A stretch of DNA of 64,000 nt, from contig NZ_SSMC01000001.1 in NCBI RefSeq assembly GCF_004799345.1, positions 1,364,001-1,428,000 of the forward strand, read 5' to 3'. Positions 1 through 64,000 of the stretch are shown here, piece by piece. Below the pieces are notes generated by a model. It worked only from the letters and a program-made list of their open reading frames with translations, did not search any database and was not told where the DNA came from. Each line of letters begins with the position of its first letter. The stretch's first letter is position 1. Both the position numbers and the translations under genes were made by a program. Source of the DNA: Robertkochia marina (GTDB taxonomy: Bacteria > Bacteroidota > Bacteroidia > Flavobacteriales > Flavobacteriaceae).

Positions 1-89
1 ACCTCAGCGGTAAATTGCATGGCAATAAAAGGAATGAGTAACAGAACAGTGGTTATTAACAGGATGGGGAAAATTCTAATGGATCTCAT
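1..89 (-). CDS. Membrane protein, N-terminal fragment
   Basis: The first 29 codons of a minus-strand gene, starting at ATG 89..87 and running off the left edge. The peptide begins MRSIRIFPIL, forms one hydrophobic segment at about residues 7-22 and continues MQFTAEV. It reads like the first transmembrane helix of a small inner-membrane protein. The rest is outside the window, so no function can be given. It is divergent from the acyl-CoA dehydrogenase gene at 474. Confidence 0.5.
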   Translation of the reverse strand, partial: MRSIRIFPILLITTVLLLIPFIAMQFTAE

Positions 90-473
90 TGGAAGGGTAT
101 TTGAAAGGTTCGTCCTATATAAAGATAACTTAATTTATTTGCACATAGAAAATAGAAGCCTGATTATTAGTGGATAACGCCATCATTCAAATGAATGTCA
201 AAGTGCTTTTAAGTACCTGATAATAGTGGTATTTCTTAGGATCAACTTTAAGTAATGAACAGGTTTAGGTGCTTGCAAAAGGATGAATTTCCTGTTGGTT
301 TTTAAATCGGGGGTTCGGGTGTAGGATATTATATGTTAATTATCGAAGGATTTCAATTTGATCATCAGAAAAAGGTATCTTAAATAATTCATTTTATGTG
401 ATTTATCGAGGGAGATGAATGGCCTGAGCTTTAATGAAACTCCTGGTAAAGTATTAAGTAAGCTTCAATAATT
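90..473. other. Divergent intergenic region
   Basis: 384 bp, AT-rich, between the partial membrane gene (minus) and the acyl-CoA dehydrogenase gene (plus). It must hold promoters in both directions. I found no convincing TTG-N19-TAnnTTTG match, no terminator, no palindromic operator and no small ORF worth reporting. Confidence 0.5.
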
Positions 474-2282
474 ATGAGTACATACACCGATATTAAAACC
501 CTGCAATTTATCCTTTTTGAAGTACTTGGATTCAAGGAAGTGTTGGAACTGGATCGCTATGCCGATCACGATAAAGAATCGGCCCTGATGCTGATCAATT
601 CTGTAAAGGATCTTTCTGATAAGGAGCTATATCCGTTTTTCAGGGAGATGGATGAAGCCCCTGCACATTACCGGGACGGGGAGATCATTGTACATCCTCA
701 GGTGAAGGAATACATCGCTAAAAGCGGTGAACTGGGTTTGATAGCAGCTCCGTTCGGATATGAAGAAGGAGGGATGCAATTGCCCCAGGTGTTGGTGAGT
801 GCCGTGGCATGGATACAGGAGTGTGCCAACAATCATTTACCGAATTATTCCGGACTCACCCAGGCAGCAGCCAACCTGATCGATCATTTTGGAAATGATC
901 ATTTAAAGAATACCTATTTTCCAAGAATGCTTACCGGAGAGTGGACGGGCACCATGTGTCTTACGGAACCCCAGGCAGGAAGCTCTCTTTCTGATATCGT
1001 ATCAACGGCCACTCCTTCGGGAGATCATTACCTGATCAAAGGTCAGAAGATCTTTATTTCAGGAGGCGATTTTAAGGGATCTGAAAATATAGTTCATCTT
1101 CTCCTGGCCAGGATCGAGGGAGCCCCGGCCGGAACCCGGGGTATCTCACTATTTGTGGTGCCCAAATACCGCCCTGAAGAAGGGGGTGACGCTACCTTTA
1201 ATGATGTCAATGTTATCGGCGATTACCAGAAAATGGGACAGCGGGGGTATTGTACCACCCACCTTTCATTTGGCGATCAGAATGATTGCCGCGGGTGGCT
1301 GGTAGGAGAGCCTCATCAGGGGTTGAAATATATGTTCATGATGATGAATGAGGCGCGGATCGCCGTGGGCAGGGGAGCAGCCGGCATTGCGATGGCAGCA
1401 AGTAAAGCATCGCTTCAATACGCCAAAGAGCGGCCGCAGGGCCGGCCTGTAGAAGATGGCGGTAATAAGGATGTGCAGAAAGAACAGACCCTGATCATCA
1501 ATCATCCGGATGTAAAAAGAATGCTGCAATATCAAAAAGCCATCTCCGAGGGATCGCTCTACCTGGTCTTATTATCGTCAAAATATTACGACCTCTCCAT
1601 GTATCATTCGGATCCGGAAGAAAGGCAAAAGTATAGTTCACTCCTGGGCTTGTTAACCCCGATCACGAAAACCTATCCTGCCGAAAAAGGAATGACTTCA
1701 GTGAGTAACGGGCTGCAGGTTTTTGGAGGCTACGGGTATTGCCAGGATTTTATCTTGCAGCAGTATTTCAGAGATATCAGGATCTACTCTATCTATGAAG
1801 GTACTACCGGGATACAGTCGCTGGACCTGTTAGGCAGAAAGATCACCATGAAAAATGGAGAAGCCGCTTGTGCCTTGTATGGTCAGATAAATGCTACGCT
1901 TGCAAGGGCAGAAAAGCATGCTGAATTGGAACCTTATGCTCAACAATTAAAAGGAGCACTCGATCTGAATACAGAGATCACCACCTACCTGACAGGGTTT
2001 GCGAAAGAAGGAAATTACAGGAGATTCCTGGCCGATGCCACCGTGTTTATGGAATTCTTCGGTACCCTGGTGATGGGGTGGTTATGGTTAGATATGGCTG
2101 TCAGTTCCTCTGAAAAAATGAACAGTACGGAAAGCAGTTTTAGTGAAGATTTCTACAAGAGCAAGGTAAACACCATGAAATTCTTCTTCAAATATGAAAT
2201 GACTGCCTTGCCCGGGCTGGCAGAAACCCTTAAAAATGGTGATATGACCACCATGGAGAACGATCTCAATGTGTTGTTCTAA
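474..2282 (+). CDS. Acyl-CoA dehydrogenase, long (about 600 aa) type
   Basis: 602 aa, predicted cytosolic FAD enzyme that oxidises an acyl-CoA to the 2-enoyl-CoA and passes electrons to ETF. The FAD/substrate segment is visible as CLTEPQAGSSLSD, and the catalytic base is expected at Glu442 in IYEGTTGIQ, where classical family members have YEGT-QIQ. At 602 aa it is much longer than the roughly 380-aa short-chain enzymes. An N-terminal extension and an extra C-terminal helical domain of about 120 residues place it with FadE5/DmdC-like proteins. The substrate cannot be told from sequence. It stands alone, followed by a 513-bp repeat-rich spacer. Confidence 0.9.
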   Translation: MSTYTDIKTLQFILFEVLGFKEVLELDRYADHDKESALMLINSVKDLSDKELYPFFREMDEAPAHYRDGEIIVHPQVKEYIAKSGELGLIAAPFGYEEGGMQLPQVLVSAVAWIQECANNHLPNYSGLTQAAANLIDHFGNDHLKNTYFPRMLTGEWTGTMCLTEPQAGSSLSDIVSTATPSGDHYLIKGQKIFISGGDFKGSENIVHLLLARIEGAPAGTRGISLFVVPKYRPEEGGDATFNDVNVIGDYQKMGQRGYCTTHLSFGDQNDCRGWLVGEPHQGLKYMFMMMNEARIAVGRGAAGIAMAASKASLQYAKERPQGRPVEDGGNKDVQKEQTLIINHPDVKRMLQYQKAISEGSLYLVLLSSKYYDLSMYHSDPEERQKYSSLLGLLTPITKTYPAEKGMTSVSNGLQVFGGYGYCQDFILQQYFRDIRIYSIYEGTTGIQSLDLLGRKITMKNGEAACALYGQINATLARAEKHAELEPYAQQLKGALDLNTEITTYLTGFAKEGNYRRFLADATVFMEFFGTLVMGWLWLDMAVSSSEKMNSTESSFSEDFYKSKVNTMKFFFKYEMTALPGLAETLKNGDMTTMENDLNVLF

Positions 2283-2795
2283 ATAGTTCGGTTTTCAGTT
2301 TTCAGTTCTCCGCAGATCGCCACGTTCACTATGTTCACTACCACTGACGGGTTTTAAATTTGCACCCAAGGTAGCCCGCACTGTCAGTTCGAGCCTGCCA
2401 TCCCTTCGGGAGGAATTCCTGCGGTAGGCAGGTGCCACGCTGAAAGCGTGGTGTATCGAGAACAATACAGGATCAACAGCCTCTCGATACGATCCTGCAT
2501 AGCAGGATCACTCGAGGTGACGTCTGCGATCCAATCTGTCAGTGTTCTACGAAAGAATTCCGGATTTCAAGAACCTTGCGAAGACACCTATTCATCATTC
2601 AAATTGAACGTAAATAATTCGTAATCCTGTAACACGTACCCCGTACCCCGTACCCCGTAACCTTATTCAGCAGATCGCCACGTTCATTTTGTTCACTCGC
2701 GAAGACAATCTATAATCTACCATCTACAATTTATAATTCTAATCCTAACACTCTCTACGCGAGATTTTTGTAAATTCAACAAAACTTTAAAGATC
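2283..2795. repeat. Palindrome-rich intergenic spacer
   Basis: 513 bp without a gene. From 2394 to 2509 it packs several inverted repeats: CCTGCC/GGCAGG (2394-2399 with 2427-2432), CCACGC-TGAAA-GCGTGG (2435-2451), GTATCGAGA/TCTCGATAC (2453-2461 with 2482-2490) and GATCCTGC-ATA-GCAGGATC (2491-2509). A 27-bp direct repeat, 25/27 identical, lies at 2313-2339 and 2671-2697. Three perfect copies of GTACCCC occur at 2636-2656. The composition resembles interspersed extragenic palindromes. The promoter of the downstream operon should lie in the AT-rich last 80 bp. Confidence 0.7.
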
Positions 2796-3263
2796 ATGGC
2801 AACTTACAACCTGAACATCAATGGGAAATCAGCCCAGGTAGATGTTGATCCGGCCACCCCTTTGCTTTGGGTGTTACGGGATCATTTAAAACTCGTAGGA
2901 ACGAAATACGGATGCGGTATTGCCCAATGTGGGGCCTGCACTGTTCATATTGGTGACGGTGCGGTACGGTCCTGTCAGATCCCCGTGTCATCTGTCGGAG
3001 AACAACCCATCACGACCATAGAAGGATTATCAGAGAACGGAGATCATCCGGTACAACAGGCCTGGATGGAAGTAGATGTTTACCAGTGCGGGTATTGCCA
3101 GGCCGGACAGATCATGCAGGCATCGGCCCTGTTGAAGAACAACCCGAATCCTTCAGACGAAGAGATCGAAGCCACCATGAGCGGCAATATCTGTCGTTGC
3201 GGTACTTATACCCGTATCAGGAAAGCCATTCGCCTTGCCGCGGAAAAGTCACAAAATTCCTGA
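2796..3263 (+). CDS. 2Fe-2S small subunit of a molybdenum hydroxylase (IorA/CoxS-like)
   Basis: 155 aa. Electron-transfer subunit with two 2Fe-2S clusters, moving electrons from the molybdopterin subunit encoded next. The plant-ferredoxin-like cluster is held by C40, C45, C48 and C60; the second, helical domain contributes C98, C101, C133 and C135. Length and spacing are normal for the xanthine dehydrogenase/CO dehydrogenase small-subunit family. It has no signal peptide, while the large subunit has a twin-arginine signal, so co-export of a folded complex is likely. It is about 65% identical by eye to the second copy at 20993. Confidence 0.93.
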
Positions 3264-3300
3264 TAGGGATCCTATCCAATAACTTCAAAAGCAACGAAAA

Positions 3301-5544
3301 ATGACACTTATAAGAACTAAAATAGGAAGAAGATCATTCATTAAAAGTTCGGCCCTGGCCGGGGGTGGACTCATGCTGGGATTCAGCTGGTTGGCTGCGT
3401 GTAAAACGGAAGCAGAGGCCGAGGCTATTCTTCAGATGCCGGATGAGTGGTTTGAGATCAACGGATTTTTAAAGATCGGCGATAATGGGGTGGTCACCAT
3501 CATGTCGCCCAACCCGGAGATCGGACAAAACGTGAAAACGTCTATGCCCATGATCGTAGCCGAAGAGCTCGATGTAGACTGGAATAATGTGATCGTAGAA
3601 CAGGCTCCTTTAAACACTGAGGTGTTTACCCGACAGCTGGCTGGTGGAAGCCAGTCTATTCGTCAAGGATGGCAAAGTCTGCGGATGGCCGGAGCCACGG
3701 CCAGGCAAATGCTTATAGGAGCGGCAGCCCAGGCCTGGGGGGTACCTGCAGAAGTGATCACCACCAATGCCGGGCAGCTTAAACACGAGGGTAGCGGAAA
3801 AACTGCCGGATACGGGGAGATGGCTGCTGCAGCGGTCAATGTTGAGGTGCCGGAAGAAGTTAAGCTTAAAGAGGTTTCAGAATTTAAGATCATTGGAACG
3901 TCCAGGAAGAATGTGGATGGACCAAAGATCGTGACCGGGCAGCCACTTTATGGCCTGGATTATCATGAAGAAGGAATGCTGATTGCCATGATCGAGCACC
4001 CGCCTGCCTTTGGTATGAAGCTTAAATCCTTTGATGGTGAAGCGGTAAAAGCCATGCCCGGTATCAAGGATGTCTTTAGCATGGAGGTGTATCCTGATGA
4101 TTATACAAAGATCTGGTCTGATGCCACGGTATTTGACGAGCTGGTGGTGGTAGTGGGAACTTCGACCTGGGAGGTAATGAATGCCAAAAAAGCCCTGAAA
4201 GCACAATGGGAGCCTTTTGGCGAGTATAAAGATGCTTATGAAGGCAGAGAACAAGTGGTTCCTGCAGGACTTGAAAATACTACTGAGCACTATAACAAGC
4301 TCGAAACCATGGGAGCCAAACTGGCCAAGGTAGTACGCAAGGACGGTGATCCGGAGGCAGCCTTTAAAAATGCAGCCAAAGTGTTGGAGCGCACCTATAC
4401 TTGTCCGTATCTGGCACACAATACCATGGAGCCCATGAATTTCTTTGCTCATGTGACCGATAACGATGCAAAACTGGTTGGGCCTATCCAGACTCCTGAA
4501 TTCATGGAGAAATCAGTTTCTCAGCGATTGGGGTTGCCGTTGGAAAAGATCGATATACAGATGACCCGGCAGGGAGGTGGATTCGGTAGACGGCTTTACG
4601 GACATTTCCTGGTAGAAGCAGCAGTGATCTCTAAAAAGATGAATGCCCCGGTAAAACTCGTATATACCAGGGAGGATGATATGTCTTATGGAGTGTACCG
4701 TCCGACCTATGTAGCTACCTACAAGGCAGCTTTTGATGAAAACAATAATCTGACCGCCTTTCATGTAAGAGCAGGAGGTATTCCTGAGAGTCCAATCTAT
4801 GAGAACCGTTTTCCAGCCGGGGCCATCGATAACTACCTGGCAGAATCATGGGAGGTGGGCTCTAATATCAGTACCGGAGCCTTCAGGGCACCCCGTTCTA
4901 ACTTTATTGCAGGTGCCGAGCAGGCCTTCCTGGATGAAGTGGCTGAGGAAATGGGAAAAGATCCTATCGATATGCGACTGGAATGGTTGGGGAAAGCGGC
5001 CAATAACCCGGTAGGCGAGAAGAACGATTACGATGCGTCACGGTATGCCGGGGTACTGAAACTCGTCAAGGAAAAGTCAAACTGGAGTGGAGATCAATCT
5101 GGACAGCATCGCGGGGTATCGGCCTATTATTGCCATAACTCCTATGTAGCCCAGGTGCTGGATATGAGCATGCAAAGCGGAAAGCCGGTGATCGATAAGG
5201 TAACCTGTGCCATTGATTGTGGGATCGTGGTAAACCCCGATGCTGCAGTGAATATGGCCGAGGGAGGAATCGTAGACGGAATCGGACATGCCATGTACAG
5301 CGAAATGACCTTTAAGGAGGGAGAACCCCAGCAAAGTAATTTTGACCGATACAGGCTTATAAGACATAATGAAGCGCCGAAGGCCATCGATGTTCATTTT
5401 GTAGAAAACGAGATCGACCCGACAGGGTTGGGAGAACCGCCATTCCCTCCGATCATGGGGGCCGTGGCCAACGCCTTGTACCGCGCCACCGGACAACGGC
5501 ATTATCACCAGCCGTTTATGGGTGAAAGAGCTTTGAAGGGATGA
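3301..5544 (+). CDS. Molybdopterin-binding subunit, isoquinoline 1-oxidoreductase beta type
   Basis: 747 aa catalytic subunit that binds the molybdenum cofactor and hydroxylates an organic substrate, probably an N-heterocycle or aldehyde; the substrate is unknown. The N-terminus has a twin-arginine motif (RRSFIK) followed by a hydrophobic stretch ending in LAAC, so the protein may be Tat-exported and lipidated. The cofactor-binding GGGFGRR loop is present, and TGLGE near the C-terminus carries the Glu equivalent to the xanthine dehydrogenase base. It follows the 2Fe-2S subunit by 37 bp. No FAD-subunit gene is adjacent, as is usual for the IorAB type. Confidence 0.92.
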   Translation: MTLIRTKIGRRSFIKSSALAGGGLMLGFSWLAACKTEAEAEAILQMPDEWFEINGFLKIGDNGVVTIMSPNPEIGQNVKTSMPMIVAEELDVDWNNVIVEQAPLNTEVFTRQLAGGSQSIRQGWQSLRMAGATARQMLIGAAAQAWGVPAEVITTNAGQLKHEGSGKTAGYGEMAAAAVNVEVPEEVKLKEVSEFKIIGTSRKNVDGPKIVTGQPLYGLDYHEEGMLIAMIEHPPAFGMKLKSFDGEAVKAMPGIKDVFSMEVYPDDYTKIWSDATVFDELVVVVGTSTWEVMNAKKALKAQWEPFGEYKDAYEGREQVVPAGLENTTEHYNKLETMGAKLAKVVRKDGDPEAAFKNAAKVLERTYTCPYLAHNTMEPMNFFAHVTDNDAKLVGPIQTPEFMEKSVSQRLGLPLEKIDIQMTRQGGGFGRRLYGHFLVEAAVISKKMNAPVKLVYTREDDMSYGVYRPTYVATYKAAFDENNNLTAFHVRAGGIPESPIYENRFPAGAIDNYLAESWEVGSNISTGAFRAPRSNFIAGAEQAFLDEVAEEMGKDPIDMRLEWLGKAANNPVGEKNDYDASRYAGVLKLVKEKSNWSGDQSGQHRGVSAYYCHNSYVAQVLDMSMQSGKPVIDKVTCAIDCGIVVNPDAAVNMAEGGIVDGIGHAMYSEMTFKEGEPQQSNFDRYRLIRHNEAPKAIDVHFVENEIDPTGLGEPPFPPIMGAVANALYRATGQRHYHQPFMGERALKG

Positions 5545-5671
5545 TTGGACGGATTATGAATTATTGATGATGGATGATTCGTCTTCGCGAGACCTGCTAC
5601 GCAGGTTGTGGCGATCTCCCTAAAACTAGTAAAGAATTCTATTCTGTCAGCATTAGATTTGCAAGGCATAC

Positions 5672-5712
5672 CGTGGCAACCTGCCTGGCATGCTACGGCA
5701 GACAGGTCTCCC
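5672..5712 (-). repeat. 41-bp palindromic repeat, copy 1
   Basis: Read on the minus strand, this segment matches 52425-52465 at 38 of 41 positions. Its core is a stem-loop (ACCTG...CAGGT around CTGCC...GGCAG). The two copies are about 47 kb apart, both intergenic and both close to a copy of the 63-bp repeat. Confidence 0.7.
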
Positions 5713-5773
5713 AGTGCAGCGTACGAAGGTACGAGGGTAATATTAGCAAAGGGCACCTTCCCCTGGTTAGGGA

Positions 5774-5836
5774 GGGCTGAACGGTAGTGAAAGGTGCAGT
5801 GAACCTTTCATAGTGAGGAGCCAGGTGGCGCGAGGG
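5774..5836 (-). repeat. 63-bp interspersed palindromic repeat, copy A
   Basis: Minus-strand copy of a 63-bp element also found at 5918-5980, 39501-39563 and 52475-52537. All four begin with a CC..GCGC-CC-like end followed by (A/G)(G/C)CTGGC, carry a central hairpin and end with a C-rich stretch after CG(C/T)TC. The hairpin here is TGAAAGGT...ACCTTTCA. Confidence 0.75.
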
Positions 5837-5917
5837 AGTCACGCTGTAAGCGGGGTCGGAAGGGGTTGACGGGTTTAAAATGACAACCCACCCCGTCTCG
5901 AGGCTTTGCCTCGATTG

Positions 5918-5980
5918 CCCTCGCGCCGGCTGGCTCCTTCACTAAAAACAGCCAACGGCTGTTTTCTTAACGTTCGGCCC
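5918..5980 (+). repeat. 63-bp interspersed palindromic repeat, copy B
   Basis: Plus-strand copy forming an inverted pair with copy A across 81 bp. The central hairpin is AAAACAGCC-AA-CGGCTGTTTT-like, close in sequence to copy D at 52475 but different from copies A and C. Confidence 0.75.
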
Positions 5981-6106
5981 TCTGACCAGGGCGGGGAGCC
6001 AATACTATTAACTAGAAATAGGGCAACCCTATTCAGGCATGCTCACAAACTGTATAATGCAAACTGCAAACTGTTAACCGATAACCGAAAACTGATAACT
6101 ACTACA

Positions 6107-6991
6107 ATGAAAAAACTCAAAAAAGAAGACATCAAACAGGAAGTGTTTGACCTCTACGACGCCTATGCGCATAACCGTTTATCGCGCAGGGATTTTGTTG
6201 AAAAACTGGGCTTATATGCCGTAGGCGGACTCACTGTGGGTTCCCTGATGAGTTTCCTGATGCCGGACTATATCAATACCCAGCTCACCAGTGCGCAGGA
6301 TCCTGAATTGGATTCAAAATTCATCACCTATAATTCCGAGAAGGGAGGAGGGGAGATTAAAGGACTATTGTCTAAGCCTTCAAATTTTGAAGGGAAGCTT
6401 GGAGGGATCGTAGTGGTTCATGAAAACCGCGGACTCAATCCATATGTGGAGGATACGGCCAGACGTGCCGCTCTACAGGGTTTTATTACCCTGGCACCTG
6501 ATGCGTTGTCGCCCCTTGGGGGCTATCCCGGGAATGACGATGAAGGCCGTACCATGCAGCGGCAGCGGGATCGTATGGAAATGCTGGAGGATTTTATTGC
6601 CGCCTTTGAGTACCTCAAAAACCATGAGGATTGCAATGGCAAGGTAGGGGTGGTTGGCTTCTGTTTTGGAGGCTGGATCTCCAATATGATGGCGGTAAAA
6701 GTGCCTGACCTTGCGGCTGCGGTACCCTTTTATGGCGGGCAGCCCAAAGAAGATATTGACAAGATCAACGCTCCCCTGATGCTGCAATTTGCAGGGCTTG
6801 ACGAAAGGGTCAATGCCGGATGGCCGGCTTATGAAGAAGCCCTGAAGGCCAACGGCAAGGAATATGAAGCCTTTATGTATCCCGATGTTAATCACGGCTT
6901 CCATAACACGTCAACGCCGCGTTACGACGAGGCAGCAGCAGAACTGGCCTGGGGAAGAACCATGGAATTCTTTGAGAAGCATTTGAAGTAA
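6107..6991 (+). CDS. Dienelactone hydrolase family protein
   Basis: 294 aa alpha/beta hydrolase. The expected Cys-Asp-His triad is C186 in VGFCFGG, Asp in GLDERV and His in DVNHGFH; these normally hydrolyse dienelactone or related esters. The N-terminus is cytosolic-looking for about 24 residues, then has SRRDFVEKLG and a hydrophobic stretch, a possible Tat signal or anchor, as in other YghX/dienelactone hydrolase relatives. The frame is open upstream to 5906, but ATG 6107 is preferred because the extension translates repeat DNA. A strong hairpin terminator follows. Confidence 0.88.
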   Translation: MKKLKKEDIKQEVFDLYDAYAHNRLSRRDFVEKLGLYAVGGLTVGSLMSFLMPDYINTQLTSAQDPELDSKFITYNSEKGGGEIKGLLSKPSNFEGKLGGIVVVHENRGLNPYVEDTARRAALQGFITLAPDALSPLGGYPGNDDEGRTMQRQRDRMEMLEDFIAAFEYLKNHEDCNGKVGVVGFCFGGWISNMMAVKVPDLAAAVPFYGGQPKEDIDKINAPLMLQFAGLDERVNAGWPAYEEALKANGKEYEAFMYPDVNHGFHNTSTPRYDEAAAELAWGRTMEFFEKHLK

Positions 6992-7022
6992 GTTCAGGTG
7001 CTTATCCACATGACATAATCAT

Positions 7023-7055
7023 ACCCCGGTGAGTAGAGTTCCGGGGTTTATTTTT
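7023..7055. terminator. Bidirectional terminator between convergent genes
   Basis: Stem CCCCGG (7024-7029) / CCGGGG (7041-7046) with an 11-nt loop, followed by TTTATTTTT on the plus strand. It lies between the ends of the dienelactone hydrolase gene (plus) and the acetyltransferase gene (minus). Confidence 0.75.
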
Positions 7056-7074
7056 GGAGATAGTCTTTCTTCCC

Positions 7075-7530
7075 TCATTGTGATGTCAAGAGTAACCATT
7101 CCTCTTGAACCGGGCTCTTGTCTTGAAGAGAAAAGCCGTTTGATTCATAAAAGGTGATCAGTTTCGGGTCTTCCACGGTAAGCCAAAACGTCTTTTCAGG
7201 AAGTGCATTTTTAAGTTCTTTTAACCATAAGGATGCAAAGCCCCGGCCACGAAAGTTGGGCAGGGTGTAGATAAATCCGATATAGGGTTTCCTTTCCATG
7301 AAAAGCAGGGTGGCAGTTTCTGCAAAGGCTTCCATCTCCGGAGCTCCATTATGAAAAAGGATGCCAAGTGTAGTAATATCATCTTCCTTTAACAGGACGT
7401 AGACTTCACTATTTTCGGCGTAGTTCGACCAAACCGGGAGCAGGACTTCTTTCCAGTCGTCAGGGTAGAGGGAAAATACCTCGGCGATTTCCTCTGTCTT
7501 GGTAAGCTTCCTGAATTCTAATGATTCCAT
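7075..7530 (-). CDS. GNAT-family N-acetyltransferase
   Basis: 151 aa from the chosen start MESLEF. The acetyl-CoA-binding motif is readable as FRGRGFASLWL (Q/RxxGxG/A type), and the C-terminal TFYESNGF is the usual GNAT beta6-beta7 segment. The acceptor is unknown. An earlier in-frame ATG at 7557 would overlap the upstream gene by 16 bp; 7530 leaves an 11-bp gap. Last gene of a minus-strand three-gene operon with the ATP-grasp and DUF155 genes. Confidence 0.85.
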   Translation of the reverse strand: MESLEFRKLTKTEEIAEVFSLYPDDWKEVLLPVWSNYAENSEVYVLLKEDDITTLGILFHNGAPEMEAFAETATLLFMERKPYIGFIYTLPNFRGRGFASLWLKELKNALPEKTFWLTVEDPKLITFYESNGFSLQDKSPVQEEWLLLTSQ

Positions 7531-7541
7531 TGACTTAGTTA

Positions 7542-8855
7542 TTATAACAAGCCCCACGACCAGAGGCGGTCAGAGTCTTCATGCCAGCGGTCGCCTATAT
7601 CGGTGCGGTAATACCCGTTGTTCACGATCACATTGCTGATTCGGTTCTGCATCATACGCTGGGCATCTTTCATGGTAACCCCGGTTCCGGTTACCAGCAC
7701 GGCAATACCGGTGTCGCCTGTGATCAACCATTCGTTATTGATACGTTTTACGTGCATGGGGTGTACTCCTTCTTTTTTATCCTTTTTGAATACGACCACG
7801 GCATCCTTGGAGAACAGGCGGAAGGTCTTTTTGTCTTCATACGGAAAGGGGGGCACTACAATAAAAGCCCCTACCTGGAATCCTTTTTTGACATTTATGG
7901 TGAAGTTCTCCCCGCGGGCCACTTTGAGCAGGAACTGTCCGAATTCCTCATTGATGCCGGCTCGCTGAATAAACACCTGAGGAAAACCGAAGCGGGAAGT
8001 AAATTCCAGCGGATAAATACCATTGCCATTCACGATACAGTTCAGGTCGATATGCCCTATAAATCCGTGTTCACGAAGGGTAGGAGTAAATTTAGCGAGG
8101 GTCGCATCAAAGATCGGAGAATCTTTGGTCCAGAACATGCTGGAACCCATTTCTCCGGTAGAAACTCCAAGCTCCTTCGGGAATAGTTTTTTATGCTCGA
8201 AAGTTATATTCAGCGGTTTTATAAAATCCTTCCCGTTAAAATAACCCGAAACGGAGATCTCTACTCCTTTTACTTTTTTCTGCAATTGAAAGGTGCCAAA
8301 GTCATTACCCCAGCTGCGTTCATAGGCCTGGAGGATCCTGATCACATCGGCCCCTTCATCATCCTGCCCCACGAAGAGCAGCTGTTTGAGTTCCTGTGTT
8401 TCGCCTGAAGGTTTCATCACATAGCAATCAGGGTGTTTACGAATAAATTGTATGGCTTCTTCAAAGGTCTGGAATTCGCGCGAAGGCAGAATTTTAATGC
8501 CGTGCCTTTTTAGCTCTTCCTGTCCGAAGTTACGGTCCAGCTCCAGGTTGTCGGTGTAGGTGTTACCACCAAATACGAGCTTTCCGGAGTCTTTTAGTGC
8601 TTTGCTTTCCTCTCCGTAACCGGTGTAGTCAAAAACGATGATGTCGGCCCAATCGGTATGTTTTTCCCAGTTGGTGGTGCGCTTAATGAATCCGAGGCCG
8701 ATCTCCCGGCAACCGGATTCTTCAATATACATCCTTACTTTATGGCCCTCATTTTGTACGGCGAAGGCAATGTCAAGTGATTCTCCGTAACGTGAAACAA
8801 ATAGAAAATTCTTTGAATCCGGTTGTTTTGACCGGAGCTTATTCTTTGGTGTCAT
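7542..8855 (-). CDS. ATP-grasp protein resembling phosphoribosylamine-glycine ligase
   Basis: 437 aa with the layout of GARS: an N-terminal Rossmann-like domain (SRYGESLDIAFAVQNEGH), ATP-grasp lid and core (YVMKPSGET; GVEISVSGYF; HIDLNCIV...LEFTSRFG) and a C-terminal beta-rich domain (ITGDTGIAVLVTGTG). It lacks the usual N-terminal GSGGREHA sequence of PurD and there are no purine genes nearby, so it is probably a paralogue that ligates a different amine and acid. Gap to the DUF155 gene is 6 bp, indicating co-transcription. The true substrate is unknown. Confidence 0.75.
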   Translation of the reverse strand: MTPKNKLRSKQPDSKNFLFVSRYGESLDIAFAVQNEGHKVRMYIEESGCREIGLGFIKRTTNWEKHTDWADIIVFDYTGYGEESKALKDSGKLVFGGNTYTDNLELDRNFGQEELKRHGIKILPSREFQTFEEAIQFIRKHPDCYVMKPSGETQELKQLLFVGQDDEGADVIRILQAYERSWGNDFGTFQLQKKVKGVEISVSGYFNGKDFIKPLNITFEHKKLFPKELGVSTGEMGSSMFWTKDSPIFDATLAKFTPTLREHGFIGHIDLNCIVNGNGIYPLEFTSRFGFPQVFIQRAGINEEFGQFLLKVARGENFTINVKKGFQVGAFIVVPPFPYEDKKTFRLFSKDAVVVFKKDKKEGVHPMHVKRINNEWLITGDTGIAVLVTGTGVTMKDAQRMMQNRISNVIVNNGYYRTDIGDRWHEDSDRLWSWGLL

Positions 8856-8861
8856 GCAGTT

Positions 8862-9635
8862 TTAATAAAATTTGAGCCAAAAAGTATCGATTACCTCGAT
8901 CAGGATCAAAATAATAATGATCCACTCTAATATAGTACTTTCCCGGTGTTGCATAATATCTTTGAACAACTCGAGGTTCTCTTTAACCGTAGCCAGCTGG
9001 TCTTCCATGTACCGATGACGGTCGTTGATATCAAAATTGATCTTGAGTTCCATATCCAGTCGATACAAACGTTCATTTTCCCAGGTAATGTCTGAATTAT
9101 CAAGGATATTCGTGTTCTCAGCGATCCTGTTTTTGATGTTCATCACCCTTGCTATATAACGAATGAGTTTTTTGCCTTTCAGGCTTATTTTACCTTTCTC
9201 TTCCAGATACCTGGTATGATGGTTAGTGTCTTCAAGCAGGTTTTCCGCGGTTTGGGTGAAATCATCTAAAACCACCGAATGCGCGAGGTTGATCATAACG
9301 ATCTTAACAGCACCTATATCACTATTTTTTAAACTTATTCTGTTAAATTCTACCTGGTCTTGCTCCCCGTTCAAATTCAGAGACATTTCTTCTCGAAAGG
9401 GTGCTTTATCAGCCTGTTGACAATAGGGCAGTATCTTTTGAATGTAGTTCTCTTCTTCCCCGAAGGGCATGTTAAAAAAACCTATGACTCCGTAGCGAAA
9501 AAGACAAACGAAACGGCCTTCTCCGGAATCATAAAATAATTTATCACCATCCTGAACCTTTAGGGTTCCTGTCATCACTTCTTTACAGGATCGTAAATTT
9601 ATATTTTGCGCGATCCTGATCACCGACGCTTTCAT
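8862..9635 (-). CDS. RMD1/SIF2-family protein (DUF155)
   Basis: 257 aa. The C-terminal half carries the family signature: NFDINDRHRYMEDQLA, then NLELFKDIMQHRES and LEWIIIILILIE, which forms a single membrane-spanning segment near the C-terminus. The eukaryotic relative Rmd1 is linked to microtubules or mitochondria; the bacterial function is unknown. The N-terminal region is soluble, so the protein is probably tail-anchored with a cytosolic domain. First gene of the operon that includes the ATP-grasp and GNAT genes. Confidence 0.85.
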   Translation of the reverse strand: MKASVIRIAQNINLRSCKEVMTGTLKVQDGDKLFYDSGEGRFVCLFRYGVIGFFNMPFGEEENYIQKILPYCQQADKAPFREEMSLNLNGEQDQVEFNRISLKNSDIGAVKIVMINLAHSVVLDDFTQTAENLLEDTNHHTRYLEEKGKISLKGKKLIRYIARVMNIKNRIAENTNILDNSDITWENERLYRLDMELKINFDINDRHRYMEDQLATVKENLELFKDIMQHRESTILEWIIIILILIEVIDTFWLKFY

Positions 9636-10107
9636 GGATATTATCTGATAAGTATTTATTTATTTAATGTGTAGCAGGGCAGTCTTTGAGATTTGGTTGT
9701 CCTTTGGTTCCCAAACCTTAGTGGAATAAATTGTGCTTCTTGCGAATAGTTCAGATACAAAAATTAAACGGGTAAATGTAGTGTAAAAACAGATTGCTTT
9801 TTAAAAAATAACAGGTCCCGGAATAGAAATATTTACCGTGGAATCTTTAGTATACAGCGATGCAGAAATGGGGGGCTTTAACAGGTAAAATGGTGTTATA
9901 AGGGTGATGACTTACCTAATGCTCTCCGAAGTCTGTGACTTCGGAGTATTAAAAATACCTGGAATCAGCTACTATGTAAGTCAGGTCTCCATACCTGTAA
10001 AATCAGATTTAACCTGGTCAGGCGACCAGAACAGTAGTTCCACGAAGTCACAGACCTCGCGGAGCTAATTATAAGAACCAGAGCTTCATTTATTCCGTCA
10101 GCATTAG
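9636..10107. other. Intergenic region with a MITE-like inverted-repeat element
   Basis: 472 bp. The 9636-9916 part is AT-rich and should contain the minus-strand promoter of the DUF155 operon; no clear promoter match was found. The 9917-10070 part holds the palindromic element listed separately. No credible ORF is present. Confidence 0.6.
9917..10070. repeat. MITE-like element with imperfect terminal inverted repeats
   Basis: The left end contains a perfect hairpin CTCCGAAGT-CTGTG-ACTTCGGAG (9924-9946). The right end (about 10040-10066) is an imperfect inverted copy reading GTCTGTGACTTCG on the opposite strand, with GGAGC/GCTCC and TAAT at the margins. Between them are further hairpins, such as CTGGTC-AGGC-GACCAG (10014-10029). 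About 150 bp, non-coding. Confidence 0.55.
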
Positions 10108-10563
10108 TCACCCTAACGGGATCTCCTTTACAGTGGAATGAAGATGAACAATTTTCCATGCCCCGTTTTCCATATTCCAGATCTTGGTAACGATCTCTTT
10201 TATCCGGGTATTGGCGTTCTTGGTATATTCCATGGTTCTGACCACATAAACCGTTTCTGAGTTTAACGGATAGTACTTCAGGGTTTCCTGTTCCGGCGTT
10301 TTAAAGGGGCGGGGGACTTTCTCGCAAAACTTCCTGATCATCTCCCGTGGAGGGGAAGGATTGCCGTTGGCGTAGAAGGTAATATTTTCAGACATGAGAT
10401 CCAGTACCACCTCACAATTACCGTTTGAGAATGCTTGTTGTTCTTTTTCGGTTAATTTCTGAACTTCCTGTCTTGCTTTCTCCAGGGAGGCATCTTGGGC
10501 GAATAGGCTTTGGGTACTTCCGATAAACATAAGAGAGACCAAAATGGGGATGATTGTTTTCAT
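10108..10563 (-). CDS. Secreted NTF2/SnoaL-like protein
   Basis: 151 aa with a Sec signal peptide (MKTIIPILVSLMFIG, cleavage after SLFAQ). The mature part looks like the cone-shaped NTF2-like fold of DUF4440/SnoaL proteins: a long N-terminal helix (LEKARQEVQKLTEKEQQAF), then LMSENITFYANGNPS and terminal strands. No catalytic residues can be assigned. It lies 47 bp downstream of the alpha/beta hydrolase gene on the same strand and is probably co-transcribed. A catalytic or ligand-binding role in the periplasm is possible. Confidence 0.7.
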   Translation of the reverse strand: MKTIIPILVSLMFIGSTQSLFAQDASLEKARQEVQKLTEKEQQAFSNGNCEVVLDLMSENITFYANGNPSPPREMIRKFCEKVPRPFKTPEQETLKYYPLNSETVYVVRTMEYTKNANTRIKEIVTKIWNMENGAWKIVHLHSTVKEIPLG

Positions 10564-10610
10564 AAAACTGTATGATTTGGATGGTTGGTGTTTACTAATG
10601 AATGGTAGTT

Positions 10611-11486
10611 TTATTTTCCGGAGATAAATGCTTCCAGGTAATCAGCCAGTTGTTCCTGGTGGGTATACCACAACTCATGCCCTGCATCCTCTAAATGATG
10701 ATGAATGGCTTCAGGCAGGGCAGTGGCCAATTTTTTATTGATACAAGCAAGCATGGGCATGGTGTTCTCTGCGGTAAGTATCATTACCGGCATGGATAAA
10801 TTTTTAAGTTCTTCCGGTCCGATCTCAGTCCAGGCATTTTTGCTGTTGACCATGGCTTCAACCTCCCTCAGGTTTTGTTTGTAGGATCTTAAAACCTCCG
10901 GGGGCACCTGGTCCTGTATATCCTCACCTGCAAAGAATTCAAAAAGTTCTTTCATAACCAGTGTGGTGTCGTTAGTACGGAAAGCTTTCCTGGTATCTTC
11001 CATCAGATCTTTTTGGACAGTGTCATAGTAAGACCGACAATCAGGAATATTTTTTAACCAATTGATCATAGCAGGCTCAGAAAGTGTCAGTGAAGCGACC
11101 AGTTCGGGGTTACTCAGGGCTACTTCCAAAACGATCTGTCCTCCGTAACTATGACCCACCAGGTGGGTTTTTCCACCCAGAGATCTGAGAAATTCACTTA
11201 GATCTTTTGCCTCAGACTCCACGCCATACCCGGGAACGATCCGGTTATTGTTCGGATAATTATACCGCCGGCTGTAAGAAACGCCCAGGAAGTTCTCATC
11301 CAGCAGGTCCAGGGTGGTAAGAAAGACCCGATAGTCTTCCTGTAGCCCGTGAACAAAGACGATCTTTTCGCCCTCTCCGGTAACTGTGTAATTCAGGGTG
11401 GCATTGTTTAGGGTAACCTGCGACAATTCCTGTGCAGAGACGAAAGTCGAAAAAAGCAATAGAAAGCTGTATAGGATGGTTTTCAT
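10611..11486 (-). CDS. Secreted alpha/beta hydrolase
   Basis: 291 aa with a Sec signal peptide (MKTILYSFLLLFSTFVSAQ). The fold elements are clear: oxyanion-region FVHGLQED, nucleophile elbow GHSYGG (Ser), acid region SMPVMILTAENT and catalytic His in DAGHELWY. An esterase or lactonase activity is likely; the substrate is unknown. The gene follows the arsenosugar operon on the same strand after 93 bp and precedes the NTF2-like gene. Confidence 0.85.
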   Translation of the reverse strand: MKTILYSFLLLFSTFVSAQELSQVTLNNATLNYTVTGEGEKIVFVHGLQEDYRVFLTTLDLLDENFLGVSYSRRYNYPNNNRIVPGYGVESEAKDLSEFLRSLGGKTHLVGHSYGGQIVLEVALSNPELVASLTLSEPAMINWLKNIPDCRSYYDTVQKDLMEDTRKAFRTNDTTLVMKELFEFFAGEDIQDQVPPEVLRSYKQNLREVEAMVNSKNAWTEIGPEELKNLSMPVMILTAENTMPMLACINKKLATALPEAIHHHLEDAGHELWYTHQEQLADYLEAFISGK

Positions 11487-11579
11487 TGTAAAATGAATTT
11501 ATATCCTATTAATTTAAGGAATTATATGGCTAAACTATTAATTTATAATAGAAAGAGTACGTAAAAGCCTTCAGGGGAT

Positions 11580-12290
11580 TCAGGCAATATGTTTGCTATA
11601 ATAATTTTTCAAAGCCTCCGGTCCATGCCCCAAACGGTGCATCAGATGGACCCGGGTAAAATGATATTGCAACCTCCAAAAACCGTTTTTTCGGTAACGC
11701 CGTGCTGAGGTGGTAATGGCAGGTTTTAATATCTTAAAGGGTATGCCTTGTTTATACAGGCGGCTATGAAACTCCCCGTCTTCGTAGATCACATAGGCTT
11801 CATTAAACCCGTTTAGCGATTCGAAAAGATCCTTTTTGATAAATAGGGACTGGTCGCCACCGCGGCATAGAGGAAAATTGAATTGGGTGAACCACTGTGA
11901 ACATTTTAATAGTACATGATCATCATCAAATTCCATGCGAAAACACCCTGCCCGGTAACCGGAATGGACTGCATGGATGATCTTTTGGTCAAAACCCTCA
12001 GGAGGAAAAGAGTCGGCATGCAGAAAGTATAAGATATCTCCCATGGCCCTTTTGGCACCATGGTTCTGTTGAGCAGCCCTTCCTTTGGGTGCGTGAACGA
12101 CCTTCATCTCAAAATGTCTTGCCCGGAACTTGCCTGCAAACGCCGGGGTGCCATCTGAACTGCCTCCGTCGGCGATGATCACTTCGGCGATATGGTTTCC
12201 TGTAATACAGTCGTCAAGGTGTTTCAGCAGGGAGGCGATACCTTCTGCTTCGTTCAATACCGGGATGATGACAGAGATCTTATTGTTCAT
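11580..12290 (-). CDS. TIGR04283-type arsenosugar-cluster glycosyltransferase
   Basis: 236 aa from MNNKISVIIPVLNE. A GT2-fold glycosyltransferase: nucleotide-binding IADGGSSDGT, metal-binding region FLHADSFPP, acceptor segment YEDGEFHSRL. The family was defined by co-occurrence with ArsS and ArsM, and is presumed to put the sugar or aglycone on dimethylarsinoyl-ribose; that step is inferred. An earlier ATG at 12311 exists, but 12290 gives the compact 11-bp overlap with the DUF547 gene that fits translational coupling. Last gene of the operon. Confidence 0.85.
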   Translation of the reverse strand: MNNKISVIIPVLNEAEGIASLLKHLDDCITGNHIAEVIIADGGSSDGTPAFAGKFRARHFEMKVVHAPKGRAAQQNHGAKRAMGDILYFLHADSFPPEGFDQKIIHAVHSGYRAGCFRMEFDDDHVLLKCSQWFTQFNFPLCRGGDQSLFIKKDLFESLNGFNEAYVIYEDGEFHSRLYKQGIPFKILKPAITTSARRYRKNGFWRLQYHFTRVHLMHRLGHGPEALKNYYSKHIA

Positions 12291-12972
12291 TGAGGTCCCA
12301 ATTATATTCAAGGTACTTGATAGGGGTGTCAGGGGTGAGAACGATCTCTGTATAGGTATTTAAAAAATCAGTGAGATCTCCTTTGGCGGTAAAATCCTTT
12401 TTGAACCATTTGAAGATCTTTGATAGTTGCAGGCTATTCTTGCTGATCAGGTTTCTTGAGGTGTCGTTCAGGAAATTCCTTGTTGCATTATCCAGTTGCT
12501 CATTCAGGTTTTCGGCAAGGTAAGCCTCGTCTGCAAGAACAGGGCAGGAGATCGAGGCACAATTAATGGCAAAATGGATCCTGGGTTCGTTCATGGTTCT
12601 CAGGATCTGGTGTTCCACATGATTCAGGCTGATATTTTGCCCCTTGTATGGAATGATCTTCTGCTCCCAGGGCGATTTGATGTCTCTGATGCTTTTCACC
12701 GGATAGTTATCGGCAATAAGTTTCAGGGTGAACGCATTATAGGTGTTGATCCAGTACGCCAGCACCTCTTCCTTCTTCCAGTCTTCTTTCGGAGGGTGGG
12801 TGATCAGTTCATTGAGATAATTCCTGAGAGGTTCCCGGTTTGATACGAGTTTCTCGTAATCAACCATTCCTGCTTCACCAACCACTTCCTGCAATACCGG
12901 GGTAAAAAGATCATGGTTCGGCTTTTGTGCCATGGCGGCTGAGAAGATTAGAAAAAACAAAAGGAATCGCAT
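12280..12972 (-). CDS. Secreted DUF547 protein
   Basis: 230 aa from MRFLLFFLIFSAAMAQ, a Sec signal peptide. The DUF547 core is clear: YWINTYNAFTLKLI, NHVEHQILR, RIHFAINCASISCPVL. The HFAINCAS-SCP segment with two Cys is the most conserved part and suggests a papain-like or metal-binding fold. Its biochemical function is unknown. A longer frame begins at 13056 inside the sterol-desaturase gene; starting at 12972, 1 bp after that gene's stop, makes the signal peptide terminal and is preferred. Confidence 0.85.
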   Translation of the reverse strand: MRFLLFFLIFSAAMAQKPNHDLFTPVLQEVVGEAGMVDYEKLVSNREPLRNYLNELITHPPKEDWKKEEVLAYWINTYNAFTLKLIADNYPVKSIRDIKSPWEQKIIPYKGQNISLNHVEHQILRTMNEPRIHFAINCASISCPVLADEAYLAENLNEQLDNATRNFLNDTSRNLISKNSLQLSKIFKWFKKDFTAKGDLTDFLNTYTEIVLTPDTPIKYLEYNWDLNEQ

Positions 12973-12973
12973 C

Positions 12974-13864
12974 TCAGGAAGCATCTTTTTTATGAATATC
13001 CAGGGGGTAAAGTTCCTGTCCGAGGAAATCTTCCGGGAAATCTTCATCGCCTTCAAATCCGAGCTCCAGGTCTTTTCCGCTGTGTGGGATGTAGTCGGTT
13101 TTAAAGAGGTAATCCCAAAGGCTCAGGCTGATTCCGAAATTCACCCCGTAACGATTAGGTAACTCTTTCCCGTGATGCCAGATATGCATCTTTGGGTTGT
13201 TGAAGATGTATTTGAAAGGACCGTAATCCCACCCAAGATTAGCATGGTTGAGATGGCCTATGGAAATAGCGGTAAAGTGCACAATGGCAACTTGTTCCAC
13301 GGCAAATCCTCCGATCAGGGCAATAGGAATGTACAAAAGACTTTTGTATACCACAGGCTCCATCCAGTGATAGCGCAGGTGGGCGGCAAAGCCCATTTCC
13401 TTTACAGAGTGATGTACTTTGTGGAAGTTCCAGAGGAAAGGCACCCGATGCAGTAATCGATGGGTGTTCCACTGCACGAAATCGGAAACCAGGAAAAAGA
13501 TCAGCAGTCCTGCCCACATGGGCATACTGGAGACATCAACGAGCTGCAGATCACTTAATTCAAGACCCACTACACCCAGAATATCATTTAAAAACTTCGC
13601 TGCCACCTCACTCAAGGCGATCAACACGATCAGGTTGAGCAGGAAGAAGTTGAAGAACATATAGAAGGTGTCTAAAAAGAAGTCCTTGCGAAACATTTTC
13701 TGATCTTTCCTCCAGGGGAATAACAGTTCAAGCCCCCAAACCAGGAGAGAAATAATGATCAGTCCGTAGAAATAGTTCGACCAGTGAAACCGGGTGATCT
13801 CATCAATGAGGTAGCCAAAATACCCGGTGTAGGCATTCTTTATGATCTCCAGATATTCATGCAT
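12974..13864 (-). CDS. Sterol desaturase / fatty acid hydroxylase family membrane protein
   Basis: 296 aa integral membrane protein with several hydrophobic segments (about 32-50, 66-90, 115-130, 175-200). Di-iron His motifs: H135xxxH139, H148xxH151H152, HLNHANL and HIWHH near residue 240. This is the fatty acid hydroxylase pattern, so an O2-dependent hydroxylation or desaturation of a lipid is expected. Sitting between arsM and DUF547 in the arsenosugar operon, it could act on a lipid carrying the arsenosugar; this is inference from position only. Confidence 0.87.
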   Translation of the reverse strand: MHEYLEIIKNAYTGYFGYLIDEITRFHWSNYFYGLIIISLLVWGLELLFPWRKDQKMFRKDFFLDTFYMFFNFFLLNLIVLIALSEVAAKFLNDILGVVGLELSDLQLVDVSSMPMWAGLLIFFLVSDFVQWNTHRLLHRVPFLWNFHKVHHSVKEMGFAAHLRYHWMEPVVYKSLLYIPIALIGGFAVEQVAIVHFTAISIGHLNHANLGWDYGPFKYIFNNPKMHIWHHGKELPNRYGVNFGISLSLWDYLFKTDYIPHSGKDLELGFEGDEDFPEDFLGQELYPLDIHKKDAS

Positions 13865-13920
13865 AATAAATGTGGTTTTCTGTCTTTAATGGTCGGAATA
13901 TCGAGGCATTCCTTTCATTT

Positions 13921-14889
13921 TCAGCAGCATCCGCCCCCGTCGTAATGATAGGTCGACTCTGAGATAAAGATATCATTTCTGTCCAGGCTTTCCAGGGCTC
14001 CGGCTGTTTTATCGCAAACCGCCAGGGGCTGATTTTTAAGCAATACATGTCCATTTTTATCATCGAAGTACTCTTCTTCTCCAAAGTAGATGGCAGCCTT
14101 CCCGGTAAACACACAGGGGCCGTCTTCAGGCATCGGATCTTTAATGGCACAAACCTCTACAGATTCAATATAGATCAATTCATCGGTGTCGTATTGCCCC
14201 GGTGCAAGTACCCTGTATGGGCGTTTTGCCCGGATCTCAATAGTTCCGAACCCGGCATCGGTAAGCATTTTCACATAGTCATTTAAGGGCAGGCTTCCGC
14301 TGAGGCAAAGTGCTCTAAGGCGTTCATCTTCCCGAAGAGATTCGTTCATTTCCTGCTCACAAACAGGGTCACTCATTACCAGGCGTCCATGGGGTTTCAA
14401 TACCCTGTACATTTCCTTTATAGCCTGCTTCAGTTCTTCTTCCTTAAAAATATTAAAAAGGCAGTTCTGGGCGGCAACATCTACAGATTCATCTGCTACC
14501 GGAAGTGCAAGGGCATTCCCTTTTTTAAGGTCAACAAACTCGCTTTTGAACCACGGATTTTGTGCTTCTGCTTCCAGGAAATTCTTTTTGGAGGCTTCCA
14601 GCATTTCGTCTACAACGTCAACCCCGATAACTCCTCCCTTTTGTCTGGAGAAATAAGCGAATTGCAGGAGTTCCATACCTCCGCCAACACCTACATAGAG
14701 AATTCTGGGGTTATTGACCAGGTCGCGTGCATTAACAGTGCTTCCGCAGCCATAATTCATTTCCTGCATGATGGTGGGGATCTTCAGCCCGGGAAGCTCC
14801 CAAACAGGATTGGTAGTACAGCATAGCCCAACGTCCGGGCGGAGTGCTGCCTCTTTGTACACATCAATGGTGGTATCAAGATAACTCAT
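13921..14889 (-). CDS. arsM: Arsenite methyltransferase ArsM, arsenosugar type
   Basis: 322 aa SAM-dependent enzyme expected to methylate As(III) to dimethylarsenic, the substrate for ArsS. Cys pairs that bind As(III) are available at C23-C24 and C48, with more in QNCLFN and VCEQE and a C-terminal GGGCC (C321-C322). The SAM motif is ILYVGVGGGMELLQFA (63-78). It is shorter and differently arranged from classical ArsM (MerR-associated), in keeping with the arsenosugar subfamily. Its ATG overlaps the stop of the upstream nucleoside phosphorylase gene by 4 bp (ATGA). Confidence 0.9.
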   Translation of the reverse strand: MSYLDTTIDVYKEAALRPDVGLCCTTNPVWELPGLKIPTIMQEMNYGCGSTVNARDLVNNPRILYVGVGGGMELLQFAYFSRQKGGVIGVDVVDEMLEASKKNFLEAEAQNPWFKSEFVDLKKGNALALPVADESVDVAAQNCLFNIFKEEELKQAIKEMYRVLKPHGRLVMSDPVCEQEMNESLREDERLRALCLSGSLPLNDYVKMLTDAGFGTIEIRAKRPYRVLAPGQYDTDELIYIESVEVCAIKDPMPEDGPCVFTGKAAIYFGEEEYFDDKNGHVLLKNQPLAVCDKTAGALESLDRNDIFISESTYHYDGGGCC

Positions 14890-15701
14890 GATAAATTTCT
14901 TATAAGTTCTTCAAAAAGGGTGATCATTTGTGGTTCAGCTTTCGCTGCAGTGGCAATAATATCCTGAACACTTACCGGTTGCAGATTGTCAGGATCGCAC
15001 TCATCGGTAAGCACGGAAATTGCCAGTACCGGAATTTTTAACTGATTGGCTACGATAACTTCAGGTATGGTACTCATGCCTACAGCATCGGCACCGATGA
15101 TTTTCAGGTAACGATACTCTGCTCTCGTTTCCAGTTGGGGCCCAACCACCGCCGCATAAACGCCTTTATGTAATTTGATGCCTTTGTTTTCGGCAACAGA
15201 TAAGGCTTTTTTACTGAGCTCAGGGTCATAAGGCTGATACATATCTACAAAGCGCTCTCCGAAGGCCGACACCTCTTTAAAGGCCAGGGGTGAGCCCCCT
15301 TGAAGATTGATATGATCATCAAGCATCATCAATTCGCCTTTATTGTAGGAGGTATTGATGGCTCCGGCAGCATTGGAAATAAAAAAGTTCTTGACTCCGA
15401 GACCTGCCATGGCCCTTATGGGGTAGGTGATCTCAAAAAAGTCATAGCCCTCATAATGATGAAAGCGCCCTTGCATCACCACTACTTTTTTTCCATATAG
15501 AGTTCCGTAAATGAGCTTGCCGCTATGAAATTCTACCGTAGAAAGCGGGAAATGCGGAATATGGTGATAGTGAGCTGTTATACTGTCTTCAATATCGTCA
15601 ACGATCTTTCCCAGGCCGGTACCCAGAACGATGCCTACATCAGCCTTGTCAAAACCTTTGTTTTTAAGGTAGTTTACCGTTTCTTCAAGTTGTTTTACCA
15701 T
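14886..15701 (-). CDS. Purine nucleoside phosphorylase, arsenosugar-cluster type
   Basis: 271 aa from MVKQLEETVN, a trimeric PNP/MTAP-family enzyme. Phosphate loop LGTGLG, HFPLSTVEFHSG, ISNAAGAIN and GPQLETRAE with E191 (equivalent to human PNP Glu201) are all present. The position of human PNP Asn243 is Asp233 (LTDECDP), as in 6-aminopurine-accepting MTAP. Within this operon the likely substrate is the adenosyl-arsenical made by ArsS, releasing adenine and a dimethylarsinoyl-ribose-1-phosphate. An alternative ATG at 15722 would lengthen the overlap with the upstream gene from 17 to 38 bp. Confidence 0.88.
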   Translation of the reverse strand: MVKQLEETVNYLKNKGFDKADVGIVLGTGLGKIVDDIEDSITAHYHHIPHFPLSTVEFHSGKLIYGTLYGKKVVVMQGRFHHYEGYDFFEITYPIRAMAGLGVKNFFISNAAGAINTSYNKGELMMLDDHINLQGGSPLAFKEVSAFGERFVDMYQPYDPELSKKALSVAENKGIKLHKGVYAAVVGPQLETRAEYRYLKIIGADAVGMSTIPEVIVANQLKIPVLAISVLTDECDPDNLQPVSVQDIIATAAKAEPQMITLFEELIRNLS

Positions 15702-16308
15702 CTTTTTGAATATGTATTTCATTCATTAATTCGGGATGCATCTTAAGATCATCTAAATTGTCAACATCATTAAGCTCCCTTAGCAAAGCTACGTTATAGC
15801 CCTTTAAATCTTCTAAAGTAGCCTCTAAAACTAAAGAGCTTCCCCAGGTTTTGTTGTCGAAGATTCCCGGAACCACTTCCTTCAATCCTAAAAGGTAGTA
15901 ACCGCCATCTGCTGCGGGGCCTATAACCACATCGTTATTCTCAAGTTTTAAGAAGGCATCTTCTATCAGGTCTTCTCTTAGATCATACAGGTCACTACCA
16001 ATAATGACCACCTTTTTACGCCCCCGTTTAAACGCTTCCCGGAAAGCATTTTCCATACGAATTCCCAGGTTTTCACCTTCCTGTACGTACCTTGAAAAGG
16101 TAGGGTGATTCCACAGCGGATTTTCGATGATCTTCTCAGAAAAATAGATGCTTTTAGGCGCAGTTACCTTGATGCAAACGGAGGCGGTATGCTGGAGTAA
16201 ACTCCGGTAAATACTCAGGGCATTTTCCTTTCCAATATCTTTAGCCAGACGGGTTTTTACCTTTCCTGCTACAGGATTCTTTACAAATACCAATAGTTCT
16301 TTTTCCAT
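15685..16308 (-). CDS. TIGR04282-type arsenosugar-cluster glycosyltransferase (DUF2064)
   Basis: 207 aa with a nucleotidyl/glycosyl-transferase A fold: N-terminal VFVKNPVAGKVKTRLA, central VVIIGSDLYDL (metal-binding Asp region) and VVIGPAADGGYYLLGL. The family was defined through co-occurrence with ArsS; a role in activating or transferring the arsenosugar ribose or its aglycone is inferred. The usual GSDCP sequence reads GSDLY here, so the Cys is not conserved. It starts 9 bp after arsS and overlaps the phosphorylase gene. Confidence 0.85.
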   Translation of the reverse strand: MEKELLVFVKNPVAGKVKTRLAKDIGKENALSIYRSLLQHTASVCIKVTAPKSIYFSEKIIENPLWNHPTFSRYVQEGENLGIRMENAFREAFKRGRKKVVIIGSDLYDLREDLIEDAFLKLENNDVVIGPAADGGYYLLGLKEVVPGIFDNKTWGSSLVLEATLEDLKGYNVALLRELNDVDNLDDLKMHPELMNEIHIQKDGKTT

Positions 16309-16317
16309 GAGCGGTAA

Positions 16318-17373
16318 TTAAGCAACGGTTCCCTGGCAACTGCTTCCTGAACCGGCGGTACAACCATAACAGTGTTGAGAAAGGATAATGTCGCGTTCCA
16401 GTAACTCTTTTTCCTGATAATCGCTGATGTGTTTAATAGGGTGGTTGACCTTAAGGTCGAGCATTTGATTAAAATCACAGTCATAGAGGAAGCCGTCCCA
16501 GCTTACCGAAATGGTGTTTGTACACATAACTCCACGAGCTGCAGCCGGATTAAAAGCTTCCACCAGGCTATACATATAGTCTTCGTAATTCTCAGAGGCG
16601 ATCAGGTATTCCAAAAACCGGGATATAGGCAGGTTGGTAATGGCAAAGAGTTGGTTGAAAGAGATATCAAAATCCTCCTTGAGCGCCTTTTTAAAATCCT
16701 TTTCCATATCGTCCTGGTTGGCAGGCAAAAAAGCCCCTGCCGGGTTATAGACCAGGTCGAGCTTTAAGTCGCTCCCGGGCATACCGTACCCTCTTTCATT
16801 CAATGCTTTGAGGGCTTTGATGCTTCGGTCAAACACCCCGTCTCCCCGTTGCCGGTCGGTTTTACCCCTGGTCCAGTGAGGCATTGACGAAACCACATGG
16901 ACCCCGTGATCTTTGAAAAAATCAGGAAGGTCGTAATATTTCTTGTTGGCATTAAGAATGGTCAGGTTACTCCTCACGATAAGATCTTTTACTCCGATCT
17001 TCGAAGCCTCTTCAACGAACCACCGAAAGTGTGGGTTCATTTCGGGGGCACCCCCGGTTAGATCAAGCGTATGGGCACCTGTAGTGCGCAACACTTCCAG
17101 GCAGTGTTGCATGGTCTCCCGCGTCATGATCTCCTTTCGGTCCGGGCCCGCATCTACATGACAGTGCTCACAAACCTGGTTACACATATAGCCAAGGTTG
17201 ATCTGCAGGATCTCAAGTCCTGTGGGTCTGAGGGTCTCGATCTTATGTTTTTTTAGCGACTCTTTAAAGGTAGGCAGCTCCCCGTTGGCAAAAATACCAC
17301 TGCTCAGGTATTCCAATTGCTTTACCGGATCGGCCAGGGCATTATTTCTCTTTTTTAAAGATTGTACAGACAT
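16318..17373 (-). CDS. arsS: Arsenosugar biosynthesis radical SAM protein ArsS
   Basis: 351 aa radical SAM enzyme. The 4Fe-4S/SAM motif is C64xxxC68xxC71 (CNQVCEHC), followed by GGAPEMNPHFRW. A C-terminal Cys set (MCTNTISV, LYDCDF, HCYGC, SSCQG with C335, C338 and C346) could bind an auxiliary cluster. In the cyanobacterium Synechocystis, ArsS joins a 5'-deoxyadenosyl group to dimethylarsenic, the committed step to oxo-arsenosugars. The gene is second in the operon, 18 bp after the AhpD-like gene. Confidence 0.93.
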   Translation of the reverse strand: MSVQSLKKRNNALADPVKQLEYLSSGIFANGELPTFKESLKKHKIETLRPTGLEILQINLGYMCNQVCEHCHVDAGPDRKEIMTRETMQHCLEVLRTTGAHTLDLTGGAPEMNPHFRWFVEEASKIGVKDLIVRSNLTILNANKKYYDLPDFFKDHGVHVVSSMPHWTRGKTDRQRGDGVFDRSIKALKALNERGYGMPGSDLKLDLVYNPAGAFLPANQDDMEKDFKKALKEDFDISFNQLFAITNLPISRFLEYLIASENYEDYMYSLVEAFNPAAARGVMCTNTISVSWDGFLYDCDFNQMLDLKVNHPIKHISDYQEKELLERDIILSQHCYGCTAGSGSSCQGTVA

Positions 17374-17391
17374 AGCAATTTTTTCAACGAT

Positions 17392-17727
17392 CTACATAGA
17401 AAGTTTGTTGTACTTATTCATCATTTGAACCCCATGTACCAGGGTGGCTCCGCTTTCTATGGCAGCTCCCACATGAACGGCTTCCATCATTTCTTCCTTG
17501 GTAATGCCGCGTTGTAATCCGTCTTTGGTATAGGCGTCGATGCAATAAGGACATTGTCGAACATGTGCCACAGCAAGGGCGATCAACGACTTTTCTCTGG
17601 CGCTGAGGCTGCCTTCTTCAAAGACCTTGTTGTAGTATTCGAAAAACTTTTCTCCTAATTCTTCACTCCATTCGGTAATGCTTCCGAATTTTCTCAGGTC
17701 GGCGGGATCGTAGTATGATTTACTCAT
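17392..17727 (-). CDS. Arsenosugar-associated AhpD-like (carboxymuconolactone decarboxylase family) protein
   Basis: 111 aa all-helical protein with the redox motif C59xxC62 (CPYCIDAY) and HVRQCPYC context typical of AhpD-like peroxidases. A subfamily of these is restricted to arsenosugar operons; a thiol-disulfide or arsenic redox role is presumed. First gene of the minus-strand operon. A 15-bp palindrome lies about 58 bp upstream of its ATG. Confidence 0.88.
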   Translation of the reverse strand: MSKSYYDPADLRKFGSITEWSEELGEKFFEYYNKVFEEGSLSAREKSLIALAVAHVRQCPYCIDAYTKDGLQRGITKEEMMEAVHVGAAIESGATLVHGVQMMNKYNKLSM

Positions 17728-17777
17728 TTTGTTGATCTTGATTTTGTTAGGTTAGTCTTGGTTTTTGACGGTTTTGC

Positions 17778-17792
17778 TGTAATTTCATTACA
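17778..17792. promoter_or_regulatory. Palindromic candidate operator of the arsenosugar operon
   Basis: TGTAAT-TTC-ATTACA, a perfect 6-bp inverted repeat with a 3-bp spacer, centred about 58 bp upstream of the first operon ATG. On the minus strand, TAACCTAA follows after 23 nt, close to a -7 element. It could be bound by a dimeric regulator. The protein is unknown; no ArsR gene is in the window. Confidence 0.4.
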
Positions 17793-17962
17793 AATTGTCC
17801 TAATATATTATTGTAAATTAGGAATCCGGGCAGTAAAGGTATAAGAATAATAATTGCCGATAGAACAGTATTTTTCGATGAGTTGATGTTACTACTCAGG
17901 TAGTTACTGAAAATCGGTTGTATGAAATTCCTTTTCTCCCTTTGAATTAATACCAAATACAA

Positions 17963-19501
17963 GTGAACTGTTTAAAACATTACCTGCTTCCTGCACTGTT
18001 ACTTGTCTCTTATTCCTGTAAGCAAGAGAATAAGACCAAAGAGCCGGAGCAGGATACAACGAATATGGAAACTGCTATGTATACCGAAAAGTTCCGACCT
18101 CAATTTCATTTCAGTCCTGCTGAGAAGTGGATGAACGATCCTAATGGTCTCGTATTTCACCAGGGGTTATATCACCTTTTCTATCAATATTACCCCGATG
18201 ATATTGTCTGGGGGCCTATGCACTGGGGGCATGCCGTTAGTAAAGATCTGTTGCATTGGGAGCATAAACCTATCGCTCTCTACCCCGATGAATTGGGATA
18301 TATCTTTTCAGGAAGTGCCGTGGTGGATACCAATAATTCCAGTGGGTTGGGGAGTATAGAAAATCCTCCCCTGGTAGCCATCTATACCTATCACGATCCC
18401 GAGAAGGAGAATTCCGGTAATAACGACCACCAGACCCAGGGCATTGCCTACAGTCTTGATAACGGTGATACCTGGACAAAATATGAAGGTAATCCGGTTA
18501 TCGATAATAATGAATTTCTTGATTTCAGAGACCCTAAGGTGTTTTGGGACGACGATGGCAACCGTTGGCTGATGTTGTTGGTGGCCGGCGATCATCTGCA
18601 GATCTACAGTTCTGAGAATCTGATCGACTGGACCTATCTTAGTGATTTCGGAAAGGAGCAGGGGGCTCACGGTGGGGTGTGGGAGTGTCCTGATATGTTC
18701 CCGCTTCAGGTGGAGGGCAGTGATGAGGTAAAATGGGTTTTGCTTATTTCTATAAACCCGGGAGGACCTAACGGAGGCTCCGCGACCCAGTATTTCGTAG
18801 GAGAATTTGATGGCACCACCTTTACCTCAGACCAGCAAGAAGAGAAGTGGGTAGACTGGGGAGCGGATAATTATGCCGGGGTTACTTATAATAATGTACC
18901 GGACGGTGAGCGGGTCTTTATAGGTTGGATGAGCAATTGGAACTATGCCCGCAACACGCCTACAGAAGTTTGGAGAAGTGCAATGACCCTTCCGAGAGAA
19001 CTGTCTCTTCATAAGATCAATGGGGAGTATGAATTGAAAAACTATCCGATAGAAGCGTTCGACACTTTGGCAGAATCAATGGAGGTCGAGGCCGGAAAAG
19101 CCGAATACAAGACGGAAAACTTTAATGCGGCCGACATAAAATTCACCACCGGTTTTTCGACTAGTGAATGGCGATTCTATAATGAGGAAGGAGAGGAATT
19201 GCTGATCATTCTTGATGCTGATAAGAAACTCTTAAGTATTGACCGTTCCCGCAGCGGACAAACCGAATTTCATGAATCTTTTGCCGATCAGGTACACACA
19301 ACCCCGATCGGGAATCTTCCCGGAAGCGAATTCGAGGTGCGTATTATTTTGGATGAATCCTCGGTTGAGATCTTCCTCAATAAAGGCCAATACGTAATGA
19401 CAGAACAACTATTTCCTGATAATCCCTATACCCGTTTTTCCATGAAAGGAACCTCTGTCCCTGGTGATGTGATCATCAACAAGGTAGAAAGGGTATGGTA
19501 A
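17963..19501 (+). CDS. GH32 fructan hydrolase (levanase/inulinase type), lipoprotein
   Basis: 512 aa. Five-bladed propeller glycosidase that removes beta-fructosyl units. All three active-site blocks are visible: WMNDPNG (nucleophile Asp), FRDPKVFW (transition-state Asp) and WECPDMF (acid/base Glu). A C-terminal beta-sandwich ends in SSVEIFLNKGQ. The start is GTG; no in-frame ATG preserves the signal peptide with lipobox VSYSC, so the enzyme is probably a surface or periplasmic lipoprotein. A sugar transporter gene follows after 10 bp, so the pair likely uses levan or inulin products. Confidence 0.92.
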   Translation: MNCLKHYLLPALLLVSYSCKQENKTKEPEQDTTNMETAMYTEKFRPQFHFSPAEKWMNDPNGLVFHQGLYHLFYQYYPDDIVWGPMHWGHAVSKDLLHWEHKPIALYPDELGYIFSGSAVVDTNNSSGLGSIENPPLVAIYTYHDPEKENSGNNDHQTQGIAYSLDNGDTWTKYEGNPVIDNNEFLDFRDPKVFWDDDGNRWLMLLVAGDHLQIYSSENLIDWTYLSDFGKEQGAHGGVWECPDMFPLQVEGSDEVKWVLLISINPGGPNGGSATQYFVGEFDGTTFTSDQQEEKWVDWGADNYAGVTYNNVPDGERVFIGWMSNWNYARNTPTEVWRSAMTLPRELSLHKINGEYELKNYPIEAFDTLAESMEVEAGKAEYKTENFNAADIKFTTGFSTSEWRFYNEEGEELLIILDADKKLLSIDRSRSGQTEFHESFADQVHTTPIGNLPGSEFEVRIILDESSVEIFLNKGQYVMTEQLFPDNPYTRFSMKGTSVPGDVIINKVERVW

Positions 19502-19511
19502 ACCACCTGCT

Positions 19512-20849
19512 ATGAATAAATTACTTTTCTGGTCAATAACCGTGGCCCTTGCCGGATTTTTATTTGGATTCGATACCGTGGTCATTTCCGGAGCCGATAA
19601 AAAATTACAAGCTTTGTGGGGCTCCTCAGATGCCTTTCACGGTATCGTGGTTATGTCTATGGCGCTCTGGGGCACTGTGATCGGTGCCATGTTCGGAGGT
19701 ATTCCCACTGATAAATTAGGAAGGAAGAAGACATTGATATGGATCGGACTCTTCTATTTTGTTTCGGCTGTGGGTTCAGCCATGGCGAACGATCCGTATG
19801 TATTCGCTGTATTCCGATTTCTCGGAGGTTTAGGGGTAGGGGCCTCTACCATTGCTGCTCCGGCCTATGTGTCAGAGATCGCCCCCGCCAAAGACCGGGG
19901 AAGGTTGGTTGCCCTTTACCAGTTTAATATTGTGTTGGGAATTCTGATCGCCTTTATCTCCAACTTTTTCCTGAGAAATATAGGTGATAATGCCTGGCGA
20001 TGGATGATTGGGGTGGAGGCTATTCCTGCCTTTATATATACGATCATGGTCTTTACCGTTCCCCGCAGTCCGCGATGGCTCTTTGTGAATGGCCATGAGG
20101 AAGAAGCAGCAGCAACCCTGAAACTTATAAACCCGAATGAAGATATTGATAACCTCCTTGCAAACATCAGGGAACAGGAATCTGAACATGCCGCAACTGA
20201 GGAGAATATATTTATGAAGAAATATCGCTTTCCCCTTATTTTGGCATTTCTGATAGCCTTTTTTAATCAATTCTCCGGGATCAATGCCTTTCTCTATTAT
20301 GCACCTCGCATCTTTGAGGAGGCCGGGCTGGGCGAGAGTACGGCCTTTCTGAGCAGTATTGGTATAGGGGTTACCAATCTTATTTTTACATTACTAGGAG
20401 TGTTTCTGATCGACCGTCTTGGAAGGAGGCAACTCATGTACTTTGGTTCTGTCGGATATATCATTTCCCTAAGCCTGGTGGCCATGGCTTTCTTCTTAAA
20501 TTGGGGAGGATTGTCGGTGCCTTTATTCCTTTTTATTTTTATTGGAGCGCATGCCATCGGGCAGGGGGCCGTGATCTGGGTCTTTATTTCGGAGATCTTT
20601 CCCAACCATCTTCGAAGTTCCGGGCAGGCCTTTGGTTGTTCTACCCATTGGATACTGGCAGCTATCATTCCATCTTTAATGCCTATGGTGATGGGTGCTA
20701 TAGGCCCTGCACCGGTGTTTGCGTTCTTTGCCTTCATGATGGTACTGCAATTGCTTTTTGTTCATTATATGATGCCTGAAACCAAAGGAAAAAGTCTCGA
20801 AGAGCTATCAGCTGCCTTAACCGCTGCAGAAACTGAAGCTGCTTCCTGA
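19512..20849 (+). CDS. Sugar porter family MFS transporter
   Basis: 445 aa with 12 predicted membrane segments and sugar-porter signatures: DKLGRKK after TM2, the matching DRLGRR after TM8, VPRSPRW at the end of the first half and PETKGKSLEEL at the C-terminus. Predicted inner-membrane proton symporter or facilitator for a monosaccharide or short oligosaccharide. It lies 10 bp after the GH32 gene, which suggests fructose or fructo-oligosaccharide uptake. Confidence 0.9.
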   Translation: MNKLLFWSITVALAGFLFGFDTVVISGADKKLQALWGSSDAFHGIVVMSMALWGTVIGAMFGGIPTDKLGRKKTLIWIGLFYFVSAVGSAMANDPYVFAVFRFLGGLGVGASTIAAPAYVSEIAPAKDRGRLVALYQFNIVLGILIAFISNFFLRNIGDNAWRWMIGVEAIPAFIYTIMVFTVPRSPRWLFVNGHEEEAAATLKLINPNEDIDNLLANIREQESEHAATEENIFMKKYRFPLILAFLIAFFNQFSGINAFLYYAPRIFEEAGLGESTAFLSSIGIGVTNLIFTLLGVFLIDRLGRRQLMYFGSVGYIISLSLVAMAFFLNWGGLSVPLFLFIFIGAHAIGQGAVIWVFISEIFPNHLRSSGQAFGCSTHWILAAIIPSLMPMVMGAIGPAPVFAFFAFMMVLQLLFVHYMMPETKGKSLEELSAALTAAETEAAS

Positions 20850-20992
20850 CACCTCAGGTAGTAAGCTTTGTTAAAAAATGATAAAAGCAGGAGCGTTGGG
20901 GTAATTTTTAACTAAATTCAGGAGTTGTTCGACGGAAGGGTTTCTTTCCTTCACTGCAATGTTGAACTGAAATTAATATCAAAAATATTGTC

Positions 20993-21454
20993 ATGCCAAC
21001 TTACACTTTAAACGTTAACGGAAATGCCTTGTCTGTAGAGGCAGACAGCGATACCCCGGTACTTTGGGTATTGCGCGATCATGCCAACCTGGTTGGAACT
21101 AAATTTGGATGCGGAATCGGGCAGTGCGGAGCTTGTACTATACACCTTGACGGTGCGGCCACAAGAAGTTGTTTACTCACCGTTGACCAGGTAAAAGATG
21201 CCCGGATCACCACTATTGAAGGATTGTCGGAACATGGTGACCATCCCGTGCAACAAGCATGGAAAGAGGTCGATGTACCTCAATGCGGCTATTGCCAGGC
21301 CGGGCAGATCATGACCGCCTCTGCTTTCCTTTCAGAAAATCCAAACCCTTCAGAGGAAGAGATCAGGAGTGCCATGCACGGGAATATTTGCCGGTGTGCG
21401 GCCTATAATCGTATAGAAAAGGCTGTGAAGTTGGCAGCAGGTAAATCTAAATAA
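20993..21454 (+). CDS. 2Fe-2S small subunit of a second molybdenum hydroxylase
   Basis: 153 aa paralogue of the protein at 2796 with cluster ligands C40, C45, C48, C60 and the second set in PQCGYCQAG and NICRC. It transfers electrons for the large subunit encoded 19 bp downstream. First gene of a plus-strand run that ends in molybdenum cofactor genes, which ties cofactor supply to this enzyme. Confidence 0.93.
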   Translation: MPTYTLNVNGNALSVEADSDTPVLWVLRDHANLVGTKFGCGIGQCGACTIHLDGAATRSCLLTVDQVKDARITTIEGLSEHGDHPVQQAWKEVDVPQCGYCQAGQIMTASAFLSENPNPSEEEIRSAMHGNICRCAAYNRIEKAVKLAAGKSK

Positions 21455-21473
21455 TCCTATAAATTGAAAAATC

Positions 21474-23633
21474 ATGGCTTCTTCTAAAACAATAGACCGA
21501 CGATCATTCATTAAGCTTTCTTCCTTAACCGGAGGAGGTATCCTTATAGGGTTTAACCTGTTTACGGCCTGTAAGAGTGATGCAAAACCGCCGGAAGACC
21601 TGGCAAACTTGAATTTTAAAGATTTTAATGCCTTCATAAAGATCGCAGAGAATGGCAAGGTGACCATCATTTCACCCAACCCCGAAATAGGGCAGGGGGT
21701 TAAAACCTCCATGCCTATGATCATTGCAGAAGAGCTTGATGTTGCCTGGGATGATGTTTTTGTTGAACAGGGACCACTGGATACAGAGAATTTTACCCGG
21801 CAGGTGGCCGGGGGAAGCCAGTCGATCCGTTTTGGTTGGGATTCTCTCAGGGAAACAGGGGCCACTGCCCGTCAAATGCTGGTGAATGCTGCTGCAGCCA
21901 AATGGGGTGTTGATCCCTCAGAATGTTCAGTTTCAGAAGGGGTGGTAATCAACGCTGCAGGAGATCAACTCGGGTATGGAGAGCTGGTAACCGACGCCGC
22001 CCAATTGGAGGTTCCCGAAGGAGTTACCCTGAAAGATCCGGATGATTATAAGATCATTGGAACCAGCAGGGTTAACGTTGATATAGATGAGATCATTACC
22101 GGAAAGCCTTTGTTCGGTCTCGACTATAAGGCAGATGGGATGGTCTATGCCTGTGCCGTGAGACCCCCTGCTTTTGGGCAAACCCTGGAGTCTTATGATG
22201 ATACTGAAGCCAGAAAGGTGAACGGGGTTATCGATGTGGTTGCCTATGGTGAGGGGAATAAGGTAGCTGTCATAGCAGAAAATACATGGGCAGCGATAAA
22301 AGGTAAAAAGGCATTAAAGACAACCTGGTCTGACGACTCTGAACTGGAAAGTTCTGAGCTTCACGATCAGGAACTCGGTAAGATCCTGGAAGGTGATGAT
22401 TTTGAGGTTCGTAGGGAAGACGGGGATGTGGAGAAAGCCTTTAAGGAGGCCGATCAGGTGGTGGAACGGGTATATAGTTCCCCCTTCCTACCTCATAATT
22501 GTATGGAACCTATGAACTTTTTTGGGCATGTTACCGATGAAAAGGTAACCCTGGTAGGGCCGATACAAACCCCGGCCGGAACACAAGCCGGAGTGGCAGA
22601 ACTACTTGGACGCCCTAAGGAGGAGATCACTATTGATATGACCCGAATGGGAGGTGGTTTTGGTCGTAGATTATATGGCGATTTTGCTCTGGAAGTGGCT
22701 GAGATCGCAGATAAGATAAGAAAACCGGTCAAGCTGGTTTATACCCGGGAAGATGATATGACGGCCGGAATTTACCGGATGGCGATAAAGTATAAGATAG
22801 CCGCAGCGATCAAGGATGGAAAGATCACAGGGTATCACCTAAAAGAAGCTGCTGTTAACAGCAACATGTATGGCCTCATACCTCACTTTTTCCCGGCCGG
22901 AGCCATCGATAATTACAAGGTGGAAACGGCAAATTATAAAAGTAAAATTACCACGGGGGCGTGGAGAGCACCCTATACCAATTTCCTGGCCTTTGCAGAA
23001 CAAAGCTTCTTCGATGAACTTTTTGAGATCATGGGCGTTGATCCTATCCAAACCAGGCTGGATCTTTTAGAAAAGGTAAAGGGCACGACGGATGAAAATA
23101 TAGAGTATTCTCCTGAACGTCTCCAGGGGGTTATAAAACTTGCCGTAGAAAAATCAGGATGGGGCAAGCAGCCCGAAGGTGTCTACCAGGGTTTTGTAGC
23201 CTACTATTGTCATAATACCCATGTGGCAGAGGTGGCAGATGTGGTGATGGAAAACGGCAACCCGGTGGTGAAGAAAGTGACCTGTGCAGTAGATTGTGGT
23301 ATTGTGATCAATCCGACAGGAGCAGAGAACCAGATCGTGGGAGGCGTTATTGATGGAATAGGCCATGCCATGTATGGCGATTTTAGTTTTGATAAAGGGA
23401 AACCCCGTGACAGCAATTATGCCACCTATCGCCTGATTCGCATGCAGGAAACTCCAAAGGTGGAAGCACACTTCGTGCAAAATAAATTGTCGCCAACAGG
23501 GTTGGGAGAACCCGGATTGCCTCCGGCAGGAGGTGCCATAGCCAATGCCATTAAAAAGGCTACCGGCATGCGTTTAACCAAGCAACCTTTTATTCTGCAA
23601 CTGGCCGAAAGAGAAAATAAAGTAATAGGGTAA
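21474..23633 (+). CDS. Molybdopterin-binding subunit of a second IorB-like hydroxylase
   Basis: 719 aa paralogue of the 3301 protein. The N-terminus has DRRSFIKLS followed by a hydrophobic segment ending in LFTACK, a twin-arginine signal with a possible lipobox. Cofactor loop GGGFGRR and TGLGEPGLPP near the C-terminus carry the expected binding site and catalytic Glu. It shares long identical stretches with the first copy (ISPNPEIGQ-VKTSMPMI, GGSQSIR), so the duplication is old but clear. The next gene, moaD, starts 6 bp later. Confidence 0.92.
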   Translation: MASSKTIDRRSFIKLSSLTGGGILIGFNLFTACKSDAKPPEDLANLNFKDFNAFIKIAENGKVTIISPNPEIGQGVKTSMPMIIAEELDVAWDDVFVEQGPLDTENFTRQVAGGSQSIRFGWDSLRETGATARQMLVNAAAAKWGVDPSECSVSEGVVINAAGDQLGYGELVTDAAQLEVPEGVTLKDPDDYKIIGTSRVNVDIDEIITGKPLFGLDYKADGMVYACAVRPPAFGQTLESYDDTEARKVNGVIDVVAYGEGNKVAVIAENTWAAIKGKKALKTTWSDDSELESSELHDQELGKILEGDDFEVRREDGDVEKAFKEADQVVERVYSSPFLPHNCMEPMNFFGHVTDEKVTLVGPIQTPAGTQAGVAELLGRPKEEITIDMTRMGGGFGRRLYGDFALEVAEIADKIRKPVKLVYTREDDMTAGIYRMAIKYKIAAAIKDGKITGYHLKEAAVNSNMYGLIPHFFPAGAIDNYKVETANYKSKITTGAWRAPYTNFLAFAEQSFFDELFEIMGVDPIQTRLDLLEKVKGTTDENIEYSPERLQGVIKLAVEKSGWGKQPEGVYQGFVAYYCHNTHVAEVADVVMENGNPVVKKVTCAVDCGIVINPTGAENQIVGGVIDGIGHAMYGDFSFDKGKPRDSNYATYRLIRMQETPKVEAHFVQNKLSPTGLGEPGLPPAGGAIANAIKKATGMRLTKQPFILQLAERENKVIG

Positions 23634-23639
23634 GAGAAC

Positions 23640-23882
23640 ATGAAAGATATTTTGTTATTTGGAGTCACCAGGGAGATCGTAGGGGGTGCCACTGTTCGTA
23701 TTTCGGAAGAGGAATTTCCGAAGGATGTGGCTTCTTTAAAAGCGATGCTAATGGAAAAGTATCCGCCCTTAAAGGAGATCATCTCCTTGCGGATCGCTGT
23801 GAATAATGAATTTGCCAAAGATGAACTGACCATAGGCTCTGAAGATGAGATAGCCCTGATACCACCTGTGAGCGGGGGTTGA
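23640..23882 (+). CDS. moaD: MoaD/ThiS-family sulfur carrier protein
   Basis: 80 aa ubiquitin-like protein ending in PPVSGG; the C-terminal Gly-Gly is adenylated and thiocarboxylated by a MoeB-type E1 and supplies sulfur for molybdopterin. Length and ending match MoaD. It is 6 bp after the molybdenum hydroxylase subunit gene and upstream of moaC and the E1 gene. No moaE gene is nearby. Confidence 0.88.
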   Translation: MKDILLFGVTREIVGGATVRISEEEFPKDVASLKAMLMEKYPPLKEIISLRIAVNNEFAKDELTIGSEDEIALIPPVSGG

Positions 23883-24018
23883 TGGTACTGATGAAAAGAT
23901 TTTAGAATGATACAGGTTTCCGTAAATGAAATGGAAGTGCCGACCGTGATGGAAATTAATAACACTGAAAACACAGGGGGAGGTCTAAACTTAAAGAACT
24001 TACCAGTTGAACAATACT

Positions 24019-24501
24019 ATGAAAAGAACCTTAACACATATTGACCGGGAAGGCAAAGCAAAAATGGTGGACGTGAGCAATAAAGAGATCACCGAACGTA
24101 CCGCTATAGCCACAGGCAAGGTGGAATTCCCATCTGAGGTATTTGCCATTCTGAAAGAACAAGGGTTTACAGGAAAGAAGGGGAGCATTATACAAACGGC
24201 CGTGATCGCCGGGATACAGGGCGTAAAACAGACCTCCAATCTCATCCCTATGTGTCACCCCTTGCCGGTAACCGGTATCGATATAACCATTGAACCCGGT
24301 AAGGATATGCTTGAGATTCGCTGCAAGGTGAAATGCCAGGGGAAAACCGGGGTTGAAATGGAAGCGCTTAATGGGGTTTCTGTGAGTGCCTTGACCATTT
24401 ACGATATGTGCAAGGCATTATCTCATGATATTCATATAACCGGGATACAATTGGAGCACAAGACCGGGGGGAAAAGTGACTTTGACAGGTCTGGTCTTTA
24501 A
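24019..24501 (+). CDS. moaC: Cyclic pyranopterin monophosphate synthase MoaC
   Basis: 160 aa. MoaC works with MoaA to form cyclic pyranopterin monophosphate from GTP. Conserved blocks are present: MVDVSNKEITERTA, MCHPLPVTGID, GKTGVEMEALNGVSVSALTIYDMCKA and the C-terminal KTGGKSDF. A TTG start at 24007 is possible; ATG 24019 matches the usual N-terminus. It sits in the cofactor run between moaD and the moeB-like gene; moaA is not in the window. Confidence 0.92.
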   Translation: MKRTLTHIDREGKAKMVDVSNKEITERTAIATGKVEFPSEVFAILKEQGFTGKKGSIIQTAVIAGIQGVKQTSNLIPMCHPLPVTGIDITIEPGKDMLEIRCKVKCQGKTGVEMEALNGVSVSALTIYDMCKALSHDIHITGIQLEHKTGGKSDFDRSGL

Positions 24502-24567
24502 GAAGGCAATAAAATGATGCAGGAGTCATCGAATCTTTGGGGGCTTCTGTTGATATGAGCATAAAAT

Positions 24568-25641
24568 ATGAGTGACCGTTATATCAGGCAAAGAACCTTA
24601 AACACTTTTGGAGATGCCGCCCAGGATAAACTTCAGCAGGCTTCAGTCCTGGTCATTGGGGCAGGAGGCCTGGGAGTGCCTGCTTTGCAGTATCTAAACG
24701 CCATGGGAGTAGGCCGGCTTGGTATTGTGGATGCAGATACGGTAGATCTTTCCAACCTGCACCGGCAACCTATCTATACCGAAAATGACCTGGGTAAGTT
24801 TAAGGCTGAGGTGATCGGGAACTTTCTAAAGGCACAGAACAGCGAAACCGAAAAGGTGATCTATAAAACCTTTTTGCAACCCACCAACGCCCTTGAACTT
24901 ATTTCTGAATACGACCTGGTGCTGGATGCCAGTGATAATTTTGGCACCCGTTATCTTGTAAACGACTCCTGTGTGATCTTAAATAAACCATTCATCTATG
25001 GCGGTCTTTTCGGATTTGAAGGGCAGGTGAGCGTTTTTAATTACCGGGGAGGTCCAACCTATCGTTGTCTTTACCCGGAAATGCCCGACAGGGTGATCGC
25101 TGATTGCAATACCCATGGTGTTTTAGGGGTCGTTCCCGGTATTATCGGAAATTTACAGGCTATGGAGGTCGTGAAAATACTCACCGGGATAGGTGAGGTG
25201 TTGAGCGGAAAGTTACTACTGGTAGATACCCTAAGCATGCAGACCCATAAAATGAACATAGCTGCCATTCGGGAAAATTTGGAATTAAAGAGCCTGACGA
25301 AGGAGCAGTACATGGTACCGTGCAGTTCTATGAAAGGATTAGACCCTGAAGCGCTGGAGGCAGCTGCCGGCGAATTCTTTCTTTTAGATGTTCGCAGTAA
25401 AGATGAATTCAGTGCCTATCACATACCCGGATCCCGGAATATACCGCTGGACGAGCTGGGTGATCGCAAAGGGGAAATTCCTGTTGACCGTCCGGTTTGC
25501 CTGATATGTCAGCAGGCCATACGAACCAAACCTGCCGCTGCCGTACTTGAAGATCACGGGGTAGCCCTTTATGAACTCACCGGAGGCCTCCGTAACTACC
25601 TGGAATTCATCAAAGGTGTAAGAATACCTGACACCCAATAA
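24568..25641 (+). CDS. moeB: MoeB/ThiF-type E1 adenylyltransferase with C-terminal rhodanese domain
   Basis: 357 aa. The N-terminal 240 residues form the adenylation domain (VLVIGAGGLGVPALQYL; DADTVDLSNLHRQ), which activates the MoaD C-terminus. The last 100 residues are a rhodanese domain (LLDVRSKDEFSAYHIPGS) with Cys-containing active loop CLICQQAIRT, which can supply sulfur. Oddly, the first zinc Cys is replaced: GPTYRCLYPE instead of the usual CYRC, and no second CxxC is seen, so the structural zinc site is probably absent. It abuts the next gene with no gap. Confidence 0.87.
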   Translation: MSDRYIRQRTLNTFGDAAQDKLQQASVLVIGAGGLGVPALQYLNAMGVGRLGIVDADTVDLSNLHRQPIYTENDLGKFKAEVIGNFLKAQNSETEKVIYKTFLQPTNALELISEYDLVLDASDNFGTRYLVNDSCVILNKPFIYGGLFGFEGQVSVFNYRGGPTYRCLYPEMPDRVIADCNTHGVLGVVPGIIGNLQAMEVVKILTGIGEVLSGKLLLVDTLSMQTHKMNIAAIRENLELKSLTKEQYMVPCSSMKGLDPEALEAAAGEFFLLDVRSKDEFSAYHIPGSRNIPLDELGDRKGEIPVDRPVCLICQQAIRTKPAAAVLEDHGVALYELTGGLRNYLEFIKGVRIPDTQ

Positions 25642-26265
25642 ATGAATATGGCCTCTTCAAAAAGATCTGATATTGCACTTCTCATTCTTGCGGCCGGAGA
25701 ATCTAAAAGAATGGGGCAGGCCAAACAATTGCTGCCCTGGGGTGAAACCACCTTACTCGGACAAGCCCTGGAGCAGGCATTGAAAACCCCGATAACCAGG
25801 AAATACCTTCTTCTGGGAGCCAGGGCAGAGCACATCATGCAGGAGGTTGACCTCACTGGGTTCATCCCCCTTATAAACCCTGATTGGGAAGAAGGAATGG
25901 GTACGGGAATTGCCTTTGCGACACGTAAAATGTTGAACGACCTTCCTGATCTAAAAGGAGTGCTGATCATGCTTGCCGACCAACCGGAGGTCAACAGCGA
26001 CCTGTTAACGGCAATGCTTGATCAATTTGACGCTTCTGAGATGCCGGTTCTGGCATGTGCTTATGAGAAAAAAGCGGGAGTACCTGCCATTATATCCGGA
26101 GCACATATGAAGCAGCTCACATCTTTTCAAGGCGATACCGGAGCCCGGAAACTCTTTAAAACCATTTCTGACCAATTGGAACTCTTCGAATTAAATGAAT
26201 CTCTTCAGGATATCGATGACCCGGAAACCTACCGCCGGCTTCACGATTCATATTTTAAGCCCTGA
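25642..26265 (+). CDS. MobA/MocA-like molybdenum cofactor nucleotidyltransferase
   Basis: 207 aa. N-terminal LILAAGESKRMGQAKQLLPW is the NTP-binding loop, and LADQPEV is the metal-binding motif of the family. It probably adds CMP (or GMP) to molybdopterin; since the linked enzymes belong to the xanthine dehydrogenase family, a MocA-type cytidylyltransferase is most likely. It starts immediately after the E1 stop codon and ends the operon. A FNR-type promoter for the next gene follows. Confidence 0.85.
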   Translation: MNMASSKRSDIALLILAAGESKRMGQAKQLLPWGETTLLGQALEQALKTPITRKYLLLGARAEHIMQEVDLTGFIPLINPDWEEGMGTGIAFATRKMLNDLPDLKGVLIMLADQPEVNSDLLTAMLDQFDASEMPVLACAYEKKAGVPAIISGAHMKQLTSFQGDTGARKLFKTISDQLELFELNESLQDIDDPETYRRLHDSYFKP

Positions 26266-26289
26266 CCCTGAAGAGGGTAACCGGTGAAG

Positions 26290-26333
26290 TTGATAAGTAT
26301 CATATTTTTTCAGTGCCCTTTTAACTACCTTCT
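26290..26333 (+). promoter_or_regulatory. FNR-type operator and promoter, site 1
   Basis: Operator TGATAAGTATCA at 26291-26302 (TTGAT-N4-ATCA type), then exactly 23 nt, then TACCTTCT (26326-26333) as the -7 element. The operator centre is 68 bp upstream of the ATG at 26365. The same geometry recurs at four other places in the window. Confidence 0.65.
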
Positions 26334-26364
26334 GCTTTCGTAAATATCACAAAATCAAAGGATC

Positions 26365-26808
26365 ATGGCAGCAGAGAAAAAATATTTAATGCAGGAATGG
26401 AAAAGTGGTCAGGAGATGCATGAAGAGGCTGTTTTATGGATCTCATCGTTGGAGTTCATTACCTCTGAACATCACTTTTTCGAAGATCTTCTCAACGCCT
26501 ATTTCTTGCAGATATCCAACCAAGACCATTATAAAGAAGGCAAGGAACTGGTAACAGAGCTGGGGGAGAACAAGGTTAAGAATGATAGTTTAATTAATGA
26601 GGTCTCCACCCATAATAACAGCCTGATCGTATTGTTGGATGGTAAGAACGAATTCGAAAAGGAAGATCAGGTGAAAAGTGAGCACAGGAGTCTTGAAGCA
26701 AGAATGAAGGAACACGAAAAAGGTTTTAGAACACTTAAAGGTCATATTTTCGACCTTGTTGCTGCCATCATCAAAGAGATCAAAAAAGACCATCTACTGG
26801 GGCCATAA
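26365..26808 (+). CDS. Small helical-bundle protein, paralogue 1
   Basis: 147 aa, all-helical, charged, without a signal peptide or membrane segment. An N-terminal segment (QEMHEEAVLWISSLEFITSEHHFFEDLL) and a C-terminal one (HEKGFRTLKGHIFDLVAAI) are shared in pattern with the proteins at 28832 and 56956; the middle varies. Conserved His, Trp and Glu positions could suit a four-helix bundle, perhaps hemerythrin-like, but I cannot assign metal ligands. The function is unknown. A FNR-type promoter precedes it, which points to a role under low oxygen or stress. Confidence 0.75.
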   Translation: MAAEKKYLMQEWKSGQEMHEEAVLWISSLEFITSEHHFFEDLLNAYFLQISNQDHYKEGKELVTELGENKVKNDSLINEVSTHNNSLIVLLDGKNEFEKEDQVKSEHRSLEARMKEHEKGFRTLKGHIFDLVAAIIKEIKKDHLLGP

Positions 26809-26825
26809 ATGAAACTTTAAGAATC

Positions 26826-26856
26826 TTGACACTCGTTACTTTCTTTACTAATTTTA
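26826..26856 (+). promoter_or_regulatory. Candidate housekeeping promoter of cbpA
   Basis: TTG (26826-26828), 20 nt, then TAATTTTA (26849-26856), close to the Bacteroidetes consensus TTG-N19-TAnnTTTG. It ends 30 bp before the cbpA ATG. Confidence 0.4.
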
Positions 26857-26886
26857 AAGAAGAATCGGTTTTCACCCGTACATCTT

Positions 26887-27792
26887 ATGGAATTCATCGA
26901 TTACTATAGCGTTCTAGGATTGGATAAATCGGCTTCTGCGGCCGATATCAAGAAGGCCTACCGCAAATTAGCGAGAAAGTATCATCCTGATCTCAACCCC
27001 AATAACAAAGAAGCGGAACTTAAATTTAAACAGCTCAATGAGGCCCATGAGGTCTTAAGCGATCCGGACAAGCGTAAAAAATATGACCGTTACGGTAAAG
27101 ACTGGGAGCATGCCGAAGAGTTTGAAAAAGCTAAAGCCCGTCAGGGTAAATCATACTCACAACGTTCAGGGCCCTTTACTTATTCAGGTGAAGGTGCCGG
27201 AGCCGAAGATTTCTCAGATTTTTTTGAAGCCATGTTCGGAGGCGGAGGTGGTTTTGCAGGAAGAACAGGCAGAACTCAGTTTCGTGGTCAGGATCTTAAT
27301 GCCGATCTCGAGCTTCATTTACGCGATGTTTACAGCACTCATAAAAGAACATTAAATATAAACGGAAAGAACATCCGCATCACGGTTCCGGCCGGAATTG
27401 AAGACGGTCAAACCATCAGGATCAAAGGCCATGGAGGCCCGGGTGTTAACAATGGTCCGGCAGGCGATCTGTATATAACTTTCCGTATCGTTAATACCAC
27501 TCCTTTTAAGAGGGACGGGGCCAATTTGTATAAAACGGTTGAGATCTCACTTACAAAGGCCGTTTTGGGGGGAGAAATAACTACAGATACATTTGATGGT
27601 AAGGTAAAACTAAAGGTGAGCCCCGGGACTCAGAACGGAACCAAAGCTAAGCTGAAAGGCAAGGGGTTTCCACGCTACAAAAAGGAGGGTCAGTACGGAG
27701 ACCTGTTTATAACCTATAAGGTCAGACTGCCTGAGAAATTAACATCAGAACAGGAAGGCCTGTTCAAAGATCTTGAAAAAACAGGGCTTTAA
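26887..27792 (+). CDS. cbpA: CbpA-type DnaJ co-chaperone
   Basis: 301 aa. J domain in residues 1-70 with the HPD motif at 33-35 (YHPDLN), a Gly/Phe-rich linker ([11 protein letters not shown]) and two C-terminal substrate-binding domains ([19 protein letters not shown]). It lacks the zinc-finger region of DnaJ, which makes it CbpA-type. It stimulates DnaK ATPase. The next gene encodes its modulator CbpM, 10 bp downstream, as in Enterobacteria. Confidence 0.92.
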
Positions 27793-27802
27793 ACCGTGTA
27801 AA

Positions 27803-28093
27803 ATGAAAACTAGAATCAGCATAAATAAACTTTGTGAGATCTATGAGATCGATCCCGGATTTGTAATGTCGATCCAGGAAATGGATCTGGTGACTATCTA
27901 TGTTGAGGGGACTGAAAAATATGTAAGTACAGAAGAATTACCCCTGGTGGAAAAAATGGTGCGTCTTCATTTCGATCTGGGTATCAACCAGGAGGGCCTT
28001 CATACCATTCATCATCTGTTGGAACGGATGGAGGGGATGCAGGAGGAGATCAGACGTCTGAGAAACAGGTTAGATCTTTATGAAGATCTCTGA
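27803..28093 (+). CDS. cbpM: Chaperone modulator CbpM (MerR-like)
   Basis: 96 aa from MKTRISINKLC. CbpM binds the J domain of CbpA and inhibits it. The N-terminal part resembles a truncated MerR domain (ISINKLCEIYEID), and the C-terminus is a coiled helix (HHLLERMEGMQEEIRRLRNRL). A TTG start at 27773 would overlap cbpA; ATG 27803 is preferred. It ends 3 bp from the convergent LOG gene. Confidence 0.87.
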   Translation: MKTRISINKLCEIYEIDPGFVMSIQEMDLVTIYVEGTEKYVSTEELPLVEKMVRLHFDLGINQEGLHTIHHLLERMEGMQEEIRRLRNRLDLYEDL

Positions 28094-28096
28094 AGT

Positions 28097-28828
28097 TTAT
28101 TCCCCGAAAAGCCATTTTTGCCTGTAGGGCTTTTGAACCAATCCAAAGGCTTCGATGGCGTATTTTCTCAGATGATCTTTCATTTCTTCTACAGAGTCTG
28201 TCAGGAATAACAGATCCATATCCTCCCTTGCAATGCTTTCTTCCTCTGCCATTAATTGAATGTGTTCGTATAGCTCTTTATGGTATTCCTTTCCAATAAG
28301 AACCACGGGAAAGTGACTGATGATCCTGTTTTGTATGAGAGTAAGGGCTTCAAAGAGTTCATCAAGGGTGCCCATACCGCCTGGCATCACAATAAATGCA
28401 TAGGAATACTTCATCAGCATGACCTTGCGAATGAAGAAATAGGGGAAGTCGATCCATTTGTGCAGATAGGGATTAGGGACTTGTTCTTCGGGGAGTATAA
28501 TATTACAGCCTATCGATAATCCGTTATTCTCATAGGCGCCCCGATTAGCTGCCTCCATGAGTCCCGGACCGCCTCCGGTCATGACCCCAAATCCCATATC
28601 AGTTAGTGCCACACCGATATTCCGGGCTTTTTCGTAATAAGGGTTGTCTTCCAGAAACCGTGCAGAACCAAATACGGTAACACAAGGGCCTAAAAAGTGC
28701 ATTTTACGAAATGCCTTGATAAAATGATATTGTACCCGAAAGGTGAACAGAAATTCCCGAAAACGGTGCTTAGGCCCTTCCAGGAAACTGCGTTCATCTC
28801 TTGCCAGAGCATTGTTTCGGGGAATCAT
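28097..28828 (-). CDS. LOG-family (TIGR00730) nucleoside-5'-monophosphate phosphoribohydrolase
   Basis: 243 aa with the Rossmann-like LOG motifs GGGPGLMEAANRG and PGGMGTLDELFEAL, which bind and cleave a nucleotide such as AMP or a cytokinin riboside monophosphate. Bacterial members may act in purine salvage; there is no cytokinin pathway here. It is 3 bp downstream of paralogue 2 of the helical-bundle family and so is probably under the same FNR-type promoter. Confidence 0.88.
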   Translation of the reverse strand: MIPRNNALARDERSFLEGPKHRFREFLFTFRVQYHFIKAFRKMHFLGPCVTVFGSARFLEDNPYYEKARNIGVALTDMGFGVMTGGGPGLMEAANRGAYENNGLSIGCNIILPEEQVPNPYLHKWIDFPYFFIRKVMLMKYSYAFIVMPGGMGTLDELFEALTLIQNRIISHFPVVLIGKEYHKELYEHIQLMAEEESIAREDMDLLFLTDSVEEMKDHLRKYAIEAFGLVQKPYRQKWLFGE

Positions 28829-28831
28829 GGG

Positions 28832-29215
28832 TTACATATACTTGGATAGAAACGAGAAAAAACGTCTTTTCAGGTCGTGAAACATCACGCGTTCGGTTGT
28901 CATTTTCTCTCTCATCTCCAGGTGATAACGGAACCCGATCCGGTCTACTGCCTCATTCACTTCATCAATGGTTTCAGCTATGGCATGTTCATGAGCATTG
29001 ATCTCTTCTTTGAGTTTGTTGATACGGTCTTTGTGAATGATCATCTGGTTTTGAAACTGTCCGAGTTCTGCCAAAACCATATCATCGGTCCAGCGTTGTT
29101 CGATCTCGTCAAGTCGGTTTTGAAATGATCGGGTCTCATCGAGCCAGAAGGCAATTTCATTGAGCCAGCTTTTGTGTTCAAAATGCAGGTTGGCATTGTT
29201 TACTAAAGTTTCCAT
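28832..29215 (-). CDS. Small helical-bundle protein, paralogue 2
   Basis: 127 aa, all-helical, predicted cytosolic. N-terminal HFEHKSWLNEIAFWLDETRSFQ aligns in pattern with the N-termini of the proteins at 26365 and 56956 (acidic helix with Trp, spaced Phe), and the C-terminus FHDLKRRFFSFL matches their last helix. The function is unknown. Its promoter has operator TGATATATATCA centred 60 bp upstream, and the LOG gene follows in the same transcript. Confidence 0.75.
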   Translation of the reverse strand: METLVNNANLHFEHKSWLNEIAFWLDETRSFQNRLDEIEQRWTDDMVLAELGQFQNQMIIHKDRINKLKEEINAHEHAIAETIDEVNEAVDRIGFRYHLEMREKMTTERVMFHDLKRRFFSFLSKYM

Positions 29216-29237
29216 GATCTGTGTATTTAATGAATCG

Positions 29238-29280
29238 ATAAGTTAGTGGAAAACAGTAGGTTTAGTAATGATATATATCA
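29238..29280 (-). promoter_or_regulatory. FNR-type operator and promoter, site 2
   Basis: Perfect palindrome TGATATATATCA (29269-29280), then 23 nt on the minus strand, then TAACTTAT (29245-29238) as the -7 element. The operator overlaps the stop codon of the upstream ABC ATPase gene, so this promoter lies immediately after the efflux operon and drives the 29215 and 28828 genes. Confidence 0.7.
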
Positions 29281-29955
29281 TTGTTCGACAATACGGCCAT
29301 CCTCCATGTAAATGATCCTGTCGGTTTGCCGGGCAAAGTCTTCATCATGGGTAACGATGAGGAGGGAAAGCCCTTTTTCTTTTTTAAGTTTTTTAAAGAT
29401 ATTTAAAACATTGTCAGAGTTATGGCTGTCCAGATTCCCGGTGGGTTCATCTCCCATGAGAATGCTTGGTTCATTGATCAGGGCCCGGGCTATAGCTACC
29501 CGTTGCTTTTCACCACCCGATATTCGGCGGGCAAGCTTATGACCCAGGTGGCCAATATTCAACATATCCAGGATCTCCATGGCCTTAGCTTTGATCTCTG
29601 CATCAGATCGCTCTCCCAGTTTTTGAGCAGGAAGCATGATGTTTTCCAAAACGGTAAATTCTCCTAACAGGTAATGAAACTGAAACACAAAACCAATATG
29701 TTTATTACGCAGGTGAGCCAGTCGTGCTGCAGATTGACCGGTTATTAACTCATTATTCAGGTAGAGTTCGCCCTCATAATCAGTATCCATGGTAGAGAGT
29801 ATATAGAGCAGGGTACTTTTACCACAGCCTGATTTACCCATGATACTGGTAAACTCTCCTTTTTTGATCTCCAGGTTAATGTTTTTAAGAACGTGAAAAT
29901 CTACCGGCTTACGGAAATGTTTATTGAGGTTATGTGTTTTAAGTACAAAGTCCAT
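29278..29955 (-). CDS. ABC transporter ATPase (LolD/MacB-like)
   Basis: 225 aa cytosolic ATPase. Walker A GKSGCGKST, signature ISGGEKQRVAIARAL and Walker B ILMGDEPTGNLDS are intact. The sequence class (with NLDSHNSDNVL) is that of LolD and MacB ATPases, which work with FtsX-like permeases. The permease gene precedes it by 7 bp, and an adaptor lipoprotein gene lies at the head of the operon, so it powers an export or lipoprotein-release system of unknown substrate. Confidence 0.93.
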   Translation of the reverse strand: MDFVLKTHNLNKHFRKPVDFHVLKNINLEIKKGEFTSIMGKSGCGKSTLLYILSTMDTDYEGELYLNNELITGQSAARLAHLRNKHIGFVFQFHYLLGEFTVLENIMLPAQKLGERSDAEIKAKAMEILDMLNIGHLGHKLARRISGGEKQRVAIARALINEPSILMGDEPTGNLDSHNSDNVLNIFKKLKKEKGLSLLIVTHDEDFARQTDRIIYMEDGRIVEQ

Positions 29956-29962
29956 AAGCTTG

Positions 29963-31225
29963 TTAATTTCCGCGAATTATCCTGACAGGGTCAATGACCC
30001 TCGCCTTTTTTGAGGGCAGGTAGCCGGCGATAAAGGTTGAAAGCAATGCAAATAAAATCCCGATCAGGTAATACCAGGGGTTAAAATTGATGGGGTAGGT
30101 AGAAATGGTGGGTAAGGCTTCGGTATTGAAGGGAACCTGGTTGATGAGCAGTGAAAGTATAAGTCCGAAAATTAGCCCGCTCACCCCTCCGACCCCCCCA
30201 ATGATCATCGCCTGGCTCATAAAGACGGCCTGAACATCCTTTCCGGTAAAACCGGTGGCTTTAAGAATAGCAATGTCGTTCATTTTTTCATAAATCAGCA
30301 TGTTCAGAATGTTATAAATGCCAAAGCCGGCAACAATGAGCAGCGTTATGGAAACGGCATAGGTGATCAGGTTACGGATATTAGTACCGGTTTCAAATTG
30401 GGCGTTGGCCTCCTGGATATCACGGGCATCGACCTGAAATTGTCGTTCAATATCTCTGGCCATCTCAGGTGCCAGGGTAAGATCTTTTAATTTAACATTG
30501 ATATCGGTAATGTAGGTGGCATTCTCTCCAACAATACGTTGGGCTGTCTTAAGGTTGACATAGCTTTGAATATTGTCGATATCTGCGATCCCGCTCTGAT
30601 AGAAACCCACTACTTTGAGTGGAAATACTTCTCCTTTTACATTGCTCACCTGCAGCCGGTCTCCGGGTCTCAATGACATTTTTTTTGCAAGTCCTGCGCC
30701 CAGTAAAATACCGTTCTCTGTGTTGTTCAAAGCTTCCGGAGAGCCTTCAACGATATAATCATTAAAACCTGAAAGACGTACTTCTTCAGGGATGTTGATG
30801 CCGGTGAGGTTTCCACCGAGTTCGATAGCTCCTGAGAGATAAAAGATCTGTGTGGTCAGCCTGGGCGTTGCACCGCTTACCTCCTCCCGGGTCCTGAGGT
30901 AATTCAATAAAGGAAGCCCGTTGTAAATATTACTTTTTTCAAATTTAGGTTTGATATGATGGATAAGATGTTCCCCGGGACTGTAGAGTTGATCAAGAGT
31001 TATGGGTTGATCTTTGCTCGGGCTCACCTCATTGTAAATATGGATATGGGGGGTTTGATTCAGGATCAGATTGTCGAGCATTTGATTGAGTCCGGTCATA
31101 AAACTTACCAGGGTAATATAGGCCGTAATGCCGAAGGTTACCCCAAGGGTAGCGGTCAGGGTGCTCTTAAATTTAGAGAGCAGATGCTTTCTGGATATCC
31201 CGAGAATAACCTTCCAGTTGATCAT
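29963..31225 (-). CDS. FtsX/MacB-type ABC permease
   Basis: 420 aa with an N-terminal membrane helix (about 20-45), a large periplasmic domain (about 50-275) and three C-terminal helices (SITLLIVAGFGIYNIL, AMIIGGVGGVSGLIFGL, YYLIGILFALLSTF). This is the four-helix FtsX-like topology, and the C-terminus (YLPSKKARVIDPVRIIRG) is typical of the family. It overlaps the adaptor gene by 4 bp, indicating translational coupling. Confidence 0.9.
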   Translation of the reverse strand: MINWKVILGISRKHLLSKFKSTLTATLGVTFGITAYITLVSFMTGLNQMLDNLILNQTPHIHIYNEVSPSKDQPITLDQLYSPGEHLIHHIKPKFEKSNIYNGLPLLNYLRTREEVSGATPRLTTQIFYLSGAIELGGNLTGINIPEEVRLSGFNDYIVEGSPEALNNTENGILLGAGLAKKMSLRPGDRLQVSNVKGEVFPLKVVGFYQSGIADIDNIQSYVNLKTAQRIVGENATYITDINVKLKDLTLAPEMARDIERQFQVDARDIQEANAQFETGTNIRNLITYAVSITLLIVAGFGIYNILNMLIYEKMNDIAILKATGFTGKDVQAVFMSQAMIIGGVGGVSGLIFGLILSLLINQVPFNTEALPTISTYPINFNPWYYLIGILFALLSTFIAGYLPSKKARVIDPVRIIRGN

Positions 31226-32307
31226 GTACCCGGTTTTAGCAATTCTGTATTTTCATCAATTCCGGAGAGTATCTCTACCTTGTCAAGGCTTCGCATTCCG
31301 GTTTCTACCCTGATAAGTCCGTCTTTTGTGCGCACCAGGGTATCGTTCACCAGGTAGGCACTGGGAATGGTCAGGGCGTTGTTCTTATGAGCGGTTATGA
31401 TATTGGCCTCTCCGGCAAGCCCGGCATACAGGCGCTGCGGAGGGTTGTTAAACTCGGCTTCGACCAGGAAACTCTGATTTCTTTCGTTTTTCTCAGGCAG
31501 TATTCTTGTAATTTTTGCATGAAAGGTCTCTTTTCCATAAGCATCCAAGGCTATTACAACCTCTTGCCCGGGAAGCACCCTTACGATATCTTTTTCATCG
31601 ACCATGAGTTCAATAATGAATGTATTCATGCTGCCAATATTGCCCAGTGAATGCTGCTGGGTGATCAGCTCTCCGGGTTCTTTGTGAACTGCATAGACCT
31701 TTCCGTTTATCCTCGATGTCACTGTAAATTCATCCTTTGATATACGGGAAGTGGCGTAATTGTTTTCGGCTTTTTGAAGACTGGTAAGCAGTTCTCTCTC
31801 CGTACGGTGGTACTGCTGTTGGAGTAAGCTCAGTTGATTGCCGCTTAGTTCATAGGCCAGCTTTTTCTGGTCGAAGGTGTTTTTAGACCCAATGCCCTGT
31901 TCCCACAGCCGTCGCTGTCGCTCAAAGTTTACAGAATCATTGTAATACTGCAATCGCGCTGTACGAATCTGACTTTTTAATTCGTCGAGCATATTGTCTT
32001 CTCCTGATAAATTTTTCTGAGCAAGTTCCAGGTTGAGTTTTGCATTTTCCACTTGCAGGAGGGGGGTATTATTGACGATCTGAAACAAGGGTTGCCCTTT
32101 GGAAACAGTATCACCTTCACTCACCAGGTTTTGCTGGAGGATACCTGCCACCGCGGCATAGACCTCATACAGGCTGTCGGGTTGAATGGTTACTGAAGCA
32201 TATACCGATTCTGTGAGAGGGGTGGTATCAGGATAAACGCCTGTTTTTTGCCGTGTACATGAGAGCAGCAACAAAAAGAATATTATACAAACTTGATATG
32301 CCTTCAT
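31222..32307 (-). CDS. HlyD/MacA-type efflux adaptor lipoprotein
   Basis: 361 aa periplasmic adaptor. The signal peptide ends in lipobox LLLSC, so it is likely lipidated. A lipoyl/barrel-sandwich half-motif (AVAGILQQNLVSEGDTVSKGQPLF), a coiled-coil hairpin (about 80-180) and the second half (INGKVYAVHKEPGELI) are in order. It would link the permease to an outer-membrane channel, but no TolC gene is in the window. First gene of the minus-strand operon; the divergent usp gene shares its promoter region, including a FNR-type operator centred 60 bp upstream. Confidence 0.88.
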   Translation of the reverse strand: MKAYQVCIIFFLLLLSCTRQKTGVYPDTTPLTESVYASVTIQPDSLYEVYAAVAGILQQNLVSEGDTVSKGQPLFQIVNNTPLLQVENAKLNLELAQKNLSGEDNMLDELKSQIRTARLQYYNDSVNFERQRRLWEQGIGSKNTFDQKKLAYELSGNQLSLLQQQYHRTERELLTSLQKAENNYATSRISKDEFTVTSRINGKVYAVHKEPGELITQQHSLGNIGSMNTFIIELMVDEKDIVRVLPGQEVVIALDAYGKETFHAKITRILPEKNERNQSFLVEAEFNNPPQRLYAGLAGEANIITAHKNNALTIPSAYLVNDTLVRTKDGLIRVETGMRSLDKVEILSGIDENTELLKPGT

Positions 32308-32329
32308 GACCTCCCCAATTTTAGGATCC

Positions 32330-32404
32330 TTAAAATACGACCAATACCTGAGTTTTATATATGATATTTATCATAACTTGTAGGGGTTATATGTCCTAAT
32401 TTAG
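32330..32404. promoter_or_regulatory. Divergent FNR-type operator, site 3
   Basis: TGATATTTATCA at 32362-32373. On the plus strand TAATTTAG (32397-32404) follows after 23 nt, 24 bp before the usp ATG. On the minus strand TATTTTAA (32337-32330) follows after 24 nt, upstream of the adaptor gene. The operator centre is 61.5 bp from one ATG and 60.5 bp from the other, so one site may serve both promoters. Confidence 0.65.
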
Positions 32405-32428
32405 TTTTAAACCAATATTAAGTATATC

Positions 32429-33265
32429 ATGAAAAAGATTTTAGTACCTACAGACTTCTCTGAGAATGCCGTTCATGCCCTGAAGGTGGCTTCTCAGCTG
32501 GCAAGGAAATACAACGCTAAGTTGTACTTGCTGCACATGCTTGGAATATCTCAGGCCATCATTGGAAAAGATGAGGCCAACGAGGGAGCTGAAGCGATCT
32601 ATTACATGAAACTCGTTAAAAAACGTTTTGACGACCTTCGCAATGAAGATTATTTACAGGGGATAGAGATCGAGGAACTGGTTCAGAATTATAAAGTTTT
32701 CAGTGAGATCAACAATGTTGCTCATGAGAAAGGGGTCGACCTGATCGTGATGGGATCTCACGGAACCGGAATGATCAATGATTTCTTTGTGGGATCGAAT
32801 ACAGAGAAAGTGGTAAGGACAAGCGATTTTCCTGTGTTGGTCATCAAAGCCGATCGTCCGGACTTTAAGATGGAAAAAGTTGTTTTTGCATGCGATTTTG
32901 ACATAGAGAATATCCATGCATACAGAAGGGCTATGCATTTGTTCAAAAAGTTCGAAAGTGAGGTTCACCTTTTGTATGTAAACCTTCCGAATCAGAACTT
33001 CTTAAGTTCATTTGAAATGGAGGAGAAGGTAATGAACTTTTTAAAGGAGGCTGATGAGGGAGATCTTTCAAATCTGAATAAAGTAACCTATCACTCAGAT
33101 TATACGATTGAGAACGGGATCTATAATTTCAGTGCCCAGACCGGGGCTGATCTGATAGCCATTCCTACTCATGGAAGAAAGGGATTATCGCACTTTTTTA
33201 TGGGAAGCATAGGGGAAGACCTGGCTAATCATGCAGAATTACCGGTGATCACCTTTAAGATCTGA
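32429..33265 (+). CDS. Universal stress protein, tandem UspA domains
   Basis: 278 aa with two Usp domains. The first has KKILVPTDFSENAVHAL and an ATP-binding loop in IVMGSHGTG...FFVGSNTEKVV; the second ends LIAIPTHGRKGLSHFFMGS. The G-x2-G-x9-G(S) motif is intact in both, suggesting nucleotide binding. Probably cytosolic and produced from the FNR-type promoter at 32362. It is followed 5 bp later by the convergent thioredoxin gene. Confidence 0.93.
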   Translation: MKKILVPTDFSENAVHALKVASQLARKYNAKLYLLHMLGISQAIIGKDEANEGAEAIYYMKLVKKRFDDLRNEDYLQGIEIEELVQNYKVFSEINNVAHEKGVDLIVMGSHGTGMINDFFVGSNTEKVVRTSDFPVLVIKADRPDFKMEKVVFACDFDIENIHAYRRAMHLFKKFESEVHLLYVNLPNQNFLSSFEMEEKVMNFLKEADEGDLSNLNKVTYHSDYTIENGIYNFSAQTGADLIAIPTHGRKGLSHFFMGSIGEDLANHAELPVITFKI

Positions 33266-33270
33266 TCAGA

Positions 33271-33576
33271 TTAACCGTGTTGAGAGATGATCTGAAGGAG
33301 TTGCTGCTTGGGCAGTACACCTGATTGTCTCCAAAGCTGGCGACCGTCTTTAAACAGGATCATAGTAGGAACTCCTCTGACCTGATACCTGGCAGCCAGT
33401 TCGGTGTTTTTATCAACATCGATCTTTACAATCTTTAAACTGTCGCCCATTTCATCTTTAACTTCTTTGAGAATGGGCGACAGCATTTTACAGGGGCCGC
33501 ACCAATCGGCATAAAAGTCTACCAGTACCGGTACCTCGTCTTTAATAATGGCGTTAAAATTACTCTTCATGTTCAC
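33271..33576 (-). CDS. Thioredoxin
   Basis: 101 aa. The active site is C26-G-P-C29 in YADWCGPCKML, with the cis-Pro loop RGVPTMILF. Normal length for a cytosolic disulfide reductase. It is convergent with the usp gene and monocistronic. No FNR-type box is seen in its upstream 100 bp. Confidence 0.94.
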   Translation of the reverse strand: MNMKSNFNAIIKDEVPVLVDFYADWCGPCKMLSPILKEVKDEMGDSLKIVKIDVDKNTELAARYQVRGVPTMILFKDGRQLWRQSGVLPKQQLLQIISQHG

Positions 33577-33785
33577 TGTGGTTTCTACCTGTAAATTTAA
33601 GAATATCAGTAGATTATTGGAAGTTTCCTCTCTTATTTTGGAGTAGGCAGATGATTCCTGCTATACACGGTGTTATCATATGGGCTTTTGTGGTTCGTTG
33701 TATTAATTTAAAAGGTAATCAGCTCGTAAACAGGTAATTCAGGGTAATTTTTATATTTTTAAGTAATTAAAAATCAATCCTTTCC

Positions 33786-34175
33786 ATGAAATATTACCAT
33801 TCAACATCTTTAAAAGATATTTCTTTTGATGAAGCCATAACTAAAGTGACTGCAGCCCTGAAAGAAGAGGGGTTTGGAGTTCTCACAGATATTGATATTC
33901 AGGACACCCTTAAAAAAAAGATAGGAGCGTCATTATATAAATACAGGATCCTTGGGGCTTGTAATCCGGAATTCGCCTATAAGGCCTTGCAAAAGGAGGA
34001 TAAGATCGGTGCCATGCTGCCCTGTAATGTGATTGTTCAGGAAAAGCAAGAAGGTGAGGTAGAAGTATCTGCTGTAGATCCGATAGCTTCAATGAGCGCC
34101 GTTGAGAACCCCGGCCTGGAAGATATAGCTGAAGCGGTTAATGCAAAGCTTCAACGAGTGATAAGAAGTTTGTAA
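33786..34175 (+). CDS. DUF302 family protein
   Basis: 129 aa. DUF302 core with FDEAITKVTAALKEEGFGVLTDID, KYRILGACNPEFAYKAL and IGAMLPCNVIV. Function unknown; DUF302 proteins often sit with thioredoxin, cytochrome or stress genes. Two Cys (GACNP and LPCN) are a family feature. No signal peptide. Its promoter region (33577-33785) shows no FNR-type operator of the kind seen at the neighbouring genes. Confidence 0.9.
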   Translation: MKYYHSTSLKDISFDEAITKVTAALKEEGFGVLTDIDIQDTLKKKIGASLYKYRILGACNPEFAYKALQKEDKIGAMLPCNVIVQEKQEGEVEVSAVDPIASMSAVENPGLEDIAEAVNAKLQRVIRSL

Positions 34176-34199
34176 AACGCTGAAATTAAGAGCAATGGC

Positions 34200-34242
34200 T
34201 GATAATTATCATATCCTGAAAAGGAAATATGTGATACATTCC
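34200..34242 (+). promoter_or_regulatory. FNR-type operator and promoter, site 4
   Basis: TGATAATTATCA (34200-34211), 23 nt, TACATTCC (34235-34242). Operator centre 62.5 bp upstream of the ATG at 34268. It drives the six-gene operon ending at 39482. The operator starts 25 bp after the DUF302 stop codon. Confidence 0.7.
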
Positions 34243-34267
34243 TTGTAAACAGCAAACCATATAAAAA

Positions 34268-35107
34268 ATGAAAAGGATCGTATTGCCAACAGATTTTTCC
34301 GATAACGCATGGAATGCCATTTCATATGCGGTACAATTGTTTCGCGATGAGCCTTGCGAATTCACTTTTTTACATACCTATGTGCCTGCCTTGTACCGGG
34401 TTGATTATGCGATCGGAGGCCCCGCTTACAGTGGTATAGACGATGCCATGATACAGGCTACGATCAGCGGCCTGGAAAATACCGTGGCACGGGTAGAAAA
34501 GGAATTTCCGAATTCAAATCACACCTATCACCAGCACTATGCATTCAATCTACTTACCGATGAGGTGAAAGAAGTGTGCGAGGAAAAGGGTGTTGATCTC
34601 ATTATTATGGGGACTAAAGGCGCAACAGGAGCTGAAAAGATCCTGTTTGGATCTAATGCCGTTTTTATGATGCGTAAGGTGAGTACCCCCCTGATCGTAG
34701 TGCCGGGAGATTATCAATACACCCCGCCACGGAACGTTTTGTTTCCGAACGATTTCCTTAAAATTCCGGAGGCTGATGCTCTTATTCCACTTACAGAACT
34801 GCTGCAGCGTTATGAGGCACGGTTAAATGTTGTGCATGTAGAGGAAGATCGGGAATTAAGCAAACAACAATTGCACAATAAACAAGTGTTGTATGAGCGC
34901 CTGAAAGGATGTGACTTTGATTTTAATGAAATAAAGAATGCTTTTATGCCGGATGCCATTAAAGACCAGGTGCATGCCGGAAAATATGATATGCTGGTCA
35001 TGATGAATCGTAAACACTCATTTTTGGAAAGGGTCTTACTCAGGCAAAATGTAGATACCCTGGGGTTTGAAGTGGAAATACCTTTTCTGGTGTTGAGAGA
35101 ACAATAA
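34268..35107 (+). CDS. Universal stress protein, tandem Usp domains
   Basis: 279 aa. The first domain is complete (KRIVLPTDFSDNAWNAI; IIMGTKGATGAEKILFGSNAVF). The second is degenerate: it lacks the G-rich loop and reads LVMMNRKHSFLERVLLRQ. One nucleotide-binding site is therefore expected. First of three consecutive usp genes with the same two-domain layout, separated by 9 and 25 bp. Confidence 0.92.
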   Translation: MKRIVLPTDFSDNAWNAISYAVQLFRDEPCEFTFLHTYVPALYRVDYAIGGPAYSGIDDAMIQATISGLENTVARVEKEFPNSNHTYHQHYAFNLLTDEVKEVCEEKGVDLIIMGTKGATGAEKILFGSNAVFMMRKVSTPLIVVPGDYQYTPPRNVLFPNDFLKIPEADALIPLTELLQRYEARLNVVHVEEDRELSKQQLHNKQVLYERLKGCDFDFNEIKNAFMPDAIKDQVHAGKYDMLVMMNRKHSFLERVLLRQNVDTLGFEVEIPFLVLREQ

Positions 35108-35116
35108 TAATAACGG

Positions 35117-35965
35117 ATGAATAAGATCTTATTACCGACAGATTATTCGGAGGTTTCTGTAAAGGCTATTGACTATGCATCAAAGCTTTTCGGAGATTAC
35201 GGATGTGAGTTTAATGTAGTGCACTCTTTTCTGCTCAGCAGATCAGGACTCTCACGACTCCGAAAGCGGTATAAAGACACTAAGGACTTTCGTAAATCAG
35301 AAGCAGCAGCCAAGGATGAGATGCGCAAGCTTCTTCGTTCTCTTTTAGAGTCCCATAAAAATGACCCTCATGTGTACAGGGCGTATGTTACGGCCCAACG
35401 CATTCCGGATAGTATAAAGCAAAGTGTGCTGGAACTGCAATGCGATATGGTCGTTATGGCCACCACCGGGGCATCGGGCCTGAAGGAAGTATTCCTGGGG
35501 AGTAATGCTGTAAAGGTGATCAAGAAGATCGACTTCTGTCCGTTGCTTCTTGTTCCGGCCGGCTATGAATATGTTCCGGTAAAAAAGATCCTGTTCGTCA
35601 ATGATTTCAGAAGAAATTTTGAAATAGAAGAGCTTACCCCGTTAAGAGCAATGGCCAGGGTAACCGGAGCCAAAGTGGTATTGTTGTACGTCAATGACGG
35701 AGAACCTTTTACTCCCATCCAGGAAGGAAACCGGGTAAAACTTCTGGAGATGTTTTCGGGGATCGAAGTGGAAGAGCAACAAATGCCTATGGATAATTTT
35801 TTGACGGATATCATTGAAGAATACAGTGAGAATCACGGGGTAAATATGCTGGCCATGATCAGGAATAAGCACCACCCTGTGTACCGGTTGCTGCGGGAAC
35901 CCGTGGTAAAGCGTATCGCATTCAGCAGTGCAATACCTTTTTTGGTGATGCCTGAGGTAGTTTAG
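35117..35965 (+). CDS. Universal stress protein, tandem Usp domains
   Basis: 282 aa. N-terminal NKILLPTDYSEVSVKAIDYA and loop VVMATTGASGLKEVFLGSNAV form a complete first domain; the second domain again ends in a degenerate AMIRNKHHPVYRLL. The repeated loss of the second-site loop in all three operon members suggests a regulatory, asymmetric protein. It is in the six-gene operon with the 34268 and 35991 usp genes. Confidence 0.92.
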   Translation: MNKILLPTDYSEVSVKAIDYASKLFGDYGCEFNVVHSFLLSRSGLSRLRKRYKDTKDFRKSEAAAKDEMRKLLRSLLESHKNDPHVYRAYVTAQRIPDSIKQSVLELQCDMVVMATTGASGLKEVFLGSNAVKVIKKIDFCPLLLVPAGYEYVPVKKILFVNDFRRNFEIEELTPLRAMARVTGAKVVLLYVNDGEPFTPIQEGNRVKLLEMFSGIEVEEQQMPMDNFLTDIIEEYSENHGVNMLAMIRNKHHPVYRLLREPVVKRIAFSSAIPFLVMPEVV

Positions 35966-35990
35966 ATAAAATCAAATAAAATAAAATAAA

Positions 35991-36833
35991 ATGAAACGTA
36001 TCATTATACCCACCGACTTTTCAGCTCATGCCACCCAGGCCGTTGAGTACTGCCATCGCTTGTTTGAGGGAGAAGAGGTAACCTGGGTATTGTTGCACAC
36101 CTTTGGTGCCGATGTCTATGCCTCGGCAGCTTCTATGGGACTCAAGGCAGACACCTCTGCAATGGACACCCTCCTGCAGGCATCCGATTCCAGGTTACTG
36201 CAATTGAAAGAAGATCTTCAAAGTACCTTTGGTCAGGAAAATTTTACGTACGAGATTGTATCCAGATATGATTTTCTTCCCGAAGCGATCAATTTTCTGC
36301 TGAGTGAACAACCTGCCTTTATGGTAGCCATGGGTACCCAGGGGGCTACCGGAGCCAAAGAGATCTTTCTGGGGAGTAATGCCGTTCGGATCATGGAAAA
36401 AGTAACCGATACTGCAGTGTTTGCTATTCCGGAACAGGCATCATTTGTAACTCCGCGTAAAATAGCCCTGGCAACTACCTATTCGCACCTGCCGGTAGAT
36501 TCACAGATGGAAGTGTTTAAACATTTTGCCAGGGTGTTCAGGACAGAAGTGACCATGATCCATATTTCTGATGAGGTGCGTTTGAATGAGAAACAAGTGC
36601 AATACCGTAATTGGTTGCAAAAGGCCCTGAGTGACCACGATCCGGCTATCTACACCCTCAACAATAAACATATAGGGAAGGCCATCGAAGAGTATATTGA
36701 AAATACCAGTACAGATATACTCGGGATCATAAGCAGAAAACACGGTTTTTTCGAGAGTTTACTGAAAAAATCAACCCTGAAAGACCTCGGATATCACAGT
36801 AAAATACCACTGCTTGTAATGCATCACCAATAA
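35991..36833 (+). CDS. Universal stress protein, tandem Usp domains
   Basis: 280 aa. First domain KRIIIPTDFSAHATQAVEY with loop VAMGTQGATGAKEIFLGSNAV; second domain ends in ISRKHGFFESLLKK without a Gly loop, as in the two preceding genes. Third usp of the operon; the gene for an eRF1-like protein follows after 20 bp. Confidence 0.92.
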   Translation: MKRIIIPTDFSAHATQAVEYCHRLFEGEEVTWVLLHTFGADVYASAASMGLKADTSAMDTLLQASDSRLLQLKEDLQSTFGQENFTYEIVSRYDFLPEAINFLLSEQPAFMVAMGTQGATGAKEIFLGSNAVRIMEKVTDTAVFAIPEQASFVTPRKIALATTYSHLPVDSQMEVFKHFARVFRTEVTMIHISDEVRLNEKQVQYRNWLQKALSDHDPAIYTLNNKHIGKAIEEYIENTSTDILGIISRKHGFFESLLKKSTLKDLGYHSKIPLLVMHHQ

Positions 36834-36853
36834 ATTTTTAAAACCTGAAGATT

Positions 36854-37261
36854 ATGAAAAATGTAGGCGTATGGATGGATAAGGAAAAAGCTATGATCGT
36901 AACAGTGAATGGTACAGAAACCGATATGACCATCCTTGAAAGTGAAGTAGAAGATTTCAGAGCAGTGGGAGGATCACGATCCAAGACCAAATGGGGGCCT
37001 CAGGATGTGGTACAGGACAGTAAGTATACCGAACGGGAAAAGCATCAGATGAAACGTTATTTTGAAGAGCTTTCAAAAGCCCTTGCAGAAGCAGACCTCC
37101 TGGTACTTTACGGTCCGGCAGATACTAACAGGAAATTCAAGCATTTTCTTGAAGACCATCATAAGAACATGGCCGAAAAGGTAAAGGCCGTTGAAAAGGC
37201 TGATAGCATGACAGAGAACCAGGTGAAGGCCCTGATAAGAGACTACTTTAATAATGGCTGA
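36854..37261 (+). CDS. Small eRF1-domain-3/BaeRF-like protein
   Basis: 135 aa, predicted cytosolic. The pattern VGVWMDKEKAMIVTV, SEVEDFRAVGGSR, then a helix and LLVLYGPADTNRKFKHFL resembles the release-factor domain 3 fold of BaeRF/Vms1-like proteins, in which a GPA-x-x-K element is typical. Such proteins are proposed to act at ribosomes; whether this one does is inference. It has no recognised catalytic residue. It lies between usp and nuclease genes in the same operon. Confidence 0.55.
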   Translation: MKNVGVWMDKEKAMIVTVNGTETDMTILESEVEDFRAVGGSRSKTKWGPQDVVQDSKYTEREKHQMKRYFEELSKALAEADLLVLYGPADTNRKFKHFLEDHHKNMAEKVKAVEKADSMTENQVKALIRDYFNNG

Positions 37262-37282
37262 AAAGCTTCATGTTTTTTAGAA

Positions 37283-38125
37283 TTGGCTACCGGTCACATA
37301 TTTATCACCAAATCGTCGGGGGAAAAGGTCGAATTTTCCCTCGACAAGATTAAAGCCTCTCTGAGAAGAACCGGGGCTGATGATCCTTTGATCGAAAAAA
37401 TTCTCGCTACCCTTGCCGATGAGGTATACGATGGTATTACCACCGGGGAAGTCTATAACCGTGCCTATGCCATGTTAAAGCAAGCCCGCTCTGTGCTGGC
37501 TTCCAGGTATAAATTAAAAAGGGCCATCTACGAACTGGGCCCGACAGGATTTCCTTTTGAAAAATTCATAGCAGCCATTCTCCAGTATTCCGGGTACCAT
37601 ACCGAAACCGGGGTTGTTATAGCGGGGAAATGCGTGCATCATGAGGTGGATGTGCTGGCCCGTAAAAACGGAACGGTGACCCCGATAGAATGTAAGTTTC
37701 ACGGACAGCAGGGTATTAATTGCAATGTGAAGGTACCCCTTTATATATATTCGAGGTATACCGATATCCTGGAGAACTGGAAAAAGGAAGATCAGCTGCA
37801 ACCTGTGTGGGTGGCTACCAATACACGATTTACAAAAGACGCCATTGAATACGGCCATTGCAGGGGGATGTATCTTTTAAGCTGGGATCTGCCGGAAGGG
37901 GATAGCCTCAAGGAGCGGATCGACCGATTGGGGTTATACCCCATTACAGCCTCTTCACTGCTTACCTCCCGGGATAAGAACTACCTTTTGGAAAAGGGAG
38001 TGGTTTTATGTCGCGACCTTATGAAGGAGTCATTTTACCTTGATCATGCAGGGATTTCTGAATCGCGACAGAAAAGAATACTTGATGAAATGCATAAACT
38101 CTGCCAATGTGGAAACCACCTTTAG
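37283..38125 (+). CDS. ATP-cone domain fused to a PD-(D/E)XK nuclease-like domain
   Basis: 280 aa. Residues 5-85 form an ATP-cone (VEFSLDKIKASLRRTGADD), the nucleotide-sensing domain known from ribonucleotide reductase and NrdR. Residues 90-190 have a restriction-endonuclease-like core with D123 (HEVDVL) and E136-x-K138 (PIECKF). The predicted role is an ATP/dATP-sensing nuclease. The start is TTG; no in-frame ATG precedes the ATP-cone. Its end overlaps the next gene by 41 bp, so translation is probably coupled. Confidence 0.8.
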   Translation: MATGHIFITKSSGEKVEFSLDKIKASLRRTGADDPLIEKILATLADEVYDGITTGEVYNRAYAMLKQARSVLASRYKLKRAIYELGPTGFPFEKFIAAILQYSGYHTETGVVIAGKCVHHEVDVLARKNGTVTPIECKFHGQQGINCNVKVPLYIYSRYTDILENWKKEDQLQPVWVATNTRFTKDAIEYGHCRGMYLLSWDLPEGDSLKERIDRLGLYPITASSLLTSRDKNYLLEKGVVLCRDLMKESFYLDHAGISESRQKRILDEMHKLCQCGNHL

Positions 38126-39482
38126 CATAAAATTTCTTGGAGCAGCAGGTACGGTTACCGGATCTAAGTACCTTTTGGAAACCTCTGAACTCAGGATCCT
38201 GATCGATTGTGGTTTGTTTCAGGGAGAAAAATCACTTCGGGAAAAGAACTGGGAACCTCTGGAGGTTGATGCCTCTACCATTGATCTGGTGATTCTTACC
38301 CACGGTCATCTCGACCATGTGGGCTTTCTGCCCAGACTGGTACGACTGGGGTTTCGCGGTCGTATTTACGCTACTTCTCCCACCCTGAGCATTACCCGCA
38401 TTATTCTGGAAGATTCTGCTAAGATCCAGGAAGAGGATGCAGAACAAGCGAATCGGGAAGGATATTCCAGGCATGATCCGGCTTTACCCCTCTATGATCA
38501 GCATGATGTGGAAAGCACCTTTGATCGTTTAGACCCACAACCGGCGGGAGTCTATATTGAATTGGCTCCCGGCATCGGGTACAAACATCATTACGCTGGG
38601 CATATTCTCGGTGCTACCTGGTTGACGTTTGAGATTCATGGTAAAACGGTGGTGTTTTCCGGAGACCTGGGAAGGGAAAATGATCTCCTGCTCAGGGAGG
38701 TTGAAAAACCAAAAAAAGCAGACATCATCATTATGGAGTCTACCTATGGAGACAGAGAGCGCCTGGAAGAGGATGTTAATGAGCTGCTTGTTTCTTTGGT
38801 CAATGAGGTCATACACAAACGGGGAAATTTAATAGTGCCGAGTTTTGCAGTAGAAAGGGCCCAACTCCTGGTGTATTATTTCTGGAAGCTGTATACCAGA
38901 AACCGAATCCCTGCCATTCCGGTAGTGGTAGACAGCCCCATGAGCAATAAGGTGTTTGACAGTTTTTTCAAATATCCTGACTGGCATAAACTTGATATAG
39001 CGACCCTGGGGGAGATGTTGAATTATGTTGAAGTAGTAGATTCATATCGTGATACCTGGCGGATAATAGATCGGAAGCAGCCTAAAGTGGTCATTGCAGG
39101 CAGTGGTATGATCACCGGTGGCAGGGTGCTCACCTATCTGCAACAGCTCATAGATGAGCCCGAGACCATCGTTTTACTGGCCGGTTACCAGGCCGAAGGC
39201 ACCCGGGGAAGGGACCTTCTGGAAGGAGCAGCAACCTTAAAGTTTTTTGGAAAGGAATACCCGGTAAGGGCCAGGGTAGAGTGCCTGCAAAGCCTATCGG
39301 CCCATGCCGACCAAAGTGAATTACTGGATTGGTTAAGCGACCTGGAATCAACCCCCGAGAAGATTTTTCTGGTACACGGAGAACCCGAGGCAGCACAGGC
39401 ATTAAAAGAAGAGCTCGAAAAGAACTACGGGTTTAAGGTGGAGATCCCGGAGATGGGAACTGTTAGGGAAATAGGGATGTAG
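38085..39482 (+). CDS. Beta-CASP metallo-beta-lactamase-fold hydrolase (RNA-processing type)
   Basis: 465 aa from MKCINSANVE. MBL motif H73xH75xD77H78 (THGHLDHVG), further metal ligands in HYAGHILGA and FSGDLG, and beta-CASP elements STYGDRE and SAHADQ with C-terminal VHGEPEA. This is the family of CPSF73-like and RNase J-like nucleases (YsH1/RMMBL proteins), so an endo- or exoribonuclease is likely. An earlier ATG at 38040 is possible but lies deeper in the upstream gene. It ends the operon; a 16-bp tandem duplication straddles the stop codon. Confidence 0.88.
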   Translation: MKCINSANVETTFSIKFLGAAGTVTGSKYLLETSELRILIDCGLFQGEKSLREKNWEPLEVDASTIDLVILTHGHLDHVGFLPRLVRLGFRGRIYATSPTLSITRIILEDSAKIQEEDAEQANREGYSRHDPALPLYDQHDVESTFDRLDPQPAGVYIELAPGIGYKHHYAGHILGATWLTFEIHGKTVVFSGDLGRENDLLLREVEKPKKADIIIMESTYGDRERLEEDVNELLVSLVNEVIHKRGNLIVPSFAVERAQLLVYYFWKLYTRNRIPAIPVVVDSPMSNKVFDSFFKYPDWHKLDIATLGEMLNYVEVVDSYRDTWRIIDRKQPKVVIAGSGMITGGRVLTYLQQLIDEPETIVLLAGYQAEGTRGRDLLEGAATLKFFGKEYPVRARVECLQSLSAHADQSELLDWLSDLESTPEKIFLVHGEPEAAQALKEELEKNYGFKVEIPEMGTVREIGM

Positions 39483-39500
39483 GGAAATAGGGATATGTGG

Positions 39501-39563
39501 GGAGCGAACGGTTGTAAAAGGTCTGGTCGACCTTTTACAGAGAGCTGCCAGCTGGTGCGCGGG
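39501..39563 (-). repeat. 63-bp interspersed palindromic repeat, copy C
   Basis: Minus-strand copy with the standard 63-bp length. Its central hairpin is GTAAAAGGTC-GACCA-GACCTTTTAC, different in sequence from copies B and D but still self-complementary. A rearranged relative follows at 39588-39654, with the end and hairpin modules in swapped order (CGAGCGTGTAAAAATCAG and GCCAGGCGGCGCGCTGG). Confidence 0.7.
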
Positions 39564-39669
39564 CGATATAGTTAGTTTAGCGGTACAGGGGCGAAGGTGC
39601 CAGGCGGCGCGCTGGTTAAAATCGAGCGTGTAAAAATCAGCCAGTGACTGTTTTAAGTATAAAGGAGTG

Positions 39670-40149
39670 TCAATTTTCAAGATTTATTTCTGTACTGATC
39701 ATTCCGGTGGTAAAAGCGTTTTGATTTAAAACCGGGGTTATATCAGGCGGATTGTTGTTTATGGAAATGCTCTCCATGTGCGGACGAAAATCCTTTGCGT
39801 AGAAGGTCTTTGATCTTTTGAAGGGGAGCGATGCCAGTGCAACGACCCCTCCTACGAGGAATCCGGCCAACCCAAAGAATATGATTGTATCACCGCGAGT
39901 AAAGAAACTATTTTCTTCAAAGGATAGGGCTCCTGTAACTAAACCAAGTGCCCCAAATGCTAATGATGACACTCCGATCCTGTATCCCGCTGAGCGACCT
40001 GTTTTGATCTTGTAAAAAGAAGAATAGGGGTATTCGATTCTTTCTCCATGTCTTTGAATAATAATGGATTGATCGGTAATGGAAATCACTTTTCCATAGC
40101 CTGTTTTATGATCAGAATGATCATAAACTCTAATGAATTTATGCATCAA
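39670..40149 (-). CDS. Membrane protein of unknown function
   Basis: 159 aa. An N-terminal soluble part of small beta type (FIRVYDHSDHKTGYGKVISITDQSIII) precedes two hydrophobic segments (about 55-75 and 85-105: IGVSSLAFGALGLVTGAL; TIIFFGLAGFLVGGVVALA), then a polar C-terminal tail. No family is recognised. It is convergent with the beta-CASP gene across the repeat spacer. The next upstream gene on the same strand ends 65 bp away, so it could be independent. Confidence 0.6.
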   Translation of the reverse strand: MMHKFIRVYDHSDHKTGYGKVISITDQSIIIQRHGERIEYPYSSFYKIKTGRSAGYRIGVSSLAFGALGLVTGALSFEENSFFTRGDTIIFFGLAGFLVGGVVALASLPFKRSKTFYAKDFRPHMESISINNNPPDITPVLNQNAFTTGMISTEINLEN

Positions 40150-40214
40150 TTAGGTGGTGTTTTGACACCACACACTCCACTGGAATAGTATGATGATAAA
40201 CGGGATCATTGTTT

Positions 40215-41096
40215 TCATTGGAATACAGCTTTAGGAGATTTATTCAATTTATTGTGAGATCGGTGTTTATGAGGAATGTGAACGGCTTTATTAGTTCTGG
40301 GGTTTCCATTATTCAGGTTTTTCATAGCCTTAGCAGTTATAAGTTCTTTCAAATACTTTGGTAATATCTTATCGAGCACCAGGAAGCTTTGGTTAACCTT
40401 TCCGGGAATAATGATCTCCTTACCTTCCATTAACTTATCCAAAGTGATCTCTGCCACCTCTTCGGGGTTCATTATGGATTGTCTTGTAAACCACCCGGCG
40501 GTTCTGTTCTGATATGTATGACTGGCGGAAGTGTTCATGCCACCCGGGCAAACCACGCTTACCTTGACTCCCGATCCCTTTAACTCTCTTCGTAAGCTCT
40601 GCGAAAAACTTAGTATAAATGCTTTTGTAGCCCCATACACCTGTTTGCCGGGTAAGTAAAAATAGCAGGCAAGACTGCCCACATTTAAAATGTTTGAAGG
40701 AATGTTTTGTTTGAGCGTGGGCAAGAAAAGTTTTGAGAGTAAGGTAGGGGTGAGCATATTCAGGTTCATCTGCAATTGCAGGTAGTCCCAGGTGAGGTTT
40801 TCAAGGTAATCCCTGCTCAGAATGCCGGCGTTGTTAATCAGTGAATTGATCTTCAGATCTTGCTCCTTCACAATAGTATACAGGGCATGACAATTCTCTG
40901 AACGGGTAAGATCTCCTTCAAAGATATGTACTTTAACATCGTAATTGCGTTTCAGGAAAAGTGCCAGTTCAGGTAGCCCTGATCCGGGTAGGGCAGCCAA
41001 AACCAGGTTTTTCCCTCTCCTGGCAGAGCCAACCGTCAGAGCTTTACCAAAACCCTGACTGGCCCCTGTTATTAATGTAAAGGTATCAGTTTTCAT
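40215..41096 (-). CDS. Short-chain dehydrogenase/reductase
   Basis: 293 aa classical SDR. NAD(P)-binding TGASQGFGKAL, NNAGIL motif and catalytic YGATK (YxxxK) with the Ser in NVGSLACYF are present. The extended C-terminus (MKNLNNGNPRTNKAV) is basic. Substrate unknown. It is the last gene of a coupled minus-strand operon with an epimerase, a CPBP-like protein and a secreted protein; the overlap with the epimerase gene is 11 bp. Confidence 0.9.
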   Translation of the reverse strand: MKTDTFTLITGASQGFGKALTVGSARRGKNLVLAALPGSGLPELALFLKRNYDVKVHIFEGDLTRSENCHALYTIVKEQDLKINSLINNAGILSRDYLENLTWDYLQLQMNLNMLTPTLLSKLFLPTLKQNIPSNILNVGSLACYFYLPGKQVYGATKAFILSFSQSLRRELKGSGVKVSVVCPGGMNTSASHTYQNRTAGWFTRQSIMNPEEVAEITLDKLMEGKEIIIPGKVNQSFLVLDKILPKYLKELITAKAMKNLNNGNPRTNKAVHIPHKHRSHNKLNKSPKAVFQ

Positions 41097-42075
41097 TGTT
41101 CATAAATTTTAAGGTGTTTTCTATACCTCTTTCAAGGCCTGTTGTATTATAGTGAAGGAGTGTTCTGGCATGGGTAATCATAGCCTCTCTCTCTGTGAAA
41201 AGTGAATCCAGGAGCTTGGGATTGAAAGTGCCATGTACACCAAGTAGTTTACCCACCAGGTAAATAAATTTTATTATCGTACGCACCAATCCATAGGGGA
41301 GGCAGATTAGTTTTAAGCTGCTTCCACTCTTTTCGCGAGCTATCCTGATCAGATTGCGGTAGTCGCAGTTTTCACCTCCGACGATGAGCCTTTCGTTTAA
41401 GGGACTCCCCGGATGCAGGCATTTTTCAATAGCGAGAAGGGCATCATCTATGTAAAGGTAGTTCGCTTTTGTGTGAAGACGGTTTGGCAGGATCATGCAC
41501 TTTCCCTTTGCAATCCGTTGTAGGAATCGATTAACACCATTAGAAAAAGTGTAATTCCCGGGGCCATACAAGCGGCTGACATTGAGGATGAGATAGGGCA
41601 CACTATCTTTTCCAAAATCAATGACCAGTTCTTCAGCCATAGCCTTTGTTAGTTCATAGTGATTTTGATAGGCTATAGTTCTTGGTTGCTTTTCATGGAT
41701 AGGAACTCCCGGAAATGACTTCCCCAGAACTGATAAGGAACTAATAAAGATGAATTTTTCGATGTTATGATTTTTTGCAGTGATCAAAAGGTTATAGGTG
41801 CCTTGCACATTGGCATCATAAAATTTCTTCATATAGGGGTCATTCATTCTTGTATAAGCCGCGGCGTGAATGATCGTTGTACAGCCAAGTATAGCTAGGT
41901 CAATTGTAGAGGGCTTTGTCAGGTCTCCTTCAAAGATTCGGATATTGTTGGTGTCAGAATGCTTCCAGCTGCATCTGTTCCGACATAATCCATGTACGGT
42001 GTAGCCTGCCCCTGCCAGGTGCAGGGCAAGTCGACTTCCAAGGTATCCTGTGACTCCTGTGATCAGAACTTTCAT
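41086..42075 (-). CDS. NAD-dependent epimerase/dehydratase family protein
   Basis: 329 aa extended SDR. TGVTGYLGSRLA is the cofactor loop, and YELTKA supplies the YxxxK pair. The C-terminal half is like that of 3-beta-hydroxysteroid dehydrogenase or dihydroflavonol reductase relatives (GLCRNR after TVH; GGENCDYRNLI). It probably reduces or epimerises a sugar or lipid substrate. It overlaps the neighbouring CPBP gene by 4 bp (ATGA). Confidence 0.88.
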   Translation of the reverse strand: MKVLITGVTGYLGSRLALHLAGAGYTVHGLCRNRCSWKHSDTNNIRIFEGDLTKPSTIDLAILGCTTIIHAAAYTRMNDPYMKKFYDANVQGTYNLLITAKNHNIEKFIFISSLSVLGKSFPGVPIHEKQPRTIAYQNHYELTKAMAEELVIDFGKDSVPYLILNVSRLYGPGNYTFSNGVNRFLQRIAKGKCMILPNRLHTKANYLYIDDALLAIEKCLHPGSPLNERLIVGGENCDYRNLIRIAREKSGSSLKLICLPYGLVRTIIKFIYLVGKLLGVHGTFNPKLLDSLFTEREAMITHARTLLHYNTTGLERGIENTLKFMNNEN

Positions 42076-42749
42076 TTTTTTATGGGTTTTAGGATTAGGT
42101 GATATAGTAAAAAGCCTTCATGGCTCAGTGACAGTAGCAGGTGAAGGCAGATTGCCGGCCAAACCGATTGACTGTGAAACGTGGTATAACATAAAACCAA
42201 CCCAAAAGGGATAGTTCCTATGAGTTCAGCCTTTGAATCCCTGATATGGATCAGGAAATACAGTATGAGGTTGATCAGTACAGCAACTAAGGCGTTTGTG
42301 AATAGTAATACCCCCAGGAACAGTACACCGCGAAAGAATAATTCATAAACGGTTAAGTAAATGATTCTTGAGATCAGGTAGGTGAATGCGTTATAATAAT
42401 CGGGAAGTATCTGTTTGAAAGTTTGTTCTTCCAGTACCTTTCGGGCAGAAAATATACCCAGCCCTGTTGTCATTAAGATCAATACGAGATATGTAGAGGT
42501 TAAATATCCCGAAAAATGGGGCTGTTTTAAAAGGGAAGGTAGCGAAAGATAAGGGGTTGGTATTACCAATGAAAAGGCAAGGATACAAGTTCCCATGATT
42601 TGCATTTGAATGAGCTTACCACTAATCGTTCCCAGTTTTAGTTGTTGCGAAAGTCGTTTTTCCTGCTTTCCTGCAGCTTGGAGCGAAAACAAGAGGAAGG
42701 CAAGAAAAACAACTGTACATAGCGATATGTGATGGATAAGGTTATTCAT
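42072..42749 (-). CDS. CPBP-family intramembrane protein with a divergent active site
   Basis: 225 aa with six or seven hydrophobic segments. The expected CPBP/Rce1 motif EExxxR reads YELFFRG, so the first Glu is Tyr; the second motif FxxxH is present as YFLIH, and the third region (WPAICLHLLLS) keeps a His. The protein may be an inactive or altered member of the CAAX protease-like family. It overlaps the genes on both sides by 4 and 8 bp. Confidence 0.6.
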   Translation of the reverse strand: MNNLIHHISLCTVVFLAFLLFSLQAAGKQEKRLSQQLKLGTISGKLIQMQIMGTCILAFSLVIPTPYLSLPSLLKQPHFSGYLTSTYLVLILMTTGLGIFSARKVLEEQTFKQILPDYYNAFTYLISRIIYLTVYELFFRGVLFLGVLLFTNALVAVLINLILYFLIHIRDSKAELIGTIPFGLVLCYTTFHSQSVWPAICLHLLLSLSHEGFLLYHLILKPIKK

Positions 42750-43425
42750 TATTCATTGCAATTAACTGTACCTGGAATAGGGGTTGTATGGCAATTACCC
42801 TAACACAATGACCATTGTTATAGTGAAAAATATTTCGGCCACCATTAGGAAGGGTTACCAGGTATTTGTCTTGAGCGATCTTGTGTACACGACTGAACTC
42901 TTGGTGATTGTCACAATACACTTCCATGCCGTCATAGGGTTCCTTAAAGTAAAGGGTGATCAGGTTGGTTGAAATGGGAGCGTCAGGCAATTCAATGGTT
43001 TGGTTACCCCTTGAGGCCCGATAACGCCCCTTGGAATAGTGAAGAAGTATCCTGGGTTTTGCACTTCCGTTGATACTTCTGTTGATCTCAGAAAACTGAA
43101 GCTTTTCTTCGTGATAAACACTGTTTTCGCGGGCTTCAATCTCAATTTCACGTATAAATTTGAACTTGATTTGGTTTTCAGCCTTATAGTAAGTACTGTC
43201 GTTTCTAACTATTCGCTGCATATCAATCTTTCCTAAAGTTTTATTTCCTTTTAGAACCTTAAAAGAGAGATGCTTGTTTTGGCTTTGAAGGGGGGTAAGA
43301 GCAGATAAAAGGAAACAAAGTAAAAAGGAGATATTTCTTTCGGGGCGGCTGATCCTTTGCGACTTAGTTTTACCGGTCCCCCTGAGAAGTCTTCTTACAT
43401 ATAATATTACCAGGACCCAGATCAT
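42742..43425 (-). CDS. Secreted or anchored protein, DUF6134-like
   Basis: 227 aa. The annotated frame starts MIWVLVILYVRRLLRG; an internal hydrophobic stretch NISFLLCFLLSALTPLQSQ looks like a signal peptide with cleavage after SQ, but no in-frame ATG directly precedes it. The mature part (KVLKGNKTLGKIDMQRIVRND) is a beta-rich domain similar to DUF6134 proteins; that match is by eye. First gene of the operon with CPBP, epimerase and SDR genes. Confidence 0.55.
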   Translation of the reverse strand: MIWVLVILYVRRLLRGTGKTKSQRISRPERNISFLLCFLLSALTPLQSQNKHLSFKVLKGNKTLGKIDMQRIVRNDSTYYKAENQIKFKFIREIEIEARENSVYHEEKLQFSEINRSINGSAKPRILLHYSKGRYRASRGNQTIELPDAPISTNLITLYFKEPYDGMEVYCDNHQEFSRVHKIAQDKYLVTLPNGGRNIFHYNNGHCVRVIAIQPLFQVQLIAMNNE

Positions 43426-43719
43426 GATCGTTTTAGTTTAGTTTTAACTGCCGTTATCTTCAGAATTTCCTGTTTGAAGAAGAACAGAAGGCAACGCCTG
43501 ATTGAAATTAATTTGGATCGAAATTATATATAGCCGGGAAAGAAGGGGTCCCGGAAAGATGATTTTCAATAAAATAGGAGAAATGAGAAACTATTTGAAA
43601 TGGCCGATAAAGTGGATTTTACCTGCTTAGAGCCTGAAAATATCTAATGATTGGACCTGTTTTTTTTATGGAGAAGGATGAGGTCCGGATACTATGAATT
43701 TCAATAATCCCGGAACAGA

Positions 43720-44832
43720 TCAAAGGTTTTTATTTCGAAAAGAAGATGGGGTTTCTCCGGTATATTTTTTAAAGGCCGAGTAAAAGGAAGACTTGGAATT
43801 AAAGCCACATTCAAGCCCAATGGCAACAACCGTATAGTCTTGGAACTCCTCATTTTTAAGATATTTTTTGGCTTCAGCCACGCGAAATTCGTTGATATAA
43901 TCAGCGAAATGTTTGCCCGCCATTTGGTTAATGATCTGTGATGTATAATTAGAACTTATTCCTATATCTCCAGCCAGGTTGTCCAGGCTGTACAGGGGGT
44001 TTAAAAAAGGTTTTTTCTCTTTCATAAAACGATCGATCTCCTGCAGTTTTTCCTCTTGTTTTCCTCCAAACTGGTAAACCGAATTATTTAGCCTGCTACT
44101 TTCTTGAGCCTGGATAAGGCTTCTTAACTGAAGCCTGTTCTGATTGATGGAAAATTTAATGAAGCCGCGGTAACCCAGGTAATATAGTAAGACGGAACTG
44201 CTTATCTGTAAAGGGTATTTGATAAAATTATTGTCAGCATCTAAATTGAGGTTAACGGCAATAAATGATAACCAGAGGAAAATAACGAGGAATCCCATAT
44301 AAACAAATTTTCGCAGCCAGAGTACGTCCTGATAGTAAAGCTCCGAAATGGCAAATTTACCGGGATTGAAAATGATCTTTATGATCAAATAGAAAAAGTA
44401 AATACTGTAACAAGCATTAATGAGTTCTACCGAATGGTCGAAAGTATTAACAATGTCTTCCCGGCCAGGAGTGAAATAAAGAATTAGCCCCGTCCATATA
44501 ATAAGTTCAATGCAAAAAATTATCGTGGTGATCCTGAAGTAGCTTTTAACTTTGTCTGCAAGTCCGAGAAAGTTAATGGTAAATGCATAAAATGAAGGCA
44601 GAATGAAAAAATACCAGGGTACATGAAAGTTTCTCAGAAAATTATTATCGAAAATAAGGCCTTTTTCAATAAGGTAGGCCTGAAGATTGTTTAGGGAAAG
44701 AAACAAGACCACCAGGTTCAGATAAACAACAGGTTTTTCGATCTTTTTCCTCATGGTGAAGGTGACGAAAATAAATAACCCTCCCTGAATAATTCCTGCC
44801 AGTAGGATAAAGTTTACAATTTCGGCTATCAT
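43720..44832 (-). CDS. Membrane-anchored AraC-family regulator
   Basis: 370 aa. The N-terminal 220 residues hold six to seven predicted membrane helices (for example NFILLAGIIQGGLFIFV and PVVYLNLVVLFLSL). The C-terminal 100 residues are an AraC-type DNA-binding domain (LDNLAGDIGISSNYTSQIIN; CGFNSKSSFYSAFKKYTGETPSSFR). It is probably a one-component membrane regulator. It is divergent from the two-component sensor at 45102 and may control it or an unlinked locus. Confidence 0.87.
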   Translation of the reverse strand: MIAEIVNFILLAGIIQGGLFIFVTFTMRKKIEKPVVYLNLVVLFLSLNNLQAYLIEKGLIFDNNFLRNFHVPWYFFILPSFYAFTINFLGLADKVKSYFRITTIIFCIELIIWTGLILYFTPGREDIVNTFDHSVELINACYSIYFFYLIIKIIFNPGKFAISELYYQDVLWLRKFVYMGFLVIFLWLSFIAVNLNLDADNNFIKYPLQISSSVLLYYLGYRGFIKFSINQNRLQLRSLIQAQESSRLNNSVYQFGGKQEEKLQEIDRFMKEKKPFLNPLYSLDNLAGDIGISSNYTSQIINQMAGKHFADYINEFRVAEAKKYLKNEEFQDYTVVAIGLECGFNSKSSFYSAFKKYTGETPSSFRNKNL

Positions 44833-45101
44833 TCCTGTATTTCTTGCTATTTAAAGTTAATTGATTTTCTGAAATAATTATCAAACTATTTCTATAAGAA
44901 ACAGTAAATGAGTGCTTTATGTTTTTTTGTTTGTCGATGATCTTTGATAAAAGTTTAATACAATTGACAAATTTGTGAACGTCTAAGCGTCAATAAATCA
45001 GTAAATTAGTGTTGATTTGAGCAGGTCTTTTGAAGTTGCGATGGGTTGGTTCGTTGATTATTAAGGTCCGGGGAGTGATCTGTTCGCATTTAGCTGTTCT
45101 A

Positions 45102-48100
45102 GTGAAACTGTTCTGCACAACATTTAAGTATGTTACCCTGTTCCTCATCTTTATAATGGGGACGATTTTCAGTACCCAATTAAATGCCCAGTTCTGGCAA
45201 AAAGACACCATTACCTATAAACACCTTACAAGAAAGGAAGGATTAACTGCAACGGATGTCTATCAGGGCTATAAAGACTCTCAAGGGTACCTGTGGTTTA
45301 TTACTGATCATGGCTTAACACGTTATGACGGAATTGATTTTAAAAAGTTTCTCCACGATCCCTTAGATGAATATTCCCTGCCCGATAACAATGTAATGGC
45401 CATCGTTGAAGATCAACACTCAGATCTTTGGATAGCTAACCTTAAGGGCGTTTGTTTTTATGAAAGAAAAACAGGCAGATTCATTAAAGTGGAGATACCC
45501 GGATTTGATCCCGGAATTAATAATCTTATCCCTTCTATGACGGTAGATACTAGTGGAAATATCTGGTTAGCTACCCAGAATTCAGGAATTTTTCGAATAA
45601 GCAGGCGGGAGGACGGTACCTTGAGCTCTGAGCAGTTTTTGGGAGATAAGGGTATAAATTATGTTTATGCCAGTGCCCGAGATACATTGTGGTATGCAGA
45701 CTATGAGGGGTATACGTATATGTGCCCATTGCGAACCGGAGATAAACCGGGTCGGGAACCGCTATTTCAGGCCGGAAAAACGTTGACATGGTTTTATTAC
45801 GAATACGGGCCCTATATTTTCAGTTCTCATCCCGATGGGTTGTATGCCTACCATAAGCAAAAAGGTACTGTTGATGAGATACTTTTCGGGGCTGAACAAA
45901 AGCGTTTGATGGTTGGTAAAATTGTAAAGGAGAAAGGATCAACTGCTTGGGTAGCCACCAACATGGGAATCTGGTTAGTAGATCTTGAATCTGGCGAGAC
46001 CATGAATCATCTGCCGAAGGAGAGCGAAGATACATATGGAGTGATCGACGATTTTGTTACCAATCTCATCAGGTATGATGAGGAAACCCTGGTGGCATCG
46101 ACTCCCAAGGGGGTTACCTTGATCGATTTCAATAAGAATGTATTTAGTATACTTCGTCAGGATAAGAAGTCACTTAGTTCGCTTTATGGTAATCATATTA
46201 AAGATGTCATTCAATACAATGAGGAAATGTGGCTTGCCTTAAATGACGGTGGTATTAATTACATCAATAAGGAAGAATCCTTTTATTTTCCTCCTTCACT
46301 TTTAACAAATGATGATAGCAACGTAAAAAATGGTGTTCAGGCCCTGACTCTAGATACATTGCAAAACAGGCTTTGGTATGCTACACGTTCCGGACTCGGG
46401 TTTGCAGATCTTATAGAGTTTGATCCCGGCAATCCGGAATTTTATTACTTTGAGCTTGATGGTGATGCTGATTTTGTTGAGCGCAATGAACTGATCAATG
46501 AGATCAAAATAGATGCTTTCGGTATTCTGTGGGGAGTTAGCAGAGGTGCCGGGCTCTTCAGTGTTAAAAAGGATGGAGATGAGCCGCTATTCATGCGTAC
46601 TTATAGTCAGCTCATTCCTAAGAACACTACACGGTCAAACGGCTATCTGTTTACACTCGAAATACAAAATGACAGCATTCTTTGGGCAGGTGCTCTTGAT
46701 GGCATGAGACGCATTGGGTTTAAGGGTCAGGAGCTTAAGGAAAGTGTATTTGAGCACTTTGGCAGGTGGGTTAATACGTCAGAGGTTTCCGGCGATCTCA
46801 TTGAAATAGGAGATATTCTCATTGATAGTAAGAATAGGGTATGGGTAGGCATGAATAACGGACTTGGTCTCTATGAAGAAAAGACCAATACATTTCGTGC
46901 CTGGTCTAGTTTTGCACATGTTTATAGCCCAAGGGTAAAAAACCTACTGGAAGATCAAAATGGAAATTTATGGCTTACTACCAGCCAGGGGTTGTTTGAA
47001 TTTGACCCGGAAACGGAAACCTTTACTATTCATGCACCAGGGGGGAAGACTCCGATCACGAAATATGAATTCCATTCGGGCTTTGTAAATCCAAACGGGA
47101 CTGTTTTACTCGGAACATATGATGGGCTGCTGTATTTTACACCCTCAGACACTTATGGAGAAGCTGATTTGGGAAATATTTTTGTTTCTAACCTTAGGCT
47201 AAGAGATAGTTTGGTAACGTATATGAATGGGGTAGGAATTGAATATCTGGGGTATCGGGAGAACGATCCGGAAATAAAGCTCTCTGAAGGTGATTTACCG
47301 GTAGTCATGGAGTTTAACCGCATTGCCATTGCTTCAGACCGAAAAGATTCATTCATCCACCGTTTACTTCCCAATACATCTTCCTGGAACAAGTTGACAG
47401 GAAATGAAATTCAACTGATCGACCTGGAGCCCGGAAGCTATACGCTGGAAGTTAGTACGATGAGTACCCGGGGACAGGTTTCTGGTACACCACTTGTTTT
47501 ACACCTGAACATGGCTGCAGTATGGTACAAAACCACCCTTGCTTATGTAGTTTATTGTGCATTGCTCTTATTGCTCATTACCGGGTTTTACCGAATTCGT
47601 TTAAACAGGAAGATAGCCAGGGCAGAGCGTCAAAAATTGCTGGAGATTAACGAGATGAAGGATGATTTTTTCGCCAATATCACCCATGATTTCAGAACCC
47701 CGCTTACCGTGATCATGGGGATGACCGAAACCCTCAAAGGGAAATTGACTTTATCCTCAGAAAAAAGCTTTTTGAAAGGGCTGGATATGATCGAAAGGAA
47801 TGGAAGTATGCTGTTGAAAATGGTCAATGATATTCTTGATCTCTCTAAAGACAACCGGGGTGTAATGACAGGAGAAATGGTTCATCAAGACATAGTGTTC
47901 TTTGTGCGTTATCTATGTGAAGGCTTTCAATCGCTGGCTCGTGTAAAAAATGTTGATTTAATATTGAAGACATCCCATCAGGAAATTTGGATGGATATGG
48001 ATCCATCGAAAACAGCAGCGATACTCAGAAACCTGATCTCCAATGCTCTTAAATTCACACCAGCCGGAGGTAGTATTACTGTACAATTGGATAAAACCGA

Positions 48101-49205
48101 CCGGGATCTTGAAATAAGGGTGATCGATACCGGAGTTGGTATGGAGAAGGATCTTCTTGAGAAGATCTTTGATCGTTATTTTACCACTGCTCCCGCAACT
48201 CACGTTGGGAGTAAAGCACATTCCGGGATCGGATTAGCCATGGTGCGCCAATATGTCCGACTTTTATCGGGAGAAGTGAGTGTTAGGAGTAATCCCGGTA
48301 AGGGAAGTGAATTCTCTGTGTGTTTGCCGTTGTTGACCAATGCCGATAAAGTAAGCAAAAAAGAAGTGCTTCAAAGAGCTTTTGGTATTGAGCATACTGC
48401 TGGTTACAAAGATCACTACCCAGGTACTGATCAACCTCGTGAAAAATCTGAAGGAAATCTCAGGGTTTTAGTGATCGAAGATAATAAGGATGTGTGCCAT
48501 TATATTGAAACGATCCTTGACTCCCGTTACGACCTCTTTTTTGAACATCACGGTACTGCCGGGGTGCAAACTGCCCTGGAAGAGATCCCTGATATCATTC
48601 TGAGTGATGTTTCCATGCCGGGGCTTGATGGCTTTCAGCTCTGTGAACAATTACGAAATGACAGAAGAACAGATCATATACCCATCATCCTTTTGACTGC
48701 CAGAGCCGCAGATAAGGATCGCCTTACGGGCCTTCAGGCCGGAGCCGATGCCTATCTTACCAAACCTTTTATTCCGGAAGAACTACTCCTTAGGATAAAC
48801 AAGCTCCTGGAACAGCGGGAGCGTTTACGGGAGAAATTTGCAGTGCCCGGGTTGAAGTTTGAGGGTAGGGCACCTGAAGAGCGATTTATAAACCAGGTTG
48901 TGGAGTATGTGGAGGAAGATCTGTCAGATACCGGTTTCGGACCCGATGCCCTGGCTGAGAAAATGAATTTGAGTACCTCCCAACTCTACCGCAAGATCAA
49001 GAACCTAACCGGGCGATCTACAGCCCTGTATATTCGTGCAATTCGCTTACAACACGCCCGGACTCTCTTAAATAAGACCGACCTCACTGTTGCTGAGGTA
49101 GGTTATCACTGCGGGTTCAGTGATGCTTCCTGGTTTTCTAAATGCTTCAAGAAAGAATTCGGTGTATCTCCAAGTGAATTGACCAATTTAGGGGAAACCC
49201 TTTAG
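45102..49205 (+). CDS. Hybrid two-component system regulator (HTCS) with AraC output
   Basis: 1367 aa from GTG, chosen because it begins a good signal peptide (KLFCTTFKYVTLFLIF, cleavage after LNAQ); a TTG at 45030 is also possible. Order: periplasmic two-bladed Reg_prop propeller and Y_Y_Y domain (about 30-800), a membrane helix (TLAYVVYCALLLLLITGF), histidine kinase with H862 in THDFRTPLT, ATPase (DTGVGM), receiver with D1169 (SDVSMPG) and C-terminal AraC domain. HTCS proteins usually sense glycans, but the adjacent genes encode a MauG-type protein and small secreted proteins. Confidence 0.9.
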   Translation: MKLFCTTFKYVTLFLIFIMGTIFSTQLNAQFWQKDTITYKHLTRKEGLTATDVYQGYKDSQGYLWFITDHGLTRYDGIDFKKFLHDPLDEYSLPDNNVMAIVEDQHSDLWIANLKGVCFYERKTGRFIKVEIPGFDPGINNLIPSMTVDTSGNIWLATQNSGIFRISRREDGTLSSEQFLGDKGINYVYASARDTLWYADYEGYTYMCPLRTGDKPGREPLFQAGKTLTWFYYEYGPYIFSSHPDGLYAYHKQKGTVDEILFGAEQKRLMVGKIVKEKGSTAWVATNMGIWLVDLESGETMNHLPKESEDTYGVIDDFVTNLIRYDEETLVASTPKGVTLIDFNKNVFSILRQDKKSLSSLYGNHIKDVIQYNEEMWLALNDGGINYINKEESFYFPPSLLTNDDSNVKNGVQALTLDTLQNRLWYATRSGLGFADLIEFDPGNPEFYYFELDGDADFVERNELINEIKIDAFGILWGVSRGAGLFSVKKDGDEPLFMRTYSQLIPKNTTRSNGYLFTLEIQNDSILWAGALDGMRRIGFKGQELKESVFEHFGRWVNTSEVSGDLIEIGDILIDSKNRVWVGMNNGLGLYEEKTNTFRAWSSFAHVYSPRVKNLLEDQNGNLWLTTSQGLFEFDPETETFTIHAPGGKTPITKYEFHSGFVNPNGTVLLGTYDGLLYFTPSDTYGEADLGNIFVSNLRLRDSLVTYMNGVGIEYLGYRENDPEIKLSEGDLPVVMEFNRIAIASDRKDSFIHRLLPNTSSWNKLTGNEIQLIDLEPGSYTLEVSTMSTRGQVSGTPLVLHLNMAAVWYKTTLAYVVYCALLLLLITGFYRIRLNRKIARAERQKLLEINEMKDDFFANITHDFRTPLTVIMGMTETLKGKLTLSSEKSFLKGLDMIERNGSMLLKMVNDILDLSKDNRGVMTGEMVHQDIVFFVRYLCEGFQSLARVKNVDLILKTSHQEIWMDMDPSKTAAILRNLISNALKFTPAGGSITVQLDKTDRDLEIRVIDTGVGMEKDLLEKIFDRYFTTAPATHVGSKAHSGIGLAMVRQYVRLLSGEVSVRSNPGKGSEFSVCLPLLTNADKVSKKEVLQRAFGIEHTAGYKDHYPGTDQPREKSEGNLRVLVIEDNKDVCHYIETILDSRYDLFFEHHGTAGVQTALEEIPDIILSDVSMPGLDGFQLCEQLRNDRRTDHIPIILLTARAADKDRLTGLQAGADAYLTKPFIPEELLLRINKLLEQRERLREKFAVPGLKFEGRAPEERFINQVVEYVEEDLSDTGFGPDALAEKMNLSTSQLYRKIKNLTGRSTALYIRAIRLQHARTLLNKTDLTVAEVGYHCGFSDASWFSKCFKKEFGVSPSELTNLGETL

Positions 49206-49407
49206 ATCCGGAGGTCTGCAAAAGCTTTTGCAATAATACTCCATTAAATTGCACGAATACTACCATACATTTCCTTGTTCTCCCGCTAATTTTATTTCAT
49301 AAAAATTCGTTTCAGAATTTATTCTTATTAAGACCGCGTTCCCCGTTCTTCCGGTTAAAGGCCGACCTGTGTTAGGGTAGTATTTCTAACCAATAAATAA
49401 TAATGTC

Positions 49408-50124
49408 ATGAAAAAAGTTAGTTTTTTAATGTCCGTTTTAATGCTCCTGGTCTTTACCGCGTGTAGTGAAAATGTGGGTGCGGAATTACCGGAACAGGAG
49501 GAGGTTTCTGAGGTGTACCTTGGCGCATTTAGTGCCTTTTTTAATAACACCAATAATAAAGGTGTTCTCAATAAATCCGGAGATGTTCAGCCCTTACAGG
49601 ATATCAATGATGGTTTTAGTCTCATGTCTCTGGATGATGCACAATCAACCATAAAGCGCACTTCAAACGGAGTAAGTGTAAAGTTCAGTGCTGAAAATTA
49701 TTCTTTTGATGCAGAGGGGCATGCTGTTACCCTGTGGTTCGTGGCCATAAGGGCCGGAGAGGCATTCCCGTATCATGTATCAAATGTAGGGGGGCACGTG
49801 ATCGGTAAAAATGGTAAAATTAATATAAGTGGTTTCGTAAAGAAAGGAGATGAGAGTAACCTCTTCGATGTTACTGATTTACCTTTTGATATCAATGGTC
49901 CCAAAGATTTCACGAACCCTGATGTTGATATTGCAAGTTCAGCATTGGAGAACCCAATGACCGATTCCTTTCTCATTTTAACCAAAACCCATGGTGAATT
50001 AGATCCGGGGAATGTGCCCATGCAACTCATGGATTTGTATGGAGGTTGTGAAGGCGATCCTGATGGAGCCGGTCCTGCTGCACCATGCTACGAGTTCCTT
50101 CAGGCATTTCATGCGGGCTCCTGA
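49408..50124 (+). CDS. Secreted lipoprotein of unknown function
   Basis: 238 aa. Signal peptide with lipobox VFTAC, so a lipoprotein. The region AVTLWFVAIRAGE and the later DSFLILTKTHGELDPGNVPMQ...GGCEG resemble a marine extracellular family with AVT(L/I)W and a GGC..C ending. The function of that family is unknown to me. It lies 203 bp downstream of the HTCS gene and 116 bp before the MauG-type gene and may be part of the HTCS target set. Confidence 0.65.
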   Translation: MKKVSFLMSVLMLLVFTACSENVGAELPEQEEVSEVYLGAFSAFFNNTNNKGVLNKSGDVQPLQDINDGFSLMSLDDAQSTIKRTSNGVSVKFSAENYSFDAEGHAVTLWFVAIRAGEAFPYHVSNVGGHVIGKNGKINISGFVKKGDESNLFDVTDLPFDINGPKDFTNPDVDIASSALENPMTDSFLILTKTHGELDPGNVPMQLMDLYGGCEGDPDGAGPAAPCYEFLQAFHAGS

Positions 50125-50177
50125 TTTATCAGGAATACTACGCAATATAATTTAAGATAAGCAATCCAACCAACCAG

Positions 50178-50228
50178 ACCGTCACTGTCTTCCCGGTACA
50201 GTTACCCTTTTTTGATAGTGACGGTTTT
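50178..50228 (+). terminator. Stem-loop before the MauG-type gene
   Basis: ACCGTCACT (50178-50186) pairs with AGTGACGGT (50217-50225); a 30-nt loop separates them and TTTTAT follows. It ends 12 bp before the MauG-type ATG at 50241. It could terminate the lipoprotein transcript or act in the leader of the next gene. Confidence 0.5.
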
Positions 50229-50240
50229 ATACACCATGCC

Positions 50241-51584
50241 ATGTTCCCAATTACAAAAAACATCGTCTGGCTCATTTGTTGCTCAGGTTTTTTAGTGGCC
50301 TGTAGTTCAGACGATACGACCATAGATACACCATCAGAAGATACAGTCTTGCAAGAGCAATTGGAAACGCTGTACGGGAGTCTTTCTGAGCTCATCCTGC
50401 CCGAAAGTGATCAGTATTCCGAGATACCGGCAGACCCTTCCAACCTTATCACAGCAGAAAAGGTCTTGTTGGGCAAACACCTTTTTCACGAAACCGCTTT
50501 AGGTGTATTACCTAAAAAGGAGGTTGGAAAGGCTACGTATTCCTGTGCCAGTTGTCACCATAGCGAAGCCGGGTTCCAGGCCGGGGTCATCCAGGGAATA
50601 GGAGAGGGTGGCATCGGATTTGGGTTGAAGGGAGAAACCCGCCATAATTCGGTCGAATACCAGACCGAAGAACTCGATGTACAGCCCATTCGTAGTCCCA
50701 GTATACTTAACGTAGCTTACCAGGAGGTGATGCTTTGGAACGGACAATTTGGAGCCCTGGGAATTAACGAAGGAACCCAGGCATCCTGGAGTGCAGGAAC
50801 TCCCAAAGAAAAGAACAACCTGGGGTTTTCAGGGGTAGAGACCCAAGCCATTGCCGCAATAGATGTCCATCGTTTAGATATCCCCATGGAATTGATCAAT
50901 AACACAGCCTATAAATCGCTCTTTGATCAGGCTTTCCCCGATGCTCCTCCGGAAGAACGCTACACAAAAATAAATGCAGGGCTGGCAATTGCGGCTTATG
51001 AGCGTACTGTGTTACCCACACAGGCACCTTTTCAAAAATGGCTTAAGGGGGAACGTAGGACCATGAGTGAAAAGGAACTTGCAGGAGCCAGCCTTTTTTA
51101 CGGAAAAGCCAATTGTTACCAGTGCCATTCAGGCCCCGGGATGAACGGGATGAGCTTTCATAATCTTGGTATGTCTGACCTTTCAGGGACAGGCGTACAC
51201 GGAGAAATAGATGAGGAAACCAAGATGGGAAGGGGAGGGTTCAGCCTGAATCCTCAGGATAATTTTATGTTCAAAACCCCACAGCTGTACAATTTGAAGG
51301 ATGTTAAATTTTTGGGCCACGGAGGTGGTTTCAGCTCTGTCGAAGAAGTGATACGATATAAGAATAAGGCAATCGCTCAGAATGCTGCAGCGCAAGGCGG
51401 ACAGCTTTCGCCCTTGTTTATTCCACTGAATCTGACAGAGGAGGAAATAACTCAATTAGTAGCTTTCGTAGAGAATGCCCTTTACGACCCCAACCTGGAG
51501 CGCTACGTTCCGGAAGCATTACCCAGTGGCCACTGTTTTCCCAATGCCGATACCCAGTCGAAAATAGATCTCGGGTGTGAGTGA
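50241..51584 (+). CDS. MauG/cytochrome c peroxidase-type dihaem protein
   Basis: 447 aa. Two haem-binding motifs: C102xxC105H106 (CASCH) and C292xxC295H296 (CYQCH). The signal peptide has lipobox LVACS. The layout is that of bacterial dihaem peroxidases and MauG-like enzymes, which reduce H2O2 or oxidise protein substrates in the periplasm. It shares a promoterless-looking context with the upstream lipoprotein gene. A substrate cannot be predicted; the adjacent small secreted proteins are candidates. Confidence 0.9.
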   Translation: MFPITKNIVWLICCSGFLVACSSDDTTIDTPSEDTVLQEQLETLYGSLSELILPESDQYSEIPADPSNLITAEKVLLGKHLFHETALGVLPKKEVGKATYSCASCHHSEAGFQAGVIQGIGEGGIGFGLKGETRHNSVEYQTEELDVQPIRSPSILNVAYQEVMLWNGQFGALGINEGTQASWSAGTPKEKNNLGFSGVETQAIAAIDVHRLDIPMELINNTAYKSLFDQAFPDAPPEERYTKINAGLAIAAYERTVLPTQAPFQKWLKGERRTMSEKELAGASLFYGKANCYQCHSGPGMNGMSFHNLGMSDLSGTGVHGEIDEETKMGRGGFSLNPQDNFMFKTPQLYNLKDVKFLGHGGGFSSVEEVIRYKNKAIAQNAAAQGGQLSPLFIPLNLTEEEITQLVAFVENALYDPNLERYVPEALPSGHCFPNADTQSKIDLGCE

Positions 51585-51673
51585 AATAATAACCCACTCA
51601 TCCGGTTAAATTGGTAATAGCAAATCTGCAGCAAAAATATAAGTAAAAAGAACAACCAATAAATTTGATAAAA

Positions 51674-52321
51674 ATGAAGAACCTAAAAAAAATAGTAACA
51701 GTCATTTTAGCGGTGCTCCTGATTTACGGGTTCACCAGTAAGAGTGAAGAATTACCAGATCTTAATGCAACTCAGTCTTTAATGAATAATAACAGGACGG
51801 ACATAAATGAAGAGCCTCCATCTCAGTCTGCCGTTTATATAGTCCGAGAAGAGGTGGAGGGTCGTTTTGCCATAACCCTTGTAGATAATGAAAACAATTT
51901 AGTGGCTACCATTGGTTATCCTGAGGTGCTGCCAACGTATTGTGGTGGAGGTGTACCCGATGACAGGGTGGCGGTACAACAGGTTAATCACCCTAAAAAA
52001 GATGACCGCATTCATGAACTCATAAAAGGAGAGATGACCGTCAAAGTATTTCAGGGGCCACTGGATACGGAGGATTTTTCGGTTTGGTGCCCGTTCTTTG
52101 AATCCCCACCTCTTTTGGCCGAAGGTAATGTAAGGGTACATTCGACCATGGATGAAAAGTCCTCTAAATGGAAGTGGAATGTTCACTTTCAGGGTAGCCT
52201 TTCTTCCCCGGATAATGAAAAGAAGAAGGTAAATGCAAAAGTGAAGTATGAATGGAGAGAGGGTGATCCACCCGGTACTTTGATCGATCTCGTTAAAGAG
52301 GTAAGGATATCATTGAAATGA
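51674..52321 (+). CDS. Secreted protein of unknown function
   Basis: 215 aa from ATG 51674 (a TTG at 51665 is the longer option). An N-terminal hydrophobic segment (IVTVILAVLLIYGF) is a signal peptide or anchor. The rest is beta-rich with two Cys (PTYCGGGV and VWCPF). No recognisable family. It follows the MauG-type gene by 89 bp on the same strand and may be its partner. Confidence 0.55.
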   Translation: MKNLKKIVTVILAVLLIYGFTSKSEELPDLNATQSLMNNNRTDINEEPPSQSAVYIVREEVEGRFAITLVDNENNLVATIGYPEVLPTYCGGGVPDDRVAVQQVNHPKKDDRIHELIKGEMTVKVFQGPLDTEDFSVWCPFFESPPLLAEGNVRVHSTMDEKSSKWKWNVHFQGSLSSPDNEKKKVNAKVKYEWREGDPPGTLIDLVKEVRISLK

Positions 52322-52424
52322 CCTTTTCCGTCAACGACATGGTACAACCACCCCTGCTTAAGAAGAAGGGGTAAGTTTCAATTCCGAAACTTTCTATTGT
52401 ACTTGAAGGCATTGAGGAAGATTA

Positions 52425-52465
52425 GGGAGACCTGTCTGCCGTGGCATGCCGGGCAGGTCGCCACG
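52425..52465 (+). repeat. 41-bp palindromic repeat, copy 2
   Basis: 38/41 identical to the inverted copy at 5672-5712. Contains the stem-loop ACCTGTCTGCC...GGGCAGGT. It lies 9 bp before 63-bp repeat copy D. Confidence 0.7.
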
Positions 52466-52474
52466 TCGCCTTTA

Positions 52475-52537
52475 CCAGCGCGCCAGCTGGCTCCTTCGCT
52501 AAAAACAGCCACTGGCTGTTTTTTACACGCTCGGTCC
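52475..52537 (+). repeat. 63-bp interspersed palindromic repeat, copy D
   Basis: Plus-strand copy with GCGCGCCAGCTGGC at the 5' side and the hairpin AAAAACAGCC-ACT-GGCTGTTTTT in the centre. The same 63-bp length as copies A, B and C. Confidence 0.75.
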
Positions 52538-52795
52538 CTCGCGAAGACGAAGAACCACCCCACCCGCAAAGCGGGTACCCCTCCTTGGAAAGGAGGGGGT
52601 ATATTCCATATTCAAAATTGGATTTTTAATAGGAATTCATTCTATAAAAAGATTCTTTCTCCTTCCCCTATGAGGGGAAGGTGGCGCAGCCGGAAGGGGT
52701 GTGCTTAAGGTTTACTTCGATTATCTTTAATGGTAGTACTTGCCCAAACCAGTCCCTCAAACCATGCCTGAGGCAGGCAGGCTCGTCCCTCGAAC

Positions 52796-54820
52796 TTACT
52801 TCCTGTACTTATCAAACCAGGCCACGGTATGAGCGATCTTGGAGATCAGGTTACTCGGACGGTTGGCGATACCGTGAGAGGCCTTGGGTATTTCTACTAA
52901 TACGGTTTCCTTTTCTCTGAGCTTCAGGGCATGGTACAATTGTTTTGCCTCACTGGGGGGTGTGCGCAGGTCTTCCATTCCCACCATCACCATGGTAGGG
53001 GTTTCTATATTGCCTACCAGGGAGATAGGTGAGAACTTCCAGTACGTGTCAAAATTTTCCCAGGGTTGTCCGGGGTAACGGTAATTGGCATAACCGTAAT
53101 AATTGTCGGCTGTCAGGGTTTTGCTGATCCAGTTCATAACCGGTTTGGCCACCACTGCTGCCTCAAAACGATTGTTCTTCCCGATGATCCATGCTGTCAT
53201 GATACCCCCGGCACTACCTCCTGTAACAAAGAGCTGATCTTCTGAGGCCAGGCCTTCTTTGATAAGGTGGTCTACACCATCCATGACATCCTGGTAATCA
53301 TCTCCGGGGTAGTTGTTATAGAGGAGGTTTCCGAATTCTTCTCCGTAACTGGTGCTCCCGCGTGGATTGGGGTAAAACACCATGTAACCGGCTGAGGCGT
53401 ATAATTGCATCTCTGCAGAAAACCGATCCCCGTAGTTAGAAATAGGGCCTCCATGATTCTCAACGATTAAAGGGTAGTTTTTACCCTCCTCGTAATAAGG
53501 AGGCTTTACCAGCCATCCCTGGAGATCGCGGCCATCAACCGATGATTTATACCATACTTCTTCAACGGCTCCAAGTTCCTTGTGCCCGAGCAGATCTGAA
53601 TTCAGGTCAGAAACCTTGACGGTAGTGTTTGCTTTGTTCTCAGACAAGGCCAGTTCTGCCGGGTGCTCCGGGGTGGTATAGGTGTAAGCTATACGTTCTT
53701 TGGCAGAGACCGAATACGATCCGCCGCCATAGGGCCGACCAACAGAGGTGCCACCGAGATTGTGGGCTATGGTCTTGATATTTCCTTTCAGGTCGGTATA
53801 GGCGATCTTGGTGTTTCCTTTATCATCATACATGAAATAGATCTTATCGCCTTTTTTGTTCCAGGTGAGTGCAAATACACTTCGGTCAAGTTGATCAGTG
53901 AGCGAGCGCATATTCTGACCATCAATATCCATTACAAAAAGGTCTTCGGTTTGATAGGTCTGTACCTGGTCTTCAAATCCTCTGAAGGCAATCGTTTTTC
54001 CATCAGGAGAAACCACCGGATTATCGTCAGGCCCCTTTTTATTCGTAAGGGCTGTAATATTAAGATCTTTCAGGTCCAGCCGGTAGATCTCACTGTTTCT
54101 GAAATCATATTCCCAGTTGTCGTTTCGGTTTGCCGAAAAATAGATGGAATTACCATCGGGCGACCAGGATACCTCTCCGCCGTGGTTAAAGTCCCCGTTG
54201 GTAAGTTGTCTTGGGCTACCTCCGTTTGCGGGGATCAGGAAAATATGACTGTAACCCGGAGACAGGTAGCCTCGGCCATCAGCTTCGTGTTTCAGGCGGT
54301 CGGTAATACGGGCTGTTCCTGCCCATTCAGCTCCTTTAGGCTTTTCCGGCATTTTCGCGATCACCGGCTCCTTTTCTTCCACCTGCATCGAAAAGCTCAG
54401 CCATTGACCATCGGGCGACCAACTCAGGTTGCCGGGACTTTTCTCCAGCCTGGAGATACGGGCTGAGGTTCCCGTTTTTGTCCAGTACATAAAAAGCTCG
54501 CTTCCCTGTTCAGTGCTGCTTATATAAGCAATGCGGTCTGCATTTGGTGACCATCTGGCAGCATATTCATTTCCCGAACCATTGGTGAGCTTATAATGCT
54601 TTTCATCTTCAATATCATAGATCCACAGATCACCTTTTCGTTTGTCATCCATGATGTCAAAGTAGTTGCGCACATAGATCACCTGATCTCCCTGAGGAGA
54701 GATCTGAGGGTCTGAGATGTATTCGAGTTCAAAAACATCAAGGTAATCAAAGGTGTTCTTCTCCTGTGCTTTTACGAATGAAGTAATAGAAATGAATAAG
54801 AAAAGCAGGTATTTTTTCAT
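52796..54820 (-). CDS. S9-family prolyl oligopeptidase-like peptidase
   Basis: 674 aa. Signal peptide MKKYLLFLFISITSFVKAQ. Residues 30-400 form a TolB-like beta-propeller (WSPDGQWLSFSMQ, WSPDGNSIYFSAN, SPDGKTIAF). The C-terminal 260 residues are the alpha/beta-hydrolase catalytic domain with Ser in GGSAGGIM and His in KASHGIA. A periplasmic aminopeptidase or oligopeptidase is predicted. It stands alone on the minus strand; the upstream region carries a G-rich stretch. Confidence 0.93.
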   Translation of the reverse strand: MKKYLLFLFISITSFVKAQEKNTFDYLDVFELEYISDPQISPQGDQVIYVRNYFDIMDDKRKGDLWIYDIEDEKHYKLTNGSGNEYAARWSPNADRIAYISSTEQGSELFMYWTKTGTSARISRLEKSPGNLSWSPDGQWLSFSMQVEEKEPVIAKMPEKPKGAEWAGTARITDRLKHEADGRGYLSPGYSHIFLIPANGGSPRQLTNGDFNHGGEVSWSPDGNSIYFSANRNDNWEYDFRNSEIYRLDLKDLNITALTNKKGPDDNPVVSPDGKTIAFRGFEDQVQTYQTEDLFVMDIDGQNMRSLTDQLDRSVFALTWNKKGDKIYFMYDDKGNTKIAYTDLKGNIKTIAHNLGGTSVGRPYGGGSYSVSAKERIAYTYTTPEHPAELALSENKANTTVKVSDLNSDLLGHKELGAVEEVWYKSSVDGRDLQGWLVKPPYYEEGKNYPLIVENHGGPISNYGDRFSAEMQLYASAGYMVFYPNPRGSTSYGEEFGNLLYNNYPGDDYQDVMDGVDHLIKEGLASEDQLFVTGGSAGGIMTAWIIGKNNRFEAAVVAKPVMNWISKTLTADNYYGYANYRYPGQPWENFDTYWKFSPISLVGNIETPTMVMVGMEDLRTPPSEAKQLYHALKLREKETVLVEIPKASHGIANRPSNLISKIAHTVAWFDKYRK

Positions 54821-54876
54821 GTTGTTTGGCTTAAAAGAGCTCTAAATGTAGGAGTTTTTTGGGAAATATGGTAGGT

Positions 54877-54899
54877 GGGCGGGTAAGCGGGTAGGTGGG
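54877..54899 (+). repeat. G-rich tract with G-quadruplex potential
   Basis: Four GGG runs (54877-54879, 54881-54883, 54889-54891, 54897-54899) separated by 1, 5 and 5 nt fit the simple quadruplex rule. It is in the upstream region of the minus-strand peptidase gene, about 60 bp before its ATG, on the non-template side for that gene's opposite strand. Confidence 0.4.
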
Positions 54900-55046
54900 T
54901 AGGCTGGAATTGACAATTCGGGAAGCTCAAATAAATTCAGCAGCGGTGGGGGAACGTCAACAAAGAAATGGTCAAATCCATTGACTGTAGATCAGGGGAG
55001 ATGAAAAAAACTAAACGAATAGCTGATATCTGACCTTGTTCTGGGG

Positions 55047-55232
55047 CTAATTGTCATCATTCACCTCATTATTTTCCGGGGTGAAGGTGAATAAAAAGGC
55101 GGCGCTTAAGGTGATAAGGAGGCCAATGCCGAGAATAAAATCAGAGAGGTCGTAATAGAATAAATGGAGGATGCATCCAATGATAACAAGGGCTACCCCC
55201 AGAATCAAAATGTTCAGGCGTGTCAGGTTCAT
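55047..55232 (-). CDS. Small two-helix membrane protein
   Basis: 61 aa. Two hydrophobic segments (LNILILGVALVIIGCILHLF and FILGIGLLITLSAAFLFTF) with an acidic tail (ENNEVNDDN). No family recognised. Good start, hydrophobic balance and length make it a plausible real gene, but it has no recognisable neighbours on the strand. Confidence 0.5.
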   Translation of the reverse strand: MNLTRLNILILGVALVIIGCILHLFYYDLSDFILGIGLLITLSAAFLFTFTPENNEVNDDN

Positions 55233-55332
55233 GATAGTATTTATAAAATTTGGGCATTGTAATATAATAAATAAATAATTAATCAGTAAAATCTTACAAT
55301 AATCTCACTTTTTTAAAATTCCGAATAAGGGA

Positions 55333-55362
55333 TTGGCTCCTTACGCCTTAAGAATATCTTTA
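55333..55362 (+). promoter_or_regulatory. Promoter of the candidate small RNA
   Basis: TTG (55333-55335), 19 nt, TATCTTTA (55355-55362); this matches the Bacteroidetes housekeeping consensus with ideal spacing. Transcription should start near 55367. Confidence 0.6.
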
Positions 55363-55366
55363 AGTT

Positions 55367-55563
55367 AATAACACAAGGGCAATGATTACTTTTTATACAA
55401 GAAACCTTTACATAACACTTTAGGGTTAGGTTTGTAATGTAAACAGTTAATGCTGTTTCAGCCGTATCATTTATCTGGGTAGGTGATTCGGTAAATAATC
55501 AATTTACTTACTTCGTTCTTCCGGGAGTGCCTTTGTCGCAAGATAGGGGCATTCCCTTTTTTT
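55367..55563 (+). ncRNA. Candidate small RNA of about 195 nt
   Basis: Starts just after a promoter and ends in a T-tract terminator, with no ORF between. Predicted hairpins: TTTACAT/ATGTAAA (55407-55413 with 55437-55443), AACAG/CTGTT (55442-55457, alternative), CCGTATCA/TGATTCGG (55462-55469 with 55484-55491), GTAAAT-AATCA-ATTTAC (55491-55507) and the terminator. The 5' end (AAGGGCAATG, 55375-55384) can also pair with CATTCCCTT, competing with the terminator. Two readings: an independent sRNA or a leader; a second promoter after the terminator favours the former. Confidence 0.55.
55523..55563 (+). terminator. Rho-independent terminator
   Basis: GGGAGTGCC (55523-55531) / GGCATTCCC (55548-55556) with one G-U pair, followed by seven T. 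No plus-strand protein gene lies upstream for 3.2 kb, so it ends the candidate small RNA. Confidence 0.75.
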
Positions 55564-55581
55564 AATACACCTTATTTCGTA

Positions 55582-55612
55582 TTGTTTCTCTGAGTGTCAT
55601 GTGTTATCTTTA
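55582..55612 (+). promoter_or_regulatory. Promoter of the CE2-like esterase gene
   Basis: TTG (55582-55584), 20 nt, TATCTTTA (55605-55612), ending 18 bp before ATG 55630. It has the same -7 sequence as the small RNA promoter and lies just downstream of the terminator. Confidence 0.55.
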
Positions 55613-55629
55613 AGGGTAAATCCCTCTAT

Positions 55630-56838
55630 ATGATACGATTCTCTTTCCTTTTATTGGTTTTACTCACAGTTTTAACGGGTTGTCGACAGGAGCCTGAAAA
55701 ATCATCGGCCCCTCCTGAACCGGAGCCGGAACATATTGATGAAGGTGCTGAAAGTACAGAGCCCGGAATGGCCTATTTATATGGGCAAACCGATGAGATC
55801 GACATAGGTTTCAGGAATTTTTTCACCACTTTCGGACGAACCACCACAGCTGCTGATGGAAGTATAGAACTGATCAGTCCGGCTTCTGCGGTTCGGTTTC
55901 AAGCCAGGGGAGGAGCCTTGCACATTCGTATGAGAACACCAGGCAATGATCATGCCTACGTGTTAGTTACCGTGAACGGAGAGCCGGAAAATAAATATAA
56001 GATCAAAGGGAAGGGGCTCACCGCAGTAGAGGTTGGATTTGAAGATGAAAATACCTGGTATGAAATCGGGATACATAAACTTACTGAAGCCCATAACGGA
56101 GCCATTGTTTTTATAGACGCCGACGCTCAGCAAATAAAGGAATCTGTTTATAAGAAAGACCTTCAGATCGAATTTATAGGGAATTCCATTACCTGTGGCT
56201 ATGGTGCAGATACAGCTGATATACCATGTGGTACCGATGTGAATTACGATCAGCACAATGCCTGGAAAGGTTATGCTGTTCAGGTGGCCAATAGTATTGA
56301 TGCCGATTATAATTTAAGCGCGATCAGCGGTATAGGGATCTATCGCAATTACCGTGCAGACCGCAAAGAGGTAATGCCTGATGTTTACGGGAATCTTTAC
56401 CTGGATGAAGGTAGGCGGGCCCGGTGGAATCAGGAGGGATGGGATCCTGATATTGTGAGTGTATGTTTGGGTACCAATGACTTTTCTAAAGGATCTGATC
56501 CGGAGAACAGAGCGCCATTCGATCCTGAAAAATTTACCGCTGCTTATATTCGCTTTCTGGAGGAACTGGATAGGCGATATCCTGATGCAGCCTTTGGGTT
56601 GCTCACTTCTCCCATGTTAGACGCTGAGCAGAACAGAATACTTTCAGATTGTTTGTTTCGGGTAAAAGATCATTTCGGTTCTTCGGAAGTTATAGAGGTG
56701 TTCGAGTTTAGGGACAGATATATTTCAGGTTGCGCCGGTCATCCGGACCTTAAAGAACACGAATTAATGGCCCAACAGCTTCAACCTTTCTACCGGAGTC
56801 TGCTTAACAACCGGGAAGGAATGCCGGGGGAAGGATAA
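55630..56838 (+). CDS. CE2-like SGNH/GDSL esterase lipoprotein
   Basis: 402 aa from ATG 55630; a GTG at 55594 is open but weaker. Lipobox LTGC follows a signal peptide (MIRFSFLLLVLLTVLTG). The N-terminal 130 residues are a jelly-roll, carbohydrate-esterase-2-like domain (FGRTTTAADGSIELISPAS). The hydrolase domain has GNSITCGYG (Ser), GTNDFSKGSD and a His in GHPDLKEH. CE2 enzymes deacetylate xylan or similar glycans. Alone in its direction. Confidence 0.85.
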   Translation: MIRFSFLLLVLLTVLTGCRQEPEKSSAPPEPEPEHIDEGAESTEPGMAYLYGQTDEIDIGFRNFFTTFGRTTTAADGSIELISPASAVRFQARGGALHIRMRTPGNDHAYVLVTVNGEPENKYKIKGKGLTAVEVGFEDENTWYEIGIHKLTEAHNGAIVFIDADAQQIKESVYKKDLQIEFIGNSITCGYGADTADIPCGTDVNYDQHNAWKGYAVQVANSIDADYNLSAISGIGIYRNYRADRKEVMPDVYGNLYLDEGRRARWNQEGWDPDIVSVCLGTNDFSKGSDPENRAPFDPEKFTAAYIRFLEELDRRYPDAAFGLLTSPMLDAEQNRILSDCLFRVKDHFGSSEVIEVFEFRDRYISGCAGHPDLKEHELMAQQLQPFYRSLLNNREGMPGEG

Positions 56839-56882
56839 ATACTTTATGTAAATCAAAACAGTTGTTTTTTACATATTTAGAA

Positions 56883-56925
56883 TGACAAAAATCATGTTTT
56901 CGAAACGGGTATTGTCTTAATTTAG
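56883..56925 (+). promoter_or_regulatory. FNR-type operator and promoter, site 5
   Basis: TGACAAAAATCA (56883-56894, flanked by A and T) keeps the TGA...TCA arms but has two inner changes; TAATTTAG (56918-56925) follows after exactly 23 nt and is identical to the plus-strand -7 box of site 3. Centre 67.5 bp upstream of ATG 56956. Confidence 0.55.
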
Positions 56926-56955
56926 AAACAGTTGAAGATAGATAATTCATGACCA

Positions 56956-57375
56956 ATGAATGATTTGAATGAGCAAGCATTACAGGATCTTCATGAGGAA
57001 TCAGTAGCCTGGAAGTCAGAATTAAACTTTTGTCAGGACGAGTATAGCTTTTTTGAAAAGTTACTCAATAGTTATAAGTATGTTCCTGATAATAAGGAAG
57101 ATTTTGAATTACAGGAAGATCTTCTTCACAGCTTTAAAGGACTTAAAGATACCGGGCTGAGGACATATGAAGTGTTGCTTGATCATATAAACAAGTTGGG
57201 TGGTATCTACGAGAAAGAGCATACAGGGCTGGGGAGTCTTTATTACCGGGAGCATGAATCAGTAAAAGATCAGATCCTTGCTTTTAAAGATGAATTCAGG
57301 GACTTTAAAAGGAAGCTGTTCACACTCGCCGATCGAATTTTAGAGAGTAAAAAACCGAATGGGCCAACATCATAA
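56956..57375 (+). CDS. Small helical-bundle protein, paralogue 3
   Basis: 139 aa, all-helical, acidic. DLHEESVAWKSELNFCQDEYSFFEKLL matches the N-terminal pattern of the 26365 protein (HEEAVLWISSLEF...HHFFEDLL) closely, and FKRKLFTLADRIL the C-terminus. The function is unknown. It lies 11 bp upstream of a CBS-domain gene and has a FNR-type promoter like the other two copies. Confidence 0.75.
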   Translation: MNDLNEQALQDLHEESVAWKSELNFCQDEYSFFEKLLNSYKYVPDNKEDFELQEDLLHSFKGLKDTGLRTYEVLLDHINKLGGIYEKEHTGLGSLYYREHESVKDQILAFKDEFRDFKRKLFTLADRILESKKPNGPTS

Positions 57376-57386
57376 AAACCAAAATT

Positions 57387-57809
57387 ATGGACACAAAGGA
57401 TAGGGTACAAAAGATCATGACCACAGAGCTGGTACAGTTAAATATTAGCGATGATCTCTATAAAGCAGAGCGTTTATTCAGTAAACATAAAATAAGGCAC
57501 ATCCCGGTGTTGGATGGCAAAAAGATCGTAGGTATTTTGAGCCTTACAGATCTGATGCGAATCAGTTATGCCGATGTTATTGATGAGGATGACGATACAG
57601 TAGAATCAGTGGTCTATAATATGTTCAGACTTTCTCAGGTGATGACAAGGGTTCCAGAAACCGTTTCCTCTGAGTCGACTATCAAAGAGGCGGCCTCTAT
57701 CCTGGCATCGAGAAATTTTCACGCCCTTCCTGTAGTAGATAATGATGAATTGGTGGGCATTGTAACCACCACCGATGTTATTCGGTACTATCTGAATGAA
57801 GCTTACTAA
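57387..57809 (+). CDS. CBS-domain pair protein
   Basis: 140 aa with two CBS motifs (VQKIMTTELVQLNISDDLYKA; QVMTRVPETVSSESTIKEAA) and no other domain. Such pairs bind adenosine nucleotides and sense energy charge. It follows the helical-bundle gene by 11 bp, so it is likely in the FNR-type regulon. It ends 23 bp from the convergent ypdA gene. Confidence 0.9.
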   Translation: MDTKDRVQKIMTTELVQLNISDDLYKAERLFSKHKIRHIPVLDGKKIVGILSLTDLMRISYADVIDEDDDTVESVVYNMFRLSQVMTRVPETVSSESTIKEAASILASRNFHALPVVDNDELVGIVTTTDVIRYYLNEAY

Positions 57810-57832
57810 AACAAGAGCACAGCGCTACTGAC

Positions 57833-58810
57833 TCAAGAATTCACCTTTTTCTTTGAACAGATATGTTCCAGAATCATTTCGGCATGAATTCTTGAGTTTT
57901 CTATAAACCAAAGATGGGTGTCCATTCCTCCGCAGATAACCCCTGCGAGATAAAGTCCGCTGATATTGGTTTCCATGGTTTCTTCATTGTACTGCGGGTA
58001 GTATTTGCCGTCGTCAGAGAGTGCTACCCCCATTTTTTGCAGGAATGAAAAGTTGGGTCGGTAACCCGTCAGGGCAAGCACGTAATCATTTTCGATCTCC
58101 TGCATCTTACCCTTTTGTTTTATGGTGATGGTGTTGTCTTGTATAGAAACCACTTCAGCATCGAAATACGCTTTTACCGAACCTTCTTTTATGCGATTTT
58201 CAATATCGGGTTTTACCCAGTATTTCACCCGTTCACCAATAGCCGGTCCTCTTACGATCATGGTTACTTCAGCTCCTTTACGGTAGCATTCCAGGGCAGC
58301 GTCTACGGCCGAATTACTTGCGCCTATGACGGCCAGTTTTTGCATGGAATAAAAGTGAGGGTCGTTGTAATAGTGAGAAACCTTGGGTTTATCTTCTCCG
58401 GGAACATTTAATAGATTAGGAAGGTCATAAAAACCGGTGGCTACGATAAGGTTGTCACTGCGGTATGTGACTTTATTGGACCTCACCTCGAACTGCTGAT
58501 CTTGTTTTTTAACCTCTTCCACTTTTTCAAAAAGATGGATGTTCAGTTTATTGGAGGTTACAATGCGCCGATAGTATTCCAGGGCCTCATTGCGCTTGGG
58601 TTTTGCCTCCTTGCTGATAAAGGGGATATCATCAATTTCAAGCTTTTCAGAAGAAGAAAAGAACTGCATATTTACAGGGTAGTTGAACAAGGAGTTCACC
58701 AGGGTTCCCTTTTCTAAGATCAGGTAATCAATTCCTCTTTTTTTAGCCTCAAGCCCACAGGCAATGCCTATGGGCCCTCCGCCAATAATGATAAGCTCTT
58801 TATGTGTCAT
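57833..58810 (-). CDS. ypdA: YpdA-family flavoprotein disulfide reductase
   Basis: 325 aa. FAD-binding GGGPIGIACGLEAKKRG, NADPH-binding IGASNSAVDAALECYRKG and a C-terminal GVICGGMDTHLWFIEN. YpdA is the proposed bacillithiol disulfide reductase of Firmicutes and Bacteroidetes. The gene follows rpe with no gap, so it is probably co-transcribed. Confidence 0.88.
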   Translation of the reverse strand: MTHKELIIIGGGPIGIACGLEAKKRGIDYLILEKGTLVNSLFNYPVNMQFFSSSEKLEIDDIPFISKEAKPKRNEALEYYRRIVTSNKLNIHLFEKVEEVKKQDQQFEVRSNKVTYRSDNLIVATGFYDLPNLLNVPGEDKPKVSHYYNDPHFYSMQKLAVIGASNSAVDAALECYRKGAEVTMIVRGPAIGERVKYWVKPDIENRIKEGSVKAYFDAEVVSIQDNTITIKQKGKMQEIENDYVLALTGYRPNFSFLQKMGVALSDDGKYYPQYNEETMETNISGLYLAGVICGGMDTHLWFIENSRIHAEMILEHICSKKKVNS

Positions 58811-59470
58811 CTAGGATATAACCGCTTTTAGATTTGAAATGGTTGCTTTGGGATCTTCACTTGAAAATACAAAACTTCCTGCCACCAGTGCGTCTGCTCC
58901 TGCCTTTGTAAGGGCTCCGGCATTGTCGGCATTCACACCCCCATCAACTTCGATCAGGGTGTTCGTTCCGTGTTCCAGGATCATGGCTTTTAATTGTTCT
59001 ACTTTTTTGTAGGTGTTCTTAATAAACTTTTGTCCGCCAAAACCGGGATTCACACTCATGATCAGTACAAGATCGATATCGTGAATAAGATCTTCAAGAA
59101 CACTGACAGGGGTGTGAGGGTTTAAGGCAACCCCGGCTTTCATACCGTGATCTTTGATAGCCTGCAGGGTTCTGTGCAGGTGGGTGCACGCTTCATAATG
59201 AACGGTGAGTATTTCAGCACCCAGGTCAGCAAAGTTTTTAATGTACCTGTCAGGGTCAACAATCATCAGGTGAACGTCCAGGGGCTTGGTGGCATGCTTT
59301 TGTATAGCCTTTAAAACAGGCATCCCATAAGAGATGTTGGGTACAAAAACCCCGTCCATAATATCGATGTGAAACCAATCGGCATCAGATGCATTTACCA
59401 ATTCGGTATCTCTTTGCAAATTTGCAAAGTCGGCCGCCAGCATAGAGGGGGCAATTATCTTTTTGTTCAT
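58811..59470 (-). CDS. rpe: Ribulose-phosphate 3-epimerase
   Basis: 219 aa TIM barrel. Metal and catalytic motifs are intact: IIAPSMLAADF, HIDIMDGVFVPN, VHLMIVDP, MSVNPGFGGQ and EVDGGVNADNA. It interconverts ribulose 5-phosphate and xylulose 5-phosphate. Upstream is the rpoD terminator; downstream ypdA begins directly. Confidence 0.96.
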   Translation of the reverse strand: MNKKIIAPSMLAADFANLQRDTELVNASDADWFHIDIMDGVFVPNISYGMPVLKAIQKHATKPLDVHLMIVDPDRYIKNFADLGAEILTVHYEACTHLHRTLQAIKDHGMKAGVALNPHTPVSVLEDLIHDIDLVLIMSVNPGFGGQKFIKNTYKKVEQLKAMILEHGTNTLIEVDGGVNADNAGALTKAGADALVAGSFVFSSEDPKATISNLKAVIS

Positions 59471-59587
59471 AGAAAAAATATTTCATTGCAAAAATACATG
59501 AAATTAATCTTTTGCCGTGATGGTTTTAGAAGGTGTTAACGAATGGGTTAGGCAACCGAAGAGTAGAACCGGCAGGGGGGTAAAATG

Positions 59588-59613
59588 AAAAACTCCGGTA
59601 ATCAGCCGGAGTT
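59588..59613 (-). terminator. Terminator of rpoD
   Basis: AACTCCGG (59591-59598) / CCGGAGTT (59606-59613) with a 7-nt loop. On the minus strand a T-run (complement of the A's at 59588-59592) follows the stem, as for rho-independent termination downstream of the minus-strand rpoD. Confidence 0.75.
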
Positions 59614-59734
59614 CATTCATCAATCAAAAAACGAACAGTTATGATAAACTGTTGTAGCGTTATATATTTTCTGAGGTAATTCTACACAATTATCCGTTAA
59701 AATACAAAAATAATTTAGAAATACCGCATCTTTC

Positions 59735-60598
59735 TTATCCTAAATAGGTTTTCAGGATCTTGCTTCTTGAAGTATGTTTAAGCCTTCTGATGGCTTTCTC
59801 TTTGATCTGACGAACCCTTTCACGGGTCAGGTCAAAGGTTTCACCAATCTCTTCCAGGGTCATAGGATGCTGATCCCCCAGTCCGAAATACAAACGGATC
59901 ACATCGGCCTCTCTTGGGGTAAGGGTTTCAAGTGCTCTTTCGATCTCGGTACGAAGACTTTCATGCAGAAGATCTTTGTCGGGGTTTGGAGACTCTCCAC
60001 TACGCAGTACATCGTAAAGGTTAGAATCTTCTCCCTCTACCAAAGGCGCATCCATGGAAACATGTCGTCCCGAATTCTTCATGGATTCCTTTACATCGTT
60101 TACCGACATGTCTAATTCCTTGGCGATCTCCTCGGCAGATGGAATACGTTCATGAGCCTGCTCAAGAAATGCAAATGTTTTATTGATCTTATTGATAGAT
60201 CCGATCTTGTTCAAAGGAAGTCGTACAATTCTGGATTGTTCTGCTAATGCCTGAAGGATAGACTGACGAATCCACCAAACTGCATAGGAAATGAACTTAA
60301 AACCACGAGTCTCATCAAATCGTTGTGCGGCCTTTATAAGTCCTAAGTTTCCTTCGTTGATAAGGTCAGGAAGGGTTAGTCCCTGGTTTTGATATTGTTT
60401 TGCAACAGAAACCACGAATCTTAGGTTCGCCTTGGTTAATTTTTCAAGGGCACGTTGGTCTCCGGCTTTAATACGCTGCGCTAATTCCACCTCTTCGTCG
60501 GCGGTGATCAGGTCAACTTTACCAATTTCTTGTAGATACTTGTCCAGGGAAGCGGTCTCACGGTTAGTAACCTGCTTCGTAATTTTGAGCTGTCTCAT
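59735..60598 (-). CDS. rpoD: Housekeeping sigma factor RpoD (SigA)
   Basis: 287 aa, the short form typical of Flavobacteria without region 1.1. Region 1.2 ([15 protein letters not shown]), region 2 ([44 protein letters not shown]), region 3 ([12 protein letters not shown]) and region 4 ([41 protein letters not shown]) are all there. It recognises the TAnnTTTG/TTG promoters of this phylum. Confidence 0.97.
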
Positions 60599-60732
60599 CT
60601 AATCTTTCCTGAATGTTTAAAGTGAATAATGGGTATGCAAGAGGTTATACGTAAGAACTTCAGGAAAGGTTACAAAAAAAATAAATTAAATTATGAAGCC
60701 CCCTGTTATAAAGGGCCGAAGGCGTTTTATTT

Positions 60733-61290
60733 CTATCGTGCCCGCTTCATATGTTTAGGTCCGTACCATAACCAAAACCCCGTAATGGTAAATGTGAGAA
60801 GTGCAATGCCGCATATCACGGTATAGATTATTTTGAATATGCCGTTCGGAAGGTTGAAGGTGTCATCTACAAAAGAGCCGTCATGCAGGTCTTCAAGAAG
60901 ATCGCTGTAGCGCTTTCCGGTGCTGAGAACTGTTCCTGTGGCACCATCAATTTGGATCTCTTTCAGGTCATTTTTAAGTATGAATTTAGCAATACCCTTG
61001 TCTTTGCGTATATCTATACGGTCAATTTCGTTTGTGGTCGCTCCCTGAGACTTCATGTATTCGTATACGTTCTGTTCCAGAACCGGGAGTGGCAGCCATT
61101 TAGAAAGATCTTCTGAGGTGCCTGTCCTGGTTTTAGGCAGTAACAGATCGCCGGTATTCTTTTTGAGCCCTAGCAAGGTACCCGAGATCGCAATGATAAA
61201 AAAGAAAACGAATAATAAAGCTCCGGTATATCGGTGTACTTTGCGGAAATCTCGTAAAATTTTAGCGTGTTTCTTTCTGTTCAGGCTCAT
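60733..61290 (-). CDS. PepSY-domain membrane protein
   Basis: 185 aa. N-terminal membrane segment (YTGALLFVFFFIIAISGTLLGL), a PepSY-like periplasmic part (residues about 45-145), and a C-terminal helix (IFKIIYTVICGIALLTFTITGFWLWYG). The short, two-helix PepSY type related to iron-reductase/haem-associated membrane proteins. A His in HRYTG and the topology fit. Its partner is unknown. Confidence 0.85.
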   Translation of the reverse strand: MSLNRKKHAKILRDFRKVHRYTGALLFVFFFIIAISGTLLGLKKNTGDLLLPKTRTGTSEDLSKWLPLPVLEQNVYEYMKSQGATTNEIDRIDIRKDKGIAKFILKNDLKEIQIDGATGTVLSTGKRYSDLLEDLHDGSFVDDTFNLPNGIFKIIYTVICGIALLTFTITGFWLWYGPKHMKRAR

Positions 61291-61370
61291 GGTGTTTTTT
61301 TGAGGCTCCCAAACTTAAAACTATTTTTTATTGCAGTGTAAAAAGGCTTTGTTAAAAAGCGGACTCATTG

Positions 61371-62831
61371 TTAATGAGCTTTTGGCAGGTCGCCTTTTTC
61401 TTTGGTAGGCAGATCACTTTTACCCATCAAATAAAGATCAATAGCCCTGGCAGCTTCCCGTCCTTCAGAGATAGCCCAGACGATGAGAGATTGGCCTCGT
61501 CGCATGTCGCCGGCGGTAAATATATGAGGAATGTTGGTTTGGTAATTCTCGCCTTTAATATTGCTGCGGGAATCGGTGGTAACATTAAAGAGTTCCGGCA
61601 GGGTATGTTCAGGGCCGGTAAAGCCCAAAGCCAGAAGAGCCATATCACAGGGCCATTCTCTTTCGCTGTCTTCGATCTCTGTTAATGTTGGAGCTTCTCC
61701 CGGAATTTCTTCCCACCGCACGTCTACCGTTACTAACGACTTAAGATTCCCGCTTGCATCAGAAATGAATTCTTTGGTCATAATACTCCATTCCCGCTCA
61801 CAGCCCTCCTCGTGGGAGGTGGTGGTTTTAAGGGTAAAGGGCCAATAGGGCCAAGGATGCTTATCGGTGCGTTCGCCGGGAGGTAGGGGCATGATCTCAA
61901 AATTGGTTACCGATGCTGCCCCTTGACGATTGGCAGTACCAACACAGTCTGAACCGGTATCGCCACCTCCTATCACGATCACATGTTTATTTAAGGCCTG
62001 GAGCTCAGGGTCTTCCGGGATACTTTTTTGAACGCATTTATTTTTGTGTTTGAGATAATCCATGGCCTGAATTACTCCTTTTGCGTCACTCCCTCTTACC
62101 GGTAGCTGCCTGCGTTTGGTAGCGCCTCCTGAAAGCAGGATAGCATCAAACGTATTCAGGTCTTCGATCCTGAGGTCCTTGCCTACTTCTTTTCCTGTAA
62201 TAAACTCAATCCCCTCTTGTTTCAGGATGTCAATTCTGCGGTCTATTAAATGTTTTTCAAGTTTGAAATCAGGAATGCCGTAACGAAGCAATCCTCCGGG
62301 TTGATCATCTCTTTCGAAAACAGTAACAACATGTCCGGCGCGATTTAGCTGTTGGGCGGCGGCCAAACCTGCCGGTCCGGAGCCTATAACGGCTACGGTT
62401 TTTCCTGTTCTGTTTTCAGGTGGATCAGGTTGGATCCACCCCTCAGAAAATCCTCTTTCAACAATCGTTTTTTCGATCAGTTCAATTGCTACAGGAGCCT
62501 TAACAATACCCAGTACACAGGCCGATTCACAGGGTGCCGGGCAGAGTCTTCCTGTAAATTCAGGGAAATTATTGGTGGCGTGAAGCAATTCAAGGGCTTT
62601 TTTCCAATGATTGTTGTAAACAGCATCATTGAAATCGGGAATTAAATTTCCCAGGGGACAACCGCTATGACAAAAGGGTATGCCGCAATCCATGCATCTG
62701 CCTCCTTGATGCTTTAGAGCTGTCTCTGATGGAGCAATGGTAAATTCATGGTAATGATGTACCCGTTCCTTTACCGGAGCCAAGGTTTCGTTAGTTCTTT
62801 CGTATTCTAAAAATCCTCTTAGTTTTCCCAT
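61371..62831 (-). CDS. gltD: Glutamate synthase small subunit GltD
   Basis: 486 aa. N-terminal Cys motif (CMDCGIPFCHSGCPLGN) for low-potential Fe-S clusters, then FAD-binding (AVIGSGPAGLAAAQQLNRAG) and NADPH-binding (VIGGGDTGSDCVG) folds. It feeds electrons from NADPH to the large subunit for glutamate formation. The large-subunit gene lies 2 bp upstream. Confidence 0.96.
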   Translation of the reverse strand: MGKLRGFLEYERTNETLAPVKERVHHYHEFTIAPSETALKHQGGRCMDCGIPFCHSGCPLGNLIPDFNDAVYNNHWKKALELLHATNNFPEFTGRLCPAPCESACVLGIVKAPVAIELIEKTIVERGFSEGWIQPDPPENRTGKTVAVIGSGPAGLAAAQQLNRAGHVVTVFERDDQPGGLLRYGIPDFKLEKHLIDRRIDILKQEGIEFITGKEVGKDLRIEDLNTFDAILLSGGATKRRQLPVRGSDAKGVIQAMDYLKHKNKCVQKSIPEDPELQALNKHVIVIGGGDTGSDCVGTANRQGAASVTNFEIMPLPPGERTDKHPWPYWPFTLKTTTSHEEGCEREWSIMTKEFISDASGNLKSLVTVDVRWEEIPGEAPTLTEIEDSEREWPCDMALLALGFTGPEHTLPELFNVTTDSRSNIKGENYQTNIPHIFTAGDMRRGQSLIVWAISEGREAARAIDLYLMGKSDLPTKEKGDLPKAH

Positions 62832-62833
62832 TT

Positions 62834-64000
62834 TCAGATCGTACTTATATTGTCTTTTCTTTTTATTTCTTTTCCAAGTCGTTCAAGGGCCTTTTTATAT
62901 TCGGTGGGCATAACCTTGATAAATTGTTTTTGAGTTTCCGGCCATTGGGCAAGGATCTCTGCCGCTAACCTGCTGTTGGTGTAGGAGGTGTGATTTTCAA
63001 GGAGTCTCCTGATCTCAGAAAGATCCTTGTTGTCTGGATCTTCAAGCCCGATCATTTCCATATTAAAATGATCTGCACTGATCTGTTGATCGGCATTATA
63101 AATAAAGGCCATCCCTCCGCTCATTCCGGCTGCGAAATTTCTTCCGATCTTACCCAGAATTAAGGCTATTCCACCTGTCATGTATTCACATCCGTGGTCG
63201 CCTACCCCTTCAACCACAGCTTTAGCTCCCGAGTTTCGCACAAGGAAACGTTCACCGGCCATCCCGTTGATATAGGCTTCGCCCTTGGTTGCTCCGTAAA
63301 GGGCCACATTTCCGATGATCACATTATCCTGGGGAAGGAAATCAGCTTTCTCAGGTACCTTGATGATCAATTTTCCGCCCGAAAGTCCTTTTCCAAAATA
63401 ATCATTGGCATTGCCTTCTATATTGAGAGTGAGTCCGCTGGCAGCGAAAGCTCCAAAGCTTTGGCCGGCAGCACCTTTAAAATGAAGATTGAGTGTGTCT
63501 TCGGGCAAACCTGTTTCTCCGTGAAGTTTGGCGATCTCATGGCTGATAATGGTTCCTGTGGTTCTATTTGTATTGGTGATCGGATATTCAAGGGTGATCT
63601 TTTCCTTTCGGTAAATAGCAGGATGTGCTTTTTTTAGAATTTCAAAGTCGAGTACCTCTTCTAATTGATGGTCCTGGGGTCTGACCCGGTATACCGGAGT
63701 ATTCTCAGGTATTTCAGGCTTAAACAGTATTTTGGAAAGATCAATACCCCGGGCCTTGTAATGTTCAAGTGCTCGATCCATATCAAGTTTTTGACTTTGT
63801 CCCACCATTTCATTAATGCTGCGGAAGCCCAGATCAGCCATGATCTCCCTTAATTCATTGGCCACATAATACATGTAATTGATAACGTGTTCAGGGGTGC
63901 CCTTAAAGTTCTTTCTCAATTCAGGGTCCTGGGTGGCTATGCCGACAGGGCAGGTATTTAAATGACATGCGCGCATCATGATGCAGCCGGAGGCTACCAA
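62834..64000 (-). CDS. gltB: Glutamate synthase large subunit GltB, C-terminal part
   Basis: The last 388 residues; the gene continues beyond the right edge. The 3Fe-4S cluster Cys are in GCIMMRACHLNTCPVGIATQDP-type context at the left of the fragment, followed by the C-terminal beta-helix domain (FGAFAASGLTLNIEGNAND; GGKLIIKVPEKADF). Glutamine amidotransferase and FMN domains are outside the window. It is followed by gltD after 2 bp, an operon. Confidence 0.94.
   Translation of the reverse strand: MVASGCIMMRACHLNTCPVGIATQDPELRKNFKGTPEHVINYMYYVANELREIMADLGFRSINEMVGQSQKLDMDRALEHYKARGIDLSKILFKPEIPENTPVYRVRPQDHQLEEVLDFEILKKAHPAIYRKEKITLEYPITNTNRTTGTIISHEIAKLHGETGLPEDTLNLHFKGAAGQSFGAFAASGLTLNIEGNANDYFGKGLSGGKLIIKVPEKADFLPQDNVIIGNVALYGATKGEAYINGMAGERFLVRNSGAKAVVEGVGDHGCEYMTGGIALILGKIGRNFAAGMSGGMAFIYNADQQISADHFNMEMIGLEDPDNKDLSEIRRLLENHTSYTNSRLAAEILAQWPETQKQFIKVMPTEYKKALERLGKEIKRKDNISTI

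Follow-up and report, generated by a model that had tools for sequence, protein, structure and literature searches.

The window analysed here, a stretch of 64,000 nucleotides of the Robertkochia marina genome, contains five promoters in which a 12-bp palindromic operator is followed by a -7 element of the form TAnnTT. In promoter 1, the operator TGATAAGTATCA (TTGATAAGTATCAT with flanks; 26291..26302, forward strand), whose centre is predicted at -41.5, is followed by the -7 element TACCTT (26326..26331, forward), with a predicted transcription start near 26338. It precedes the gene of helical paralogue 1 (147 aa; 26365..26808, forward), a predicted three-helix bundle without a Pfam match, which is probably co-transcribed with the gene of a DnaJ-type co-chaperone (26887..27792, forward; PF00226, PF01556). 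On the reverse strand, operator 2 (TGATATATATCA; ATGATATATATCAT with flanks; 29269..29280) and the -7 element TAACTT (29240..29245; predicted start near 29233) lie upstream of helical paralogue 2 (127 aa; 28832..29215) and of a LOG-type Rossmann-fold protein (28097..28828; PF03641, TIGR00730), the second gene of a presumed operon. The other three promoters are on the forward strand. Operator 3 (TGATATTTATCA; ATGATATTTATCAT with flanks; 32362..32373) with its -7 element TAATTT (32397..32402; predicted start near 32409) precedes a universal stress protein gene (32429..33265; PF00582), and operator 4 (TGATAATTATCA; CTGATAATTATCAT with flanks; 34200..34211) with the -7 element TACATT (34235..34240; predicted start near 34247) precedes three consecutive universal stress protein genes beginning at 34268, 35117 and 35991 (34268..36833). 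The probable remainder of the latter operon (36854..39482) encodes a 135-aa protein without a Pfam match, a 280-aa protein with weak ATP-cone and endonuclease matches, and an MBL/beta-CASP hydrolase, and a similar gene order is found in a relative (L097). Finally, operator 5 (TGACAAAAATCA; ATGACAAAAATCAT with flanks; 56883..56894) and the -7 element TAATTT (56918..56923; predicted start near 56930) stand before helical paralogue 3 (139 aa; 56956..57375) and a two-CBS-domain protein (57387..57809; PF00571), again the second gene of a presumed operon. No PDB entry matched the three-helix fold predicted for the small helical proteins at E <=0.001.

All five operators lie where the preliminary description had placed them (26291, 29269 on the reverse strand, 32362, 34200 and 56883) and at the distance from the start codons that it had given (operator centres 59.5 to 68.5 nt away), and TAnnTT follows after exactly 23 nt in 5/5 promoters. 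Its view that chance agreement of this spacing is very unlikely is borne out by the statistics of the window. The motif TGATNNNNATCA occurs 10 times compared to 1.74 expected from shuffling, and among 24 oriented TGAYNNNNRTCA sites five carry TAnnTT at spacing 23, while none of the remaining spacings between 0 and 59 exceeds two (binomial p of 1.4e-7 against the window background and 6.8e-6 against the intergenic background). In 200 dinucleotide shuffles of the window the composites reached a mean of 0.025 and a maximum of 1.

The composite of operator, 23 nt and TAnnTT also recurs elsewhere in the genome and across the family with the same exact spacing. The loci used for the spacing spectra were picked by the genes of two regulators, termed A and B and described below, and not by the motif. 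At 80 named B loci, the best 80 of at least 580 confirmed, 384/836 oriented intergenic sites have the box at 23, with a mean of 12 at the other spacings, and 80/80 loci possess at least one such site; 45/592 composites of these loci have no downstream gene. For 20 B loci the count is 100/237 (at least one in 19/20 loci) and for 19 A loci 34/96 (16/19 loci), L148 having been dropped from the latter as it holds no A by threshold. The named B loci overlap the other genome set (L162 = G049, L151 = G007), so that the two spectra are not independent. Stretches chosen by the motif itself gave 25/64 sites at 23 when only forms were counted that the selecting pattern could not pick, and the operator forms with TGAC or GTCA were seen in the Robertkochia marina genome only within extracted stretches. 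Intergenic here refers to our own longest-frame gene caller, which can set starts wrongly and predict spurious frames; in L094, for instance, an overlapping frame caused the nadA site to be scored as coding. The reversed pattern was rejected as sole control because the palindrome is far commoner than its reverse in the Robertkochia marina genome (181 vs 20), and spectra over the same sites, which serve as their own control, were used instead. A second spectral peak at spacing 0 (20, 18 and 56 counts) was set aside as a further promoter class, since it arises from the T-rich flank that follows ATCAT.

The operator is not the FNR box TTGAT-N4-ATCAA that had been assumed for it: among 510 unique composites, 418 read MTGAY-N4-RTCAT, one reads TTGAY-N4-RTCAA and 91 are of other forms, so that the family operator departs from the anaerobox of FNR and FixK. 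Its logos are alike in A-only and B-only genomes. Fur/PerR boxes were set aside, as their half-sites lie further apart than those of a 12-bp palindrome. Of the -7 element TAnnTTTG proposed earlier, the TAnnTT core is present in 5/5 promoters of the window and the final G is not, the two following bases being CT, AT, AG, CC and AG; in relatives the box has the form TAnnTTTR. According to the accessible part of a study on Flavobacterium psychrophilum, the mapped flavobacterial -7 box occupies -12 to -5 (PMC9723704). Because the spacing is exactly 23 nt, this position of the box puts the operator centre at -41.5, in agreement with the earlier expectation, and with start sites taken over from the relative the arrangement is that of a class II CRP/FNR-dependent promoter, which has its activator site near -41.5.

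Genes for regulators of the Crp/Fnr family were found as anticipated, and the presence of two of them, A and B, goes with the motif. Regulator A is an FNR relative encoded beside cbb3 oxidase genes. It combines a cNMP-type beta-roll (PF00027) with an HTH_Crp domain (PF13545) and thus belongs to the CRP/FNR superfamily, and its predicted structure is closest in Foldseek to 2gau and then to other CRP/FNR-type entries, with CRP-type entries leading and holo-FNR mutants and wild type appearing only from rank 16 on. A resembles FNR of A. fischeri and E. coli in domain order and in three of the four cluster cysteines: C20, C23 and C122 are matched in the alignment, whereas a Ser stands at the position of C29 and A has an invariant C53 instead. 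The cysteines C4, C7, C53 and C106 of A are invariant in 50/50 references (3 of 53 were dropped) and in eight further Bacteroidota rows, five of them from other families (nine loci were given, and L269 yielded no row). A therefore lacks the cysteine set of FNR proper (C20, C23, C29, C122), and it scores 98.8 bits with the NCBIfam Fnr model, below the cut-off of 228. Its recognition helix is ATESxIR. At A's own gene, 36 of the 45 operators seen are located 40 to 59 nt upstream of the start codon, and an operator in activating position is present at 6/54 A genes only.

Regulator B is a receiver-CRP fusion of about 350 aa in one open frame, and not a separate FixJ/FixK pair; PF00027 and PF13545 place it in the CRP/FNR superfamily as well. 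Its receiver Asp52 is kept in 27/27 rows (own protein twice), its recognition helix reads A(T/P)E(S/T)xIR in most rows, and in 26/26 cases the gene immediately upstream has the same orientation and encodes more than 250 aa. This gene encodes a histidine kinase with a FixL-like PAS domain, and a kinase is missing beside 1/75 B genes. The closest solved relatives of the PAS domain are FixL (4.3e-10), followed by further FixL and DosP entries, with an aligned His that we take to be the haem ligand. The FixL-like signature including this His is kept in 71/79 distinct kinases. Judged by sequence, the PAS domain of the kinase belongs with those of FixL and DosP and has the proximal His, and haem binding and oxygen control are predicted for the kinase. 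The B gene of Robertkochia marina is part of a gene row headed by a composite promoter. Among 72 usable regions upstream of kinase and B genes, the operator is absent from 16 and lacks the box in eight; in 47 a composite is present but faces solely away from the operon, and one has composites in both directions. A third CRP-type regulator (L014) is a less likely candidate, its recognition helix SRVVISR being unlike ATESxIR.

Among genomes at least 90% complete and at least 2.5 Mb in size, the mean number of motifs per genome was 14.2 with both regulators (n=24), 7.2 with A only (34), 9.3 with B only (25) and 0.67 with neither (6), compared to 1.75, 1.82, 0.88 and 0.67 for the reversed pattern, a comparison that spans genomes related by descent and includes only six size-matched genomes without either regulator. 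Among the less complete genomes, three in which neither regulator reaches the threshold (G079, G055, G048) contain 6, 7 and 10 motifs, and at most four motifs are found in 11/43 A-only and 5/27 B-only genomes.

Among the targets are universal stress proteins, Hsp20, the cbb3 oxidase and a NiFe hydrogenase, to which relatives add a ribosome hibernation factor. When promoters were picked by gene, the composite preceded 13/14 ccoN genes (TIGR00780) with at least 77% identity; it precedes cbb3 genes in 6/7 B-only genomes, G040 having no operator at ccoN. The gene hemN (TIGR00538) follows a composite in one relative, and the sole HemN_C match of Robertkochia marina is of the HemW type (TIGR00539) and has no operator upstream. 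Outside the window, one Usp-family frame, overlapping an upstream transporter frame, has no site, and another (L253) shows a near-miss only, with a TGAG half-site and TAACAT at 23. A composite inside a gene (L092 15169) was not counted as a target, and the composite C1:331177 (L002) was also left out. The cbb3 oxidase is raised under oxygen limitation in F. psychrophilum, as stated in the part of the study available (PMC9723704).

The shared arrangement before stress and low-oxygen respiration genes of flavobacteria points to a common low-oxygen survival programme under one or two related regulators. Building on the motif, its exact spacing and recurrence, the link to the regulators, and their domains and conserved residues, all read from sequence, we propose with a probability of about 0.82 that A and/or B activate class II sites at -41.5 and that low oxygen thereby turns on respiration and survival genes. 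A and B would recognise MTGAY-N4-RTCAT, with the centre of the palindrome at -41.5, and bring RNA polymerase to promoters whose -7 box is TAnnTTTR and in which the operator and a T-rich flank would replace the upstream element. A is predicted to sense oxygen by an iron-sulphur cluster on C4, C7, C53 and C106, and B to be switched by the adjoining kinase, the PAS domain of which resembles the haem PAS of FixL. As oxygen falls, A, B or both would switch on high-affinity respiration together with a survival set of universal stress proteins, Hsp20, DnaJ and small helical proteins and, in relatives, the ribosome hibernation factor. The earlier proposal of a CRP/FNR-family activator over stress, helical, LOG and CBS proteins is thereby supported in its core and altered in that the operator differs, two regulators are involved and respiration is added, with DNA binding and the response to oxygen inferred.

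In an alternative that we consider unlikely, though it is the best of those weighed, B and its kinase alone run the stress genes and A the respiration genes, each acting on a subset of its own through a motif that descends from a shared ancestor. Stress-gene promoters are abundant at B loci, the A gene adjoins the cbb3 genes, and genomes with both regulators hold nearly the sum of the motifs of the single classes (14.2 vs 7.2 and 9.3). However, the operator logos of A-only and B-only genomes are alike, and the composites at cbb3 promoters of B-only genomes mean that the target sets of A and B cannot be strictly separate. Rather improbable is a signal other than oxygen, although the CRP/FNR family as a whole responds to diverse cues and redox state, nitric oxide or carbon starvation could be the one at work here. 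Flavobacteriales CRP/FNR homologues were predicted to sense carbon for a Flavobacteriales MAG, at least in the part of that report available (PMC8510549), and the PAS His is absent in 3/79 kinases; against this stand the position of FixL and DosP as the nearest relatives of the PAS domain with a solved structure, the four invariant cysteines of A, and cbb3 oxidase and, in one relative, hemN as targets. An unrelated repressor acting at the sites, or a structural function for them, with the spacing reflecting promoter architecture only, appears very improbable: the operator placement at A's own gene would fit repression there, but one spacing dominates hundreds of promoters, as for a class II activator touching the polymerase, and a repressor could act from several positions. 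Chance palindromes in AT-rich intergenic DNA can practically be dismissed, for although the reversed control underestimates the palindrome background, the peak at 23 stands out over the same sites as control and the window shuffles give at most one composite.

The activation by A or B proposed here is a variant of FNR and FixL-FixK control, and as such it is new. With FNR class II promoters it shares the activator site at -41.5, here inferred, and respiratory targets, whereas the outer operator bases are T and A for FNR and A/C and T in the family. Both A and B have Ile in place of FNR Ser212. The rhizobial hFixL-FxkR-FixK and FnrN system, in which a FixL two-component branch and a direct cysteine-rich sensor act on one operator and on cbb3 genes, shows, as far as the available part of its description goes, the same convergence of two sensor branches (PMC7888657). 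It differs in that receiver and CRP output are fused in B, with no intermediate gene seen, and its operator is TTGAT-N4-ATCAA, unlike that of the family, which also includes many stress genes. In the Anr/FnrL-type regulons of Proteobacteria, too, universal stress proteins are under FNR-type control at low oxygen; these regulons differ from the present case by its Bacteroidota -7 promoter, altered operator and receiver-CRP fusion. Similar in outline is the mycobacterial DosR dormancy regulon, where a two-component system with a haem sensor governs universal stress proteins, a small heat-shock protein and a factor associated with the ribosome; DosR itself, however, is of the NarL/LuxR type and recognises a different operator. 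A tentative reading, to which we give slightly less than even odds, is that of a dormancy-like low-oxygen programme with one altered operator and two sensors, in which A would be an FNR whose fourth ligand has moved from C29 to C53, B a single protein combining FixJ and FixK under the direct control of a FixL-like kinase, and the Ile in both the change that altered the outer base and so separated the network from classic FNR boxes.

In both sea and soil, Flavobacteriaceae rank among the major degraders. What the analysis supplies can be tested straight away: an operator, a promoter geometry, the genes of two regulators and a list of targets. It also predicts a relocated cluster cysteine in A and a FixL relay shortened by B. 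In Flavobacteriaceae, oxygen shortage would thus be linked to universal stress proteins and ribosome hibernation.

Five 12-bp palindromic operators lie in the window before the starts at 26365, 29215 (-), 32429, 34268 and 56956, and, as the preliminary description held, each is followed after exactly 23 nt by the -7 box TAnnTT. This spacing is found in five of the 24 oriented TGAYNNNNRTCA sites of the window, whereas none of the remaining spacings between 0 and 59 occurs more than twice, and 200 shuffles of the window gave a mean of 0.025 and a maximum of 1, so that chance agreement is indeed unlikely. A scan of the Robertkochia marina genome (3.58 Mb, 11 contigs) for the composite of operator, 23 nt and box yielded 11 hits for the strict form vs one for the reversed pattern. 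The latter is not a strict enough control, since the palindrome by itself already occurs 181 times and its reverse 20 times.

The other spacings offer an internal control. For the window and 20 stretches fetched for motif hits, regulators or neighbourhood, we counted oriented, intergenic sites with a TGAC or GTCA half, a form invisible to the selecting pattern; 25 of 64 carry TAnnTT at 23 nt, while the other 54 spacings have a mean of 0.93 and a maximum of 4. Loci chosen by the candidate regulator B, a receiver-CRP fusion encoded after a PAS kinase, hold 100 of 237 sites at 23 nt (other spacings, mean 3.9; at least one in 19/20 loci), and those chosen by the candidate regulator A, an FNR relative adjoining cbb3 oxidase genes, 34 of 96 (mean 1.8; 16/19 loci). 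Among 80 named B loci, the best 80 of at least 580, the count is 384 of 836 with a mean of 12.0 elsewhere, and all 80 contain at least one composite. The largest other peak, in the regulator-chosen as in the named B loci, is at spacing 0, because the operator flank is T-rich.

In Flavobacterium psychrophilum the sigma-A box TAnnTTTG was mapped at -12 to -5, according to an excerpt of PMC9723704. Put on the promoters described here, this placement would set the palindrome centre at -41.5, the class II position, with predicted leaders of 18 to 27 nt for the five window genes and a median of 18 nt for 547 composites with a gene downstream. The preliminary description also gave the Bacteroidetes -7 element as TAnnTTTG; in the composites the box reads TAnnTTTR, with a frequency of 0.77 for the T and of 0.47 for both A and G. 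The proposed operator TTGAT-N4-ATCAA has to be replaced: among 510 unique composites (stretches L109 to L228), 418 read MTGAY-N4-RTCAT, one TTGAY-N4-RTCAA and 91 otherwise, and 482 have T as the outer base on the side of the promoter. Given the -41.5 geometry and this consensus, the operator would work like an FNR box yet is, judged by sequence, distinct from one.

The preliminary description had a CRP/FNR-family activator act on these promoters, and HTH_Crp_2 was found in three proteins of the genome. The first, A (contig C1, 574334-575014), has Fnr as top NCBIfam model with a score under the cut-off, aligns with Aliivibrio fischeri FNR, and has as best solved relative the Porphyromonas Crp/Fnr protein 2gau, followed by FNR. 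Its C4, C7, C53 and C106 are invariant in 50 of 50 aligned orthologues and are also present in five orthologues from other families; A has Ser at C29 of A. fischeri FNR, which has Ala at the C53 column of A. The alignment with the other families also included an E. coli FNR row. The recognition-helix region reads TESLIR in A vs VETISR in A. fischeri FNR, and E-(S/T)-x-I-R is common to A and B. B (L090 11253-12296, contig C2) consists of a receiver, a cNMP-type and a Crp-type domain and follows directly after the PAS histidine kinase; its receiver Asp52 is kept in 27/27 rows, the R. marina protein being counted twice. The third regulator (L014; L092 7126-7818) has a recognition helix unlike those of A and B; downstream of it lie a TauE-type and a rhodanese/metallo-beta-lactamase gene.

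The PAS domain of the kinase matches FixL best (4.3e-10), followed by further FixL and DosP entries, and the His of the EH pair of FixL is aligned in it. Across 106 loci, 79 distinct kinases with 380 aa or more are encoded before B, and 71 of them carry the strict signature with this His; by eye, the His is present in five of the other eight and lacking in three.

In 120 family genomes, apparently Flavobacteriaceae, A is present in 69 (threshold 1e-60), B in 53 (1e-35) and both in 26, and motifs total 1015 vs 168 for the reversed pattern. In a size-matched subset (at least 90% complete and at least 2.5 Mb long, the R. marina genome left out), mean motif numbers are 14.2 with both regulators (n=24), 7.2 with A only (34), 9.3 with B only (25) and 0.67 with neither (6), against reversed-pattern means of 1.75, 1.82, 0.88 and 0.67; either regulator vs neither gives p = 3.5e-5. 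There are counter-cases: three less complete genomes among the 24 with neither hold 6, 7 and 10 motifs, and at most four occur in 11/43 A-only and 5/27 B-only genomes. The operator logos of A-only (22 sites) and B-only genomes (32 sites) are alike. The cbb3 oxidase gene ccoN had no match at 1e-50 in 13 of 16 of the 24 neither-genomes, in one of seven A-only and in none of seven B-only genomes; G020, one of these 16, has ccoN with a composite and an A relative of 39% identity on the same contig. Thirteen of 14 close ccoN genes have the composite upstream, the exception being that of the B-only genome G040. A second, distant oxidase gene (L245, genome G036) has the upstream site TTGACATTTATCAA, whose outer bases are those of the classic FNR box and which is followed after 23 nt by TAGGTT; this site may be another regulator's. 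The composite grows sparser outside the family: of 107 genomes from elsewhere in the phylum, 65 have at least one, with an average of 1.8 and no more than 16 per genome where the control averages 0.3, compared with a mean of 12.8 in ten family genomes besides R. marina from the same draw. Proteins like A or B are nevertheless matched at 1e-30 in 38 of 118 genomes.

Sufficient upstream DNA was available for 54 A genes (e.g., L012/L049), and 45 of them carry the operator within 300 nt upstream; 36 of the operators have their centre 40 to 59 nt ahead of the start codon and only six genes have one in an activating position, which suggests that A represses its own gene. Self-repression through the proximal site of rhizobial fnrN is reported in an excerpt of PMC7888657. 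Among 72 usable upstream regions of kinase-B operons, 47 have a composite only toward the divergent side and 16 lack the operator; the R. marina target row Hsp20, helical protein, kinase and B suggests self-activation of B there, which is not general. In Rhizobium leguminosarum, hFixL-FxkR-FixK and FnrN both use the anaerobox, according to the same excerpt (PMC7888657), and by analogy this is the best precedent for two sensors with one operator, although the flavobacterial relay is shorter and its operator differs from the anaerobox. No earlier description of the two-regulator network was found in searches of the open PMC literature.

Within the window, the targets are two units of universal stress proteins, the three helical proteins, and the DnaJ, LOG and CBS proteins. 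The helical family (~130 aa) was seen in four copies in the genome (window 26365-26808, 28832-29215 and 56956-57375; L090 9405-9839) and has 51 members in the fetched stretches, 19 with a composite within 250 nt upstream. The three window copies had no Pfam match; a three-helix bundle is predicted (pLDDT 89.6), for which a PDB search gave no convincing match. A thioredoxin gene (window 33271-33576 (-)) lies near the stress-protein promoters without an operator; elsewhere a thioredoxin cluster has composites in 12 loci. The window also holds two similar xanthine-dehydrogenase-like pairs with 2Fe-2S and molybdopterin-binding domains (2796-5544 and 20993-23633), the small subunit at 20993 being assigned by eye.

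The window and 140 stretches contain 592 composites; downstream of the 547 with a gene are clusters of universal stress proteins (237), S30AE ribosome hibernation proteins (22), helical proteins (21), Hsp20 (17) and ccoN (16), and a second commonest cluster of 60 promoters which we would call TerB-like. Its 137-aa representative (L118 6768-7178 and similar) had no Pfam match; by eye, genes of this type are often divergent to the kinase-B operon. In the relative G101 hemN (TIGR00538) lies behind a composite, and in G101 and G027 composites precede operons assigned by eye to norCB and to a row that leads to nosZ; a nos propeller domain was matched in the latter, and a NorB model search of the former gave no match. 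Further targets in the R. marina stretches read are the ccoN operon (TIGR00780), a flavodoxin-domain protein, NadA, a CBS protein, a hydrolase, DUF2267 and DUF3604 proteins, and a NiFe hydrogenase small subunit (L094 12709-13916; promoter TGACAACAGTCA, TATTTT), whose composite suggests that hydrogen is used at low oxygen.
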